Part shown: piece after piece, positions 1-64,000 of the stretch
Position numbering within the stretch: the first letter of the stretch is position 1
Layout: each line of letters begins with the position of its first letter
NCBI GenBank assembly: GCA_030272155.1
Contig: CP126197.1
Coordinates: 2,046,001-2,110,000 of the forward strand
Direction of reading: 5' to 3'
Length of the DNA: 64,000 nt
From: Tetradesmus obliquus
Taxonomy: Eukaryota; Chlorophyta; Chlorophyceae; Sphaeropleales; Scenedesmaceae
Notes under the pieces: generated by a model
Told to the model about the DNA's origin: nothing
What the model saw: the letters and a program-made list of their open reading frames with translations, nothing else
Database searches by the model: none
Program-made: the position numbers and the translations under genes

Positions 1-1482
1 CATCAACATTTTGGACAGTGCGCTGCTGCGCGCGTGATGCTTCTGATCGCAGACTCCCAAATCCTCAACCGCATGTCTCATGCTGCGTTGCTGTGCACCA
101 ACCGCATTGTTGCAGGTGCTGATGGCCACAAACCGCATCGACATCTTGGACAGCGCGCTGCTGCGCCCGGGGCGCATCGACCGCAAGATTGAGTTCCCCA
201 ATCCTTTTCTTACACTGAGCTGTGCTTGCACAATTCGCGTTGGTGCCTTCCTGATGGCCACCAAGTGCAAGGATGGAATGAGTCGCGCGCTGCTTGCTGC
301 TGCCTTCGTCTTTGAAATTGACCACCATTTGTTGACTGTCGCACGCTGCTGCACGGTGCACAGGTGCTGATGGCCACCAACCGCATCGACATCCTTGATT
401 CTGCGCTGCTGCGCCCGGGGTGCTTCTGAAAACCAACTTTGAATCCCCAAACCCTATGTCTCATGCTGTGCTGTTCTGTTGGTTTGCCGCATCCCTGCAG
501 GTGCTGATGGCCACCAACCGCATTGACATCCTCGACAGCGCGCTGCTGCGCCCGGGGCGCATCGACCGCAAGATCGAGTTCCCCAACCCCTCCGAGTCGT
601 CCCGCGTGGACATCCTGCGCATCCACAGCCGCAAGATGAACCTGACGCGCGGCATTGACCTGAAGCGCATCGCAGACAAGATGAGCGGGGCCAGTGGCGC
701 GGAGCTCAAGGCGTGCTGCACGGAGGCGGGCATGTTTGCGCTGCGCGAGCGGCGCGTGCACGTGACGCAGGAGGACTTTGAGATGGCAGTGGCGAAGGTG
801 GGTTGTGTCACAAGATTTGAGGTTGTCAGCTGTGGGTGTGTCTGTATGGGTGTTGTGTGTAGCTTGCCTCTGCTTGGGGCGTGTAGCACGTGACGCAGGA
901 GGACTTTGAGATGGCGGTGGCAAAGGTGGGTTTTGTTGTTGTGTGTATGTGGAGGGGCAGGGGAGGGGTGTCTGTGGGGCTTGCTTGTGCTTGGGGTTGC
1001 GCAGCAGGTGATGCAGGAGGACTTTGAGGTGGCGGTGGCAAAGGTGGGCTGTGTGGTTGTGTTGTTTGGGATTGCTGGCTGCAGGTGTGTCTGTGGGGAT
1101 TGCGTGTGCTGGTGCTGGTGGCAGTGGTGGTATGGCATGTCGAGAGGGCTTGTGGCGCTGCACAATCGTAGTGCAAACAAACACCAAAGCGGCTTGAATA
1201 AATATGAATCGTGTTAGGGTTTGCATGTGGTTGGTGGCGCTGTTGCACGTGCGTTGGGTTAGCAGTTGGCTATGCTGTGCACTCAGGGGTTCAAACAAAC
1301 AAAATCATTGCGTTGATGGGGTTGCACCACCCAGCTGTCGTCATCATTCCTGCAAGGCCTGCCATTTCATGACGCTGTACAGCTGCTGACGCTGGCCCCT
1401 GTCGTGCTTGGTTCTGCCGTGCTTGCAGGTCATGAAGAAGGACAGCGACAAGAACATGAGTGTTAAGAAGCTCTGGAAGTAG
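1..1482 (+). CDS. RPT6: 26S proteasome regulatory ATPase subunit 8 (RPT6), C-terminal exons, partial
   Basis: This is the C-terminal part of a AAA+ ATPase of the 19S regulatory particle, which unfolds ubiquitinated substrates and opens the 20S gate. The main exon is 501-797. It encodes the end of the AAA core ([17 protein letters not shown], with the arginine-finger region) and the C-domain ([44 protein letters not shown]). The last exon, 1429-1482, encodes [17 protein letters not shown] and a TAG stop. This matches the PSMC5/RPT6 C-terminus and lacks the HbYX tail of RPT2, 3 and 5. The N-terminal exons lie before the window. Truncated copies of the exon start lie at 1-50, 112-200 and 361-420. 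Copies of the exon end with its donor lie at 884-930 and 1004-1050. The identity is secure; which exon copies are spliced in needs transcript data. Confidence 0.93.
112..421 (+). repeat. Echo copies of the RPT6 exon start
   Basis: The sequence at 112-200 repeats the acceptor CAG and the first ~85 bases of the exon at 501, with a few substitutions. It then runs into unrelated sequence. A second, shorter copy at 361-420 ends at CGCCCGGGG. A third remnant is at 1-45. Each keeps a 3' splice-site-like CAG but not the rest of the exon. Confidence 0.85.
884..1050 (+). repeat. Echo copies of an RPT6 exon end with its splice donor
   Basis: Two copies of the exon tail encoding (V)[12 protein letters not shown], each followed by GTGGG, lie at 890-928 and 1006-1047 in the intron after the real exon end at 797. 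They differ from it at a few bases, so they are old enough to have diverged. Confidence 0.85.
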
Positions 1483-1517
1483 AAGGAGAACGCTGTGTTC
1501 TGACTGTGGTGCTGCAT

Positions 1518-1522
1518 TGTAA
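1518..1522 (+). terminator. TGTAA polyadenylation-type motif after RPT6
   Basis: TGTAA lies 36 bases after the RPT6 stop. TGTAA is the usual poly(A) signal in chlorophyte nuclear genes. It is a short motif, so the call rests on its position. Confidence 0.45.
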
Positions 1523-1826
1523 CATACAGTTGCTCTGTTTTTTTTGCCGGTGTGACTAGTACAATTGCCAGCTCTGCGACTTGAACGCCTGCGTATCTCT
1601 TGAATGTTCAGCTGCGGCTATTGTGGTTTCGTGCTGCCACCCGTATCCTTCAAAGATCGCAGCAAACAAGTATCTCTGGATTCGGTTCGGCGCCAAGTTA
1701 GCAGCGTCGCTGTCACAGCTGAGTCACACAAGTACCTGAAGTTTAGGTAGCTGTATTTAAGGTCGGATTTGGCCACCCATTGCATCCCACTGCTGTCCAA
1801 CCTGCGCGTCGCTGGCGGAGCCGATC

Positions 1827-2850
1827 ATGATGATGCAGCTCAAACAACCATCTGAACCTTTAGTTTCCATCAACCAGAGACTAATTTCTGCGCCTCTAGC
1901 GCTAGCATTCGGCATTGCCACGGATGAAAATTACGACAGTGAAAGCCAGGCTGCTCACGCAAGGATAGGTGCCTACAAGCAGCAAACTCAAGACAGAAGG
2001 CATCCTTCGCCACATAGACGCGAGCGGGAGCACCGGCATGCAGCTGCAAGTCAGCATACAGCTGATGCAGCAGCCACAGCAGCAGGGGCCCAACAGCCCC
2101 CTGCCAGGGCGCTTGAAGCAGCAGCAGCCCGGCAACAGCAGCCTATCGTATCGTCAGCTAGCGAGCCTGTTGATGTGCAGCAGCAGTTCTCGCAGCTGGA
2201 GGTGCAGCAGCAGCCTGAAGTCAGCGCAGCCCAAGCAGCGGCTGCAGCAGCTACCTCGCAGCAGCAAGCTGCAGCCACATCTATGCCATTAGCACTGCAG
2301 CAATCCATCGCTTCAGCAGCTGCTGCAGCAGCGGGCCCATCCACGCAAGCCACTTCAAGTCTAAGTGCCGGAGGGTACCCCCACTCGCACCATGCAGCAG
2401 CTGCTCACCATGCAGCTGCTGCCCACATGGCCGCAGCACACCATGCAGCAGCAGCGCAGGCAGCATCAGTGAATGCAGCAGTGATGCACCCGCTGCACGG
2501 CTATCCTGCAGCAGCAGCGTACGGCTACACGCCGCATGCTGCGTCACTGCTGCCGTACATGGGTGCTGCTCCTCAAGCTATGGCAGTGTCAAGCATGACA
2601 GGTGCGGCAACAGCGTATGTCTACTGCATGGTTTTGACTGCGACAGCGTGTTCACCATTGTCAGTTCAGGCTTTGTGGCAGCACATATGTGCTATCAGGT
2701 GTGCCGTTGTCCTCGGTCCGATTGTTGTTGCGCTGCGCATGCATGCGGTGTTGTGCTGTCCCTGCACAACTTCCGTAGCTAGCAGGACCAGGCTATGAAG
2801 CACCAGGCGCAGTGACATCCACGTGTGCGTTCAGCTGGTGTCAGCTGATC

Positions 2851-2892
<42 letters not shown>

Positions 2893-3228
2893 ATTTTGTT
2901 CGTCGTGTGCTGCAGGCTCCATGGGCTGTCCCCCAATGAGCTGCTACAGCGGCCCTGCAGACTACAGCCAGATGGTGCAGCAGCAGCAGGATGACGCGGA
3001 TGACAACCAGGTAGGATGGGGGAGAGGGCAGCATTGGCAGGCAGCAGCATGGTGGTGCTGCTTGTTGCTACTTTTGACAGCCAGGTTACGCCGTGAGTTC
3101 GAGATGTACTGCGACAGTGTCGCTGCAAGATTTGTGCTGCTGCGCGCATGCAAGCGGCTGTCCGTGGACAGGTGGTCTGCAGACCATATACCTGTGCTGC
3201 AACAAGCTTTCTATCGGCAGCTGGCCTC

Positions 3229-3266
<38 letters not shown>

Positions 3267-4558
3267 GTCAGGCTCGCGCGCTGAAGCGGCCGCGCCTGGT
3301 GTGGACGCCTGCGCTGCACGCGCTGTTTGAGGAGGCTGTGGGCAAGCTGGGGCTTGATAAGGCCGTTCCCAAGACCATCATGCAGGTGAATGGTGCTATG
3401 TTATTATGTTATGTTATTATGTTATGTGGCATGAAGTGTGGTTTGTTAATGGTTTGGGCTGTTTGAGGAGGCAGTGGGCAAGCTGGGGCTTGATAGAGCC
3501 GTGCCAAAGACCATCATGCAGGTGACTGTGCCAAATCAATGAGTTGTACTTCATCACACTATATCGGACTATAACTGCTGCAGATGATGAACATGGAAGG
3601 TCTCACACAGATTGTTGTTCTTTCCCTGAGGCAGGTTCTGTAAGTAAAACGCAGCCTTGCAATGCGCCGTGTTTCACTGTCTTGCAGATGATGAACGTGG
3701 AGGGCCTCACGAGAGAGAATGTGGCCAGCCACCTGCAGAAGTACCGCCTGTCCCTCAAAAAGGGAGGCGAGCCGGACGGGGCAAAGCCCGCAGGCGCCAG
3801 CAGTGCAGCAGCAACAGCAGCAGAGGGCGGCGATGCCACCAACTCGGGCGGCGAAAAGACCCAGCAGCAGCAGCAGCAGCAGGATGAGGAGGCGACGGCT
3901 GGCGCGAGTGCTGCAGCTGCGGAGTCTGGGGATGGCGGCAGCGGCAGCTGCGGCGGTGGCGGCGGTTGCAGCAGCAGTGACGGTCAGGAGGGCGGCAGCA
4001 GCAGGAGGGCCAGGTGAGCGGGACTGGCTGTGGTGCTATTTGTGGCTCATTATTCTGTCCAGATCTGTGCGGTTAGTCGCTGCCGGGGCAGCAGCAGCAG
4101 TGATGTTCTGGAAGGCGGCAGCAGCAGGAGGGCCAGGTGAGGGACGCTGCTGCTGTGGTGCTGTCAGCTGGGGTTGCTGGTATCTGTGATTACGTGTTGC
4201 GAACTTTGAAAGATATGGTGGTACTAGCAGTGTGATTTGCAGTTGATTGCGAATGGCACATGCTATGACACAACGGGCTTGCATGATGTCTGCTGCGTGC
4301 GTTGTAAGACAGCCAATTGTGTGGGTTTTGTGGACATCAGCTTCAATCAGTCTGCGCTCCTGTTTGGAAGCTGAGCTTGTATGCTCTGCTGCTTGTCCCC
4401 GCAGGCCTGGCAAGAGCGCAGCTGGTGCGGATGCAGCAGCTGATGGAGCAGCGGGTGACACTGGAGCAGCATCTCAGCCTGCAAAGCAGCGGGAAGAGCA
4501 GCAGCAGCAGCAAGAAGCACAGGAGCAGCAGGCGCCTGCAGCAATGGACGCTGAGTGA
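1827..4558 (+). CDS. GARP/MYB SHAQKYF-class transcription factor, LUX/ARR-B-like
   Basis: The DNA-binding domain is split over two exons. 3272-3385 encodes KRPRLVWTPALHALFEEAV and AVPKTIMQ. 3688-4013 opens with MMNVEGLTRENVASHLQKY, the SHLQKY recognition helix of GARP proteins. The R-x-R-L-V-W-T-P-x-L-H and VPKTIMQxMNVEGLT spelling is closest to LUX ARRHYTHMO and type-B ARRs. No receiver domain is visible, which favours the LUX-like group, whose members act in the plant clock. Probable exons are 1827-~2601, 2786-2811, 2916-3010, 3272-3385, 3688-4013 and 4405-4558. The N-terminus is rich in Gln, Ala and His, and the C-terminus in Gln and Glu, typical of activation or low-complexity regions. 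Start: the first ATG of the long open exon. The stop TGA at 4556 follows a phase-consistent junction. The donor of exon 1 is uncertain (2602 or 2615). Confidence 0.85.
3459..3612 (+). repeat. Echoes of both exon ends flanking the GARP-domain intron
   Basis: The sequence at 3459-3530 repeats the tail and donor of the exon ending at 3385 (encoding FEEAVGKLGLD..VPKTIMQ). The sequence at 3580-3612 repeats the start of the exon at 3688, including its CAG acceptor (MMNMEGLT). Together they form a mirrored pseudo-junction inside the real intron. A third echo, of the 4013 donor, is at 4088-4140. Confidence 0.85.
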
Positions 4559-5637
4559 CGACTAGAGCCGCTTCGGTGTGGTTTAGTGCGTTCTTGCACG
4601 GATGCCCACATGATTTGTGAAGGACCCACAAGCAATGCTTGAAAAGACGTGTGTATGTATGGCAACGCAAGCTTGTGCTTGATTTGCTGTCACCTGTACT
4701 GTAGAGGCCCATACAGCCGATATTGAATGTATAGTCAGGATTAGGGGCTGCTTGCCATAGTGCAGCTTGCTAGTGCGCTAGAGTCACTGGCCGAATCCAG
4801 TGGATGGCTGATGGATCAAGTGGTTGCCCAATGAGCCTGTCATTGGCTCGGAAACGGGCTGTGTTCCCGTCGTGTAACACACAAATCGTGAATCTGGATG
4901 TTCAGGTGTGCCGCAGAGCATTGATAAAAGTAGGTGCAGCTGCTCAAAGTAAAGTAATGGAGCATCGTTGTGACCTGTGTGGTCAGCCATTGGTGAACTG
5001 TGTCATTTGGGGGTTTGAATATTGTCAGGCCAAGACCTGCACCTGTTTTCCAAGGTAAGGACACCACCTGTGGTTCTGCGCGATGTCTGAGTCTGCAACA
5101 TCCCATGTGTGGTGAGGTTTTCCGTCCGCTTCAAGCATAAGCCTGGATAAACGGTTCAGCCTGGGTGATGATCCACTTGCTGGCTTGAATCAGGCCTGTC
5201 CTACGTACGACCTCTTGCACACCGCGATCTTCGTGCAGCCGTCTTTTCAACCAGTTTATAACCCGAGTAAAGAGTGCTGCGAGACAGCTAAACTGAGCTT
5301 GAGGCGGTTCTGCTTGCTACAACTGCTGTACTGTCTCTGCCCGTGAACTACCAACCAGTTGCGATGTGTGCGAGCTTTGCAGGCTGATGATGATAAATTA
5401 ATTTCAAACACTCAAACCACCTGGAGCAGGGACCAAGGTGCAGCGTAGCAGCTCCATCACAGCATTCATACTGCATCTGCTGAGTAGACAGCAGCAGCTC
5501 TAGCCCTGCCACACACACTGCAGCAGCCATGCCAGCACCACTCCTTTTGTTAGCACCAGCAACAGCATAGAGCAGGAGCGGTTCAGTACGCCAGCACAGG
5601 GCTAAAGCCCAGCTCAGCAGGCAACACCTCCAGCAGC
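4559..5637. other. Spacer between the GARP gene and FAM91
   Basis: No recognisable gene is seen. Short open frames are present but carry no family motif and no consistent splice pattern. The interval must hold the 3' UTR of the GARP gene and the FAM91 promoter; no clear TATA box or poly(A) motif could be assigned. Confidence 0.5.
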
Positions 5638-7230
5638 ATGGCATATGAGGAGTATGTGCGCAAGGCGATCATAACTGGCAGGCCATATGATGATCTGCCG
5701 GAGCCAGTGAGGCAAAGAGTGACACAAAACGAATGGAGGGGCAGGTTTGTGTGGCACACTGCTGCTGTCAGCTGGCTGGCTTGCCTCAGGCAGCCAGTTT
5801 ACTAGCTAGCTAGCTGTAGCTTGTGCCGCAGACTGGGGGACGGAAGCAGATGACAGAGCAAAGCATTGTTTGGCAGCCAAGACACAGTTGCTGGTGTATG
5901 GTCATGCAGAAAAAGCAGCAGCTGTACAGCTTACACATAGCCGGCGCAGCCCTGCCTTGTGCTGAATCGTCCAAGTGGTAGTGCTAGCATTTCCAACCCT
6001 GTATCTGGCGCTGCTGCAAGCGCACAGTCAGCTACTTCCACAGTCTCTTTCTACTCACCCCTGCTGCTGCTGTTACTGCTGCCGCTGCTGCTGCTGCCGC
6101 TGCTGCTGCTGCTGCTGCTGCTGGCCAGGGTGCGCGAGCTGTGCATCCAGCGAGGTGAGGCGTGGGGCGGCAGCCTGGCCAGGTCAGCCTGCAGCGAGCA
6201 GGACTACTACGAGCAGCTGCTGGCCACGTACCAGGCCTGGGCCCGGGTGAGACGCAAAACACATTGTCAACGGCATCTGCAGTTGCCTTTCTGCTGTTCA
6301 GTGGCAGGGTCAGGGCAGCTGTTTTGCTGCTGTCACTGCCACGACCGTGTTGTTGATGTGTGTGGGCTGCAGTTCGACTGGTCGCAAAGATTGAGCAGAG
6401 GCTTGCAGCAGTTAGCCGCACCAAATGTGCTACAGCACTGCGTGTGGTCAAGCTGCTGATGTTTTTGTGCTGTGCCGCTGCTGTCACATGCTGCTGCGGC
6501 TGTGTCAGGTGTACCCCTACCACTTGTCGGACTACGTGTGCCGTGTGGTGCGGGTGACGCCGTTTCGCTACTACAGTGAAGTGTTGTTCCTCACACTCAA
6601 GGAGGAGAAGAGCTACGACAGAATTCCGAACTTCACGGTGAACATGCTGGTGTGAACTTCAGGTTGGCTGGGTGTAAGTGGGCATCACCATAGGTGCATG
6701 CTACTTATGTGCTGCGTCTGCGGCTTGGAATGTGATGGTCATCTGTGTTGCTTCACCAAAAGTAACATCGTACATTATACCCCCGCAGGCCGCCGACATG
6801 CTGCGCGTGACGGGCATTGGCCGCAACGAGTACATTGCTCTGATGAACGCCTGCAAGGCCAAGCGGCTGCTGTGGCGCGTGAACAAGGGCATCGCACGAG
6901 ACCTGCTGCCTGCTGCCCCGCTGGATGTGAAGATGGAGCCTTGGTGGGGCGTGCAGGTGGTCAACGTGGGTGAGTTCTCACGATTGACATGTAGGCAAGG
7001 CATTCTGCACGCGTGTTGCATCTTACTACATGCTGGGTGCATTCTGCGGATGACAGCGCTAAATGTTTCTCCTATAACGAGGAGTGGCTGGCATCATGAG
7101 CAGAGTACACTCTGAATGCCTACCCTGCTGCTGCTGCTGTGGCTGCTACATTGCAGGCGAAGCCGAGTTCCGCGAGCTCACTCCTGCAGAGGCTCAGCTG
7201 CTGCGGCAGGCCTGCGAGCCTATGCCAGCC

Positions 7231-7266
<36 letters not shown>

Positions 7267-8257
7267 GTGGCAGCGCACCCCGTGTCGAGTTTTGATGCAG
7301 GCCTGCTGCAGGGCTTGTACAAGCGGGGGCTGATATACCTGGAGGTGCCTGTTGCTGCTGATGACAGGATCAGCTTGCCGCCACTCGAGGTGAGGCTGAG
7401 GCACACGAGTGATACCAGACAAATGTCTCACGCACCGTGTATTCTTAGCATTCCGGTTGCTTGCTGCGCATGATGTTTGGGCACAGTCTGGCGTGTTTGT
7501 TTGAATATTTGGAGGTGCCTGTTGCTGCTTATGACAGGATTAACTTGCCGCCACTCGAGGTGAGGCTGAGGGCCACGTGTGATGCCGAAGAGAATCAGAG
7601 CGGAGGGGTTAGATCAACTGGTGTGACACAAGAGAGAGTGCATGGTGTTGTGCGCTGTGATTGCGTGCACTACATGGCATGGTGCCTGATCAGCGCGGCT
7701 GTTTGTTGGCGTTGTGTGTCTTGAGCACCTGAAGAGTTGTGTCTGGCTTGCAAACTCTCGAGTGGTGCACTTCAGGGGCTGCAGGGCGTGCAGGTTTCAA
7801 AGCAACTGTTCAGAGTTGCAATGTGTCGCCATGCTTGGCCTGTCCAAAAGGCCTGCTGCTGCTACTCCTGCTTCTGCCGCTGCTGCTTCTGCTGCTGTGT
7901 CATGGCCAGGGCTTTGTGTCCAACAAAACCTCGGAGGCTGGCGACGAGTCAGTGGACCCATTTGAACCGCTGCTGTACAGCCTGTTCCTGTCCAACATCT
8001 GCTGCTGCTGCTGCTGCCACTGCTGCTGCTGCTGCTGCTGTGTCATGCCAGGGCTTTGTGTCCAACAAAACCTCGGAGGCTGGCGATGAGTCAGTGGACC
8101 CGTTTGAACCGCTGCTGTACAGCCTGTTTCTTGCAAACATCTGCTGCTGCTGCTGCTGCTGCTGCCCAGGGTTTCGAGTCCAACAAAACCTCGGAGGCTG
8201 GTGATGAGTCAGTGGACCCTTTTGAACCGCTGCTGTATAGCTTTGTTCTTGCAAACA

Positions 8258-8298
<41 letters not shown>

Positions 8299-9039
8299 GT
8301 CGCGGCCAGGGCTTTGTGTCAAACAAAACCTCGGAGGCTGGCGACGAGTCAGTGGACCCGTTTGAACCGCTGTTGTACAGCCTGTTTCTAGCCAACAGCA
8401 GCAGGCTGGATCAAGCCCGCCTGGCAGACATCCTTGGGGTGGAGCTGCGGCAGCTGCTGCTGGTGACGAGCTTGGCAATACGGCTGGGGTTTGCGAGCAA
8501 GCTGAGCCCTGGCAGCAGCGGCGAGGAGCCAGGTGGGGCGACAGCGGCAGCAACTGCTGTTTCTGATGCTTTGTTGAGGTAGATGCTTTGTCGTCATTGT
8601 GTGCGCATAGCAAAATGCGGCCGATGCAGCAAACAGGATCTGTGACTCAAGCGTGCGGCACTGCACATAGATCAAAGCATTCTTGGGGTGGAGCTGCGGC
8701 AGCTGCTGCTGGTGACAAGCTTGGCGACACGGCTGGAGTTTGCCGGCAAGTTGAGCCCCGGCAGCAGCGGGGAGGAGCCAGGTGCGGCGACAACGTGCAG
8801 CAACTGCTGTTTCTGACGCCTTGTTGAGGTATATGCTTTGTCGTCATTGTCTGTGAATAGCAAAATGCGGCCGGTGTAGCAAAACAGGGTCTGTAACGCA
8901 AGCGTACGGCACTGCACATGGCTCAAAGCGTCCTTGGGGTGGAGCTGCGGCAGCTGCTGCTGGTGACGAGCTTGGCGATACGGCTAGGGTTTGCCAGCAA
9001 GCTGAGCCCTGGCAGCAGCGGCGAGGAGCCAGGTGGGCC

Positions 9040-9071
<32 letters not shown>

Positions 9072-9186
9072 TGAATGACGTGATGTGAATACACACGTTG
9101 GTGTATTGGTGTTGCTGCACACGCACTGGTAGAGTAACAGTACACAAGTATCACATGCTCTGGCTTCTTCCTCTGTCTGATCTTTA

Positions 9187-9228
<42 letters not shown>

Positions 9229-9419
9229 GCTGCTGCTGCTGTTGCTGCTGCTGTTGCTGCTGCCGCTGCTGGTCTGAAGTACTTCAACAAAATGCACCTG
9301 CTGCAGCCACCCCTGGCCTGCCACCCCGCAGGAACCTCACCAGCAGCAGCCAAGGCATGGGCAGCCAGGTGCTGTCAGTCCCTGACAACACAGATGAGGC
9401 ACATGCTCTGACTCAACTT

Positions 9420-9478
<59 letters not shown>

Positions 9479-10444
9479 GCTGCTGCTGCTGCCGTTACCT
9501 TTGGCAACAATGATTGTCAGCCACCCCTGGCCTGCCAGCCCGTGCCGGCCTCACCAGCAGCAGCCAAGCCATGGGCAGCCAGGTGCTGTCAGTCCCTGAC
9601 AGCACCGAAGAGGCCTCTGGAGGCTCCCCCGTTGCTGCTGCTGCTGCCGGCGCTGCTGCTGCTGCTGCTGCTGCTGGCGGGGTGTGGAATGGCGCTGCGG
9701 ACAGTGGGGGCGTGGCGGTGGTGGTGGATGCGGAGACAACCTCATACCTGATGATGGGTGCGCTGTCGCCAGGTGAGCGGTCCATAGTGATAGCACATAA
9801 TGTGTGTTGCCTGCTCGCGTTTGAACTCTAAGGAGTGACTTGAGTATGCGTGTCTGTTTACCTGATGATAGGCGCGCTGTCGCTAGGTGCGGCTGTTAAA
9901 TCAATTCTTGCCTGCTGGCTAGTGTGCTTCGAGCAGTGTCCTGTGCTTTCACCTGTCTGTGGGCGGTGGTGGTGGATGCGGAGACAACTTCCTACCTGAT
10001 GATGGGCGCGCTGTCGCCAGGTGGGATACATGGACAGTCACTAATACCGTGCTGCCATCTATATGGAAGAGATATAAGAGTTCCGGCTGCTGCTCTTTTT
10101 GCGCTGCTTGGGCCAGAGCTGAAGCGGCACTTTGTAACGCTGTTTGAGGGCGGCCGCATGGTTTGTGAGTCTGCTGTGTTGGATGAGCTCATCACAGCGC
10201 TGCAATGCCCCTCGTTTTTCGCCGTCTACCTTTGGTACTGCAGTCTGCAGGGCTCAGGCACCACGCTCTCATCTTTTGAAGGCGGCCGCACTGCTGACGT
10301 TGACGCTTGCTGCCCTCCATGCGCTGTGCCATGTGTCGCAGGGCTCAAGCGGCACTCCGTCACGCTGTTTGAGGGTGGCCGCGTGGGTGGCGCTGCCGTG
10401 ATGATGAGCTCATCAGTGAGCCGGCATGTCACCAACTGCTGCTC

Positions 10445-10487
<43 letters not shown>

Positions 10488-10953
10488 CCGCCTGTGCTGT
10501 GCCGCAGGGTTGAAGCGGCACTCTGTGACGCTGTTTGAGGGCGGCCGCGTAGGCGGTGCTGCCGTTATGGATGAGCTCATTACTGAGCTGGCTGCATCAG
10601 CGGCAGCAGGCGAGTTCTTTGAGGGAGACATGGTGCAGGTGAGCGTTGGATGCGAGCTGTTGAAGACCACAACCCAACACGTACATAAGCTTCCGGCAAC
10701 TTTTCCAGCACAGCGGCAGCACTGCTGTTGGCAGCAGCAGCACTGGGGTGGTTCTTTGAGGGAGACATGGTGCAGGTGAGCTGCTCTAATACGCAGCAAG
10801 CCTGGATGTGATAGGCCCTCTTGTTGCCGTGCTGTCGCTGCTGTGCTGTCGCTGCTGTGCTGCGTCTGTGCTGATGCCCACAAAACAGCTGATGTGCCAC
10901 ATCCAGAGCCTGAGCACTCTGCTGTTATGCACCAACCAACCTGCTGCTGCTGC

Positions 10954-10991
<38 letters not shown>

Positions 10992-11331
10992 AATAACCCA
11001 CAAACAGCTGATGCGTCACATTCAGAGCCTAGGCATCCTGCTGGGCGTGGCGCGGTCAGCAGCAGCAGGCCAGGGCCAGGCGCTGGAGCTGCTGCGAAAG
11101 GAGAGCCTTGAGGGTGAGTAGGATATGGCACTGCTGCTGCTGCTGCTGCTGCTGCTTGCTTGCATCGCATGTACGCATGCAAGCAGGCACACACAATGCC
11201 AGCCGCATGTTCTGCTGCCAATCGCATGCAGATGCTGGCAACAGCTGCCACTGCTGTTTCAGTTCATTAGCAATGTGCATGCAGGCTTTCCGCACGCTCT
11301 GCCACTGATGACTCTGTGCACGAATACACTC

Positions 11332-11408
<77 letters not shown>

Positions 11409-12782
11409 GCCAGGCCTGGACCCGGAGAGCGCAGCCAAGGTGCTGTCCCACGCCTACACCTGCATCATCCCAACAGCACCATTACGCGGACCCTCCCTCC
11501 CCCTCAGCCCGTTTTCTCCCAGCTCCCCTACCCTATATGGCCCCAGTGCTGAGGCAGACTCCCCATGGCTACAGCTTGCGCTGTATGCTGCTGCTGCTGC
11601 TGGGCCGCTGAGTCTGGTGTTTGTGGCGGGCCAGCGGGTGTGGCGGCTGCCTGGGCAGCTGGAGGGTTGTACGCACGCGCTGCTGTGGGGGTGGGCTGCT
11701 GCTGCTGACGGCTGGGCGGCATCGCCGCTGCTGGTGGAAGGTGCGATGGCTTGTAACTGTTACGCAACTGTTATAATTTGGCAGTGTTGGTATCGTCAGG
11801 GCAGCTGGAAGGTTGTACGCATGCGCTGCTGTGGGCTGCTGCTGCTGATGGCTGGGCGGCTTCTCCGCTGCTGGTGGAAGGTGCGGTGGCTTTGTAACTG
11901 TTATGTAACCATTATTACTTGACAGTGTTATGTTAGTATTGTCAGGGCAGCTGGAGGGTTGTACGCGTGCGCTTCTGTGGGGGTGGGCTGCTGCTGCTGA
12001 CGGCTGGGCAGCGTCGCCACTGCTGGTGGAAGGTGCGGCGGCTTTGTAACTCTTACATAACTGTCATGGCTTGTCAGTGTTGTGTTGTATTGTGTGTAAT
12101 GTTGTTTGTGTCACAAGGGCCGCGCAAGTGCAGGTCTTGAGTGCTTCCAGCACGGCGAGTGTTCGTGCCGCGAGCTGGCAGGTGTGTGGTTTCAGCAGCA
12201 GGATGCAGCGGAGTTCAGCTGTCTCAGTGCCAGTGTTTTGGCCTCACTCTTCTAAGCGCCCCACTCATGTTGCCTCACTCCTTCTGCCTTCTCCTGCCCC
12301 CTGCGTCGACTGCTGCTTTTGCTTCCCCCTGCACCCTGTGCTGCACTACCCGCGCTCCACTGCTGCAAAACTGCAGGCAGCAGCCTGCTGTGCAGCCTCA
12401 ACGAGCTGCTGGCCAGGACTGCAGCCACAGCATTTCGTGCTATACTGTGGTGCTCCAGCTGTGCATGCACCGCACGGCAATGCCCTTTGCACACGTTGAT
12501 GCCCAGATAGCATGCCATGTTCCCACCCTGGTTCACCCAGTTTGCTTGACCTCTTCACCTCCTCCTGCACACTCCCTCGGCTTCTGTGCTTCCTCCTCCC
12601 GCTCCACTGCTGCAGGCAGCAGCCTGCTGTGCAGCCTCAATGAGTTGCTGGCCAGGACAGCAGTGCTGGTGCAGCCACTGGTGCACCTGCAGCAGCTGCC
12701 CAGCAGCAACAGTAGCAGCAGCAGCAGTGATGATGTGCCGCTAGTGGCGTTCATGGATGTGCCGCTGCCGTTGCGTGCAGCA

Positions 12783-12818
<36 letters not shown>

Positions 12819-13972
12819 GTGGCAGCTGCAGTTTCAGCAGCAACACCAGCGGCAGCTGCAGATGCTGCTGCTGCAGCAGCGGTAAGCGATCCTTTTGCTG
12901 ACTTGCTGCAGATGGGCGGCAGTAGCAGCAGTAACCAAGGAGATGCTGACACCGCAGCAGCAGCAGCAGCAGGTGCTGGTGAGGAGCTGCTGCCAGTGGA
13001 TCAGCAGCCTGGAACAGCAAAAGCCGCCGACAGCACTCCCCGCAGCAGCAGCACGCCTCACCCCCAGCAGCAGCAGCAGCAGCAGCAGCAGCACGAAGAT
13101 GGCAGCATCACTGTGCTGGCCGTTGATCGCCAGCAGGGTGGGCAGCTGCGGCGGCTGCTGCTGCCTGGCAACATCGTGGCTGCGCTGCAGCAGCTGCAGC
13201 TGACATCAGCCGTGGGCTGGCTGCGGCTGGTGAAGCTGCCCCCTGCAGGCCCCAGCGGCAGCAGCAGCAGCAGGGCTGCAGCCTCTGCAGGTGGGACACA
13301 CAGTACAGTCATGTGCATTGATGCTTAAGGACAGTGATAGTGTTGCATGCTGCCTGGGTGGCGTAGCTTGCCGTGTATGCTGACAGCACACGCAAGCGCA
13401 GTGCTGAGTACCACCCCGCATGTTGCTGAAGGCTGGATGTGCAGCGTCGCTGCCATCGCTGCAAGTGTTATACTGTACGTTTAGCACCAACCAGTGAAAC
13501 GCAGCTACGCTATTCAACTGGGCAACCACCAACTGAAGTGTCGCGCCGCGAGCCCTGCTTGCAACTACTAGTCGTACTCTCACGCTGCATGAGAATATTC
13601 GAACTTGCTGCTGCCTGCAGGGGGCGGCTGGGTGCCTCTGTCCCTCAACCTCCGGGTCCCGCTGTTCTGCCCCACACTGTGCCATGACGATGTGAAAAAA
13701 TGTAACTCTCACATCTATTCCATATGCTGCTGCCTGCAGGGTCTGGCTGGGTGCCTCTGTCCCTAAACCTCGGGGTGCCGCTATTCTGCCCCACGCTGTG
13801 CCAGCAAGTTTGCAGCAACATGAGCGCTGCGCAGTGCCTCACACCAAGCGGCAGGTCAGCATGGCGGGCAGCGCAGTTGCAGCTGCAGCAGCAGCTCTGG
13901 CAGCTGGTGGGACAGTTTGGCGCAGGCAGCGGCAGCAGCAGCAGCAAAGCAGTAGGGCTAGGCAACAAGCAG

Positions 13973-14006
<34 letters not shown>

Positions 14007-14173
14007 GTGGTGGTGGCGCTATGCAGGTAGAGCTGCCACCTGGCTGGCGCGCTGCTGCTGCAGCAGCAGCAGGGGACGGAGTTGAGCTGCCAGCGTGTGG
14101 ACTGCTGTTTGATGGACGGGCGCTGCTGCCTGTTGATTTTGGGGACTGCCTGCAATGCGTTCGTGCGTGGTAG
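5638..14173 (+). CDS. FAM91 family protein (FAM91A1-like), multi-exon
   Basis: In animals FAM91A1 acts with TBC1D23 and the WDR11 complex to capture endosome-derived vesicles at the trans-Golgi network. The N-domain is read in order: MAYEEYVRKAI (5638-5744), the exon at 6129-6246 with DYYEQLLATYQAW, VYPYHLSDYVCRVVRVTPFRYY and SYDRIPNFT (6509-6637), AADMLRVTGIGRNEYI and RDLLPAAPLDVKMEPWW (6789-6969), ELTPAEAQ..GLLQGLYKRGLIYLEVP (7157-7389), and GFVSNKTSEAGDESVDPFEPLLY..LADILGVELRQLL (8310-8532). The C-domain has DAETTSYLMMGALSPG (9514-9775), LKRHSVTLFEGGRV (10507-10640), LDPESAAKVLSHAYT (11412 on), SLLCSLNELLART (12614 on) and GSGWVPLSLNLGVPLFC (13737 on). It ends PVDFGDCLQCVRAW. The order matches human FAM91A1 throughout. 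Gln and Ala linkers are inserted between conserved blocks. Exact exon choice is complicated by many duplicated exon edges. Confidence 0.9.
7505..7600 (+). repeat. Echo of a FAM91 exon end and donor (YLEVPVAADDRI block)
   Basis: This repeats the last ~55 bases of the exon ending at 7389 (encoding LEVPVAAxDRIxLPPLE). It also repeats about 20 bases of the intron after the GTGAGG donor. The copied segment crosses the splice site, so it arose at DNA level and not from spliced RNA. Confidence 0.88.
7903..8258 (+). repeat. Three echoes of the FAM91 exon start encoding GFVSNKTSEAG
   Basis: Copies at about 7908-7992, 8050-8138 and 8170-8258 precede the full exon at 8310. Each is led by a CTG run and a CCAG acceptor. 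Each encodes GFxSNKTSEAGDESVDPFEPLLYS and then breaks off into the next CTG run. Spacing is about 120-140 bp. Only the fourth copy continues into the conserved LADILGVELRQLL segment. Confidence 0.9.
8682..9040 (+). repeat. Two echoes of a FAM91 exon end (LGVELRQLLLVTSLA block)
   Basis: Copies at about 8682-8790 and 8932-9040 repeat the exon tail at 8432-8535, with GAGGAGCCAGGTG at the end. Some of the following intron is repeated too (the GTTGAGGTAxATGCTTTGTCGTC motif recurs at 8574 and 8824). Confidence 0.88.
9420..9494 (+). repeat. (CTG)n tract in FAM91
   Basis: About 20 CTG units plus a short CCG-interrupted continuation, followed by an echo exon (ATPGLPARAGLTSSSQ). Another run lies at 9187-9270. 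Confidence 0.85.
11335..11406 (+). repeat. (CTG)24 tract before a FAM91 3' splice site
   Basis: 24 uninterrupted CTG units directly precede CCGCCAG and the exon encoding LDPESAAKVL. Similar intron-end CTG tracts are at 2852-2890, 3229-3265, 6061-6123, 8000-8042, 8250-8298, 10448-10483 and 58120-58143. Confidence 0.9.
11798..12045 (+). repeat. Two echoes of a FAM91 exon end (QLEGCTHALLWG block)
   Basis: The exon tail at 11650-11740, encoding QLEGCTHALLWGWAAAADGW and the donor GGTGCG, is repeated at about 11798-11888 and 11945-12036. The following AACTGTTACGTAAC-like intron sequence is repeated as well. Unit length is about 145 bp. Confidence 0.88.
13615..13690 (+). repeat. Echo of the last FAM91 exon start (GWVPLSLNL block)
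   Basis: A CTGCAG acceptor plus a segment encoding GWVPLSLNLRVPLFCPTLCH lies about 120 bp before the full exon at 13737. Other FAM91 echoes are at 9305-9390, 9852-9893, 9966-10026, 10110-10160, 10335-10400, 10750-10785, 10880-10930 and 12375-12425. Confidence 0.85.
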
Positions 14174-14700
14174 CTACAGTCCAGCGCTGGCGGTGCTGTG
14201 CGGTGCAGGCCCGTGGTGAACCAATGTTTGGCCCGTGGATACTCAAGGGCCTCCGGAGTAGCTGTTGGCGTTCATTTCGTCTGTTGTTGAAGCTACAAAC
14301 AGATGTGCCTACACAAAAGCGTCTTTCAGCAATGCAGGGGTTGATTCACCGCTGAAGCCCACCACATGCCCGGGAGCGCCGGTGTGCACAAACACATAGC
14401 AGCCTTAAGGCCCCGTGACACATCATCTTTGCATGTGCTGGCCAATGTATCAAGCTCTACTCGTTTGTGGCGGACCAGCTGCAGGCACTCGCTCGCACAA
14501 TTATTTTGCTTGTGGGCTCAGGCATCTGCTGATTCTTAGTCTAATTTGACGCTTTACAGCAGTGCAAAAGCTTGACGCAAAAACAGCAAAACTCGTGCTC
14601 CGGCAGCACGCCATCCTGTCGCAGGCCTTTCGTGGCTATCGGCTGGTGGCAGGCATCGTTGCTTCTAAACATTAGTCGAACACCTATGTTCACTAGTAGC
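14174..14700. other. Spacer between FAM91 and the PPR gene
   Basis: This holds the FAM91 3' UTR and the upstream region of the PPR gene. No RNA gene, strong repeat or further ORF with recognisable content is visible. Confidence 0.5.
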
Positions 14701-15179
14701 ATGCTCAGTGCAGCTGGCGCGCACGGGAGTAGCCTTGCTGCATCAGCAGGTGAGCAGCAGCCACCAGCAAGGATATGTGGCAGCAGCAGGCTGCTACAAC
14801 AATGCTGCACCTATGTTCCGCCTTGCGCGCGTCTACAATTTTCTTTAGTTGACCGTTGATGAAATGTATGTGCTGCTGCTGACCACAGGATGCAGCAGGG
14901 GCACGCTGCTGTACACTCCGATCAGCTGCGCATCCACCTCATGCGCTGCAACAGCAAGCACACCTTCAGCTGCTGCCGGCAGCATTAGGAGGGCACCCAC
15001 TGCCTCAAACAGAGCACATAGCAGTAACGCACACACAGCTGTAACAGCCAGGCGTACAGCAGCAGTGGCAGGTGCTGCAGCTGTGCTCGGACCGACTGGC
15101 AGCGCCTCAGCAGCAGAAGCAGCGCTGCATGCAGCAGACCCTTCGCTGTGGCTTGAAGACTTGCAGGACGAAGTTGACC

Positions 15180-15211
<32 letters not shown>

Positions 15212-15303
15212 CAGGCAGCTGAGCAGCAGCTCAGCAGTGTGCGTGACACTCAGGGGCATTACCTAGGTGTCTATGGGCTGTCTTCCACAGGCCAGGCAGC
15301 CAA

Positions 15304-15375
<72 letters not shown>

Positions 15376-18300
15376 GCCTCGCAAGCCCTCCAGAGGCAAA
15401 CTCAACACCAAGACACGCGGCAGACTGATGAAGCAGTATACCTCAGTGCTTGAGCAGTACGAAGCAGAGCACACCGACTGGCTGCATAAGCAGGAGCAGG
15501 AATTCCTGCAGCTTCTAGCCACAGGTGCTTCGCAGCAGGAGCTGCTGCAGCAAGAGGCCCGGCAGCAGCGGCAGCAGCAGCACCTGACCAGCAAATGGCA
15601 GCAGCAGTGGGGCCCGCCTGTGGCACGCACACAGCTGCTGCAGGCGGCGCAGCCGCGCAAGCAGCAGCAGCAGAATCAGCAGCAGAGCAGCAGCAAGCCT
15701 GGCAGCAGCAATGGCAGCAAGCGGCAGCTGTTCACTGGCAGCGATGCAGGCAGGCCTCAACAGCAGCTGCAGCAGCGGCCGGCGCCTGCGCGCCACAGCA
15801 GCAGCAGCAGCAGCCGCAGTACCGCCAGGTCTCGCCGGCCGTCTGTCTTTGACATACCTGACGACACGCCTGACCTTGTTGCGGCCTCGGCAGCTGCAGC
15901 AACTCGGGCAGCAGAGGTGCAGCGCTACAGCAACCAGGTTGTGGGTGCCACACTGGTGCTGAAGGCGCTGAGTCAGCAGCCTGTTGATAAAGAGGCACTG
16001 GATAAGCTGGAGATTGTGTTCCTGCACCTGGCACTGCCGAGGCTTGTGGAGTGGCAGCAGTACCACCTGCTGCCTACGCTTGTCGAGTGAGTGCCGTTGA
16101 CAGGGTTTACATACTCGGAATGACATGGAGAAGATAACCTAGGGCTTGCAAGTTGTCCTGTAGTCCTCAGCAGGGTCGCATGCGACAACAAACTTGAGCA
16201 TTGGACCCAGCAAATGCTACTTGTGCACAGTCAGCTGTTGAATGCCATCCTTGCTGTTGAGTGCCATCCTGCTTCTTGCCTGTCGCATCATTTACACTGT
16301 ATCTGTGTTCCTGCAGGTACCTGCTGGCGCGCCCCGACATGAACAAGCACACCTGCCGCATCTTCACCATCACTATCATCAAATGTTATCAACTAACTAA
16401 ATATTACTTTAAATTCTGCAGGTATCTGCTGGGGCGCCCAGACATGAACCACCACACCTGTGGGGCCATCTTCAACGCCTACGCGCTGGCCAACAGGCTG
16501 GACCTTGCACTGGCAACCTGGAATGAGCTCGCAAACAGAGGCTTTGACATTGGGCCCTTTGGCAGCAGTGCACTGATCAAAGCCTGCGCCCGGGCACGCA
16601 ACATCGGAGCAGCGCTGCAGGTTTGTTGCTGGCCCGACGGCGTGCATGCTTGTTTGCCTGCCTACTTGCGTGCGTGCATGCATGTTTGATGAATCATGAT
16701 CGTGTGCCTTGCTTGTTTGTCGCGTACTCTACCGTTCTGGCTGCAATGCGTCCTGCTGCGATTGATTGTATGACCGCAGGTGTTTGACCAGCTGCTGCTG
16801 ATAGCAATTGACTCATGTCATATCCTGCTGCTGCCGTTGACCGTTTGACTGCAGGTGTTTGACCAGCTGCTGCGGCGGCGTGTGAGCTTCAACGCCTACA
16901 CCTACAACTGCCTGCTGCAGCTGTGCTGCTCGGCGGGCCGCATGGACGACGCCCTGGCAGTGTACAACCTGCAGGTGCGCTGAGGTGCTGTGTCTGAACG
17001 TGCTGTGTCAATTGTCAAATGCAAGGTTCAAGATAGTTTGATTATTGATGGCAAGGTGTGTGTCACTGCATGACGACGCCCTGGCAGTGTACAACTTGCA
17101 GGTGCGCTGCAACGGGTGTTGGCTTCCCTGTATTGTTTAGACGCTTCTACTGCAGCGTGCGTGTAGTTGGATGGATGTGCAGATGGATGACGCACCGGCT
17201 GTACACACACTGCAGGCGCGGCGGCTTGGCTTCTTTTGGGAGGCTGAACCAGCGACAACCCAATCTGCTCTAAGTATCGGGATAGTTGACAACATGGACA
17301 ACATGGACAGAGAGAACCATCACAAGCACACGCTTGCTTGCATGCGTGCATGCTGGTTGTGACGGCGGCTGCGTGGTGTGTTCGTCGGCTCAGCAGTTGT
17401 GGCTGCTATCTCTCGCTCACCTGCCGCCCGCTGTGTCACTGCCTGTGTGCTGCAGCGGCTGGAGACTGAGCCGGCCAACCTTCCCGATGCCTTCACCTAC
17501 ACCGCCCTCATGCGTGGCGTGCTGGTGTCAGGCAGCGTGGAGCTCACACAGCAGGTGAGAGGGCTTGGGCTTAGGGTTCAGGTTCAAATGGAATTAGTTG
17601 TTGAGGATGAAGCGAAACCTAAACTGCAGTCGTGTGTGTCAGGCAGCGTGGAGCTCACACAGCAGGTGAGGGGGCTTGGGGCTTAGGTCTCCAGATTTTA
17701 AGTTTGTGGTCGAAGGGTTTAGCAACAGAACATGCACATGCACCATGATGCCATGCATGTGTTGTGTGCGGGCTCGTAGAATGTGCAGGCGCTGCGCTGC
17801 GCATCATGTTGCACACTGTTTGCAGCAGTTGCTGCAGCGCAGCACGGTGTGCTGAGGCCTGCTTGATGCTGTTCTCAGACACTCCACTTCTGTCCTTGCG
17901 CCCCTGGTTCATCAATCACTCACTGGGATGCCGCTGTTGCCTGTGCTGCTGCCTCCCGGCTCTTGCTGTGCTGCAGCTGTTTGAGAACATGCTTGAGGAT
18001 GGCGTGGCAGCAGACCCTCCGCTGTACTGCAACTTCATCAACGCAGCAGGCAGGGCAGGAAACCTGGGACTGGCCCGCTACCTCTACCAGCACATGATCC
18101 TAAGCCTGAACCTGGCAGCAGCCAGCAGCAGCAGCAGCAGCAGTGCGGCAAGCAGCCCAGCCAGCAGCAGCGAAGAAGAGGATCAGGAGCAGCAGCAGCA
18201 GCAGGGCAGCTTGCAGCACCCAGTGCGGCAGCAGCAGCAGCACAGCGGCAACGGCAGGGGTGCAGCAGCGGTTGCGCCCAACATGCTGACCATGGTCAAT

Positions 18301-19323
18301 GCTCTGCTGTTTGCGCACGCGCAAGTGGGTGCTTTCCAGAGCGCAGTATCGGTCTTTCAGCAGGAGCTGCTAGGCAGGGGCTTGCAGCCAGATGCCTATA
18401 CCTGCACAGCTCTGCTGACAGCTGCCTCCCGAGTGGCAAACCTGCAGCTAAGCTGGGAGGATGTGCAGCAGATCGTCGGGCTGATGCAGCGTTATAACAT
18501 CCCGCTGACAACGCAGCTGGGCACGGCACTGATAAACTCATACAGGAGGGTGCGCGTGTGGCAGCGGCCGCAGCAGCAGCAGCAGGATGCCGGCCGCAGT
18601 AGCAGCAACATTGCGCAGCTGCAGCAGAAGCAGAAGGGGAGGAAGAGCCTCAGAGCACAAGCAGCAGCAGAAGCTGCCGCTGCTGCTGCTGCTGCTGCTG
18701 GTGATGTCGATCTGTCCGATGAGGACGATGCACATGCTGCTGCAGCCGCAGCAGCAGCGGCGGCAGCCGCGCATGCTGCACAGCAGCAGCAGGAGCAGCA
18801 GGAGCTTGCGCTGCTGGCAGCAACAGGCGGCACTCCGCTGCGTGATGTGCGGCCAGTTGTTGCTGCCTCATTGCATGCTGCGCGGCAAGTGCTTCGTGGC
18901 TTGCAGGACACTAAGCTCGCAACCAGCAACAGCTATGTGATGATGCTGTGCTTCCTTTTAGAGCAAGGCCAGGGTGCTGCCTTCAAGCAGCTATATGCTG
19001 CCATGCAGAAAGAAGGCGTGCAGCCAGATGAGCAGGGATGGGACAGGCTGCTTGCTGCTGCTGGAGAGTGCGGAATGCAGCCGGCTGTGCAGCAGATGAT
19101 GCAGCAGGCTGAGTCAGGTTATGTGTATGCTGATGCTGCTGCAGCCGGTGCAGCTAAGGGGCGGCTGTTGCAGCAGCAGCAGCAGTACGAGGAGGAGCAG
19201 GAGCAGGAGTTGATGCGGCAGCAGCAGCTGCAGCAGCAGCGCATGCGGGAGATGCAGCAGGCGGGTGCCGCGCTGCAGCAGCAGCAGCAGCAGCAGGCGC
19301 CGCGCGAGCAGAAGGCGAGGTGA
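14701..19323 (+). CDS. Pentatricopeptide repeat (PPR) protein, probably organelle-targeted
   Basis: Several ~35-residue helix-turn-helix units are visible: MNHHTCGAIFNAYALANRLDL (exon from ~16424), VFDQLLRRRVSFNAYTYNCLL (from 16854), PDAFTYTALMRGVLVSGSVE (17455-17554) and LFENMLEDGVAADPPLYCNFI (from ~17976). Further on are LQPDAYTCTALLTAASRV and GVQPDEQGWDRLLAAAGECG. PPR proteins bind organelle RNA in a base-specific way to edit, stabilise or process it. The start is placed at ATG 14701 with a 139-bp intron (14750-14888) whose phases agree; ATG 14864 is the alternative. The N-terminus is rich in Ala, Ser, Thr and Arg and acidic-poor, which suits a transit peptide. Long Ser, Gln and Ala runs separate the PPR units. 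The stop is TGA at 19321. No small MutS-related (SMR) or DYW domain is seen. Confidence 0.85.
15308..15373 (+). repeat. (AGC)22 coding tract in the PPR gene
   Basis: 22 AGC codons read as poly-Ser in the PPR frame. This is exonic, unlike the CTG tracts that end introns. Confidence 0.9.
16317..16375 (+). repeat. Echo of a PPR exon start
   Basis: A CTGCAG acceptor plus ~55 bases encoding YLLARPDMNKHTCRIF lies about 105 bp before the full exon encoding YLLGRPDMNHHTCGAIF. Further echoes in this gene are at 16780-16815 (VFDQLLL start), 17068-17103 (DDALAVYNLQ end with donor) and 17637-17670 (GSVELTQQ end with donor). Confidence 0.88.
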
Positions 19324-20555
19324 TAGCCTGCTGCTGCTGCTGCTGCTGCTGCTTTGCTGGTGGCGGCTGACTTCTGTTGCAGGCTGTGCTTGCGCATTGA
19401 AGCATGTTAGGCCCGACATTTTGGTCTATTGTGCATTAGTGTATAGTAAAGGACCGCAGCTTTGTATGCGTTTGTGATTGCAGATGGGTGGGGCTTGGGG
19501 TATGTCGGTGGTGGCTTCTACCAGGACAAGTTGAGCTGGGTTAGGTCAACAAGCAGCGTAATTGGAGGCGTGTCTACAACATGTTGGATGCCAGCATGTG
19601 CCGCATGGCATGCTTGCAAGCATGGCATATTTGTTGCAGCAGCCTGCTCGTGACACACATTGAGTGCATTGAGGCGGTGTCTAGGGTCAGTGTAGAGTTG
19701 GCTCATATTTAACAAGATTTGCACCAGGAAGGTCTGGCAGGCCTCCCCTGCTGTATAATGCAATAGTTTTACTGCTGTGTAACTGGTCAAGGTGATTGAC
19801 GATCTGATTTGAGGTCAGCCTGGCCTGGTTCCTGTGCTGAACAGCAGAGGGTGGCTACTGCAAGGACCTGAAAGCCAACATGGCGGCACGCTTGCTGTAG
19901 CTGACAGCAGCCCTGGCCCTCAAGCTGTACCAGGAATCGCAGGTAAGACACATTGCAGTGGCACAATGCCGCACTGCGGCAGCATACATACATGCACAGC
20001 AATGATTGCGCCACTGCAGCAGCTGCTGCTGCGGTGGCACCACAAGCTGTCTCAGCAACACCATGCTGACAATCATCGTCTGGTAAAAGCTTCCCTGGGG
20101 GCCGACGTAAGAGTCTGAGAGGATCTGCTGAGCTCATGACGCTCTGGTTAAATGTGGGCCACAAACACAAAGAGATGCAGCAGCACCAGCGACTCTTTGC
20201 TTCTCCATGTTGCAATGATGCCGTACATAGAAGGGACTGCGCTTTCTCTCTGTGCTGATGCTACATGCAAAATAAATTTGCTTGCATGCACCCAACAGCA
20301 CTTCATTGTCAGCATGATGATATGCACACTGCATGAGTAGACACCAGAGCCAAAACTGCGCAGCTGCATACTATGTAATTACCGCCTGACTGGGCCAGCA
20401 GATACCGAGATGCCTGGCGACCACATCACAGCTGATGATGAGCTCTGATCACTAAACACTGCTCAATCAATCAGCCATCTGTACGCAATTCCTTTAGTAG
20501 TAGCTTACCTGCACCCACAGCCTGATGAATCAGGATATGAGAAACATCCCATAGG
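19324..20555. other. Spacer downstream of the PPR gene
   Basis: No recognisable gene is seen on either strand. A short CTG run lies just after the PPR stop (19332-19355). Open frames here are under 145 residues and carry no family signal. Confidence 0.5.
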
Positions 20556-20716
20556 TTGCGTAGCTACTGTATACGTAGCTGTGGTCCTGGCTTATACAGC
20601 CCTGGCACCCACAACCTGTGGCTGAGCCTAATGAATTAGAATATCATAACTGTCGTGTAAGATGCGTAGCTACAGTATACGTAGCTGGGGCCCAGGCATG
20701 TACAGCCCTGGCGCCT
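20556..20716. repeat. Two-copy imperfect tandem repeat with palindromic GTAGCTAC core
   Basis: The segment at 20558-20612 (GCGTAGCTACTGTATACGTA and the CAGCCCTGGC block) recurs at 20662-20713 with scattered changes. Unit spacing is about 104 bp. The core holds GTAGCTAC and GTATAC palindromes. No coding role is visible. Confidence 0.7.
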
Positions 20717-21079
20717 GCCATAGCATTGCTGCTGTGAACTTCAAATTCAAATGCGACACAGAACGCCCACTAGCAAACGAGCTTGCAAACATGCATAGTG
20801 TCACGATGCTGCTGGGTGGAAAGTATGCAATGCATGATCCTGCCACAGCACATGCTGCACTTGCAGCAGCATCCTTCCATTGCCGCCTGCTACCTATCCA
20901 CAGCCAGCAGTACAAAACAACATTCAGATGTATAAGGTGGCCACCACTGCTGCGTTGCAAACGTTGCACGTGCACCGTTCAGCGTGTAGCAGCAACGCAC
21001 CCTTTCATTTACAAGGGCTCCTTGTATCCTTGCAATCGGATCGCTGTGCATGCAGTGGGGTCACTTGCCCCTGCATGAG

Positions 21080-21252
21080 GTGCCAACTGCCGTGCCGCAC
21101 AAAGTGCGAACTGCCGTGCCGCACAAAGTGCAAATTGCCATGGTGCACAAAGTGCAAACTGCCGTGCAGCACAAAAGTGCAAACTGCCGTCCGGCACAAA
21201 GTGCAAACTGCCGCGCCGCACAAATTGCTAACTGCCGTGCCGCACAATGTAA
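21080..21252. repeat. 24-bp minisatellite, about 7 copies
   Basis: The unit is close to AACTGCCGTGCCGCACAAAG plus TGCA, repeated about seven times with point variation. It lies beyond the 3' end of the minus-strand S9 peptidase gene. Because 24 is a multiple of three, it yields a repetitive but unconvincing peptide. Confidence 0.85.
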
Positions 21253-21591
21253 GCTGCACAGTAGCAGAGACTGTGCAAATTCTTCAGAGCAAACACATCA
21301 CTAGTGCAGTGGCGCTGCTGGCACTGAAAGGCCAAGCTTTGATGGACTAGCAAGCACATTGCATGCATCAGGCGATGCGCGGCGGCTGCGCATGCCGCAC
21401 CACAGTGTAGAAAGAAGAAACATCGGACATCCTACACAGATTTCAGAGTGGAAGAACCTTAAGAAAAGAGTCCATCCTTGGATCTGCAGCTGCGGCAGTT
21501 GACATGCCAGCAGCTGTCATACCTGACAGCAATTGTCGCAGGGTTCAGAGCAAACACATGCGCACCTCTGATCACCTTGCGTGCAGCTGCA

Positions 21592-23036
21592 TCATACCTT
21601 TGTGATCAGCTGCGCACTGCTGCCCTGGACCTTTACATCCGGCCCCACCCTGCCGCCCAAATGCCGCGCATAAAACCTCTCCATACGCAACGCCCAATCC
21701 AGCTTGTTATCTGGCCGCATCCAGCCGTGCCCCTCATCCGGATACAACACATACTGCACATCCATCTTTGGATGCCGCTGCTTCACTGCCTTGTAAATCT
21801 GATCGGCCTCGCGCTTTACAACACGCGGGTCGTTTGCGCCTTGTCCGATCATCAGCGGAGATCGAATCTTGTCCACGTGGAACAGCGGGCTGATCTGCTG
21901 GTTGTACGTCGCGTTGCTGACAGGATCGCCGATTCGTTTGTAGAACCGGAATCGTATGACGCCCCAGTAGGGCGGCATGGCTTTCATCGTGGTGGCCACA
22001 TTTGAGATGCCGTACATGTCGATGCCGCACTTGTACAGGTTAGGGGTGAAAGTAAGGCCCGCGAGTGCTGCGTAGCCTCCGTAGGAGCCGCCTGCGGTGC
22101 AGGTGAAGATAATGATGATGGTGATTATGAGGGCGGCAAACACCGCATATTTACACGTAATTGTAAGGCGTCACTGTCTCCAGGATATGTGTAACAGCAG
22201 GTGAGTGTAGCTACGCCAGCCACCAGCCAAGCATCTAGCCGACGTGCGATGCAGAGTGTGTGCGAGTAACTCCTGAGCCATAACTGACACGGCATACTAG
22301 TGTTCAAATGCACAGCGCACAGCAGCGCCAGCCGCCAGCCTTGCGCATTGTATGGGTTGAATGCTTCAAGTCAACCCCGTGCCAACCTAAGCTCATCAAC
22401 TGCGCAAATGTCCCACAAAACCACTCACCAGCAATGCAGATCCGCTTTGGGTCTGCTATGCCATTCTTGATGGCCCACTGCACAGCATCGGTCAGGTCCT
22501 GCTGCATGGTGCCCACTCCCCACTGGCCATTGCCCAAGTTGAGGAACCTGCAGCAGCATGCACAGAAGCACAGCAAGGCGTGACAGGTTGAGGACCACAC
22601 CAAGCTAAGTATGAAAAGTGACACACGTAGCCAGCTGCCGTTGTCAGATCATGTGGGCGCAATGCATGCTGCAGGTTCGCAGCTGCAGCCAGTTGCAGCC
22701 GTCAGATCCTGTGAACCGCAGGAACCTTGGACACACCTTGACCGGCTGCACAAAGCTCCATATGCACTGCACCCGCTGTTACTGTGATACACACCCCATG
22801 CTCTCACCGGCAGAGCTACACAAGGCAGTCAAACAGCATTCACTCAAACCACAAGCCACCCACCTCTTGCCAAACCCTGTGCTGCCCCTGAAGTTGACCT
22901 GCAGCACAGCATAGCCCCTGTTGGATGCCATCTGCACCTGTGAATTCGTATCCCAGTAGTCCCGCGCCCACGGCCCACCATGCACCAGCAGCACCATAGG
23001 CAGCTGCAGCTGCAGCGGCTTACAAGACGGCTTCCC

Positions 23037-23083
<47 letters not shown>

Positions 23084-26000
23084 GCTCGGTCGTGATCTGT
23101 GCCGGTGGCTTAGCAGCCGTTCCCGCCCCGCGCAGGTCCGGCACCGGCCCAGCAATGCAGGCAGGCAAATCCTTTGGCACAGCTGGCAGAATCGGCAGCG
23201 TCAGGTATGCCGGCAGCTGCAAGCCGTCCCTGGCTGTTATAACAACGGGCCGGGAAGCAGCCAGAGAGTAAGGCCGCAGCTCAGGCCGATCTTCTAGCAG
23301 CAGCACTGGCGGCCACATGCCTTGCCTGTACAAATACCAACTCGGGCTGCTGTTGCTGTTGCTGTAGCGCAGCAGTAGGGTTTGGCGGTCCTTGCTCCGC
23401 CCGGCCAGCTCGACTTCGAACCCGGGTTTGAACTCTTCGAGCCGCGTCCCGAGGGCTTTGAGCGCGGGGTCTATGACGGTCCACTGAGATTTATGGTAGT
23501 TGAAGGCCACCATTTGCGGCTCCCAAGTATCGGGGTCAAAAATAACGTCGTCCATGTCAGCGTAGGGGTTGCTGGCAATGCGGCGCAGCACTTTGGCACC
23601 TGGTTGGATGCTGATGGCTTGCACCTCCGTGGTATCCCTGTAAATAGGTTAAATGGTTTGCAGTCAGTTGGCGCCAAGGTGATGACGAAGAACCAAAGGT
23701 AGCAGATGATCGAGCACTGGTTCCATAGCTGCATCCGTGCTGCTGGAATCAGTGTGGAGGGAAGGAATGCGAGTGAGACAGTTGCGTCCAAGACAAGCTG
23801 CCGTCAAATCAAAGCAGCACAATCTGTTGGTCTCCTGCCCTGCTGCTGCTGCTGCTGCACCTGCGTCCATCTTCAAAGATCACAAGCAGCCCAATTTGTA
23901 CAGAACCATCCCAGAAACTGGCCTCACCTGCCGACTGAGCTGGCCACAAACAGCTGGTCGCCAGCCTTGTTGAAATCTAGGACCTGGCCGTCATCTTCAA
24001 ACCAAAAGCAACAAAATAACATGACAAGTATCGGCACTCACCTGCCCACTGAGCTGGCCACAAACAGCTGATCGCCAGCCTTGTTGAACCCTAAGACCTG
24101 GCCATCATCCCCAAAGCTCCAAGTGAAGAGCCGGCGCCAGCTGGAGGTGTTGTAGTTGCCGGGCTTGTCACGCACCAGCATGTACTTGCTGCCATCGCTG
24201 TTGTTGTAGCTCAGCACGCCCTGCACGCACAGCAATGTGGGAAGAGCAGATGCGTAAGTGCAGGAACGCAGAATTTGATTGCTGCCATCGCTGTTGATGT
24301 AACTCAGCGCGCCCTGCTCCCACAGAGGGAGAGGTTGCAGGAGCAGCAGCAGCAGCAGCAACAGCGGCGGCACGTGCATGCGCATCACGAGGCAGTGCAG
24401 CAAATAAAAGTCGATACGGTGCGACGAGGCGCTACATGGTGCCGCAGCAGCTGCCCGCTGCAACATGTAAAGTGCTACGTCAGCTCAAGCGCAGCTGCTC
24501 AGACCAAAGGAGGCCGTATTGAGGTGCGGCAGCAGCAGCAGCATTTCCAGTTTATTGTGTTACCTGTGTAGCTCACATGCCCTCCATTTCATCTTTTGTA
24601 TGTCACATAAAACACGGTCAATATACCACAACAATTCGAATTGCCGCACCTGCAGCGTAAAGTTGGCGTCAAAAAAACAAGCAGATGATGCGCCCTGCAC
24701 TTCTAATGTTGCTTTGCTGTACATGTACAACAGAGAAAGTAACAGATAACATACCAAAATGACAGCAGCACCTTCAGCGTGAAGTTGGAGTCAAAGTACC
24801 AGTAGATGATGGGACCAGGGTTGACCAGCATGCGCTCAACCTTGCCACTGTCAAGATCGATGCGGTGCAGGTCAAAGCGGGCTGGGTTGTCTTTATTCAT
24901 GGTGACATACACCTGCCGCGGGTGATCTTTGTCCCTGAACACCTCGTCGACCCGCACACCTGCAGCCACAACACAAGAAAAAGTGCAAGTTGTTGGCAGC
25001 CGTAGGCAACGCATTGTGCATGGAGCTCGCGCTCTTCAAACACCTTGACGGTGCGCACGCCTGCAACTACAAGCACAAGAAAGTGCAGCGGTTGGCAGCG
25101 GTAGGCAATGCTTTGTGCAAGGGCACGAACACCTGCCGCCGGTGCTCTTTGTCCCTGAACACCTCGTCGACGCGCACACCTGCAGCCACAACACAAGAAA
25201 AAGTGCAGTTGTTGGCAGCCGTGGGCAACGCATTGTGCATGGAGCTCGCGCTCTTCAAACACCTTGGCGGTGCGCACGCCTGCAACCACAAGCACAAGAA
25301 AGTGCAGCGGTTGGCAGCAGTGGGCAAACACACCGTGCACTGTGACGTACAACCGCCGCGGGTGCTCTTTGTCCCTGAACACTTTGTCGACGCGCACGCC
25401 TGCGGCCACGCACACCTGACAAGTGCAACAGGTTGGCAACAGTCAAGGGCACATATTCAGGGCCACATGCACCCGCCACAAATGCTCGCGGTCCGCATGC
25501 ATTCCGTTGCGGGCTTGCCTGCAGCTACACAGGCAGCAGTTGGCAAGGCAGATAACAGCAGCTATGAGAGGCCTGTTAGAAGTGCTGCATATGAAGCCCG
25601 TCCAGCGGAAGCACCAACCAAATGCACTGCTGCCTGCTGCTGCTGCATTTGCCTCTGACACTGCCAAACTACTGTCTTGCTGTGTGTGGCTGCGTGAGCT
25701 CACCTTTGAAAGATGTCAGGTCCTTCACCTTTGGCCGCTGCCCTGCCATCAGGCTTTGCAGTGGCACCAGGTACAGGTGGTACTTCTCGTCCCCGTCAGC
25801 ATCCTGCTGGTAGATGATGCCGCTGCCGTCCCACAGCCAGAAGTAGGCTGCAGCGCACAACCAGCAGAATGCACGTCAGATAGCAGCAACCAGACAGGTG
25901 CTTAAATTGCATTGCTGGTAGATGATGATGGAGCCGTCCAACCGCGTCCAACAGCCAGAAGTAGGCTGCTGCGCAGGAAAACAAAGCAAAGCACCACCAG

Positions 26001-27210
26001 CTTTCTGCACGCAGATGTGGGATGATGACGTGACTGGCTCGGATGGAGCTGGTTGCAGCAGGCAGGTGGCAGACACATAACGCAACACACAGACAGGCAT
26101 TTCGGGTGAGATGCTGGTAGATGATGGCGCTGCCGTCCCACAGCCAGAAGCAGGCTGCAGGGCACAAGCACGCACAGCGCACAATGCAAAGCAGGCAGAA
26201 TGTAGCAACTTCAATAGGGAGCCGGGCAACAGATGTACGTGTGGCAGACAACATGTGGTACTGCGATCGGTCGAGCGTGGCTGCTATGCATTGCGCAAGC
26301 GGCTGCTGTGAGGCCACTGGCATACACTTGCTGCTCCTTGTCCTTTCAAAGTCGTGACAGAGCGCCATGCAGATTCAGCAAATTTAGCAACGCAGCTGCA
26401 GCGTCCTGTACAAAAACGTGTCTCACATGTGACGCCGCGCTTTTTGTCAAATGTGACCTGCTTGTCGCCTGCAGTGCCCTCCGTTTCAAACAGGCCCTGG
26501 TGCTTGCCTGCCAAGCTGGCAAACCTGCTGGCTGGCGGCAGCTGCTTTATGAACACATTGTAGACGCTGCTGCCTTTCGAGGGGCCGACATATGCCAGAT
26601 ACTTGCCATCTGGGCTCAGCTGCGCAGATGAAGCAGTGCAGACAGGTGAAATAGAAGGTGCAGAATAAAAGGTACCAGCAAAAAGCGGTAATGAAACAGC
26701 ATTGATTGCTGTTACAACGGCAAGGACATTGATCCACATGCATGGTGCATGACTGAAAGGCATGCCAGAAAGAAGCAGCCACGTTGCACGCGATTGCGCA
26801 GAATGCTGTCTGTCCATGCGAGCTGGTCTTCCAGGCATCAAAAATCGCTTTCAGTGTTAGCGCCTACGTCAATGCTGACAGCACTAGGCAATGCTGCGTA
26901 TGGCATGGCCAAGCCTGCGGAACTGCCCCTGCTGCTGCTGCTGCTGGTGTTGTTGCTGTTGTTGCCGTCTAGTGGCGTCACCAGCTGCTGGTGTCACCCA
27001 CAGGTTCTCACACGTCCAGCTGCAGCTTACCGATGGGTTCGTGTAGTTAGCGGTGCCCATGAGCAGCGGCATTGGTATCAACGGCGGTAGGCCTGTCACT
27101 GCAGCTGCTTTGGCACCTGCTGCTGGCACCTGAGGAGCAGCAGCAGCACCAGCTGCTGCCACTGCTGATGCCACTGCCCATGCAAGCAAGATCGCAAGGA
27201 GCTGCATCAT
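21592..27210 (-). CDS. Secreted S9 family (prolyl oligopeptidase-type) serine peptidase
   Basis: The first exon (27031-27210) starts MMQLLAILLAWAVASAVAAAG, a clear signal peptide. The next begins LSPDGKYLAYVGPSKG, a propeller blade motif. Propeller exons include FWLWDGSGIIYQQDADGDEKYHLY and DEVFRDKDHPRQVYVTMNKDN. The alpha/beta-hydrolase part has PMVLLVHGGPWARDYWD, NRGYAVLQVNFRGSTGFGKR and GVGTMQQDLTDAVQWAI. It also has the nucleophile elbow GGSYGGYAAL (Ser), GANDPRV (Asp) and DEGHGW (His), the full catalytic triad in family order. It resembles acylaminoacyl-peptidase or dipeptidyl-peptidase-like S9C enzymes that cleave short peptides; the exact specificity cannot be told. The signal peptide implies the secretory pathway. 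Several exons are preceded or followed by multiple partial copies. Confidence 0.88.
23038..23083 (-). repeat. (CTG/CAG)15 coding tract in the S9 peptidase
   Basis: About 15 triplets read as poly-Ser in the minus frame between the propeller and hydrolase parts, an unusual position for a low-complexity insert in this family. Confidence 0.8.
24897..25440 (-). repeat. Echo array of the S9 exon start encoding GVRVDEVFRD
   Basis: At least four partial copies lie at about 24950-25015, 25120-25195, 25255-25285 and 25355-25410, upstream (in gene sense) of the full exon near 24790-24965. They encode variants of AGVRVDEVFRDKEHPR, each led by a CAG acceptor. Other copies encode AGVRTAKVFEERELH, so at least two diverged echo types alternate. 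Confidence 0.85.
25800..26165 (-). repeat. Echoes of the S9 exon start encoding AAYFWLWDG
   Basis: Copies of the acceptor plus AAYFWLWDGSGIIYQ occur at about 25920-25972 (variant AAYFWLLDAV) and 26108-26160 (variant ACFWLWDGSAIIYQ). Both lie upstream in gene sense of the full exon near 25705-25850. Confidence 0.85.
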
Positions 27211-29497
27211 TTACACGTGTGTTTGTATGCAGCCAGCGATGCCCGCGTTCTACATAGGCGTCGTAGGAAGAACGTGAGAAGAAGTCGTTGCCATAGGCGG
27301 GTGGCTCGCTCTCTCAGCACCAGATGAGTCAAACAAGACACACTTGTGAATAATTGCAGCGTTCCTGTGGTTGATTGACGTTCTGAATAGTGGCGCCTGC
27401 TTCGCCACGCAAATTGATGTGGAATGTCAAGGTGATATGTGCTGCTAGGCTGTCTGTACAGACAGCGCGCTACATATATGCAGCCTACAGCTTGCTACAA
27501 CACTATTTGCCAGACAGGCAAAACAGCCGACACGTGCATCAAATCAAGAGTGAGCTAGGGCTTCTAAGTAGCATAATCACGCTGCCACAGATACGCTTAA
27601 CAACGCTCGTTGCAAAATCGCTTTTTACATACGACATAAGTCGGTCTTACGTCGATGCTTTGAATCCGACTGTGCTGGCTCGCCTGGCAAGTGGAGGTTG
27701 CAGGAAATGGCAGCAAATCGGTCAGTGATCATGGCGATCCCATGGCTATCGGTTACATTGCTGTGTCTGCCTTCAGTCAACTATTGATCGGTTGTAATTG
27801 TCTTCCCTTTGCTGCTGCACTGCCGCAGTGCGTGAGTCACGCAGCTGTCGCCACTGTCAGCAATGCTGCCAGAAACTGGAACTGATGTAACAGCCGCTGT
27901 TAGTGGGTGAGTGGGCCACTCAGACAACATCTGCTCAGTCACTGAGAATCCGTGACGGATTAGTCATCGCATACCCTAAGCACATGACGTACATGTAGCT
28001 GTGACAATGTCTGATGCGCGGCAATCACCGCTGTCCTGTCTAAAAAAGCTTTACGCCCAGACTTCCCACCACTGTGCAGCTTAAGAACCTTCACGTACCA
28101 GCTGCAGCTGATCACTGTGACCAGTCAGTGGCACTAACCAGCTCGTGGCACCACCAGTAGTATGGCCTGCAGCTGAGTTGGGCGGCAGCTGGCACAAGCC
28201 ACTTGAAATCCGTGCATTCTGCGCAGAATGCTTTGGCCAAGGTGGCTCGCTCATCAAACCAACAGCTCCTGGGGACCGGCCGGTGCATCTTGTTGGTGGC
28301 CTAGCTACTAGTAGGCCTATAGGCTGGCTGTGCGTGTGGTTGTGTGCCTGGAAGAGCTGCCACTGCTGCTGCACTTCCCACATTGCGTATGCCACACGCA
28401 CTGCTGATACACCATGTGCATTCAGCAGCACGCAAGCGGCTGCAGGTGCCTGGCGTACACTGTGATATATGCCAGTCGGACTGTTAGTAGGTCGCTCTCT
28501 GCTACTGAAGGTACTAGATCTTGCATGCGTGTGATGTTATGCAACGTCCTCTGCCACGTTACAAAGCTTTTGCGCTGTGAGGCTGGTAAGACCATCAGCA
28601 AGGCAGCACAGAGCTGCGATGTTGCTTGCGTTGCTGCATCAGCCTGTGCTACCACCACCATGTAGTACATCACCACCATGCAAGAGCTGTCGAAGTTATG
28701 TTGTGCAAGCATGACAGCAGCAAACAATTGCTGGATTGCAAGCATTAACCAATCCTCTGTGGGACAGAAGCATCACAGATCAAAGCATGAGATACTCGAG
28801 CACAATCGCCGTGTCTTAAGCCTAGAACCCTGGAGCTGGATCAACACATTGAGCCAAAGAGGGCCTTAATGGCCGCAGATGAAATTGTAACATATCTATG
28901 ACATGCAATTGAATCGTTGAGAAGCAGCAGGTACACAGTGACGTGCACGTCGGCGCAGCAATGCCACAATATGACTTAAAGACAGGTGCGTTGGCCACGC
29001 CATACCTTCATGGACGCAAGCGGGCATTGTTGAAGCTGTAAGTGCATTGTGAAATTGCTTTGTGAAAGTGTGTGTGCATGATGGTGGCCTGATACTGTTA
29101 AGGTCACCTTGTAACTGCTGCTGCAGGCGCAGACACAGCTGCTGGCACAATCTGGCAAGGCTGCAGTGGCCCCTAACCTTGCTTTAAGTCCCCAGGGGCT
29201 ATAAGGTGACTTAAAGGCCAGCTGCAGCCCCCTAGGGCCCCTGTGGCCCATAGTCAATTCTGGGCCTTGACTGATGTACAAATATTCTATCACGGCGTCA
29301 ATTGGCCCAGCTGAGATACAAAAAACTACATATCAAACCCTCAAATGCAATTGATCCCTGCCATGCACACTTGTCCTTAACAGGTGTCCATTTGTCCCAT
29401 GAGCCCTAGTATCCAGTTAGCCCAATCAAGTCCATTGGGCCCAAGGGCCTGTTACAAACTGTCATATACCCTCTTCAAATACCAGCTGCAGCAGCAG
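27211..29497. other. Spacer between the S9 peptidase and the 1740-bp repeat
   Basis: No gene with recognisable content is seen. The stretch must hold the minus-strand S9 promoter near 27211-27400. Base composition is less GC-rich and less CAG-rich than the genes on either side. Longest open frames are about 115 residues, with no motif. Confidence 0.5.
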
Positions 29498-31237
29498 CAT
29501 AATGCAGCCGATGTGCGGCCAAGCATTTGAGCGTGATGGAGGAAGTTTGATGCGTTGTATTCGCACTTAACCGAGTTGCACGAAAGGGCGCGGTTGCATG
29601 ACAGGAAGAACATATTCCTGATCGTCCTTGCAGCATAACAGGCCCCGGCGCATGTATCAGTTCGACTTGTTGTGGTTTACACTGGTGTGCTGTGACTCAT
29701 CCATAATGACATGTAACACAAGTCAGGCTCAGCACAAGAGTGAGACGCCATACATTTAGTAATAAATGACGAAGTGTTGAGCTGCTGCCAAACGGTCCGC
29801 TTTACAAGCAACTTGGACTTGAATGAGCCTGTAGCATCTCCATGGTTCTGGGTTTAAGCGTTCCTGCGTGGGGTGCAGCCTCACATTTCCCCAATTGCGG
29901 CTGTCGCAGATCTCTTCAGAATGTGTCTGAAAGATATACTGAACGCCTTAGTATGCTTATGGAAACGCGCGTAGGACCAATGCGGCTGCCACACTGAACA
30001 GCAGCAGCAGCAGTAGCCTCACGAGCCAGCGTGAACTCATGACCGTACTCGGACCACAATCTTACTTTAAGTAACCTTAAAAGCGTTGTAGGTTCTCTTG
30101 AGGGCGCAGCAAAGCACGGCGTGGTGGCCTGCGTCTCTTTAGCAGTAGTGCAGGTCCCGACGAAGCCCATGTGGCCACACAGTCAGTAGCAAAGCGGAAC
30201 GAAAGTTTGATGGCGGTGCGAAGAGTCAATCTGCCTGGAAACCAGGGTGCGTCTCTGCAGTTTCCACGTTGGAACAACCCTAATGCAGGAAGCCAGCAGT
30301 TTGCTTGCATGCAATAGGATCCTGCAAGCCATATACATGCTAAATTTACTTTTGAAAGATCACTTGATCCTCTGCTGCTTCTCTGCTGCTTCTCTGCTGC
30401 TGCTGCAGTGTGGGAACAGCACACAACAGATGCAGCTGACAGCCAGGATGTAGCGCACGCTGCGCAGAAAGCAACAGCAGGCTTCTTTGCGCTTGCAAGA
30501 GCACTGGGGCTCCCCATATCCCTCCTGCCAAACCAGCAGCTGGTGCCAGTGTACCTGGAGGGTGACAGCGAGGCCCAGGCGGCCCTGCGCAGGCTCAAGG
30601 AGAGGGCAAAGGCCACTGGGACGGACCTGTTTGAACTGATCGTGTCAGGCAGCGTGGCAGAATGGGAGGCCTTCATCATCAGCAGCTTCCAGGAGGGGTG
30701 CAGCGAAGATGTTCTAGAGGCCACTGCGCAACACCAGGTGGGCGTCTTGGGTACCTGCACGGCATGTGACAGCAGCTAAAAGCAGCGTGAGTCATGCTGC
30801 TGGGTCCTCTGTGCTGGAGGGTCTCAAGGTGTAACAGTTGTGTAGTTTATAGTAAAGAACATGTGTCTACAGCACACAAGTGTTACGACGAACCAGCACT
30901 GCTGCTGAGCAGCTAACTGTACTGTTACACAGCACCAGCAGCTGCAGCTGTTGTTGGCTGTGCACAGAAATCCCAAGGGCCTGGCTGTATCAGTTATGTA
31001 CTCTATATAAGAGAACTTGTGTTTTCAGGACACAACTGTAACATGCACCAGCAGCTGCAGCTGTTTTTGGCTGTGCACAGAAATCCCAAGGGCCTGGCTG
31101 TATCAGTTATGTACTCTATATAAAGAGAACTTGTGTTTTCAGGACACAACTGTAACATGCGCCAGCAGCTGCAGCTGTTGTTGGCTGTGCACAGAAATCC
31201 CAAGGGGCCTGGCTGTATCAGTTATGTACTAATATTA
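29498..31237. repeat. Left copy of a 1740-bp direct repeat (pair with 51150-52889)
   Basis: From CATAATGCAGCCGATG to GTACTAATATTA, this is nearly identical to 51150-52889 (about 30 differences by eye, ~98%). Both copies span exactly 1740 bp and have the same orientation. Flanking bases differ outside these limits, so the edges are sharp. Each copy holds an exon-like ORF (30409-30779 here) and a 114-bp tandem repeat at its right end. The left copy leads straight into the PHD-finger gene exons. No target-site duplication was seen around the pair. Confidence 0.92.
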
Positions 31238-31968
31238 TAGACAGCATGTGTGTTATAAGGGGGCACATAGCCAGTTGCAGCACTGCCAAGTTGCTGTTGC
31301 TTTTCCACCAGCAAGCCCTTTGTCACTCCCTTGCCCCGTCTGCCGGTGCCTGCGCCACTTGATTACCATGCCGCCGCCGCCGCCGCCGCTGCTGCTTCTG
31401 CCGCCACTGCAGTTGGTTCAGGAGTTCAGGCTGCTGCTGTTGCTGGGCCGCACGCTGTGCCACAAGCAGCCAGGTGTCAGCATGACCTGCACGCGCCTCG
31501 TGCAGCACCGCGCGGCCGATGGCAGCATCAGCGAGCGCCAGGTGGACCTCATGTTCCCTGCGACGGAGCGAACAGTGCTGCGCCTCATGCAGGCATGGTG
31601 GGAACGCAAGGTGGGTGGCTTGCTGTTCAAAGGGGTTTGGTCACATGCTGCTAGCCAAGAAAAGTGCTGCCCCCCCCAAGTACTCATTGGGGGGGGGGGG
31701 GGGGGGGGGGCGGCACTTTGGACTTAATCCACAGGGAGGGCGGCAGGAGCCTTGCCAGGCCAGCGGGGGCCTTGCAGGATACTGTGTGGTTCATGTGGCC
31801 TTTGCAGAAAACCAAGTGGTGCTGAGCGTGCTGCATGGGGCCTTGCTGCGGCTCATGCAGGCATGGTGGGATCGCAAGGTGGGTGGCTTGCTGTTTAAAG
31901 GTATACAGGTAACATGCTGCTGGCCAAGGAAGTGCCGTCCCCCCCCCCCCCCCCCCCGTGAATTTCAC

Positions 31969-32000
<32 letters not shown>

Positions 32001-35000
32001 TTTGAACAAAACCATAGGGGGGACGCCACTTTCAACAAAACCACAGGGAAGGCGGCAAGAGCCTTGCCAGGCCAGCGGGGGCCTTGCAGGATACTATGTG
32101 GATACTATGTGGTTCATGCGGCCTTGCAGAAAACCAAGTGGTGCTAAGCGTGCTGCATGGGGCCTTGCTGCGGCTCCTGCAGGCATGGTGGGATCGCAAG
32201 GTGGGTGGCTTGCTGTTTAAAGGGGTTTCGGCCACATGCTGCTAGCCAACCATGCTAGCCAACCATGCTAGCCAACCAACCAGGAGCCTTGCCAGGCCAG
32301 CGGGGGCCTTGCAGGATACTGTGTGGTTCATGCAGCCTTTGCAGGATGGTTGCTTTGTTCGTGAATGGCACCAGCATTTTGCGCAGGGCCCACAGGCCCA
32401 GCAGCATGTTCATGCACGTTTGTTGCGCATGTGACCAGTGCCCCTTGGTTTCATTTACAAGCCAGCGGGATGCTGATGCTTTCAAAGCAAGTTGCCAGGG
32501 GCCTTGCATGATGCCTGATGGGTGCTCAGCGTGCTGCAGGGAGCCTTGCAGGATTGCTGCATCAACTGCAGGCAGTAATGTTTTGTGTAAGGCCTCCAGC
32601 AGCATAAACAGGCAACGAACAAGCAGCAACTGCAACCATGTCCCATTGCCTATCATGCAAGCTAGCGTGGTTACAACTGCCAGACACCGTACATCCCTGT
32701 CATGTATATATGTATATTAAGGATCACTCAACCCCCTGAAACCGCATCTGGGTCTTGCAGTCAGGTGTCAGTTGCTGGCAAGACCAGGTACATCTCTGTG
32801 CGATACATTTGGGGGGGGGGGGGAACATTGTTCCCCCCCCCCCCCAATACACTCATAACCCAGTGGATACGTGTTTGTTTTGCCAAAAGTGTGTTCCCCA
32901 AGTGTTTCCTGCAAGCCCTGACTGGTCGCACATGCAAGCAGTTGCTCCAAGTGTTTCCTGCAAGCCCTGACTGGTCGCACATGCAAGCAGTTGCTCCAAG
33001 TGTTTCCTGCAAGCCCTGACTGGTCGCACATGCAACCAGTTGCCCCAAGTGTTTCCTGCAAGCCCTGACTGGCCGCACATGCAACCAGTTGCCCCAAGTG
33101 TTTCCTGCAAGCCCTGACTGGCCGCACATGCAACCAGTTGCCCCAAGTGTTTCCTGCAAGCCCTGACTGGTCGCACATGCAACCAGTTGCCCCAAGTGTT
33201 TCCTGCAAGCCCTGACTGGTCGCACATGCAACCAGTTGCTCCAAGTGTTTCCTGCAAGCCCTGACTGGTCGCACATGCAACCAGTTGCCCCAAGTGTTTC
33301 CTGCAAGCCCTGACTGGTCGCACATGCAACCAGTTGCCCCAAGTGTTTCCTGCAAGCCCTGACTGGTCGCACATGCAACCAGTTGCCCCAAGTGTTCCCT
33401 GCAAGCCCTGACTGGTCGCACATGCAACCAGTTGCTCCAAGTGTTTCCTGCAAGCCCTGACTGGTCGCACATGCAACCAGTTGCCCCAAGTGTTTCCTGC
33501 AAGCCCTGACTGGTCGCACATGCAACCAGTTGCCCCAAGTGTTTCCTGCAAGCCCTGACTGGTCGCACATGCAACCAGTTGCCCCAAGTGTTTCCTGCAA
33601 GCCCTGACTGGTCGCACATGCAACCAGTTGCCCCAAGTGCTTCCTGCAAGCCCTGACTGGTCGCACATGCAAGCAGTTGCTCCATGTGTTTCCTGCAAGC
33701 CCTGACTGGTCGCACATGCAACCAGTTGCTCCAAGTGTTTCCTGCAAGCCCTGACTGGTCGCACATGCAAGCAGTTGCTCCAAGTGTTTCCTGCAAGCCC
33801 TGACTGGTCGCACATGCAACCAGTTGCCCCAAGTGTTTCCTGCAAGCCCTGACTGGTCGCACATGCAACCAGTTGCCCCAAGTGTTTCCTGCAAGCCCTG
33901 ACTGGTCGCACATGCAACCAGTTGCCCCAAGTGTTTCCTGCAAGCCCTGACTGGTCGCACATGCAAGCAGTTGCTCCAAGTGTTTCCTGCAAGCCCTGAC
34001 TGGTCGCACATGCAACCAGTTGCCCCAAGTGTTTCCTGCAAGCCCTGACTGGCCGCACATGCAACCAGTTGCCCCAAGTGTTTCCTGCAAGCCCTGACTG
34101 GCCGCACATGCAACCAGTTGCCCCAAGTGTTTCCTGCAAGCCCTGACTGGTCGCACATGCAACCAGTTGCCCCAAGTGTTTCCTGCAAGCCCTGACTGGT
34201 CGCACATGCAACCAGTTGCTCCAAGTGTTTCCTGCAAGCCCTGACTGGTCGCACATGCAACCAGTTGCCCCAAGTGTTTCTTGCAAGCCCTGACTGGTCG
34301 CACATGCAACCAGTTGCCCCAAGTGTTTCCTGCAAGCCCTGACTGGTCGCACATGCAACCAGTTCGTCCAGTGTCCCTGCAAGCATCTTGATTGAAACTC
34401 ACCTGCACTGCAACTGCTGCTTCATTCACAGGGTGGCAAGCCGAGCAAGCGCCAGGCTGCAGCTGCCAGGGAGGCACCAGAGCACAAGGCGATGCCCACA
34501 CGCTTCTTCGCCAACGTCCTGCTGCTGCTGTACTGGCAGGCGCAGCTCATGGCAGCCCTCACGCAGCTTAAGTGAGTTTCAACGGGATTGCGTGGGTGCC
34601 AGGCGTGGCTGCGGTGGCCATGCCTGAGCTGCCAGAGCAGCTGCATAGCCCAGCGAGGTCCCCTCATGCTCAAACATGGCCAGCGAAACCAGCAGCTGTA
34701 GCTGGAGTGGCAGGTGGGTGGCCTGGTGCAGCTGGCTGTTACAGTTCTGTACTATATATAAAAAAACATGTGTCAAAAGGACACAACTGTTGCTGGCCAG
34801 GCAGGCTGCGTACGGCACCCTGGCTGCTGCCTGGCACCTGTACACTGGGGGCAGGCCTGCAGAGTGCTTCCGGCTGCGCTGGGGCGACACTGGAGTGCCT
34901 GGTGCTGGCAACGTGCCCGTGTGGGCCCTGGGACTGGCGGGGCTGCTGCAGGACTTCCAGGAGGCGCCTGGCACGGGCTTCTACATGGTCAACTACCACT

Positions 35001-38000
35001 GCAAGGTGAGATGCATATGTTCATAGGGGGGGACAGGCTTGCAGGTGGTTTTGACCTTGTGATGCATCTGATGAGGGGTGTGTTTCTGTTCTCCCTCCGC
35101 AAGAGGCTTCACCTGTAATGTGCATGGCTGTAAATGCTCTAGCTTCACTCTCATATTAATCCCTGGTCCACCTCACCCGTTTCCAGCCCTGCCGCCCCCC
35201 CCCCTCCCCCGGGAAATTCCCGGGGGGGACGGCGCTGCCTCCACCAGCAGCAGCCTGACCGGTTCCTGAGAGGGTTGCAGCTGCCCTGTTCCTCCTCTGC
35301 TGCCCCTGCAGTGTCACTCTCATACACGCATTGGGGGGGGGGGGGGGCGAGAGTTGCCCCGAAGCGGACAGTGCAGTGGAGCTGTACTTCACCTACAGGG
35401 GCTGGCTGCGCTGCCTGTTCACATCGCGCAAGGCCATTGCCCGCGTCTTTGTGGCATGGGCAGAGGAAGTGCTGTTTTGCAGCCCACATGGGCACCTTTA
35501 TGTTTTGCAGCCCACATGGGCACCCTGCCCTGATGTGAAGTAGAGGTCCATGCTGCTCTTGATCGCGTCCTGCACGTGCCGTGCAGCATGACCCCCAATT
35601 TGGGGCTCATGCTGGACGCCGTTCAGCATCGGCTGGCCCTTGCGCGGCATGTAGATGTAGTCCTCTCCTGCCTTGAAGCTGCTCTCCTCTTTGGTGATAC
35701 TGTTCCTCAGGTTGCTCCTGTTGAGCACCCTGGCTACCTCTGCGACTTTGAAAAAGCCGCCCCTTGGGTCGCGCTCGCCCCTGCAGGTGATGTGGTGTGT
35801 CTGAACATCGCTGGTAGAGCGCAGCAGCTCATGCTCATCCAGCTCCAGCAGGGGCAGCAGCTCTGTGTACTTGTACTTGGCGTGCACCGCGGCCGATGCT
35901 GGCTCATCGCTAGGCAGCGTTGCTGGCTCCGCTGGCTGCATAGCCTTGGCCAGGTCCAGGCGGCAAATCTCAAGGGCGTCTGAATAGGAAGGGGAGGATG
36001 CGGGACTTGCCCACAAAGCTCAAGCACACCGCATGAGTGGACTGCTGCACCAGCGTGTTCAATCTGTTCACAAAACTGCCCTGCCGTGTCTGTTGCTGCT
36101 GTTGGTGGGCGAATCGGTCCCAATCAACACATGTTTTGTATATAATAAGGGGCTAACTCGCCCATCTGTCAGCATACAAAAGTCTGCCTTCAGTTGAAGC
36201 TGCTGCTGGGTTGCCAGTTGGCCCCATGTAACTGGGCACTTGTAAACATGTCAGAGTCAGAGGCTGTTGGGTGCGTGGAGCGACTGTGTATCAACCAATG
36301 CTGCCGGCACCACCAGCCGCCTGTGCTGCGTACCCGCTGTACGGCTCGCTCAGCTGCAGCTGCTCCAAGTAGTCTGCAAGCTCGCTACAGGCCCACGCGC
36401 TGCGGTGCAGCCGCCCGTACTTGAGCTTGAGCAGCTGTGCCATGCCTGACACGCTAGTGGCATCAAAGCGGATGGTGTAAGCTCTGCTTGCAACGCCCTC
36501 CTGCCTGCGCAGCTGGCTGCTGGTGACCACCTTGATGCCTGTGCCCACCTTGATGAGGGCCGCCATGCGCTTGGTGATGCTGCCCACTTTGCTGAAGTCG
36601 CCGCTGGCGCTGCTGCGGATGTTGAACACGCGCGCTGTGCGGCGGCTGCTCTCTGGTGTGCTGAAGGCCTGGCAGGTCCTCAGGGAGTCCAGCTTTTCAC
36701 CTGTGAGGGTGATGGGCTGTGTTGCGTCAAGCACGTTGGCGACCCGCAAGGCACGCAGCAGCTCTGCAGTGACCTTGGCGCGTGCTTGCACCGGCAGTGT
36801 CATCTCGCCCCCGTCATCTGCCAGTGACGCTGCTGCTGTGTCCAGTGTCCTGCCGCAGGTGAGGACTGCCTGCAGCACCCTCAGGGGGGCTGCGCTGCTG
36901 TCTGCAGCGCTGTGCTGCTCAAAGAAGGCTGCGTCGAGTGCTTGGTTGCTGATGCCCCAGGCCCTGCAGTAGAAGTAGCGCTCCAGTGACTCCTTCTGCT
37001 CCCTCTTGAGCTGGTTGCACAGCTGCAGTGCTGTGAGCACATCAGCCTCGCTGCTGTCAATCACGCGTGCGCCCAGCAGCACGGTTTGCTTGTTGTGCTG
37101 CGGCAGGGCCTTGTCGTCTGCTGCTTGCTTCTTCTCGTGCCAGGTGCCCCTGCTCCATTTGTGGCCAGCGTGCTCGATCAGCTTGATTGTCTCACGCAGG
37201 AAGCGCGCCCTGCCGTTGATGATTCGGGCATAGTTGTGGCTGGCCACCACCATGGCTGGGTGCGTGGCGCTGGGCAGCCTGGCCACCTCTCCAGTCTCCA
37301 GGGTCTCGTCATCGCGCGGCAGCTCCGCGTGGAAGCCCTCAGGCCAGGTGAGGTTCTCCTGCCAGCGTATGTGGTTGACTGCGTCTGCAGGTGTGAACTC
37401 CTCAGGCGCTCCGTGCCAGCTGAGGCCCTTGCACATGCAGTGCACGGTGGAGTCCTCCAGCTGCCTGATCCTGCCAGACATCTGCATGAGCCCCAGTGGC
37501 GGTGCTGCTGCACAGGTGCAGGAACATGGCGTGGAAGTGCTTCCGGTCAAAGTTGACTCCAGCTTCGATGCATAGTGACCACATCACCAGCCGCTTGATG
37601 ATCCAGTCGCTGTTGACAAACTGCACCCTCTTCTTCAGTGCGTCGTCTGCTGCTGAGTCGTACAGCAGCACCTCATCCTCCCTGAGCAGTGCCAGCTCTT
37701 CCACCAGGTGCTTCTTGAGGCTGTGCAGCACGTTGGCGCTCATGCTGGCCACTGCCACGTTCTGCCCTGCTGCCAGTGCCTGCACCAGCCTTGCTACCCA
37801 ATCCTGCTGATCGTTTGTGAACACCATGGTGCGTGGCTGGGGCCTCCAGGTGTTGCGCACCACGCGCATGTCCAGCTGCAGGCTCCTGAAGAAGGCCCGC
37901 GTCTCTGCGCCAAGGAATGCATCCATTGCCAGCACCCGCCTGCTTGCCTTGATGATGCTGCAGAATGTGTCAAAGGTGGCCGCCTGGCGCTCCTTGTGTG

Positions 38001-41000
38001 TCTTGGCTGTTGCGTGGTGCAGGGTGCTCTCGACCTGAGTGAGTGAGTGAGTGACTACCCAGGCCGCTCTGCAGCTCCTGGGTAAGTTAAGGCTAAGAGG
38101 GTGTGTGTGGCCAGGCTCTCGACCTCATCTAGCACCACCAGGTCGTAGCGAGGGATGATCCTGCCCCTGCGGCACACCATGGCGATGCTGTCCAGCTGCA
38201 CGATGGCGCGGTCTGCTGCTGAGAGGTCCCTGCTGTGCTCCTTTGCATCCATGTAGTTCTCAAAGCCCAGCGCCTGCAGGTCGCTGAGCATGTTGAGGCT
38301 GAGTGTCTGCCTGTAGGTTATGATCAGCACCCGCTTCGCCCCTCCTCCAGCTCCTGCACCAGGGTTGACAGCAGGCAGGTCTTGCCAGAGCCCATGGGGC
38401 TCTGAATGCCCAGCACATGGGTGCGCATGTGCATGAGCTTGTCCAGCTTTGTGTTGAGCAAGGTGATGTCAGCATCTGCTGGCTGTGCCGGTTGCATGTA
38501 CCTGTGGACTGTCTGCTGGCCTGCTGCTATTGGTGCCATATAATCCCGCCGCCTCCTTGCCAGGTATCTGCAGTGCACCTCCACGTCTCCTGCTGCGCTG
38601 AAGTTGTCGGTGAGGCTGCCGATCCTGAAGGTGCGGTTGCACCCAAAAGCGTGCACAAAGGCCTCGCTGCCAGCAAACCAGGCGGCGTAGTTGTTGCTGT
38701 TGTGTGCCTTGCCGCACCAGCACTGCTCTGTCCTGTCTGTGTGGTTGAACCTTGGTGCGTTGTCCCTGTCCCAGACGTTCTTGCCGCTGAGCCTCAGCAT
38801 GTAGGCTGTAGGGTGCTGCTGCAGGATGAGCTCCAGCATGCGCTCCTCAGCGTCAGAGTAGCTCACACTTGACGGCGGTGCCCTTGCTGCAGCGCTGCTT
38901 TCACTGCCCTGGTTCCTGGTCCTGCGCAAGCTGGCCTGCTGGCGCTCCACTGTGGGCAGCTGCAGCACATGGGGTGACCGGCCGCCCAGGTAGCTGACCA
39001 TGGCTTCTTCCAGGCTGTGGTTGGTGGCGATGTAGGCGGTGTTTGGGGTCCATGCTGCCATGTGCACTCCTGGCTTGGGGGGTTTGGTGGCGCCAGGCAG
39101 CCGCATCTCCCTGTCTCGTGTGTAGATGGAGCCATCGATGAGCTCGTGTTGCAGCAGCTCAGGCATGGCCTGCACCAGCCTGTTGTAAAAGTGCTTGGGC
39201 CCGTCGTGTGTTGCCTGAGCTGGGTGGTGGTGTGGCAGGCACAGTATGCTGCCGTCTGGCATCGTGTGGTGCAGGACCAGGTGCGCGCTGAACTTGACAG
39301 GGTAGTCTGTGAAGACCCACAGGAATGACTCAGCCTGCAGCTGCACGCTGAAGTCTTTGGCAGAAATGTCTGTGAGGGCCGCCTGCACCCTGCTGGTGAA
39401 GTCCTTCTTGCTGGCAAAGCATTCTGGCAGGCCGACGCTGCCATCAAAGTCCATGCAAAGCTTGCAGGGCTTGTCTGCAAGGATGATTTCGTAGGTGTGG
39501 TTCTTGTCAGCTGGCAGCCCGGTGAGCAGCTTCAGGAGGCGGAGGGGGTCGTCAATGGCCACAAAGTACCTCAGGTATGTGTGCTGCTCCACGTTGCCTT
39601 CTGGGCCCAGCTGGCCACACTGCAGCGTCGCCTGCAGCTGCATGGGTGCTCCAACCTCAGCTGCGTAGGCCTGCATGGGTGCTTTTGCTGCCCTGAAGCC
39701 GGCGAAGCCATGCCAGTCGATTCCGCGGCGCCTGACGACAGCAGTGGTATTCTGTGCCATTGCTGTCGGGTTCTGTCCTATCCTAGCTCACCAGCATTCC
39801 TGTGGCCTTAAGTGGCATGCGCGTACATGATGAGGGGCTTGGAGCACACGATGTGCCCACAAACCACCTTGGAAGGCCGTAGTGTTCACTTCAGCAGTTG
39901 CTCCTCTCTACACATGCCGACAGTAATGCATGTGCTGGTCTTAGGCACGCCAGCCGCTGCCACTGCTGCAGCAGCCTTTTTTGCAGCATACCTCGCTTGC
40001 CACAGCTTCTTGTAATGTTCGTGCCTGCTGTCAATATAAGCAGCAGCCCTTTTGCGCTCTCTCTCGCGGAACTCAGGATCTGTGTTGTACCTGTTCCTGT
40101 AGTAGCGGCTGCCAGCCTCCTTGTGGCTTTGTGTTGGCTGTTCCATGTTTGAGATAAATTACATTACTAACTCTGGCTTTAAGTGCGCCAACAAACACAC
40201 TTGATTTGGCTCCCTCACCACGCATGCTGCTGCTACTGCTGCCTGCTTGCAGAACGGCTACGACTACCGCTCCCCAGACTACGTGGACATCCTGCCGCCG
40301 AGCTGCAGCGGCCTGTGCCTGGCAGCAGTGATCACCCTGTGCTTTGTGGTGCTGACATACCTTCAGCCGCAGTCGCCTGCCAGGGCTGTGGTGCCGCGTG
40401 GGCGTGGTGGCAGGAGCGCAGCGCAGCCGCAGCAGACCCTGAACAACCCCAATGGTTTTGTGTGGGGCCCGTATGGCGGCCTGCAGCACGTGCCAGCAGC
40501 AGATGCTGATGACGAAGACGCTGGCGCAGATGCTCAGCCTGCCATGCGCGGCGTGGTTGGCGATGGGCTTGCAGACGTGGTCAACGCTGCCATCAGCGGC
40601 GCATCTGGCTTCCTGGGGAGCTGCTGGGGAAAGCTGAAGGCTGCAGGTGAGGCTGGGTGCTGAGCGGGGCTTTAGATGCAAGCTGTGGCAGGGCCTGCTG
40701 GGTGATGAATTGAAATTGAATGCAGTCGGCTTGTGTTTCCTCATCGATGCACTGCTGATCGTGCATGTAACGCCCCGTGCCACCCGAAAGTGCCCGCTTC
40801 CCCAGAGTAGAAACTTTCTACTGTGGGGGAGCGGGCACTTTTGGATTGCCCACTCTGTTGGTTGGGGTGGGCCCAGTTGCCTCGTGGCAGCAGGCAAGCA
40901 CTCTGGCAGCATGCTCAGCTGCTATGGCTACTTATATTTAGTGGCTTGACAGCAAGCTGTGGCAGGGCCTGCTGCAGTGCCAGATCGGCTTTTGGTCGGC

Positions 41001-44000
41001 TGTTGACTAATAGGCATGTGTCTTGGATGCCACGCAGGTGCTTCCCTGGCTCAAGCAGCTGCCCCCGCTGTCCCTGCCAGCCCTGCGCAGCGCCCCAAGC
41101 AGCAGCACAACAACCCCAGCTACTACAGCCACCGGTCCACGCTGGCTGGCGAGCTGAAGCTGCTGATGTGCCAGCTGCACACCAGCCTCCTGCCGGCAGA
41201 CCTGTGGGACTGGTACATGGTGCGCGCGGGGCGCAGCCAGGCCAGCATTAGCTGGCAGACGTACTTCAACAACTACTGCAAGGCCTTTGGCTCCCGCCTG
41301 CCCTACGTGCGTGAGGCTGGCCGCTCGCTGCTTGCTGTGGCCTTCAAGTCATCGCTGCTGAGCTGGTGAGCGTGTGGCTGCCTTTGCGTTTGGTGGCGGT
41401 GGTGCAGAGGGCTTGCAGGAAGCACTGTGGGGCGCACCTAGGTTGGGATTCCGACCCAGCTTTGCTTGCAGGAAGCACTGTGGGGCGCACCTAGGTCGGG
41501 ATTCCGACCCAGCTTTGCTTGCAGGAAGCACTGTGGGGCGCACCTGGGTCGAGATTCCGACCCAGATTTGCTTGCAGGAAGCACTGTGGGGCGGACCTAG
41601 GTCGGGATTCCGACCCAGCTTTGCTTGCAGGAAGCACTGTGGGGCGCACCTGGGTCGAGATTCTGACCCAGCTTTGCTTGCAGGAAGCACTGTGGGGCGC
41701 ACCTGGGTCGAGATTTTGACCCAGCTTGCTTGCAGGAAGCACTGTGGGGCGCACCTGGGTCAAGATTTTGACCCAGCTTGCTTGCAGGAAGCACTGTGGG
41801 GCGCACCTAGGTCGAGATTCTGACCCAGCTTGCTTGCAGGAAGCACTGTGGGGCGCACCTAGGTCGAGATTCTGACCCAGATTGCTTGCAGGAAGCACTG
41901 TGTGGCGCACCTGGGTCGAGATTCTGACCCAGCTTGCTTGCAGGAAGCACTGTGGGGCGCACCTGGGTCGAGATTCTGACCCAGCTTGCTTGCAGGAAGC
42001 ACTGTGGGGCGCACCTGGGTGGTGGAAAAGCACTTGAAGGGGCGTTTTAGGGCACAACCCCCCCTGTCCGTATTGTCACGGTACCTACGCTGTGTCTCTT
42101 GTTTCACTGCGTGCCTGCAGGCTGCCCACCAAGGTCAACCAGGCTCTCGTCAGCAGCCTGGCGCCCAGCAGCAGCAAGGCAGCTGGCCTGAAGGCAGCTC
42201 AGAAGCTGGCAGCTGTGTACCAGTACAACAAGTGCACGCCAGACGTGTGGCAGCACCTGGTGGACACTGTGCAGCAGCAGGGCAGCCTGGCAGGCATGCT
42301 GCTGCTGAAGGCTGGCCCGCTTGTCCACAGCGGCTACCGGCTGGCAGCCCCTGCAGACGGCTGCGACCTGCAGCACGTGGGCCTGACAGGCGCAGGTGCG
42401 CAGCTGCTGATGGCCCAGCTGGTGCTGAGGGTGCATGCAGGCAGCCAGCAGCTGTGGGGCGCGCTGCCAGAGGCACCCAGCAGGCCAGTGCTGCTGCAGT
42501 GCGCTCCTGACCTGCTGTGTGCCGACTGGGAGCAGCTGCAGCGGTCACTGGCTGCTCCAGCTGTGCAGCAAGGCACTGCCCTGCAGGCAGCCACAGCAGC
42601 TGTGATGTCAGCAATCAGCTCTGCAGCTGCTGTTGCAGCAGCCACTGGCAGGGGAGATGACCAAGCAGCAGCTGCAGCAGCGGCAGCAGCGGCAGGTGCA
42701 GCAGCAGCTGCAGTGAATGCTGTGCAGGTTTTTGGGGAGCTGGGTGGGAGTGCTGTGGCAGCAGTAGGGGCAGCAGCAGCAGAAGCAGCAGCCACACCAG
42801 AAGCAGGCTGTGACAGTGAGCCACCTGATGATGTTGCTGCAGGTGGATTTAGCCAGCCAGAGCATGCTGCAGAGTCCCTGTCTTCAGGCGCAGCCAGCCA
42901 GCCACCAGCAACACCAACACAGGTCACTTACAGCCCTGCCGCAGAGCAGCTGGAGCAAGCAGCAGGGTTCGCAGCAGCAGCAGAAGCCCTAGCAGCCGCC
43001 AGCCAGCCCTTCAGCAGCACTCTCAGGCGTGGTGCAGGCTTGCTGGTGCTGCTGCGCAATGGCTGGCGCGGCAAAGCGAGGCTGCTCAATGGCAGCCTGG
43101 TGATACGGGGGTTGCCGTACAGCTGCTACAGCATCGTGCAGCTGATGAGTCATGATGGGCTGCTGCTGCACCCAGGTCAGCAGCAGACAGTGAGCGTGCG
43201 TGTGGCTGCAGAGTTCCTGGGGTCTGGCAGGGCTGCTGTGGTTGGAGCCTGGAGCAAGCAGACCTTCAAGGTGGCTGTGTGGCCAGAGGGGACGCTGCTG
43301 CTGCACTGCCAGCCGCCCAAGCCAGTGGGCGGGAAGTTCAAAAGCTACAGTGCCGCCTGCACGCACACGCATGAAGCCCTGTTTGGCTGGACGCCAGCTG
43401 CCATCACTGCTGCGCTAGGTAAGAGAGCCTCCCTGAGAGTGGTGTGGCGTCTGGGTTGCCTAGGTTGGTGCCTTGGCCGTTGTATCTGTCGAGGGCTTGC
43501 AGGAAGGCAGTGATGTGTCTCTCTGCTGGGTCCCTGCGCCAGACGGCATGCAACCGTTCTGCGTTGCTGCTCAGGCCCTTGATTGCATCATATTGGCTTA
43601 TCTGCAGCTGAGACAGGGTGCGCTGCAGCTGCGCCCTCAGCTTTGTGGCAGGTGACGCTTCCTGTTGGGCTGGCTTGTGGCGCTTGCTTGTGCTGCGTGG
43701 TGTCTGTGTGAGCGTCGAAGCTGCAGCAGGGGTTCCTGCAGGGTCCAGCCTGACGGTGCGGCACTCCAGCACATCTGTCAGGTGCCTGTAGAAGTAGCTG
43801 AGGCATTGTGCCAGTGCATCTGCCATGTCGTGCTTCTGTGCGTGTGTCTCCCAGTCGAGCAGGTTGTGATGTTTCAAAGCAAACTGGTTGCCAGCCAGCG
43901 TGCTGCTGGGATGCAGCAGCCTGCTGACCACACGCACCACCTTGGCCTTGCGTGTCGCTCTTGGGTCCTGCCGCCAGCCGTGTATGCCCAGGAATGGATA

Positions 44001-44861
44001 GCGCTTTCTTGGATGTATTGTTTGCACCTGTTTCCCTTTCTGTAGGTAGTACATGGCAATGCACTGCTGCAGCTGGATGTTGAAGTACAGCCCTGCTGCT
44101 GCATCTGCATCCATGAACTGCTGCTCTACCAGCACCCAGTAGTCTCTGCCCTGCAGCAGCGTTTCCACAACAGCTGTGATGTCTGCAAGGTATCCCTGCA
44201 CCTCTGCTGTGTCCGTCACAAACGTTTGATGCACTTCAAGCAGCTTGTGCTTATTCATGTACACCACCTGCTGTGCTCCAGCATCAAACAGGCAGATGCC
44301 AGCATTCTGGCTGCCAACATCAATGGAAAGGCATATGGGGCCAGTTGTGGCTGTTCCCTGAGCATGTTTGCGTGGTATCATGTGCTGACATAGTTTTGTT
44401 CTTGGTGGCCTGCAGGACGCCTGCAGCTGCAGCAGACAGTGACACAGCAGCGGACTCGGCGGGCAGCAGCACAGCAGCAGCAGCAGCAGCAGCCAGAGCA
44501 GCAGCCGGCACCTGCTGTTGTGCCCAGCCCAGCTGCCAGCAGCGCACTTGGAGCTGAAGCAGCCTGCAGGAGCCCCCAGCAGCTGCTGGTTGCAGCCAGG
44601 TATGCTGTGACTGACCTGGTGCTTGTGCTTGACACAGCTGAGGTGGCAGCAGCATGCGAGCGTGTGATGAGCACAGCCAAGCCAGTGCTGCGGCTGGGAG
44701 TGGCGTCTGGGGCAGCAGCAGCAGCAGCAGCAGCAGCTGTCTCAGTTGTGACCCTGGGCCTGCGACAGCTCTGTACATCAGCCAGGGCAGGTGCTGCGCC
44801 AGCAGAGGGCGTTCTGGAAGGAGTGCTGGACGGCCTGACCCAGCTGGCAGGCAGCGGCGCC

Positions 44862-44896
<35 letters not shown>

Positions 44897-45612
44897 CCCA
44901 GCCCCAGCAGCAGCAGCAGCAGTGCACCAAGCATTGGCTGTAGAGCAGGGCAGCAGCAGGGTGAGCGGCAGCAAGCGCCAGCCAGTGGCACTGCTGGTTG
45001 AGCAGGAGCCCAAGAAGCCCTGCCTGGACAGCCAGGCCTGCGGGGGCTGCAGCGACAGCTCTGGCGAGCAGATCGTTTGCGACTGGTGTCAGGGCACATG
45101 GCACCTTGACTGCCTGCAGCTGCCCCTGACAGCTGTGCCTGAGGGCATGTGGCTGTGCCCAGGCTGTGCAGCAGACGCAGCCAAGCAGCAGCTGCTGCAG
45201 GAGTGCCCCATCCACTGCCGCCGCCAGCAGCAGCAGCAGCTCCAACATCTCAGCAGCAGTGTCAGCAGCACCGCTGCTGAAGGCTGGAGCCAACACAGAT
45301 GTCAACAAGCTCTCAAACGCCATCATCCACGGCGTACTTGGCTGCAACCATGTGGCTTTACAGCTGGCAGGTGCTGCTGCTTGCCACGTTGCAATGAAGG
45401 CACTGATTAAGGCCCGCAGCAGGCTGCAGCGCAAGTTTGGTGCTGACATCGTTGCTACTGCTAGCTTTGCTAATGAGGACACCAGCAGCAGCATCGGCCG
45501 CAGCACGGTGTTCCTGAGGCTCGATGTGATGCGCAGCAACCTGCTGCAGCAGCTGGCGAGCGGTATGGCAGGCCAGCAGCAGCAGCAGCAGCAGTTTGCT
45601 GGTGCTGTGTGA
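30409..45612 (+). CDS. Long multi-exon protein with C-terminal PHD finger, function unknown
   Basis: A phase-consistent exon chain was read: 30409-30737 ([24 protein letters not shown]), 31413-31610 ([21 protein letters not shown]), 34432-34571 ([18 protein letters not shown]), 34801-35005 ([19 protein letters not shown]). It continues with 40253-40646 ([20 protein letters not shown]), 41038-41365 ([19 protein letters not shown]), 42121-43418 and 44416 onward. The last part has [27 protein letters not shown] and GMWLCPGC, the Cys4-His-Cys3 pattern of a PHD finger that reads histone tails. [13 protein letters not shown] resembles box I of tyrosine recombinases, but the rest of that fold is not visible. 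Near 45170-45300 coding moves to another frame, ending at 45612, with no clear intron. No N-terminal start was fixed. Two introns hold antisense replication genes. I infer one gene; it could be host or mobile. Confidence 0.55.
30930..31237. repeat. 114-bp tandem repeat, about 2.7 copies
   Basis: Units start at about 30933, 31046 and 31160. Each holds CAGCAGCTGCAGCTGTTG, GGGCCTGGCTGTATCAG, a TATATAA box-like string and CAGGACACAACTGTAACATG. The same array is in the right-hand copy at 52582-52889. A diverged single core is at 34734-34795, just before an exon. Confidence 0.85.
31611..32230 (+). repeat. Echoes of the exon end encoding [11 protein letters not shown]
   Basis: The exon tail ending at 31610 ([11 protein letters not shown] plus GTGGGTGG) is repeated near 31800-31900 and 32130-32220 as [11 protein letters not shown] or [11 protein letters not shown]. 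Each is followed by the same donor and the GGCTTGCTGTT intron sequence. The interval between copies holds the G/C hairpins and a CTTGCCAGGCCAGCGGGGG block that also repeats, including at 32284. Confidence 0.85.
31661..32003. repeat. Two poly-G/poly-C fold-back hairpins ending in AAGTG..CACTT
   Basis: 31661-31718 runs AAAAGTGCTG, poly-C, a short spacer, a long poly-G, CGGCACTTT. 31924-32003 runs GAAGTGCCGT, poly-C, GTGAATTTCAC, a long poly-G, GCACTTT. Both are inverted repeats that share the outer AAGTGC/GCACTT ends with the hairpin at 40787-40842, which suggests a family of tiny MITE-like inserts. Long homopolymer lengths may be assembly-dependent. Confidence 0.75.
32808..32848. repeat. Poly-G/poly-C hairpin with GGGAACATTGTTCCC core
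   Basis: An inverted repeat: TTTGGGGG, a run of G, the AACATTGTT core, a run of C, CCAAT. It has the same architecture as the hairpins at 31661 and 31924, but its outer ends differ. Confidence 0.7.
32896..34384. repeat. 49-bp minisatellite, about 30 copies
   Basis: The unit holds AAGTGTTTCCTGCAAGCCC then TGACTGGTCGCACATGCAAC then CAGTTGCCC. Variants are limited: GGTCGC or GGCCGC, AACCAG or AAGCAG, CCCC or CTCC. By variant order, units 2-9 match units 22-29, so an eight-unit block recurs 20 units (about 980 bp) apart. The array lies in an intron of the plus-strand gene. All three minus frames stay open over the array because 49 is not a multiple of three and the unit lacks minus-strand stops. 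These frames are not genes. Confidence 0.95.
35191..35345. repeat. Further G/C-run inverted repeat and poly-G tract
   Basis: The 35191-35233 stretch is an imperfect hairpin of C-run, CCCGGGAAATTCCCGGG, G-run, GACGGC. A separate run of about 15 G is at 35332-35347. Both lie in intron or broken-gene sequence of the 31-45 kb block. Confidence 0.65.
35346..36016. pseudogene. KilA-N/MSV199-like (large DNA virus type) gene remnants, broken
   Basis: Fragments on both strands recall the KilA-N/BRO/MSV199 group of large DNA viruses and phages. A minus-strand segment (35498-36016) has [21 protein letters not shown] plus-strand segment (35370-35475) has [17 protein letters not shown]. Proteins of this group are often DNA-binding regulators. 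The locus is broken and rearranged, with at least one major break, and is best viewed as a fossil. Family assignment is by motif memory only. Confidence 0.5.
36291..39760 (-). pseudogene. Virus-type primase-helicase (AEP primase plus herpes origin-binding-like helicase)
   Basis: The N-terminal part carries archaeo-eukaryotic primase features: [10 protein letters not shown] (metal-binding Asp pair) and [13 protein letters not shown] Cys/His cluster ([15 protein letters not shown]) follows, as in UL52-like primases. Next comes an SF2 motor resembling the herpes origin-binding protein family: [11 protein letters not shown] (Walker A), [25 protein letters not shown] (Walker B) and QMSGRIRQ (motif VI). 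Such fusions start and drive DNA replication in large DNA viruses and related elements. The locus is open in about three frames, so it has about two breaks unless short introns are present. It lies antisense in the 5.2-kb intron (35006-40252) of the PHD gene. Treated as an old virus-like copy; age is uncertain, but low-complexity inserts are few and motifs are well kept. Confidence 0.75.
39886..40146 (-). CDS. Small basic protein, unknown
   Basis: The ORF of 86 residues begins [20 protein letters not shown]. It has a charged stretch ([32 protein letters not shown]) likely to form a helix. It lies 125 bp upstream of the primase-helicase start on the same strand, so it may belong to the same acquired block. 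No family is recognised. The charged helical pattern and position are the only support. Confidence 0.4.
   Translation of the reverse strand: MEQPTQSHKEAGSRYYRNRYNTDPEFRERERKRAAAYIDSRHEHYKKLWQARYAAKKAAAAVAAAGVPKTSTCITVGMCREEQLLK
40787..40842. repeat. MITE-like hairpin, ~24-bp arms
   Basis: AAAGTGCCCGCTTCCCC then AGAGTAGAAA, facing CTTTCTACTGTGGGGG then AGCGGGCACTTTT. The arms pair almost perfectly with hardly any loop. The outer AAAGTGCC/GGCACTTT ends match the poly-G hairpins at 31.7 and 31.9 kb. It lies in an intron of the PHD gene. Confidence 0.8.
41411..42020. repeat. 52-53-bp minisatellite, 12 copies
   Basis: The unit is GCTTGCAGGAAGCACTGTGG then GGCGCACCTGGGTCGAGATT then CTGACCCAGCTT. 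It starts near 41411, with periods of 53 then 52 bp. It fills most of the intron between 41365 and 42121. Each unit carries TGCTTGCAGG, a good 3' splice-site lookalike, so the array offers a dozen decoy acceptors before the real one. Confidence 0.93.
43404..44381 (-). CDS. RuvC-like Holliday junction resolvase (poxvirus A22/large DNA virus type)
   Basis: An intronless ORF of 325 residues with RNase H-fold resolvase motifs in order: [15 protein letters not shown] (first Asp), [10 protein letters not shown] (Glu) and [12 protein letters not shown] (C-terminal Asp with HD-x-ADA). This spacing suits the A22/RuvC-like enzymes that cut four-way junctions during replication of poxviruses and other large DNA viruses. 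Fungal and plant mitochondrial resolvases are more distant. It looks whole. It lies antisense and almost coextensive with the intron 43419-44415 of the PHD gene. As a virus-type gene it pairs functionally with the primase-helicase 3.6 kb away. The C-terminus (~90 residues) is basic and not family-conserved. Confidence 0.75.
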   Translation of the reverse strand: MIPRKHAQGTATTGPICLSIDVGSQNAGICLFDAGAQQVVYMNKHKLLEVHQTFVTDTAEVQGYLADITAVVETLLQGRDYWVLVEQQFMDADAAAGLYFNIQLQQCIAMYYLQKGKQVQTIHPRKRYPFLGIHGWRQDPRATRKAKVVRVVSRLLHPSSTLAGNQFALKHHNLLDWETHAQKHDMADALAQCLSYFYRHLTDVLECRTVRLDPAGTPAAASTLTQTPRSTSKRHKPAQQEASPATKLRAQLQRTLSQLQISQYDAIKGLSSNAERLHAVWRRDPAERHITAFLQALDRYNGQGTNLGNPDATPLSGRLSYLAQQ

Positions 45613-47455
45613 GGCGGTTGCGAGGTTGTGGCTTGTGGGGTGCTGGATGGTGTGCTGCGCATTAAAAAGTAACTTACAGTCAGGTACATACATTGTGGCA
45701 GGGAGTTGCAGCATGATGTGGCCAGCTTGATGCGGCCATGAGTGTGTGCTTATGCTGAACTATGCTTGGTGGTGAGCCTCCAGGTCAGATTTGGTTGCTG
45801 ACAGTAACATTGGACTTTTTAGGTTGACAGACAGGTTGTGCAGGTGGAGTGAGCAGGTGGGGTGAGTGCCCATGCATGTGTTGTGCACTGGTTGCCAAGC
45901 CTGAGAATAGAGCTTTTGGCTTCTTTGTGTGTGTGATTAACAGGTGCAACTGCATAGAAGATGAAGTACACTGCAGCAGCGTGTGGAGAGCTTTTATCGC
46001 CGATATGTCAAAGGTTGGAAGTAGTCTTGTCTCTGGAACTTTGGGCGCGTGTATTATATTTCTGGATGCAGCAGGTGATTGCCTGCAGGCGCCTGCTGTT
46101 GTGCTGGCGCCTAGGTGGTGCCTGCATAGAAAAAACAAACAAATCAAAACAGTGTAGCATAGCAGCATGGGACTGCAGGGTGTGTATAACGAGGCCGGCA
46201 AGGGTTGTCGTTTTGGATGGCGACTGCTTGCCATTTGAGCCAAGAGGCAGGTGTCGTATCTGGTGTTGCTTGAGGCAGTGTCTTTGGAGATTTTGGCTGT
46301 GCAGTACATGGCTCCCCTTCGATGTCCAGGTCTTTTGGTGTCTACGCAACAGCAAAGTGAGCATGCACTGTGTTTGCCCTTTGGCAGCTGCCATGCATGT
46401 GTTGTCGGCTGACACACTGCGTACTCTGTCAAAGCATGATGCATCCAATGCTTGGTTGTGTGCTGCAGCAACTTCGTGCGAGAGTGCACTGTTGAGCGCT
46501 CAGTGTTTTCCCTGTGGTGCCAAGTTGGCCACCCAATGTCTATACTCATGTTCTTTCACATCTTGATGTGCTTTGTCCTGCAGTTGGTTCAGGTCTGGCC
46601 TTCAAACTTCTCCCCGTACATTTTCATGTTTTGAGCTGGGTTATCTATCTCGCTTGTGAGGTCTTAGCGCTGACACTTCAGTGTGTCGCCTTTTGGTTTA
46701 GTATTTTGCCTCCGAGAGTCTGAGTGTTCTGTAGCCTGCTGCAGCATGCCGATGGTGGCACAGCTCACCTGCACATGTTCTGTGCATGTTTAGTACACCT
46801 ATGAAATGTCCTCATCAGCTGTAAGGCAACATCAAGCAGCTGCACGTTGATCTGGGCAGTTGCACTGATGCAGCTGTGGGTTTATCGCAACACAGCTTGC
46901 AAACAACTTGAAGCCGCCTATACTGCAACTCAGGCCAAGGCTTGGCAACGCAGGCAGTGGCATCGAAGACGAGGCGTTGACAGCACAGATGGTGTAGGAT
47001 TTCTGGCACCAGTGCTGAGCTTGATTACCTGCTGTGTTGATCACTTGCTGTGTTGAAAACTGCATGCAGGCGCCGCATGGCGGTGCAGCAGTTGTTGATG
47101 AGAGTGATACTGTGGCTGCACTGCAGTCTGCAGTTTGACTGACCACGTATGGCTTGTTGCCTCACAGAAGTATATGGTGTGTAACATATCTTATGCTACC
47201 TGTTTGTTCGAACCTGGTGCCTGATTCAGCCCACGGTCGGATGCTTATACCTCCTTGCATGCAACTGACGTCAACTATGTCTTCAACATCAGCAAACTGG
47301 CGCTACTGACAGGCCGTGCGGTAGTCCGCAGCATCCTGCACCCCTGGTTTTGTGTTTATCAATAACAGTTTCACACAGTAGAGTTTGTGAAAGCAATCTT
47401 TCATCTGCAGCCACGTAACTCAGTCTGAACTGAACTCAGTGTAAAGCAGGCATAC

Positions 47456-47792
47456 ATGCATGCCCCCAGGCCCGCACTTGTAAAAAACACTACTGCTGCT
47501 TCTCCTGCTTCTTTGCGAGGAAAACATCGACGTTCCGATTCAGAGCTGGCGAATGTCACTGACAACATGCCATCACCAGGACTACCTCACCCTACAAGAG
47601 CGCTGGAGGCCGTCAGTGTCGTTGGCCCCCAAGCCACCGTGGCTCGTGGGGTCAGGCACTGACCAGGTTTTCCTCTGACTGCAGGTGATGCTAGGACACG
47701 TAGAGGAGGAGCAGCAGCATTACGTGCCGTCTGATGTTCAAGCAGCCACGGTGCCTTGGGGGCCCCGCCTTGCCATGTGAGTATGCACTATG
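47456..47792 (+). other. Possible gene fragment of one or two exons
   Basis: The open frame at 47456-47662 (MHAPRPALVKNTTAASPASL..) is followed by a CTGCAG acceptor at about 47685. After it comes a short open exon-like segment (MLGHVEEEQQHYVPSDVQAA) that ends near GTGAGT at 47778. No family is recognised. It could be a remnant or chance. Confidence 0.25.
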
Positions 47793-48267
47793 TTGCACTA
47801 TGCTTTTGCAATCATGCTGTATTCACCTTTTTCAATAAGCCAGTAGGGTTTTGCTCCCCCTGGTAACAACAAAAATAATTAATAAGCATGGCGGGCACGG
47901 AGGTAACAATGGACACACGTGGTGGACAGAATACTTTTCAAGAGTATTGTACAGGGTACAATCAACATGTGTCACACTGGACATCTGCAAGGCAGTGGCC
48001 GGCATGGGGATACCCACACTCCCCGGGAGTAAACAGTGTTGCGAGCCATGCAACACTGTTACATGTACATGTGTGGCATACAGCAAAGTATGTTGCCGAT
48101 GTTGAAGCCAGCTGGCAAGCATCCTGGTTGGGCTGCCTGCAACAGCATTCCAAGACATTGCAGGGGATGCAGCTGCGCAGCTGCAGACAAACCGTGTGGA
48201 AGGGCCTTCCACACAGCAACCGCCCCCGGGGGTCAATGACGCCTCACCAATTTTTTTTTAATAGTCG

Positions 48268-48346
48268 TAAGTTACAACAAGATGCAGCAAGATTCTTCAA
48301 GGTGTTGCAAGTTACAACGAGATGTTGCAAGTTACAACAAAAGATG
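48268..48346. repeat. Short tandem repeat, GTTACAACxAGATGxTGCAA, about 3 copies
   Basis: Three imperfect copies of a ~25-bp A-rich unit, just after a T9 tract at 48250. No coding or regulatory role can be assigned. Confidence 0.6.
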
Positions 48347-48811
48347 CCGGAGTCTTGCTATGGGTGATTGAATGGCAAACGTATGATCATACAACAACAG
48401 ATGGCGCACTAGCAGTCTCATCAAAGCTGTCACATTGTCAGCCGTTATGTAACAGCAAGGTACACATTGATAGCGAACCCCTCTTTAATGCCAAACCTAC
48501 TACTGCCGCTGTCCCGGTCATCTTTTAAATGTTCAGGATTCAACTGGGTTCCCAGAACGAAGAAGAAGACCCATATGCTATGATATGTAAACAAGATAGG
48601 CTGAAGACATGACTGTGTGAAGACACAATCTATACATGGCAAATGCATAGCTGTGCACCTCATCTGTGGTTGCCTGTGCCTCAGCCCACTGCATCAGCAC
48701 GCGTATACTGCTGTCTAAGCAGCCAATCATCTGCAAAGCTTTGTTCAGCACAACATGCTTGTGCAGTCTCAGCGCTAATATGGCAAGCGCCTATAGATAG
48801 ATGTTGTACGT

Positions 48812-48902
48812 CACTGCTGCCGCTCCTGGCACTGCTGCCGCTCCTGGCACTATGCCAGCTCCTGGCACTGCTGCCGCTCCTGGCACTGCTGCCGCCTGCC
48901 GC
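48812..48902. repeat. 15-18-bp minisatellite (CTGCTGCCGCTCCTGGCA), 5 copies
   Basis: Five near-identical copies of a Leu/Pro-rich-looking unit. It gives a repetitive peptide in the plus frame but has no gene context. Confidence 0.75.
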
Positions 48903-49315
48903 TGCGAAGCAGCACACCACAGTCAGCAGCGATGAAATGAAACTATTACCAGAAACCCTTTCAGTGTTTTGTGGCTGCACCCATCAAAACCCTGTTCTGC
49001 CATCAGACAACGGTGGCGATGGTTCTAAAGTTGAGCAGCTCTTTTTTAGCGCAATGAAGTGCAGATTCTTCAATGCAGCAGAACCTTCTAAGATGGGCAC
49101 GTAGCAGCCATTGTTATGAATATACCATACCACATCAATCTGATGCCATGTTGCGTTCAGTTTGCTTCGCATGCTTGCATGCGCAATTGAAGTTTCATAG
49201 CATCATGGAACCGTGAGTCATTCCAAGCTGTGTACCACACAGCGTCAGGTGCACAAGGCGTCACCATGTTTGCCAAATATCTCACTGAACTGGCTGTGTC
49301 GGAAATGTCACCGAC

Positions 49316-49876
49316 TCAGTAGTTGGGAACTAGGTAGCTACCTGGGCTATAGCCCATGTGGCTTGAAACACACAAAACACCGTGAGAGCAACGAGAACAT
49401 GAGTTGTGTCTGCTCTGCTGAGGGGGTGCCCGTCTGCAGCACAACTCACCGTTTGGTGCTGTTGCTTCCAGGAACTGTTCGTACTCGGCTGCCTTGCGGG
49501 CCGCCGCAGCTGCGGCAGCGTTCTTGGCAGTGACGAGCCATTTTTCATTTTCCAGTAGCTTCAGCTGACCCAATAAGTGCACCAATGCCTGGAGGACTAT
49601 TCCTATGCTTCCTGTTACTCTTGTGTTGTGATCAAGGCTAGACAGCAGCCGGTTTGCGACCAGCACGGTCAGGGCAGTCAGTCCCAGCCCGCTGCCTATG
49701 ATCATGCACGTCAGCCAGGCATCGCCACCCTTCAGTGAAGTCTTTCTTATCAAATACACAAAAACCTCAGTTAAAGTTGTCAGAACTGGTACGAATAAAG
49801 CGAACGAGAGGGTGTCTACAGGCATTTTCTGCCCGTCCATGGGCGCACCAGCAAGAAAAAAAACGGCCACGAACAA
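49316..49876 (-). CDS. Small membrane protein, unknown (5' part or single exon)
   Basis: The ORF starts MFVAVFFLAGAPMDG and has about three hydrophobic segments (around residues 1-10, 25-43 and 52-75). An Ala-rich amphipathic stretch ([20 protein letters not shown]) follows. A GGTGAG donor-like site after ..LEATAPN near 49449 suggests that only 49450-49876 is coding and the gene continues in unseen exons. No family is recognised. Codon use looks normal for the window. It is divergent with the coiled-coil ORF at 50084. Confidence 0.4.
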   Translation of the reverse strand: MFVAVFFLAGAPMDGQKMPVDTLSFALFVPVLTTLTEVFVYLIRKTSLKGGDAWLTCMIIGSGLGLTALTVLVANRLLSSLDHNTRVTGSIGIVLQALVHLLGQLKLLENEKWLVTAKNAAAAAAARKAAEYEQFLEATAPNGELCCRRAPPQQSRHNSCSRCSHGVLCVSSHMGYSPGSYLVPNY

Positions 49877-50083
49877 TGTTAAATGAAGTACTGAATAGCC
49901 ATGTCAGTCTGCAAGCGGACGGCAGCCTAAGAGGAGCTTGCACGAAAATGATCCAACTGTCCTCGTCAGTGACAGCACGAGGATACCAGCCGTACACACA
50001 TGCACTTGCATATGTTTACTTTTTTCCTTACTTGAGGCGCAAATCTTACACGTTTGTCGTTGTACTCTGCTGCCAAAGCAGGC

Positions 50084-50266
50084 ATGTTCTCATTGGGGGT
50101 GCCAAAAGCAGCCGAGCTGGCCAAGCAAGCCCGGTTGCAACAGCTTATTGAAAGAGGCGACAAGCTGAAAGAGCAGTACCGTACAGAAGAAGAACCGGCT
50201 AGGAAAGCGGCACTCAGAAAGCAGCTGGAGGAAGTAGCAAAAAAGCTGAGGAGCGAAGCGGAGTAA
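50084..50266 (+). CDS. Small coiled-coil protein or exon, unknown
   Basis: 60 residues from ATG 50084: MFSLGVPKAAELAKQARL, then a charged helix (ERGDKLKEQYRTEEEPARKA, ALRKQLEEVAKKLRSEAE) and a TAA stop. A CAAAGCAG acceptor-like site directly precedes the ATG, so it may be the last exon of a longer gene. The heptad-like pattern suggests a coiled coil. The function cannot be told. Confidence 0.45.
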   Translation: MFSLGVPKAAELAKQARLQQLIERGDKLKEQYRTEEEPARKAALRKQLEEVAKKLRSEAE

Positions 50267-50330
50267 ACACAGCTCCGTTTGCTGTATGTCTGCAGGTGTG
50301 ATGATGGTTGATCCCTGATTCCTCCCTGAG

Positions 50331-50332
<2 letters not shown>

Positions 50333-50382
<50 letters not shown>
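50333..50382 (+). repeat. (CAG)16 tract, non-coding
   Basis: About 16 CAG units downstream of the coiled-coil ORF. No splice context is evident. Confidence 0.85.
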
Positions 50383-50383
<1 letters not shown>

Positions 50384-51149
50384 CAAACAGTACAGCTACA
50401 GCAGCAGTGGCAAGTGCAGCAACTGCATGCCTGCTCTGTTGATGATGCGCTCTGTTGTGATTACTGCATCGATACAAGGGGGGGCCAAGGAACTATATTG
50501 TTCGTTGGCTCTTTGTTGGGAAACCCAGGTGTGCCACAGTTTGTGCTGTGGTTGCCGACTGATGTTTCTGCGCCGCTTGCCTGCAGGACCCGTGCCTTTC
50601 CAGTGCTGCAGTGTGCTCCTGTACATGGCTTAGAGGCAACGCGGTGGTGCAGCCCGCCACAGCTGCAGCTGCAAACGGTTTGTGCAGCTGCAGCTGCAGC
50701 TGCATGCTGCACACTGTTTGGCAGCATGCAGCTGCAGCTGCAGGTTGTGAGCTGTAGAGTGTGCTGTTGCCTTGTTGGTGACATCAACAGCACGCATGCC
50801 CTTCTTACGAGCGTCACATTGGTGTTTGATGATGTTAATGAGCAGCAGGGATGGCCGGGCATAGCCTGGACAAGGTAAATGCCAGCAGCTTGTACAAAAG
50901 CATGTTGTTGTCAGCAACCCAGGCAGCATACCCAGGCAGCAGTTGTACAAGAGGAATAGAACCTGTACAGCAAGGTGTTTGCATAGACACATTGCTGCCT
51001 GAGCCGCTGACAACAACTTGCTGGTGTATTAATCCCTTATCAGCGTGTTAGCCACCACTGTATTTTGATAGTATTGCGTCAGCGCTGTGTTTCAGACTCA
51101 AGCTGACTAGCCTTGCATTGTTCACAACGCTGTTGTCTGTACAATTGTA

Positions 51150-52889
51150 CATAATGCAGCCGATGTGCGGCCAAGCATTTGAGCGTAATGGAGGAAGTTT
51201 GATGCGTTGTATTCGCACTTAACCGAGTTGAACGAAAGGGCGCGGTTGCATGACAGGAAGAACATATTCCTGATCGTCCTTGCAGCATAACAGGCCCCGG
51301 CGCATGTATCAGTTCGACTTGTTGTGGTTTACACTGGTGTGCTGTGACTCATCCATAATGACATGTAACACAAGTCAGGCTCAGCACAAGAGTGAGACGC
51401 CATACATATAGTAATAAATGACGAAGTGTTGAGCTGCTGCCAAACGGTCCGCTTTACAAGCAACTTGGACTTGAATGGGCCTGTAGCATCTCCATGGTTC
51501 TGGGTTTAAGCGTTGCCGCGTGGGGTGCAGCCTCACTCTTCCACAATTGCGGCTGTCGCAGATCTCTTCAGAATGTGTCTGAAAGATATACTGAACGCCT
51601 TAGTATGCTTATGGAAACGCGCGTAGGACCAATGCGGCTGCCACACTGAACAGCAGCAGCAGCAGTAGCCTCACGAGCCAGCGTGAACTCATGACCGTAC
51701 TCGGACCACAATCTTACTTTAATTAACCTTAGAAGCGTTGTAGGTTCTCTTGAGGGCGCAGCAAAGCACGGCGTGGTGGCCTGCGTCTCTTTAGCAGTAG
51801 TGCAGGTCCCGACGAAGCCCATGTGGCCACACAGTCAGTAGCAAAGCGGAACGAAAGTTTGATGGCGGTGCGAAGAGTCAATCTGCCTGGAAACCAGGGT
51901 GCGTCTCTGCAGTTTCCACGTTGGAACAACCCTAATGCAGGAAGCCAGCAGTTTGCTTGCATGCAATAAGATCTTGCAAGCCATATACATGCTAAATTTA
52001 CTTTTACAAGATCACTTGATCCTCTGCTGCTTCTCTGCTGCTTCTCTGCTGCTGCTGCTGCAGTGTGGGAACAGCACACAACAGATGCAGCTGACAGCCA
52101 GGATGTAGCACACGCTGCGCAGAAAGCAACAGCAGGCTTCTTTGCGCTTGCAAGAGCACTGGGGCTCCCTATATCCCCCCTGCCAAACCAGCAGCTGGTG
52201 CCAGTGTACCTGGAGGGTGACAGCGAGGCCCAGGCGGCCCTGCGCAGGCTCAAGGAGAGGGCAAAGGCCACTGGGACGGACCTGTTTGAACTGATCGTGT
52301 CAGGCAGCGTGGCAGAATGGGAGGCCTTTATCATCAGCAGCTTCCAGGAGGGGTGCAGCGCAGATGTTCAAGAGGCCACTGTGCAACACCAGGTGGGCGT
52401 CTTGGGCACCTCCATGGCATGTGACAGCAGCTGAAAGCAGCGTGAGTCATGCTGCTGGGTCCTCTGTGCTGGAGGGTCTCAAGGTGTAACAGTTGTGTAG
52501 TTTATAGTAAAGAACATGTGTCTACAGCACACAAGTGTTACGACGAACCAGCACTGCTGCTGAGCAGCTAACTGTACTGTTACACAGCACCAGCAGCTGC
52601 AGCTGTTGTTGGCTGTGCACAGAAATCCCAAGGGCCTGGCTGTATCAGTTATGTACTCTATAAAAGAGAACTTGGGTTTTCAGGACACAACTGTAACATG
52701 CACCAGCAGCTGCAGCTGTTGTTGGCTGTGCACAGAAATCCCAAGGGCCTGGCTGTATCAGTTATGTACTCTATATAAGAGAACTTGTTTTCAGGACACA
52801 ACTGTAACATGCACCAGCAGCTGCAGCTGTTGGTGGCTGTGCACAGAAATCCCAAGGGGCCTGGCTGTATCAGTTATGTACTAATATTA
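51150..52889. repeat. Right copy of the 1740-bp direct repeat
   Basis: Same orientation and length as 29498-31237, ~98% identical. It holds the same exon-like ORF (52063-52434) with a few amino acid changes, and the 114-bp tandem array (52582-52889). Downstream sequence shows none of the later exons of the PHD gene, so this copy is either a detached 5' fragment or the right terminal repeat of a 23.4-kb element. Confidence 0.92.
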
Positions 52890-53252
52890 ATGCTCAGGCA
52901 GTCAGCTGTCGCGAGTGCCCAGCTAGTTGACAAATGATACGTGCTGCCTTCTCTTGCCCATTTGGTCCAAGGTGAGCGATGAAAGGGATGATGAACAGGT
53001 GACTCCCCTCGTGCAAGTGTGCGTTGGCCTCTCGTGCTGTCTATATATATATATATGGTTTTTGTGTTTCTGCATTCGTTAACGCCTGGTTGTGTGTTGA
53101 TCTGTCCTGTGTTCAGAAAGTTTTTCGCCCGTTTGAGGGACAGCTGTGTCTGCTGCTGTGCCGTCTGTCTGTTACTTGAATCGGGCAGTCTCTCCGCCTT
53201 CTTCTAATCTACCGAACAGCTTCTTGTCTGTGTGTTGGTGGATGTCTGAGTT

Positions 53253-53948
53253 CATAGTTGCACTAAACGTTTCAATTGAAACGAAACGTTTCGTTTCTAA
53301 ACGCGTTTAAAACGCCAGTGCCTTGACTGAAACGCTGCTGAAACGCTGCTGAAACGCCATGTCACAGTATGCACTGTAGAGGCATGTAGAGGCCAGGTAC
53401 ACCTATGCTTTGCCTTTTAAATGCTTTTATATCATTGTTTCCAGTCTTTATAGTCAATACTTGACCCCAGAACTGTGCCTGCCGGGCTTTGAGGGCTGTC
53501 AAGGTAGTTGACAGCAGTACGGCTATAACACTTGAACATACTTGGCGATTGTCGCGTGACACATCTTCACAAAGTCACGATGAATCAACGTGTCAGTGCG
53601 TGATCTACTGATTGCACATGATATCGTGTGAGTGTGTTGATGGTCACGGACCACGTGCCGCGAGGCACCACTGCACAGCAGCTGGAGGGCTTGCCCATAC
53701 TGGTGACTGATGGGACAACAAAAGGTGTTCAAACAACATCAACGATATAAAGTAAATGTTACGAATATCCCCGAGTACCTGAACGGGCTGCTAGGCCGAG
53801 TAACAAGGGGTTCTGCATTCAAACGCCTGAGCCCCACTAGAGCTGCCGTTTAGATACAGCGTTTCACACTGAAAGCGTTTAAAACGCGCGTTTTAAACGT
53901 TTCGTTTCGTTTCATAAACAGCCTGACCCCACGTTTAGTGCAACTATG
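53253..53948. mobile_element. Non-autonomous hAT-like DNA transposon (MITE-like), 696 bp
   Basis: Ends are perfect 18-bp inverted repeats CATAGTTGCACTAAACGT. Both sides carry the 8-bp duplication TCTGAGTT (53245-53252 and 53949-53956). An 8-bp duplication and a CA..G terminus are hAT traits. Subterminal parts are dense in AAACG/CGTTT motifs, as expected for transposase binding. No transposase frame is present. The exact duplication and ends point to a recent insertion. Confidence 0.88.
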
Positions 53949-54056
53949 TCTGAGTTTCTTATCCAGCATCATGTCTGTGTGTTGCCGTCGCCAGATTCCT
54001 TGATCACTCAGTGCATCTCTGCACACGTGTGCACTCACTGAGTCAGTGACTGCCTG

Positions 54057-55467
54057 CACTGTGAGCTGACCCTCCCTGTTTCAGCAACTTTCCATACAAT
54101 GTTCAGCCACTGCCAGCTTATGATTTCAGCAACATTCAGTGCTGAATCCTGTGCAGTTAATGCTGCTGAAAACGCTGAAAGCGCGTAATAGCGACGCTTT
54201 TTAAGTGCTTTTCAGCAATATTCGCTCGCTGGCGCTGAAAAATTCACCGCGAGTAAAAGCGCGCGATAATTCAGCGGCGTGTTTCAGCAGCGAAAGACGC
54301 TGAATAATCGAGTGTCAAGTAATGTTTCATCTCTTTTCAACCGCAGTTGGGCAGCACTGTTGTAGCAGCAGCAGACAGCCTTGCCAAGCTGGTACAGCTT
54401 GCTACTGCATGCATCGTGGTCTGTTGCAGGTCGTACACCAGCAGGCAGCCATCAGAAAACAGTCAGAGCGCTTTCTGAGATGCAGGGCACTACCTGCGGC
54501 AACAAACAGCAGAAGCAGCAGCAGTTGCAGTAGAAGCAGCAGCAGCAGCCTTGCTTATCAGCCAGTTGAAGGCACAACCATCAGCCAGTGGGACATCACA
54601 ATGACTAAAACCTCTTCACAGCTGCATCCTGCAAGTCTTGCTTCTTGTGCATGCCACGCAACATGCCTGGATGGCATGATATGCAGAGGTACCCAAGTGC
54701 ACTGCAACCCGTTGACCAGCTCTGTCACGTCCCTTTCTCCAACGGCCAGCAGCAGAGGCTGGATGTGCCTGCCGTTATGTTTCGCTAGGCCTGCGTTGCC
54801 TGCGCCCAGCACTCGCAGCACTCGCACGCTGCTGACCGACAGTCAAGGCCGGTGGTTGAGAGCAGGTTGGCCTGTGTGCCTGCTAGATGTGTCGTGCACA
54901 TCACAATCAAGTATAAATGACTATCAAATATGTTCAGCGCAAGAAATGCGACCAGCAAGAGACCCGACGCCTGAGAGCAATTGCGTTTGCACTTGCTCTC
55001 AGTGCCGGACGGTCACAGACGACTGAATTCAAGCTCTTGTAAGCCATTATACTGGTATATAGGATCTCCTTATTTGCACGTCATGTGCGTTGCGTGAGCG
55101 CTTGGGGCTTAACATATGCTCCCAGGGATTTGAACCTACCTGTCTCGGTCGATGACTGCAAGGCTCTCCATATTCGCGACCATTCAACTTAATATTCTTA
55201 GAATGCATCATAGTGTTGACACATAGAGCTTGAGGGCGCTCTTGAGAGCTAGCCAGGACTAGAAACACTGAAAAAATTGGGCGGGTGATGAGAAATTCAG
55301 GGATACTCAGCAGTGAGAAATGCTGAAAGTGTGCACCTAAAAATCAACTTGTTTTCACCCGAATTCAGAGGCCAGCTGAAAAATTCACCGCAGTCAGCAA
55401 AATTCAGTGGTGCAGGCGCTGAATTCTGCCTAATGTCTGCTGAAACAGGGGGGGTCAGCTCACAGTG
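54057..55467. mobile_element. Non-autonomous CACTA/EnSpm-like DNA transposon, 1411 bp
   Basis: 29-bp terminal inverted repeats start CACTGTGAGCTGACCC, with one mismatch, and are flanked by the 3-bp duplication CTG (54054-54056 and 55468-55470). CACTG-type ends with a 3-bp duplication fit CACTA/EnSpm. Subterminal regions (54100-54310 and 55265-55440) are packed with GCTGAAA/TTCAGC motifs in both orientations. The inner plus-strand frame 54322-55026 (Ser- and Cys-rich) has no transposase motif; it may be captured host sequence. Confidence 0.85.
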
Positions 55468-55470
55468 CTG

Positions 55471-56420
55471 CGTCTCCCTCCAATTACTGTTGCTAGGAAA
55501 CTGTTAAGCCAAAGGAGGTTGCAGCATCAATCCAGCCGCCTGTTCCTTTCCTATATATCAACGCGAGCCAGCAAACCCTTGTCACAAGTTGTGTTCTTAA
55601 AATGGAAGAGGCACAGGCATTGGCACACATGTGTCACATCACTGATCCAAGATTGTGCCAGGAATTACAATCTACATCACCAAATTTAAACGTCTACTCA
55701 CGTTGACTGCTCGTCAATGGTGTGAAATCACACCGTGTGCTTCACGCACATCACAGACCATGCTAGCGCAGCACAACAACTATGTTTGCATGCAACCACT
55801 TGGGATCCTGCATAGCCGCATGGCGTCACAAAACATCTGGTGGCGGCGCCAGGCCACTTGAGTTGGAAATGCAGGGCATTTAAAACAATCTGCTTCTGCC
55901 ACAGCTGTGTGAGGATGTCGCAGGAATGGCAAGGGTTGCGCCTCGCACATGCACTGCAGCGCATTTAAAGCCGCCCAAAGCATGTGTGAATATTCTGCGC
56001 TTGATGCATTGCCATGATCATTTTGCCTATCTGCAGCTGACACACCGTCCTCAGATAGTGCTCACATGATAATGCAATCCTATAAGTCGCTTGCAATTGT
56101 ACTTCTCATGATACTCACGCTCCATGGAAATGGAGCTTTGAAGAAGCTGTACAGCTCCCACATGTGGGGATCAACCCGCAGCTATGCAATGCTGCACACA
56201 GCATGCCCAACAATGCACAAACATCGTTCAAATGTATAGCTAGCCAACCTGCTTTGACAGCTAGGTTGGCAGCCAGCGTGCTGGACAGATCTCCAGATAT
56301 TCAGGAATCAGCAACATGCATGCTAGGACAATTCGTGCTTGAAACTACGATTGGTCTCCTGTACAGCAGTCCTGTCACTGTGCACCTTTCTATTTGCTTA
56401 ATATTAGGGTAAACGGCGCA
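55471..56420. other. Spacer between the CACTA-like element and the Rep unit
   Basis: No gene or strong repeat is recognised in this stretch on either strand. Confidence 0.5.
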
Positions 56421-56859
56421 CCACTAAAAATAATAGCTTTAGCAGGCACCGCCTCCCCGCGCCTGCAAAGCGCCTCAAAGTGCTACGTTATCAACACAAA
56501 TTTATTGTGCAGCCCCAGAATCGGCCTGCTCGCTGCAAGTTGCCTGTGGCAGCCCTGTCACCAGCTGCTGCCACTGCAGTGCTAAAAATAGTTTTGAAGT
56601 CGGCGCTGTGAGCTCGTCTGCCCTCGAAAATGAGGCAGAAGACACCAAAACATTCTAAAATGACGCCAGCAGCACCCCGTTCTCGAATGGATGGCTGTCA
56701 CATGCCGGACCGGAGTCCTGGTGACATCGTTATATGGAATGGTGTGGGCAACGCAGGCTACGTTCTTCATTCGAGACTGTGCATTAGAGGTGAGACTATT
56801 TGTGCGCTGCAGCGTATTAGAAGGCCCCCGTACCCCGCAGCAACCGCAGCAACTCCACC

Positions 56860-57409
56860 ATGTTTGTCAACGCGAATTGGCAGCCCGGCGTGATATATAG
56901 ATATAATTGCTTCTTCTGTGAGAGAGTGTGTCAGCTGGCAGTCAGCCCACAGGCTCAGCAGGCATACGATGAGGGGGGCAGCTGCGACAACTGCATGCGC
57001 AAGCGCGCCCAGCCCACGTTCATCAAGCAGAATGCAGCCAAGGCACGAGGCATGCTGTTCCGCACGTGTGTGCAGTGCAACAGGGACGTGGGAGTCGCGT
57101 TTCCTACTGATGGTGCGCCAACAACTTTCCGTTTCTGCACTCAGGGGCAGCTGTGCTTGCTGTCGCCCATCGCTAACATCACATATGCAATGTTCTGCTG
57201 TTTTGTTGCTATTTGCAGGCGACCTCCGCCCGCTGGCTGTCTTCACCCCTGGGGACCACCTGTGCTTCCAGTGCAGCATCACCATCCCCGCAGAGGTCAA
57301 GAGCGAGCCACAGCAGCCCGCAGCAGCAGCAGCAGGCGAGGACGACGACGTCATCTTCGTCAGCGAGAAGCCAGGCCGGCCCTTCGACTACAGCAGCATC
57401 TACGTCTAG
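56860..57409 (+). CDS. Cys-rich putative zinc-binding protein, two or more exons
   Basis: The exon from 56860 reads MFVNANWQPGVIYRYNCFFC then CERV, GGSCDNCMRKR and FRTCVQCNRDVG, giving repeated CxxC pairs that could bind two zincs. A second exon (from ~57221) reads PLAVFTPGDHLCFQCS and ends DDDVIFVSEKPG..SSIYV with a TAG stop at 57407. The acidic DDDVIFV resembles a SUMO-interacting motif. Upstream exons from about 56680 are possible. The family is not recognised. It lies inside the inverted repeats that also bound the Rep gene, so it may be an accessory gene of that element. Confidence 0.5.
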
Positions 57410-57421
57410 CAGGAGCCAGGC

Positions 57422-58641
57422 GTGACGCCTGCAGTGCCCAGTGGGGCAGGCGTGTTCCCTGCAGCACCCTCCTCCTCCTCAGCAGCAGCAGCAGCAGCTG
57501 CAGCCGCAGGAGGCGGACTGCAGTTTGTGACAAAGGCCAGGGAGATTGCACAGCGCGCAGCGCAGGTATGCTGGTTCACAGGCAGCTGTCTGGTAGTGTT
57601 GGCTGGCGTCATGGCAGCATGCATGCTGGGCAGAGAGAGTGCTGCAACACGTTGCTGCCTGGTTGCTGCAGGCTGCCGCTCGCAGCAAAAGTGCAATACA
57701 ATCAGCAGGAAGCAGTCCTCAGCAAACTGTTGCACAATTGCATTGTATGGGCCATGTCAGGAATGCCGAGCAGTGTGCTGCACTGCTTGCACCGCATGGT
57801 GCTGCACTTCACCATAACCAGCCTGTTTCACTGCACTGCTTGCAGGCCTCCGCCGTCAAGCGGCCGCTGGCCCCAGGGCAGCTGGGTGGCAGCCTTGGCT
57901 CGCTGCAGTCCGAGGTGAGCAGCCGTGTTGCTTGCCAGTTGCATGGAATGCAACAGCAACATGCCACAGCATATGCACAGTCCGAGCATGCGGCAGTGTC
58001 TTCACAACTCCACCCAGACACAGCCTGTACAACAACCAGGTGCTGCTTTGCCGACAGCCATGCATGTGCCTTGCTTGCCGCTCACTGCAGCCTGACTGTG
58101 TCGTCCCTGCGCTGCTGCCACTGCTGCTGCTGCTGCTGCTGCAGGGCTCCCCGCTCAAGCGCCTGCAGAGCGACAGCGACGGCCTCAGCCCCGGCTCCAT
58201 CGTGGTGGACAAGGTGAAGCAGCTGCTGCTCAACCCCAAGGAGCTGTTCCCTTCAGACGGCAAGCTGCAGGCGGCTGTGCAGGCAGCGGCTGCAGCGGGA
58301 TCCACGGCAACACCCGCCAATGGCCAGGTGCGCTGCGCATGCGGCAATTACATGTGCATTGCAGCGTTGTGTGTGGCTGAGACATGCAGATGTAGTGCTA
58401 CAACCACAATGTCTGCAGCCCGAGTGCCGCATTGTACCCAGCAAACCTGCAGCCTGCACCCTGCCCAGCACCACAATGTGTACAGCCTGCAGTGCCACCC
58501 AACATCCTTCCGGCTCCTAACCATCAACGCGCATGTCTTGCTGCTTGCAGGCACCACCACTGTACCCGTCCATGGACGGCCTCAGCAACAATGACCCTCG
58601 CCGTCACAGCCCTGACGATCCTACTGATCCTGAAGAGTAGG
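57422..58641 (+). CDS. Low-complexity multi-exon segment upstream of the Rep gene
   Basis: Phase-plausible exons have consensus splice signals: 57413-57567 (AVPSGAGVFPAAPSSS..AREIAQRAAQ), ~57847-57913 (ASAVKRPLAPGQLGGS), ~58144-58327 (GSPLKRLQSDSDGLSPGS, VKQLLLNPKELFP) and ~58551-58641 (PPLYPSMDGLSNNDPRRH, ending DPTDPEE then TAG). The content suggests a disordered nuclear protein with SP and KR motifs. The last exon overlaps the start of the Rep frame in another frame. It may be part of the preceding gene or the Rep transcription unit; the present sequence does not decide. Confidence 0.4.
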
Positions 58642-60222
58642 CCGTGCCTGGCCCAGTCCGACCTCGAAGATGACGATGCTGCAGCAGTCGTCCAGCGCTA
58701 CAACTTCCGGCAGCGCGGCACCCGTGTCGTACACGACGAGGATCTGGCCTCCGAGTATGCGGATTCAGACTTCGACGACGTGCGCGCGGCAGCGGCAGCT
58801 GAAGCCGCTGCAGCTTCAGCATCAGAGAGCGAAGCCGCCAGGCCCGTGACCAACCGGCGCGGCGTCGGCCAGCGTGGGCCAGACCATGGCACCCGCAGGC
58901 GGCGTGGCCAGCCACCTCAGGAGGCGGACGAGGACCAAGGCACTGCTGGTACAGGCAGGGGCCGCGGCAGGGGCAGGGGCAGGGGCAGGGGGCGCGGCCG
59001 TGGGCGTGGCCGTGGGGCGGCTGCCGCAGCAGGTGCAGCTGAAGACAGTGACGGCGGCGGCGCTGGGGCAGCAGTGCCGCCGCCACCAGTTGAAGATGAG
59101 GAGATGACCAGCTGGTCTTGCACAATTGGTGCAGGGGGCAGCGACGTGCCGACATGGTGGCTGCGGCGCACTGAAGCATACATGCAGCATTACAACCTGC
59201 GTGGTGCCGCTTCCCTGGAGCGTGGTGGCAGGAAGCAAGTGCTGCACGTCCAGATGGTGGTGGATGCACCCTTCCCAGCCACCAAAGCCGGCGAGGCACG
59301 CTTCAAGGAGCACTACAAGACCTTTATGCCAATTAAGAAGGAGGACGGTAGCAAGCTCACCTGCAAGCCCCTGGCTGAGGGCCAGACCTTTGGTCACATG
59401 CTGGGGTATGTGCAGAAGGACTCTGGCCTGCCGCACTACCAGCTGGTGTCCCACAATGTTACAGCAGCAGAGCTGGAGGAGGGCAGGGTAGCATATAGTG
59501 AGGTCAGCGGCGACTACAAGATTGGTTGCATCCCCATCGGCAAGTCCGGCCTGGCTGACAGGGTGTGGTCTTTTTGGAACGCACACTTCAAGCCATTTTG
59601 GGCTCCCGTTGATGTCATCTTGCTGCACATGATTCGCAGCCGCAAGTACTTTCCTTGCGGCACGTGGACCACCAGCTCGCAGGGCAAGCCCGTTGACCAG
59701 CACATGCACAGAGCTTGGCACATGATGGTCACGCGCCCGCATGATGTGCAGCTTGAGCACATAGGCATTTTGTTCTGGGGCACACACTTGTCACAGCCTG
59801 GCGGCAAGTTCCGCTACTTCATCACCGCAGCGCCGGATGGCGCTGACTCATTGCTGACTAAGGGGCAGCTGGCATCCGAGCAGCTGTTTTTCAGGCATGC
59901 ATACGAGATTGAAACAACACTAATGGTCTGCGCAGACGTGCGCAAGTGCCTGCAAGTGCTGCGCATTGCATACTCAGACTCTGCCACTGTTGACCGCGTG
60001 TTCGTTGACTGCTTTGATGTGGCGTACGAGCGGGCAACAGGCAGTGCACCTGAGCAGACGGCCCCGGCAGCAGCAGGCAGCGGGGCCGCGCCGCAGCAGC
60101 AGCAGCAGCAGCAGCAGAACACAACAGCATGGGCATGCGGCTGGGTGTGGCCGCAGGAGCAGCAGCAGCAGGCTGGCAGCCGTGTGGACGTCACCACACA
60201 GGACTACATCCCGCTGGTGTAG
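58591..60222 (+). CDS. Rep/HUH endonuclease, Replitron- or CRESS-like transposase
   Basis: 543 residues from ATG 58591. An acidic then Arg/Gly-rich (RGRGRG) N-terminal tail leads to a Rep-like core: SWSCTIG (motif I), LHVQMVV (motif II, a His-x-Gln HUQ variant as in several CRESS virus Reps) and GHMLGYVQKDSG (motif III, single catalytic Tyr with Lys). A conserved-looking C-terminal region follows (VWSFWNAHFKPFWAPVDVIL, HRAWHMMVTRPHDVQLEHIG). No helicase is attached, unlike Helitron RepHel or virus Reps with SF3. A one-tyrosine Rep without helicase matches the Replitron description in green algae. These enzymes nick and join single DNA strands. A poly-Gln run precedes the C-terminal tail. The open frame extends upstream of the ATG, and an acceptor-like CCCAG at 58658 could give another start. 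Confidence 0.65.
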   Translation: MTLAVTALTILLILKSRPCLAQSDLEDDDAAAVVQRYNFRQRGTRVVHDEDLASEYADSDFDDVRAAAAAEAAAASASESEAARPVTNRRGVGQRGPDHGTRRRRGQPPQEADEDQGTAGTGRGRGRGRGRGRGRGRGRGRGAAAAAGAAEDSDGGGAGAAVPPPPVEDEEMTSWSCTIGAGGSDVPTWWLRRTEAYMQHYNLRGAASLERGGRKQVLHVQMVVDAPFPATKAGEARFKEHYKTFMPIKKEDGSKLTCKPLAEGQTFGHMLGYVQKDSGLPHYQLVSHNVTAAELEEGRVAYSEVSGDYKIGCIPIGKSGLADRVWSFWNAHFKPFWAPVDVILLHMIRSRKYFPCGTWTTSSQGKPVDQHMHRAWHMMVTRPHDVQLEHIGILFWGTHLSQPGGKFRYFITAAPDGADSLLTKGQLASEQLFFRHAYEIETTLMVCADVRKCLQVLRIAYSDSATVDRVFVDCFDVAYERATGSAPEQTAPAAAGSGAAPQQQQQQQQNTTAWACGWVWPQEQQQQAGSRVDVTTQDYIPLV

Positions 60223-60289
60223 TGTGCGGGCCGTTCTGTATGGCAGCAGCACACTTAACCGTGGGGGCTGCTGCCGGGAGGGGGCTGTG

Positions 60290-60552
60290 GCAGTCGCCAC
60301 TACTGCCAAACATTACTGTTTGAGTCGGTTGTACGCTATTGTGTTGCGATGGCTGCTAACATAGTGCATTCTGAGGCGTGTTGGTTGGGGTCAGCAGAAA
60401 ACGGCGTTTGTCACTGTGGTGCGGGGAGGGGGCTAGCACACTTGTCACCGCTGCCAAACATCACTGTTTGTGTCAGTTGTACATTATTATGTTGCGATGG
60501 GTGCTGAAATAGTGCATCCTGGGGGGTTCCGGGGGAGGTCAGCCAAAAATGA
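60290..60552. repeat. Two-copy ~149-bp tandem duplication downstream of the Rep gene
   Basis: The segment with GCCAAACATTACTGTTTGAG and GTTGCGATGGCTGCTAACAT at 60294-60404 recurs diverged at 60443-60550. It lies between the Rep stop and the right inverted repeat, where a transposon origin or terminator could sit. Confidence 0.7.
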
Positions 60553-60690
60553 CAAGTGTCATTAGTCAGGCAGCGGGCGGCCGTGTACCCCTGCAAAATA
60601 TTGCAATAGTATTTATAAAATATATATATTAATTATATGCGATTGGTAAGGCCGAATTGGTAACTTCCACTAAAGCTATTATTTTTAGTG

Positions 60691-61159
60691 GAGCTTCACA
60701 TTAGGCAAAAATACTTTATGCAGACCCGTCATGCGGATGTGCTTTGAGGCTGCCTTGCAGATAACGTCAGGCGCCAGTTCATGCAGCAAACCGATCATTT
60801 GTGCATGCCGCCATTGACAACAGCATATCACTGAGAGATCCACAGGTTCGCTGGGCACAGCAGCAACGCCATGCATCATGTGGCTACACTCTGTTTCAAC
60901 CCTGCCCAAAAGGCCTGTCCATGCATGCACGGATACTTGAAAAGATCATGAACACAACAGATCATCCAAGATGACATGCACCAGTGGCACCTGATGCGGA
61001 AACTCTCCTTTCATTGTCTCATTGCTGGTGCCGTTGGCGCTTGTTTGTTTGGAGCATAATAAAAAAGTGCCAAACAATAAAAAAAGCCTCTTCCCTTTTC
61101 TAGTCCATACAATTTTTCCAATGTGACGGGGGTGTGTACTCTAGAAAAACTTCTAAATA
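60691..61159. other. Spacer between the Rep unit and the Hint gene
   Basis: No gene is recognised. AT-rich stretches near 60590-60630 and 61058-61085 are compatible with gene ends. It contains the expected 3' UTR of the minus-strand Hint gene. Confidence 0.5.
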
Positions 61160-61654
61160 TCACATGATGCTGCCAGCCGGCAGCAGTGCCTGGGTTAGCT
61201 CTGAGGCCACTGCATGCTTCACTGCTGAGTGTGCGCGGAAGGCCGCTTTCATGCCAGCCGCCAAGGCATTGATGGCACCACTCTCATGCAGCCAGCGTGC
61301 TGCCCTGTCACCCACAACGCTGTACACCAGCTCGGCAACCTGGGCAACCTGCGGCAGCAAGTTCGGCAGCAGAGGAGCTGCTCAGAAACTGGAAACCACC
61401 TGACAAACAAGGCCGGTAACAGCTTCATGATCACAGCACGCTGCATGTCCTCATACAGCGATGTCCTCATACAGCACGCTGCATGTCCTCATACAGCGAT
61501 GTCCTCATACAGCACGCTGCATGTCCTCATACAGCGATGTCCTCATACAGCACGCTGCATGTCCTCATACAGCGATGTCCTCATACAGCACGCTGCATGT
61601 CCTCATACAGCGATGTCCTCATACAGCACGCGGCATGTCCTCATACAGCGATGT

Positions 61655-61703
<49 letters not shown>

Positions 61704-63075
61704 GCAAATGATACATGAGGACCTCACCTTGCGCATTGCCTCATCGGAGCCGAAGCTGCTGCTGTAGCTGCTGGGGGCAACTCCATCCACCACAGCATGG
61801 CCCTCCAGCGTCCACACCACAAACGCGCCAGCTTCGGCACGAATTTTGACATCGGTCACCTCACTCTGCACAAGGCTGCCTGTCTCACTGTCCACCACCC
61901 ACAGCACATGGCCTGGCTGGATGGCTTTGCCTTCCACTGCAATGCGCTGGCTCCAGGTTGAGGATGGGGAGGGTGCTGTGTAGGCGTAGTGGGATGAGGA
62001 GAGCTGCAGGCGGTGGCCACTGGCTGTGGTGAGAGTGAAGTAGCGCACATGACCTATGGGCAGCAAACGACGGCAGGCAGGCGCAGAGCATGGTGGAATT
62101 AGCAAAACAGGAAGCAGGCGAGCTTGGTAATTGTAGAAAAATGCCTTTTGTTCGGTAACGCCTGGCAACAGCACCCCCAGCCTTCAGCTCGTGTGTGTTT
62201 GTTGAGCATGTAAGGCTGCTTGGCCAGCTCCAAATACAGCACACACACCCGCAACACTGCCAAAAACAGCAGCAGCAGCAACATGGCGCAGGGCATGGCT
62301 GCACAACAATCATCACCCGGCCTGGCATACATCTGGGATTTCAGCCTCTGCACACACACATGTATACAGCATCTGGGGTGGTTGCAGGCAACTTCTTCCA
62401 CTGGCAAGTTTTCAAGCTACACGTTTTACTGCCTGAAGTAACGTGTATGCCAGCTGTAACCTGTGTGTGATGTGACTAGCAAGCTGGGCACATCAAAAGC
62501 ATGCGAGCCTGCTGCAGCAAATGCTCTTCTGAGCCTGATCGCCTACTTGACAGCGCGCACCTGTGTGCTGGTAGTGGGGCCTGTCGAATGAAACAGAACG
62601 GACGGTGTGCATGTTATGCCGTCGCAATGCGCACCTGTGTGCTGATAGTGGGGCATGGCGAAGACCTTGCTGAGGCCCAGAGAGCCGTCATCACGCACCA
62701 CCTGCGGCAGCAGGCGATACAGCATTTGAATTCTGTTATTTACCGCGTCGAGCTGCATTTGCTAGGCACTTTGATGCATCGAAAGCATAGCAAGTTGCAT
62801 GCACTCTGCAGGCAACATGTATGTTGTTGGGATGTGTCGCAAGGGATGCTCACTCAGCAACCGAATGTCCTCATCAACCGCGTCTGTTGCCACCAACGCT
62901 CCTGAAACCACGCTGCTGACGCCTATTCCCCGAACCGCAGTTGTCGCAGCAGCATGCAAGTGTGCAACAAGCCCTCACCTGTATGGTGTCACCCACGCGC
63001 ACAGCAGCCACCTCAACCTGCTCTAGGGCAGCTCCGCTGCTGGGCTGCCTCCACACACGCGCATGGCCAGGGAAG
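61160..63075 (-). CDS. Hedgehog/intein (Hint) domain protein, C-terminal exons
   Basis: The autoprocessing fold is seen over several exons. 62979-63075 encodes FPGHARVWRQP then VEVAAVRVGDTIQ; the phase lets the upstream exon supply the Cys of CFPG. 62635-62701 encodes VVRDDGSLGLSKVFAMPHYQ. 61728-62053 encodes HVRYFTLTTASGHRLQLSSS, GKAIQPGHVLWVV and GHAVVDGVAPSSYSSS. The final exon, 61160-~61377, is a helical tail (LLPQVAQVAELVYSV..GMKAAFRAHSAVKHAVASEL). Hint modules use an N-terminal Cys for an N-to-S acyl shift and cut the protein in front of them. Green algae have Hint genes without Hedgehog signalling. The N-terminal partner domain is not found in the remaining 0.9 kb. The (CTG)n run directly before the 63075 acceptor is the tract seen as (CAG)n at 63081-63150. 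Confidence 0.75.
61443..61654. repeat. 38-bp minisatellite, about 5.6 copies
   Basis: The unit is GCATGTCCTCATACAGCGAT then GTCCTCATACAGCACGCT, itself two related halves. It lies in the last intron of the Hint gene, directly beside a (CTG)n run. All plus frames stay open across it because 38 is not a multiple of three. Confidence 0.92.
61656..61702 (+). repeat. (CTG)15 tract in the last Hint intron
   Basis: It adjoins the 38-bp minisatellite. On the gene strand it is (CAG)n and sits near the 5' end of the intron, so it is not a 3' splice-site tract. Confidence 0.85.
62560..62600 (-). repeat. Echo of a Hint exon end and donor
   Basis: In gene sense, the GGCCCCACTACCAGCACACA segment followed by GGTGCGCG near 62565-62587 copies the end of the exon at 62635 (ATGCCCCACTATCAGCACAC plus AGGTGCGC). 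It lies about 70 bp into the following intron. Confidence 0.75.
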
Positions 63076-63079
63076 CTGT

Positions 63080-63080
<1 letters not shown>

Positions 63081-63150
<70 letters not shown>
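63081..63150 (-). repeat. (CTG)23 tract (gene sense) before a Hint 3' splice site
   Basis: On the minus strand the run ends five bases before the CACAG acceptor of the Hint exon at 63075, in the same position as the FAM91 tracts. Confidence 0.85.
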
Positions 63151-63151
<1 letters not shown>

Positions 63152-63394
63152 GCAGCGGCAGCGGCAAAACAAGATGCGCAGATCTGAGCATGGTTTGCTG
63201 CCGCAATGTCGTGACATTATTGCTGGCGTTCAGTCGGGCCAGGCAGGCGAGTGCTGCAGACTGGCACGCAACTTATGCATGTGCTGTAATGCTGCAGTTC
63301 ACACCTACAGGACCGCGCCTCAGATCTGGGCGCTGTCTGGCGTATTTCTTTCATCGTCATTACACAGGCAGGCCTGTACCCAGCAGCTCACCAG

Positions 63395-63609
63395 TTGCCT
63401 GTGATTGATGCGTTATTGCACTGCGTGCTGCCAGGCCTGACTGGCAGCGACTCGAAAGTTGTGCACGCCGTGCACTGTGCAGTGCCGTTGCCGGATGATG
63501 TGAAGTTCTCAGGGCATGGCGCACATGTGAGGTTGCCGGTTGGGCGCCCAAGGAAGTCTGTTTCATTTGCAACGCCCCAGCCAGGGATGTCCGCACACCT
63601 GCAGAGGGG

Positions 63610-63681
<72 letters not shown>

Positions 63682-63778
63682 GCAGCAGCAGCAGCGGCGG
63701 CGGCAGCAGCAGCAGCAGCTTGGTTGTGCTTGTGGTGAAGCTGGCCGGTTTCAAGCAACAGGGCCCAGTGTGCAGCTT

Positions 63779-63809
<31 letters not shown>

Positions 63810-63955
63810 GTTCCAGCAGCAGTCCTGCTCATCCTGATGGGGGCTGTGCAAGTACCAGTGGGAATGTCAGCGGCATAACGAGCGCTACATGTTCTGCAAG
63901 CCTGTCGCGCCTTTGCAAACCACCTTCACGCTTCCATAGCTTTGCGCGCGACTAG
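63395..63955 (+). CDS. Uncertain ORF with long poly-Gln, unknown
   Basis: An open frame of 186 residues: PVIDALLHCVLPGLTGSDSK, VHCAVPLPDDVKFSGHGAHV, RPRKSVSFATPQPG, then a run of about 25 Gln and a Ser-rich end. Its non-repeat part looks protein-like, but no family is recognised. The minus frames are poly-Ala and poly-Leu shadows of the CAG run. It could be an exon of a plus-strand gene starting here, or chance. Confidence 0.25.
63612..63680 (+). repeat. (AGC)23 tract
   Basis: 23 AGC/CAG units in the uncertain ORF at 63395; interrupted CAG/CGG runs follow to 63718. Confidence 0.85.
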
Positions 63956-64000
63956 CTGTAGTACAGCCACTGCTGCTGTTGCTGCTGCTGCTGCTGGCTG

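What the first reader, a model, noticed from the sequence alone, without database searches (positions are those of the whole stretch)
1..63075. Window-wide 'exon echoes': introns carry diverged copies of adjoining exon ends with their splice signals
At least 25 junctions in seven unrelated genes show it. An exon tail plus donor is repeated downstream in the intron, or an acceptor plus exon head is repeated upstream. Copies cross the splice site, are usually 40-150 bp, differ by a few percent, and recur up to four times. This is seen directly. It suggests frequent tandem duplication across splice sites, which would lengthen introns and supply decoy or alternative exons. Tandem duplication of AGGT-containing segments is a known model of intron gain, but not at this density. 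False duplication from assembling diverged haplotypes must be excluded.
Basis: partly seen in the sequence, partly recalled or inferred. Interest (0 to 1): 0.9.

Follow-up and report, generated by a model that had tools for sequence, protein, structure and literature searches.

The report
Exon-end copies lengthen algal introns
In a green alga (Tetradesmus obliquus) many introns carry worn copies of the neighbouring exon end together with its splice signal, usually about 120 bases apart; the copies look real, occur in many parts of the genome, account for most of the extra intron length in the genes checked, and have no established explanation.

Summary
The window is Tetradesmus obliquus: an OEZ86 protein matches it at 1059 of 1059 aligned codons. 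In three genes with protein-verified exons (22 introns, 44 junctions), 20 of 20 local repeat families cross a splice site; CDS-sparing random placement gives 3.4±1.7. Two further genes bring this to 25 junctions and 37 echoes. In 190 kb of random genome, 28 of 48 families cross a predicted exon edge (10.0±2.4 expected). Direct local pairs number 218, inverted 1, shuffled 0. Spacing peaks at 110-139 bp, with a second group at 207-249. Intron length fits 287 + 0.95 × echo span (r 0.93); echo-free introns average 294 bp.

Two classes exist. In 11 of 52 junction families the whole unit is duplicated. In 41, homology covers ~45 bp of exon but stops ~8-10 bp into the intron, at the splice signal. 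There the exon-derived part looks too young for the vanished intron part.

Best reading: recurrent ~120-bp tandem duplication across exon ends, the exon-derived part then kept alike by exon-templated gene conversion (inferred; a mosaic test did not show it). Rivals: copying limited to exon end plus splice signal; echoes under constraint. Artefact and introners are disfavoured.

The parts
60..204 (+). acceptor echo of RPT6 exon 501-797 (offset about -385, 56 bp of intron side also align)
361..426 (+). acceptor echo of RPT6 exon 501-797 (offset about -137)
501..797 (+). RPT6 exon; source of head and tail echoes
   Evidence: 26S proteasome subunit 8 match; next-best genome hit only 52% identical
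878..936 (+). donor echo 1 of RPT6 exon end 797; 887-925 is an in-frame 39-nt AG..GT piece
1004..1110 (+). donor echo 2 of RPT6 exon end 797; 1005-1043 is an in-frame 39-nt AG..GT piece
3458..3528 (+). donor echo of GARP/MYB exon end 3385 (offset 136)
3579..3606 (+). acceptor echo of GARP/MYB exon start 3688 (offset -104)
4091..4162 (+). donor echo of GARP/MYB exon end 4013 (offset 123; exon end from the HMM)
7510..7586 (+). donor echo of FAM91 exon end 7389
7898..7997 (+). acceptor echo 3 of FAM91 exon start 8310
8041..8140 (+). acceptor echo 2 of FAM91 exon start 8310
8166..8258 (+). acceptor echo 1 of FAM91 exon start 8310
8678..8930 (+). donor echo 1 of FAM91 exon end 8532, full 249-bp unit
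8931..9037 (+). donor echo 2 of FAM91 exon end 8532
9304..9400 (+). acceptor echo of FAM91 exon start 9521
9859..9889 (+). donor echo 1 of FAM91 exon end 9772
9962..10023 (+). donor echo 2 of FAM91 exon end 9772
10114..10202 (+). acceptor echo 2 of FAM91 exon start 10508
10338..10425 (+). acceptor echo 1 of FAM91 exon start 10508
10732..10781 (+). donor echo of FAM91 exon end 10638
10877..10924 (+). acceptor echo of FAM91 exon start 11008
11799..11944 (+). donor echo 1 of FAM91 exon end 11740, full 146-bp unit
11945..12093 (+). donor echo 2 of FAM91 exon end 11740, full unit
12336..12424 (+). acceptor echo of FAM91 exon start 12616
13606..13684 (+). acceptor echo of FAM91 exon start 13740
16311..16366 (+). 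acceptor echo of PPR exon start 16422
16753..16798 (+). acceptor echo of PPR exon start 16855
17068..17109 (+). donor echo of PPR exon end 16974
17636..17687 (+). donor echo of PPR exon end 17554
23923..24001 (-). donor echo of S9 exon 24042-24220
24279..24325 (-). acceptor echo of S9 exon 24042-24220
24643..24690 (-). donor echo of S9 exon 24772-24959
24960..25438 (-). array of four acceptor echoes of S9 exon 24772-24959 (offsets 101, 220, 320, 440), alternating two diverged types
25945..25975 (-). acceptor echo 1 of S9 exon 25704-25847
26112..26170 (-). acceptor echo 2 of S9 exon 25704-25847

Best explanation
Short tandem duplications with a preferred unit of about 110-140 bp arise repeatedly in this genome. 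When a unit spans an exon-intron boundary, the exon-contiguous copy keeps coding and the extra copy of exon end plus splice signal (the echo) becomes part of the intron, lengthening it by one unit (shown by anatomy). Repeats of exon and echo can recombine and add further units, giving arrays (inferred from the full-unit families). With time the intron-derived part drifts beyond recognition. The exon-derived part and splice signal stay alike because the exon is held by selection and keeps overwriting the echo by gene conversion (inferred, not shown). Duplications lying wholly in introns have no such anchor and fade, which leaves the junction-crossing ones as the visible class. The DNA event is most likely repair of paired staggered single-strand breaks with fill-in (inferred from known repair biology).
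For: Direct orientation (218 direct pairs, 1 inverted, 0 shuffled). 20 of 20 families in verified genes and 28 of 48 in the random sample cross an exon edge. 11 of 52 junction families retain the whole duplicated unit. Full-unit homology is usual in families of >=3 copies (block >=0.9 of spacing in 20 of 33, four of the 33 being minisatellites) but rare in two-copy ones (2 of 49). The 110-139 bp peak (38 of 82 families) is seen in both; block and spacer lengths are inversely related (Spearman -0.56, n 37; the 60-180 bp limit may contribute), as if one unit length were fixed. Tail echoes lie next to the donor and head echoes next to the acceptor. Intron length = 287 + 0.95 × echo span. Echo substitutions look near neutral: in the 15 single-echo families mismatches to the exon at codon positions 1/2/3 are 17/245, 15/247, 38/246; exon-only changes in multi-echo families are 2/0/15. 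This dates the exon-derived part at ~6.5% in the echo lineage, so an equally old intron part would be ~13% diverged and alignable, as copied intron parts are elsewhere (1-27% mismatches). In 37 of 41 truncated families homology ends within 30 bp of the splice site, where constraint on the true copy ends. One truncated family keeps weak residual similarity in its spacer (24772, p 0.003).
Against: The mosaic (switch) test in families of >=3 copies found no significant patchiness: 15 comparisons, lowest p 0.031, so gene conversion has no direct support. 19 of 23 spacers show no residual homology at p<0.05; of the four that do, 8532 and 797 are full-unit families and 9521 is CTG-rich, leaving 24772 alone among truncated ones, as expected if the intron part had usually never been copied. 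No purely intronic duplication was found in the verified genes, although a random process should give some. Repair of paired nicks does not by itself predict a length peak. All 36 echo pairs keep GT or AG at the aligned place (read), somewhat more than neutral decay predicts (~87% each); at least one sample echo, L022:7625, seems to have lost AG.
Confidence: 0.47

Rival explanations
1. Splice-anchored copying: an unrecognised process copies just the exon end plus the splice signal (about 20-100 bp of exon and 3-30 bp of intron) and inserts it mostly 75-170 bp away with unrelated filler, for instance by break repair tied to transcription or splicing.
For: In 41 of 52 junction families homology stops a median of 7.5-10 bp inside the intron but ~45 bp inside the exon (Wilcoxon p 7e-8). 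19 of 23 spacers have no detectable homology to the expected flank, and the two that I searched are unique in the genome. Some exon sides are almost unchanged while the intron side beyond 8-27 bp does not align (17554: 0 of 30 mismatches; 16974: 1 of 34; 16855: 0 of 19).
Against: Full-unit tandem arrays occur at the same kind of junction with the same spacing peak; block and spacer lengths compensate; I know of no mechanism that respects splice signals in DNA (recall).
Confidence: 0.25
2. Functional echoes: the copies are kept by selection at nucleotide level as decoy, recursive or alternative splice sites, so exon-derived part and splice signal persist while the rest of the intron decays.
For: 36 of 36 echo pairs keep the invariant GT or AG (one search read); about 1% expected at 6.5% divergence if pairs were independent, which they are not. 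Two RPT6 echoes are in-frame 39-nt AG..GT pieces.
Against: The codon-position pattern is near the 1:1:2 of an unconstrained copy beside a constrained exon (17/15/38). Copies are partial exons. Identical decoy donors should be harmful (inference). Four T. obliquus proteins lack echo-derived residues. At least one sample echo looks to have lost its AG.
Confidence: 0.15
3. Plain neutral tandem duplication without homogenisation; the junction bias is only detectability, because an exon-anchored pair diverges at about half the rate of an intron-intron pair.
For: Such a bias must exist; where the intron part was copied its divergence (1-27%) is of the order of third-position divergence.
Against: Truncated families have an intron part far more diverged than their third positions (38/246 in single-echo families) allow; 20 of 20 against 3.4 expected exceeds a twofold bias; 45.7-57 kb has no repeat family except the one in a repeated element.
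Confidence: 0.08
4. Assembly artefact: false duplication from diverged haplotypes or reads.
For: Not excluded by reads here.
Against: Most units are 75-250 bp, nested and up to five copies, with unrelated spacers and third-position-biased differences; local repeat families in 15 of 19 random loci; mean intron length (474 bp over 22 introns) agrees with the published mean for another strain's assembly (462 bp).
Confidence: 0.02
5. Introner-type transposons inserting next to splice sites.
For: Dense and widespread in the genome.
Against: Echoes are specific to each exon; three own-genome DNA searches (two spacers, one five-copy array) returned only themselves (that search skips very common words).
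Confidence: 0.03

Closest known systems
Intron gain by tandem duplication of a coding segment with a proto-splice site (Drosophila cases in PMC2891723, passages seen)
   Same: Tandem duplication of coding sequence with splice signals; one copy ends up intronic.
   Different: Here an intron already exists and each duplication adds a second donor or a second acceptor; no new intron with donor in one copy and acceptor in the other.
Small tandem duplications from staggered breaks with fill-in (PMC8355091, passages seen; Schiml et al. 2016, seen only in its reference list)
   Same: Direct, local, short duplications, described there as common in genomes.
   Different: No splice-site relation in the passages seen; one tested overhang there was 43 bp; a 110-139 bp peak with a second group near twice that is not explained by it.
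Tandem exon duplication and mutually exclusive exon arrays (recalled)
   Same: Arrays of exon-like sequence inside introns, up to five copies in the S9 gene.
   Different: Copies are partial exons and leave no trace in the proteins aligned.
Introner elements (PMC9860276, one passage and the abstract start seen)
   Same: Widespread reshaping of introns.
   Different: Introners are dispersed families that create introns; echoes are private to each exon and enlarge existing introns.
Symmetrical stwintrons in Hypoxylaceae (PMC8469720, abstract start in a listing only)
   Same: Nested splice signals in one intron.
   Different: Echoes are not complete internal introns; the 61-bp inner piece of the MYB intron resembles one but is unproven.

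Membership tests
Tandem-duplication intron gain (AGGT model) | Duplicated segment supplies the donor in copy 1 and the acceptor in copy 2 of a new intron | tested here: not met
   In the 24 junction families, donor echoes carry a second donor and acceptor echoes a second acceptor, inside existing introns.
Tandem-duplication intron gain (AGGT model) | Direct local repeats with splice motifs inside the repeated block | tested here: met
Short tandem duplication (staggered-break type) | Two adjacent full copies of the unit in direct orientation | tested here: inconclusive
   Met in 11 of 52 junction families; in 41 only the exon-side part is recognisable.
Short tandem duplication (staggered-break type) | Formation through paired nicks and fill-in | not testable with these tools
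   Needs mutation-accumulation or strain data.
Introner | Near-identical copies at many unrelated loci | tested here: not met
   3 of 3 own-genome DNA searches returned only the query itself; only these three were tried.
Tandem or mutually exclusive exon array | Copy of the whole exon with both splice sites | tested here: not met
   No block covers a whole exon; exon side is a median of 47 bp in the 20 truncated window families.
Concerted evolution (gene conversion) between exon and echo | Mosaic similarity among copies | tested here: inconclusive
   15 comparisons, lowest p 0.031, not significant for that many tests.
Concerted evolution (gene conversion) between exon and echo | Copies within a strain closer to each other than to orthologous copies | not testable with these tools
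   No DNA of another strain was available.
Functional alternative exon | Coding constraint on the copy | tested here: not met
   Single-echo families 17/15/38 mismatches at codon positions 1/2/3, near the neutral-copy expectation.
False haplotype duplication | Long duplicated stretch carrying flanking sequence on both sides | tested here: not met
   In the junction families, local blocks of at most 358 bp; neighbouring exons are not duplicated.

The most novel reading that the evidence does not exclude
A previously undescribed, still active process in Tetradesmus copies exon ends together with their splice signals into the adjoining intron at preferred distances (~120 and ~240 bp), either by splice-junction-anchored DNA copying or by continual exon-to-intron conversion, and is the main cause of this species' long introns.
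Probability: 0.25. Interest if true: 0.9.

Novelty: new variant of a known kind. Interest (0 to 1): 0.74.

Why it matters
How introns grow is a long-standing question with few direct traces. Here the growth steps seem legible: each echo adds about one unit, subtracting the echo span brings long introns back to the length of echo-free ones (268 against 294 bp, 14 and 8 introns), and the ~287-bp baseline lies within published means for four other green algae (230-302 bp), while the overall mean (474 bp) is close to that published for T. obliquus (462 bp; Table 1 of PMC5966456, passage seen). If homogenisation is confirmed, exons act as conservation anchors for intronic DNA, which would affect intron annotation, splice-site prediction and tests of intron conservation. 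The preferred spacing offers a handle on the repair or chromatin process behind short tandem duplications.

Tried and rejected
Self-training of a simple exon HMM diverged and was dropped; fixed-parameter versions were used. One search counted codon positions with a flaw (self-alignment at short offsets) and ended in an error; its numbers are superseded. One search failed on import. Strong coding constraint on echoes, first suggested, weakened once single-echo families were counted alone. The mosaic test for conversion was negative. The test for decayed homology in spacers was mostly negative (its combined Fisher p of 0.002 is driven by 8532, 797, 24772 and 9521). Internal repeats in 240 homologous proteins (the listed best 120 of each of two searches), sought as traces of echoes in relatives: none at the thresholds used. 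None of the ten paper searches listed a report of exon-end echoes; the library lacks most subscription papers. L020 (all N) was dropped before the counts. Echo density differs between loci, and I found no cause. I therefore lowered the best explanation to 0.47 and raised splice-anchored copying to 0.25.


Full report
Source and gene models. The window is G000:C7:2046001-2110000 of a 104.66-Mb, 17-contig genome. A protein search with a draft of the window's S9-peptidase gene returned OEZ85_012870 of Tetradesmus obliquus. A second search with FAM91 pieces returned OEZ86_007659, which matches the window at 1059 of 1059 aligned codons; two OEZ85 proteins match at 689 of 701 and 661 of 676 codons. 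The window is therefore T. obliquus, most likely the strain of the OEZ86 annotation, and OEZ85 another strain (inference from identity). Spliced alignment gave exons for FAM91 (12), five PPR exons (four introns used) and S9 (8), all in open frame. Pfam supports the identities. RPT6 rests on PDB matches; the next-best genome hit is 52% identical, and its last exon seems to lie near 1441 (peptide recognised from recall). The OEZ86 protein fuses FAM91 and PPR, whereas P0121 ends FAM91 at 14170.

Is it there, and beyond chance? Self-comparison after masking repeats of period up to 12 gave 218 direct pairs within 700 bp in 25 ten-kb stretches (longer minisatellites included), 1 inverted pair, and 0 in one dinucleotide shuffle of each stretch. 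In the three verified genes (22 introns, 44 junctions, 10,434 bp of intron) the pairs form 20 families. Each has a copy crossing a junction; none is purely intronic or purely exonic. Placing each family at random while sparing the coding sequence gives 3.4±1.7 crossing, maximum 11 of 20 in 5000 trials. With RPT6 (two junctions) and the GARP/MYB gene (three), whose edges rest on homology, consensus and the HMM, I count 25 junctions and 37 echoes. Tail echoes follow the donor and head echoes precede the acceptor. Of 35 window families 24 are junction families; four are minisatellites, two lie in a repeated element and five are unassigned.

How widespread is it? Of 100 random 10-kb stretches drawn, 20 were obtained and 19 were readable. 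They hold 48 families in 15 loci. 28 of 48 cross an exon edge predicted by an HMM that recovers 37 of 50 verified edges; circular shifts give 10.0±2.4, 0 of 2000 as high. The HMM may sometimes take an echo for an exon, which would inflate this count; the verified genes do not have that weakness. Five more families overlap an exon without crossing and 15 do not overlap one; by eye, without a control, at least six of the non-crossing truncated families also end at a GT or AG. Families per locus range from 0 to 8, so the trait is patchy. Of 11 side loci, five (L006, L008, L030-L032) have local repeats and six do not.

Anatomy. Over 82 families (sample plus window, the 49-bp minisatellite left out, other minisatellites kept) the nearest-copy spacing lies at 110-139 bp in 38, with a second group at 207-249 bp in 12. 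Two classes exist (52 junction families, 24 in the window and 28 in the sample). In 11 the whole unit is duplicated, intron part included. In 41 homology is truncated: the exon side has a median of 47 (window) or 43 bp (sample), the intron side 7.5 or 10 bp; the intron side is at most 30 bp in 37 of 41, the exon side in 5 of 41 (Wilcoxon p 7e-8; sample alone 1.6e-4). Full-unit homology goes with copy number: block at least 0.9 of spacing in 20 of 33 families of three or more copies (four of the 33 are minisatellites), but 2 of 49 two-copy families. In two-copy families whose block is shorter than the spacing, block and spacer lengths are inversely related (Spearman -0.56, n 37; limiting spacing to 60-180 bp may contribute), as if unit length were set first.

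Intron length. 14 of 22 verified introns carry echoes and average 578 bp; the other 8 average 294 bp. Subtracting the echo span leaves 268 bp. Length = 287 + 0.95 × echo span, r 0.93. Part of the correlation is built in because an echo must fit in its intron; the slope near 1 and the matching intercept are the informative parts. Published mean intron lengths are 462 bp for T. obliquus UTEX 393 against 230-302 bp for four other green algae (PMC5966456, Table 1, passages seen); the 22 introns here average 474 bp.

Clock. In the 15 single-echo families exon-echo mismatches at codon positions 1, 2 and 3 are 17/245, 15/247 and 38/246. In multi-echo families, columns where only the exon differs are 2/0/15 and columns where echoes differ among themselves are 18/21/39. 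This is about the 1:1:2 expected of a near-neutral copy beside an exon drifting at synonymous sites, and not what two coding copies would give. It puts the echo lineage at about 6.5% change, so an intron part duplicated at the same time should be about 13% diverged. Where the intron part was copied it shows 1-27% mismatches and aligns. In truncated families it cannot be aligned. Of 23 spacers tested against the flank they should match, four reach p<0.05: 8532 and 797 (full-unit families), CTG-rich 9521, and 24772 (p 0.003). So in truncated families the exon-derived part looks younger than the duplication, or the intron part was never copied.

Explanation. I favour recurrent tandem duplication of ~120-bp units followed by homogenisation of the exon-derived part. 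It accounts for the shared spacing, the two classes, the stop at the splice signal (where constraint on the true copy ends), the persistence of junction-crossing pairs and the lack of intronic ones. Shown: direct repeat structure, junction association, spacing peak, intron-length accounting, near-neutral substitution pattern. Inferred: gene conversion and the break-repair origin. Against it: the mosaic test was not significant (15 comparisons, lowest p 0.031), and only one truncated family keeps a trace of the expected decayed intron part. Splice-anchored copying fits the truncated class without conversion but not the full units. Selection on echoes is hinted at by 36 of 36 retained GT/AG, where about 1% would be expected at 6.5% divergence if the pairs were independent, which they are not; at least one sample echo looks to have lost AG.

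Known kinds. Intron gain by tandem duplication, short tandem duplications at staggered breaks, introners, exon arrays and stwintrons each share some features and fail others (membership table). Passages were seen in PMC2891723, PMC3296678, PMC8355091, PMC9860276, PMC7590803, PMC7955037 and PMC5966456; PMC8469720 was seen as an abstract start in a listing. None of the ten paper searches listed a report of exon-end echoes. I could not examine relatives' DNA, so whether the trait is special to Tetradesmus is open.

Noticed in passing
58396-60222 +: ORF with Replitron HUH endonuclease and Replitron C-terminal domains: a Replitron transposon in this alga.
   Followed up: no
35150-39790 -: Long minus-strand ORFs, one with a Herpes_ori_bp match (PF02399); looks like an integrated virus-like element (inference). 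No local repeat family was listed between 35 and 40 kb.
   Followed up: no
about 30.1-31.25 kb and 51.7-52.9 kb: Two similar copies of an element (similar ORFs), each holding three units spaced about 114 bp, the same spacing as many echoes.
   Followed up: no
32750-34470: 49-bp minisatellite of about 31 copies, the inner ones at 95-99% identity to the reference; all three minus-strand frames stay open over more than 500 codons.
   Followed up: no
887-925 and 1005-1043: Two RPT6 tail echoes are each bounded by AG and GT, are exactly 39 nt and stop-free in frame; could be cryptic microexons.
   Followed up: partly
3386-3687: MYB intron holds a donor echo and an acceptor echo enclosing a 61-bp GT..AG piece with a branch-point-like ACTATAAC; a possible ancestral short intron or stwintron-like arrangement.
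   Followed up: no
5638-19320 +: The OEZ86_007659 protein fuses FAM91 and a PPR gene, while P0121 ends FAM91 at 14170; likely annotation fusion.
   Followed up: partly
L009-L028: Repeat families are unevenly spread (0 to 8 per 10 kb); L017 and L024 have 10 and 9 predicted exons and no family. Cause unknown.
   Followed up: no
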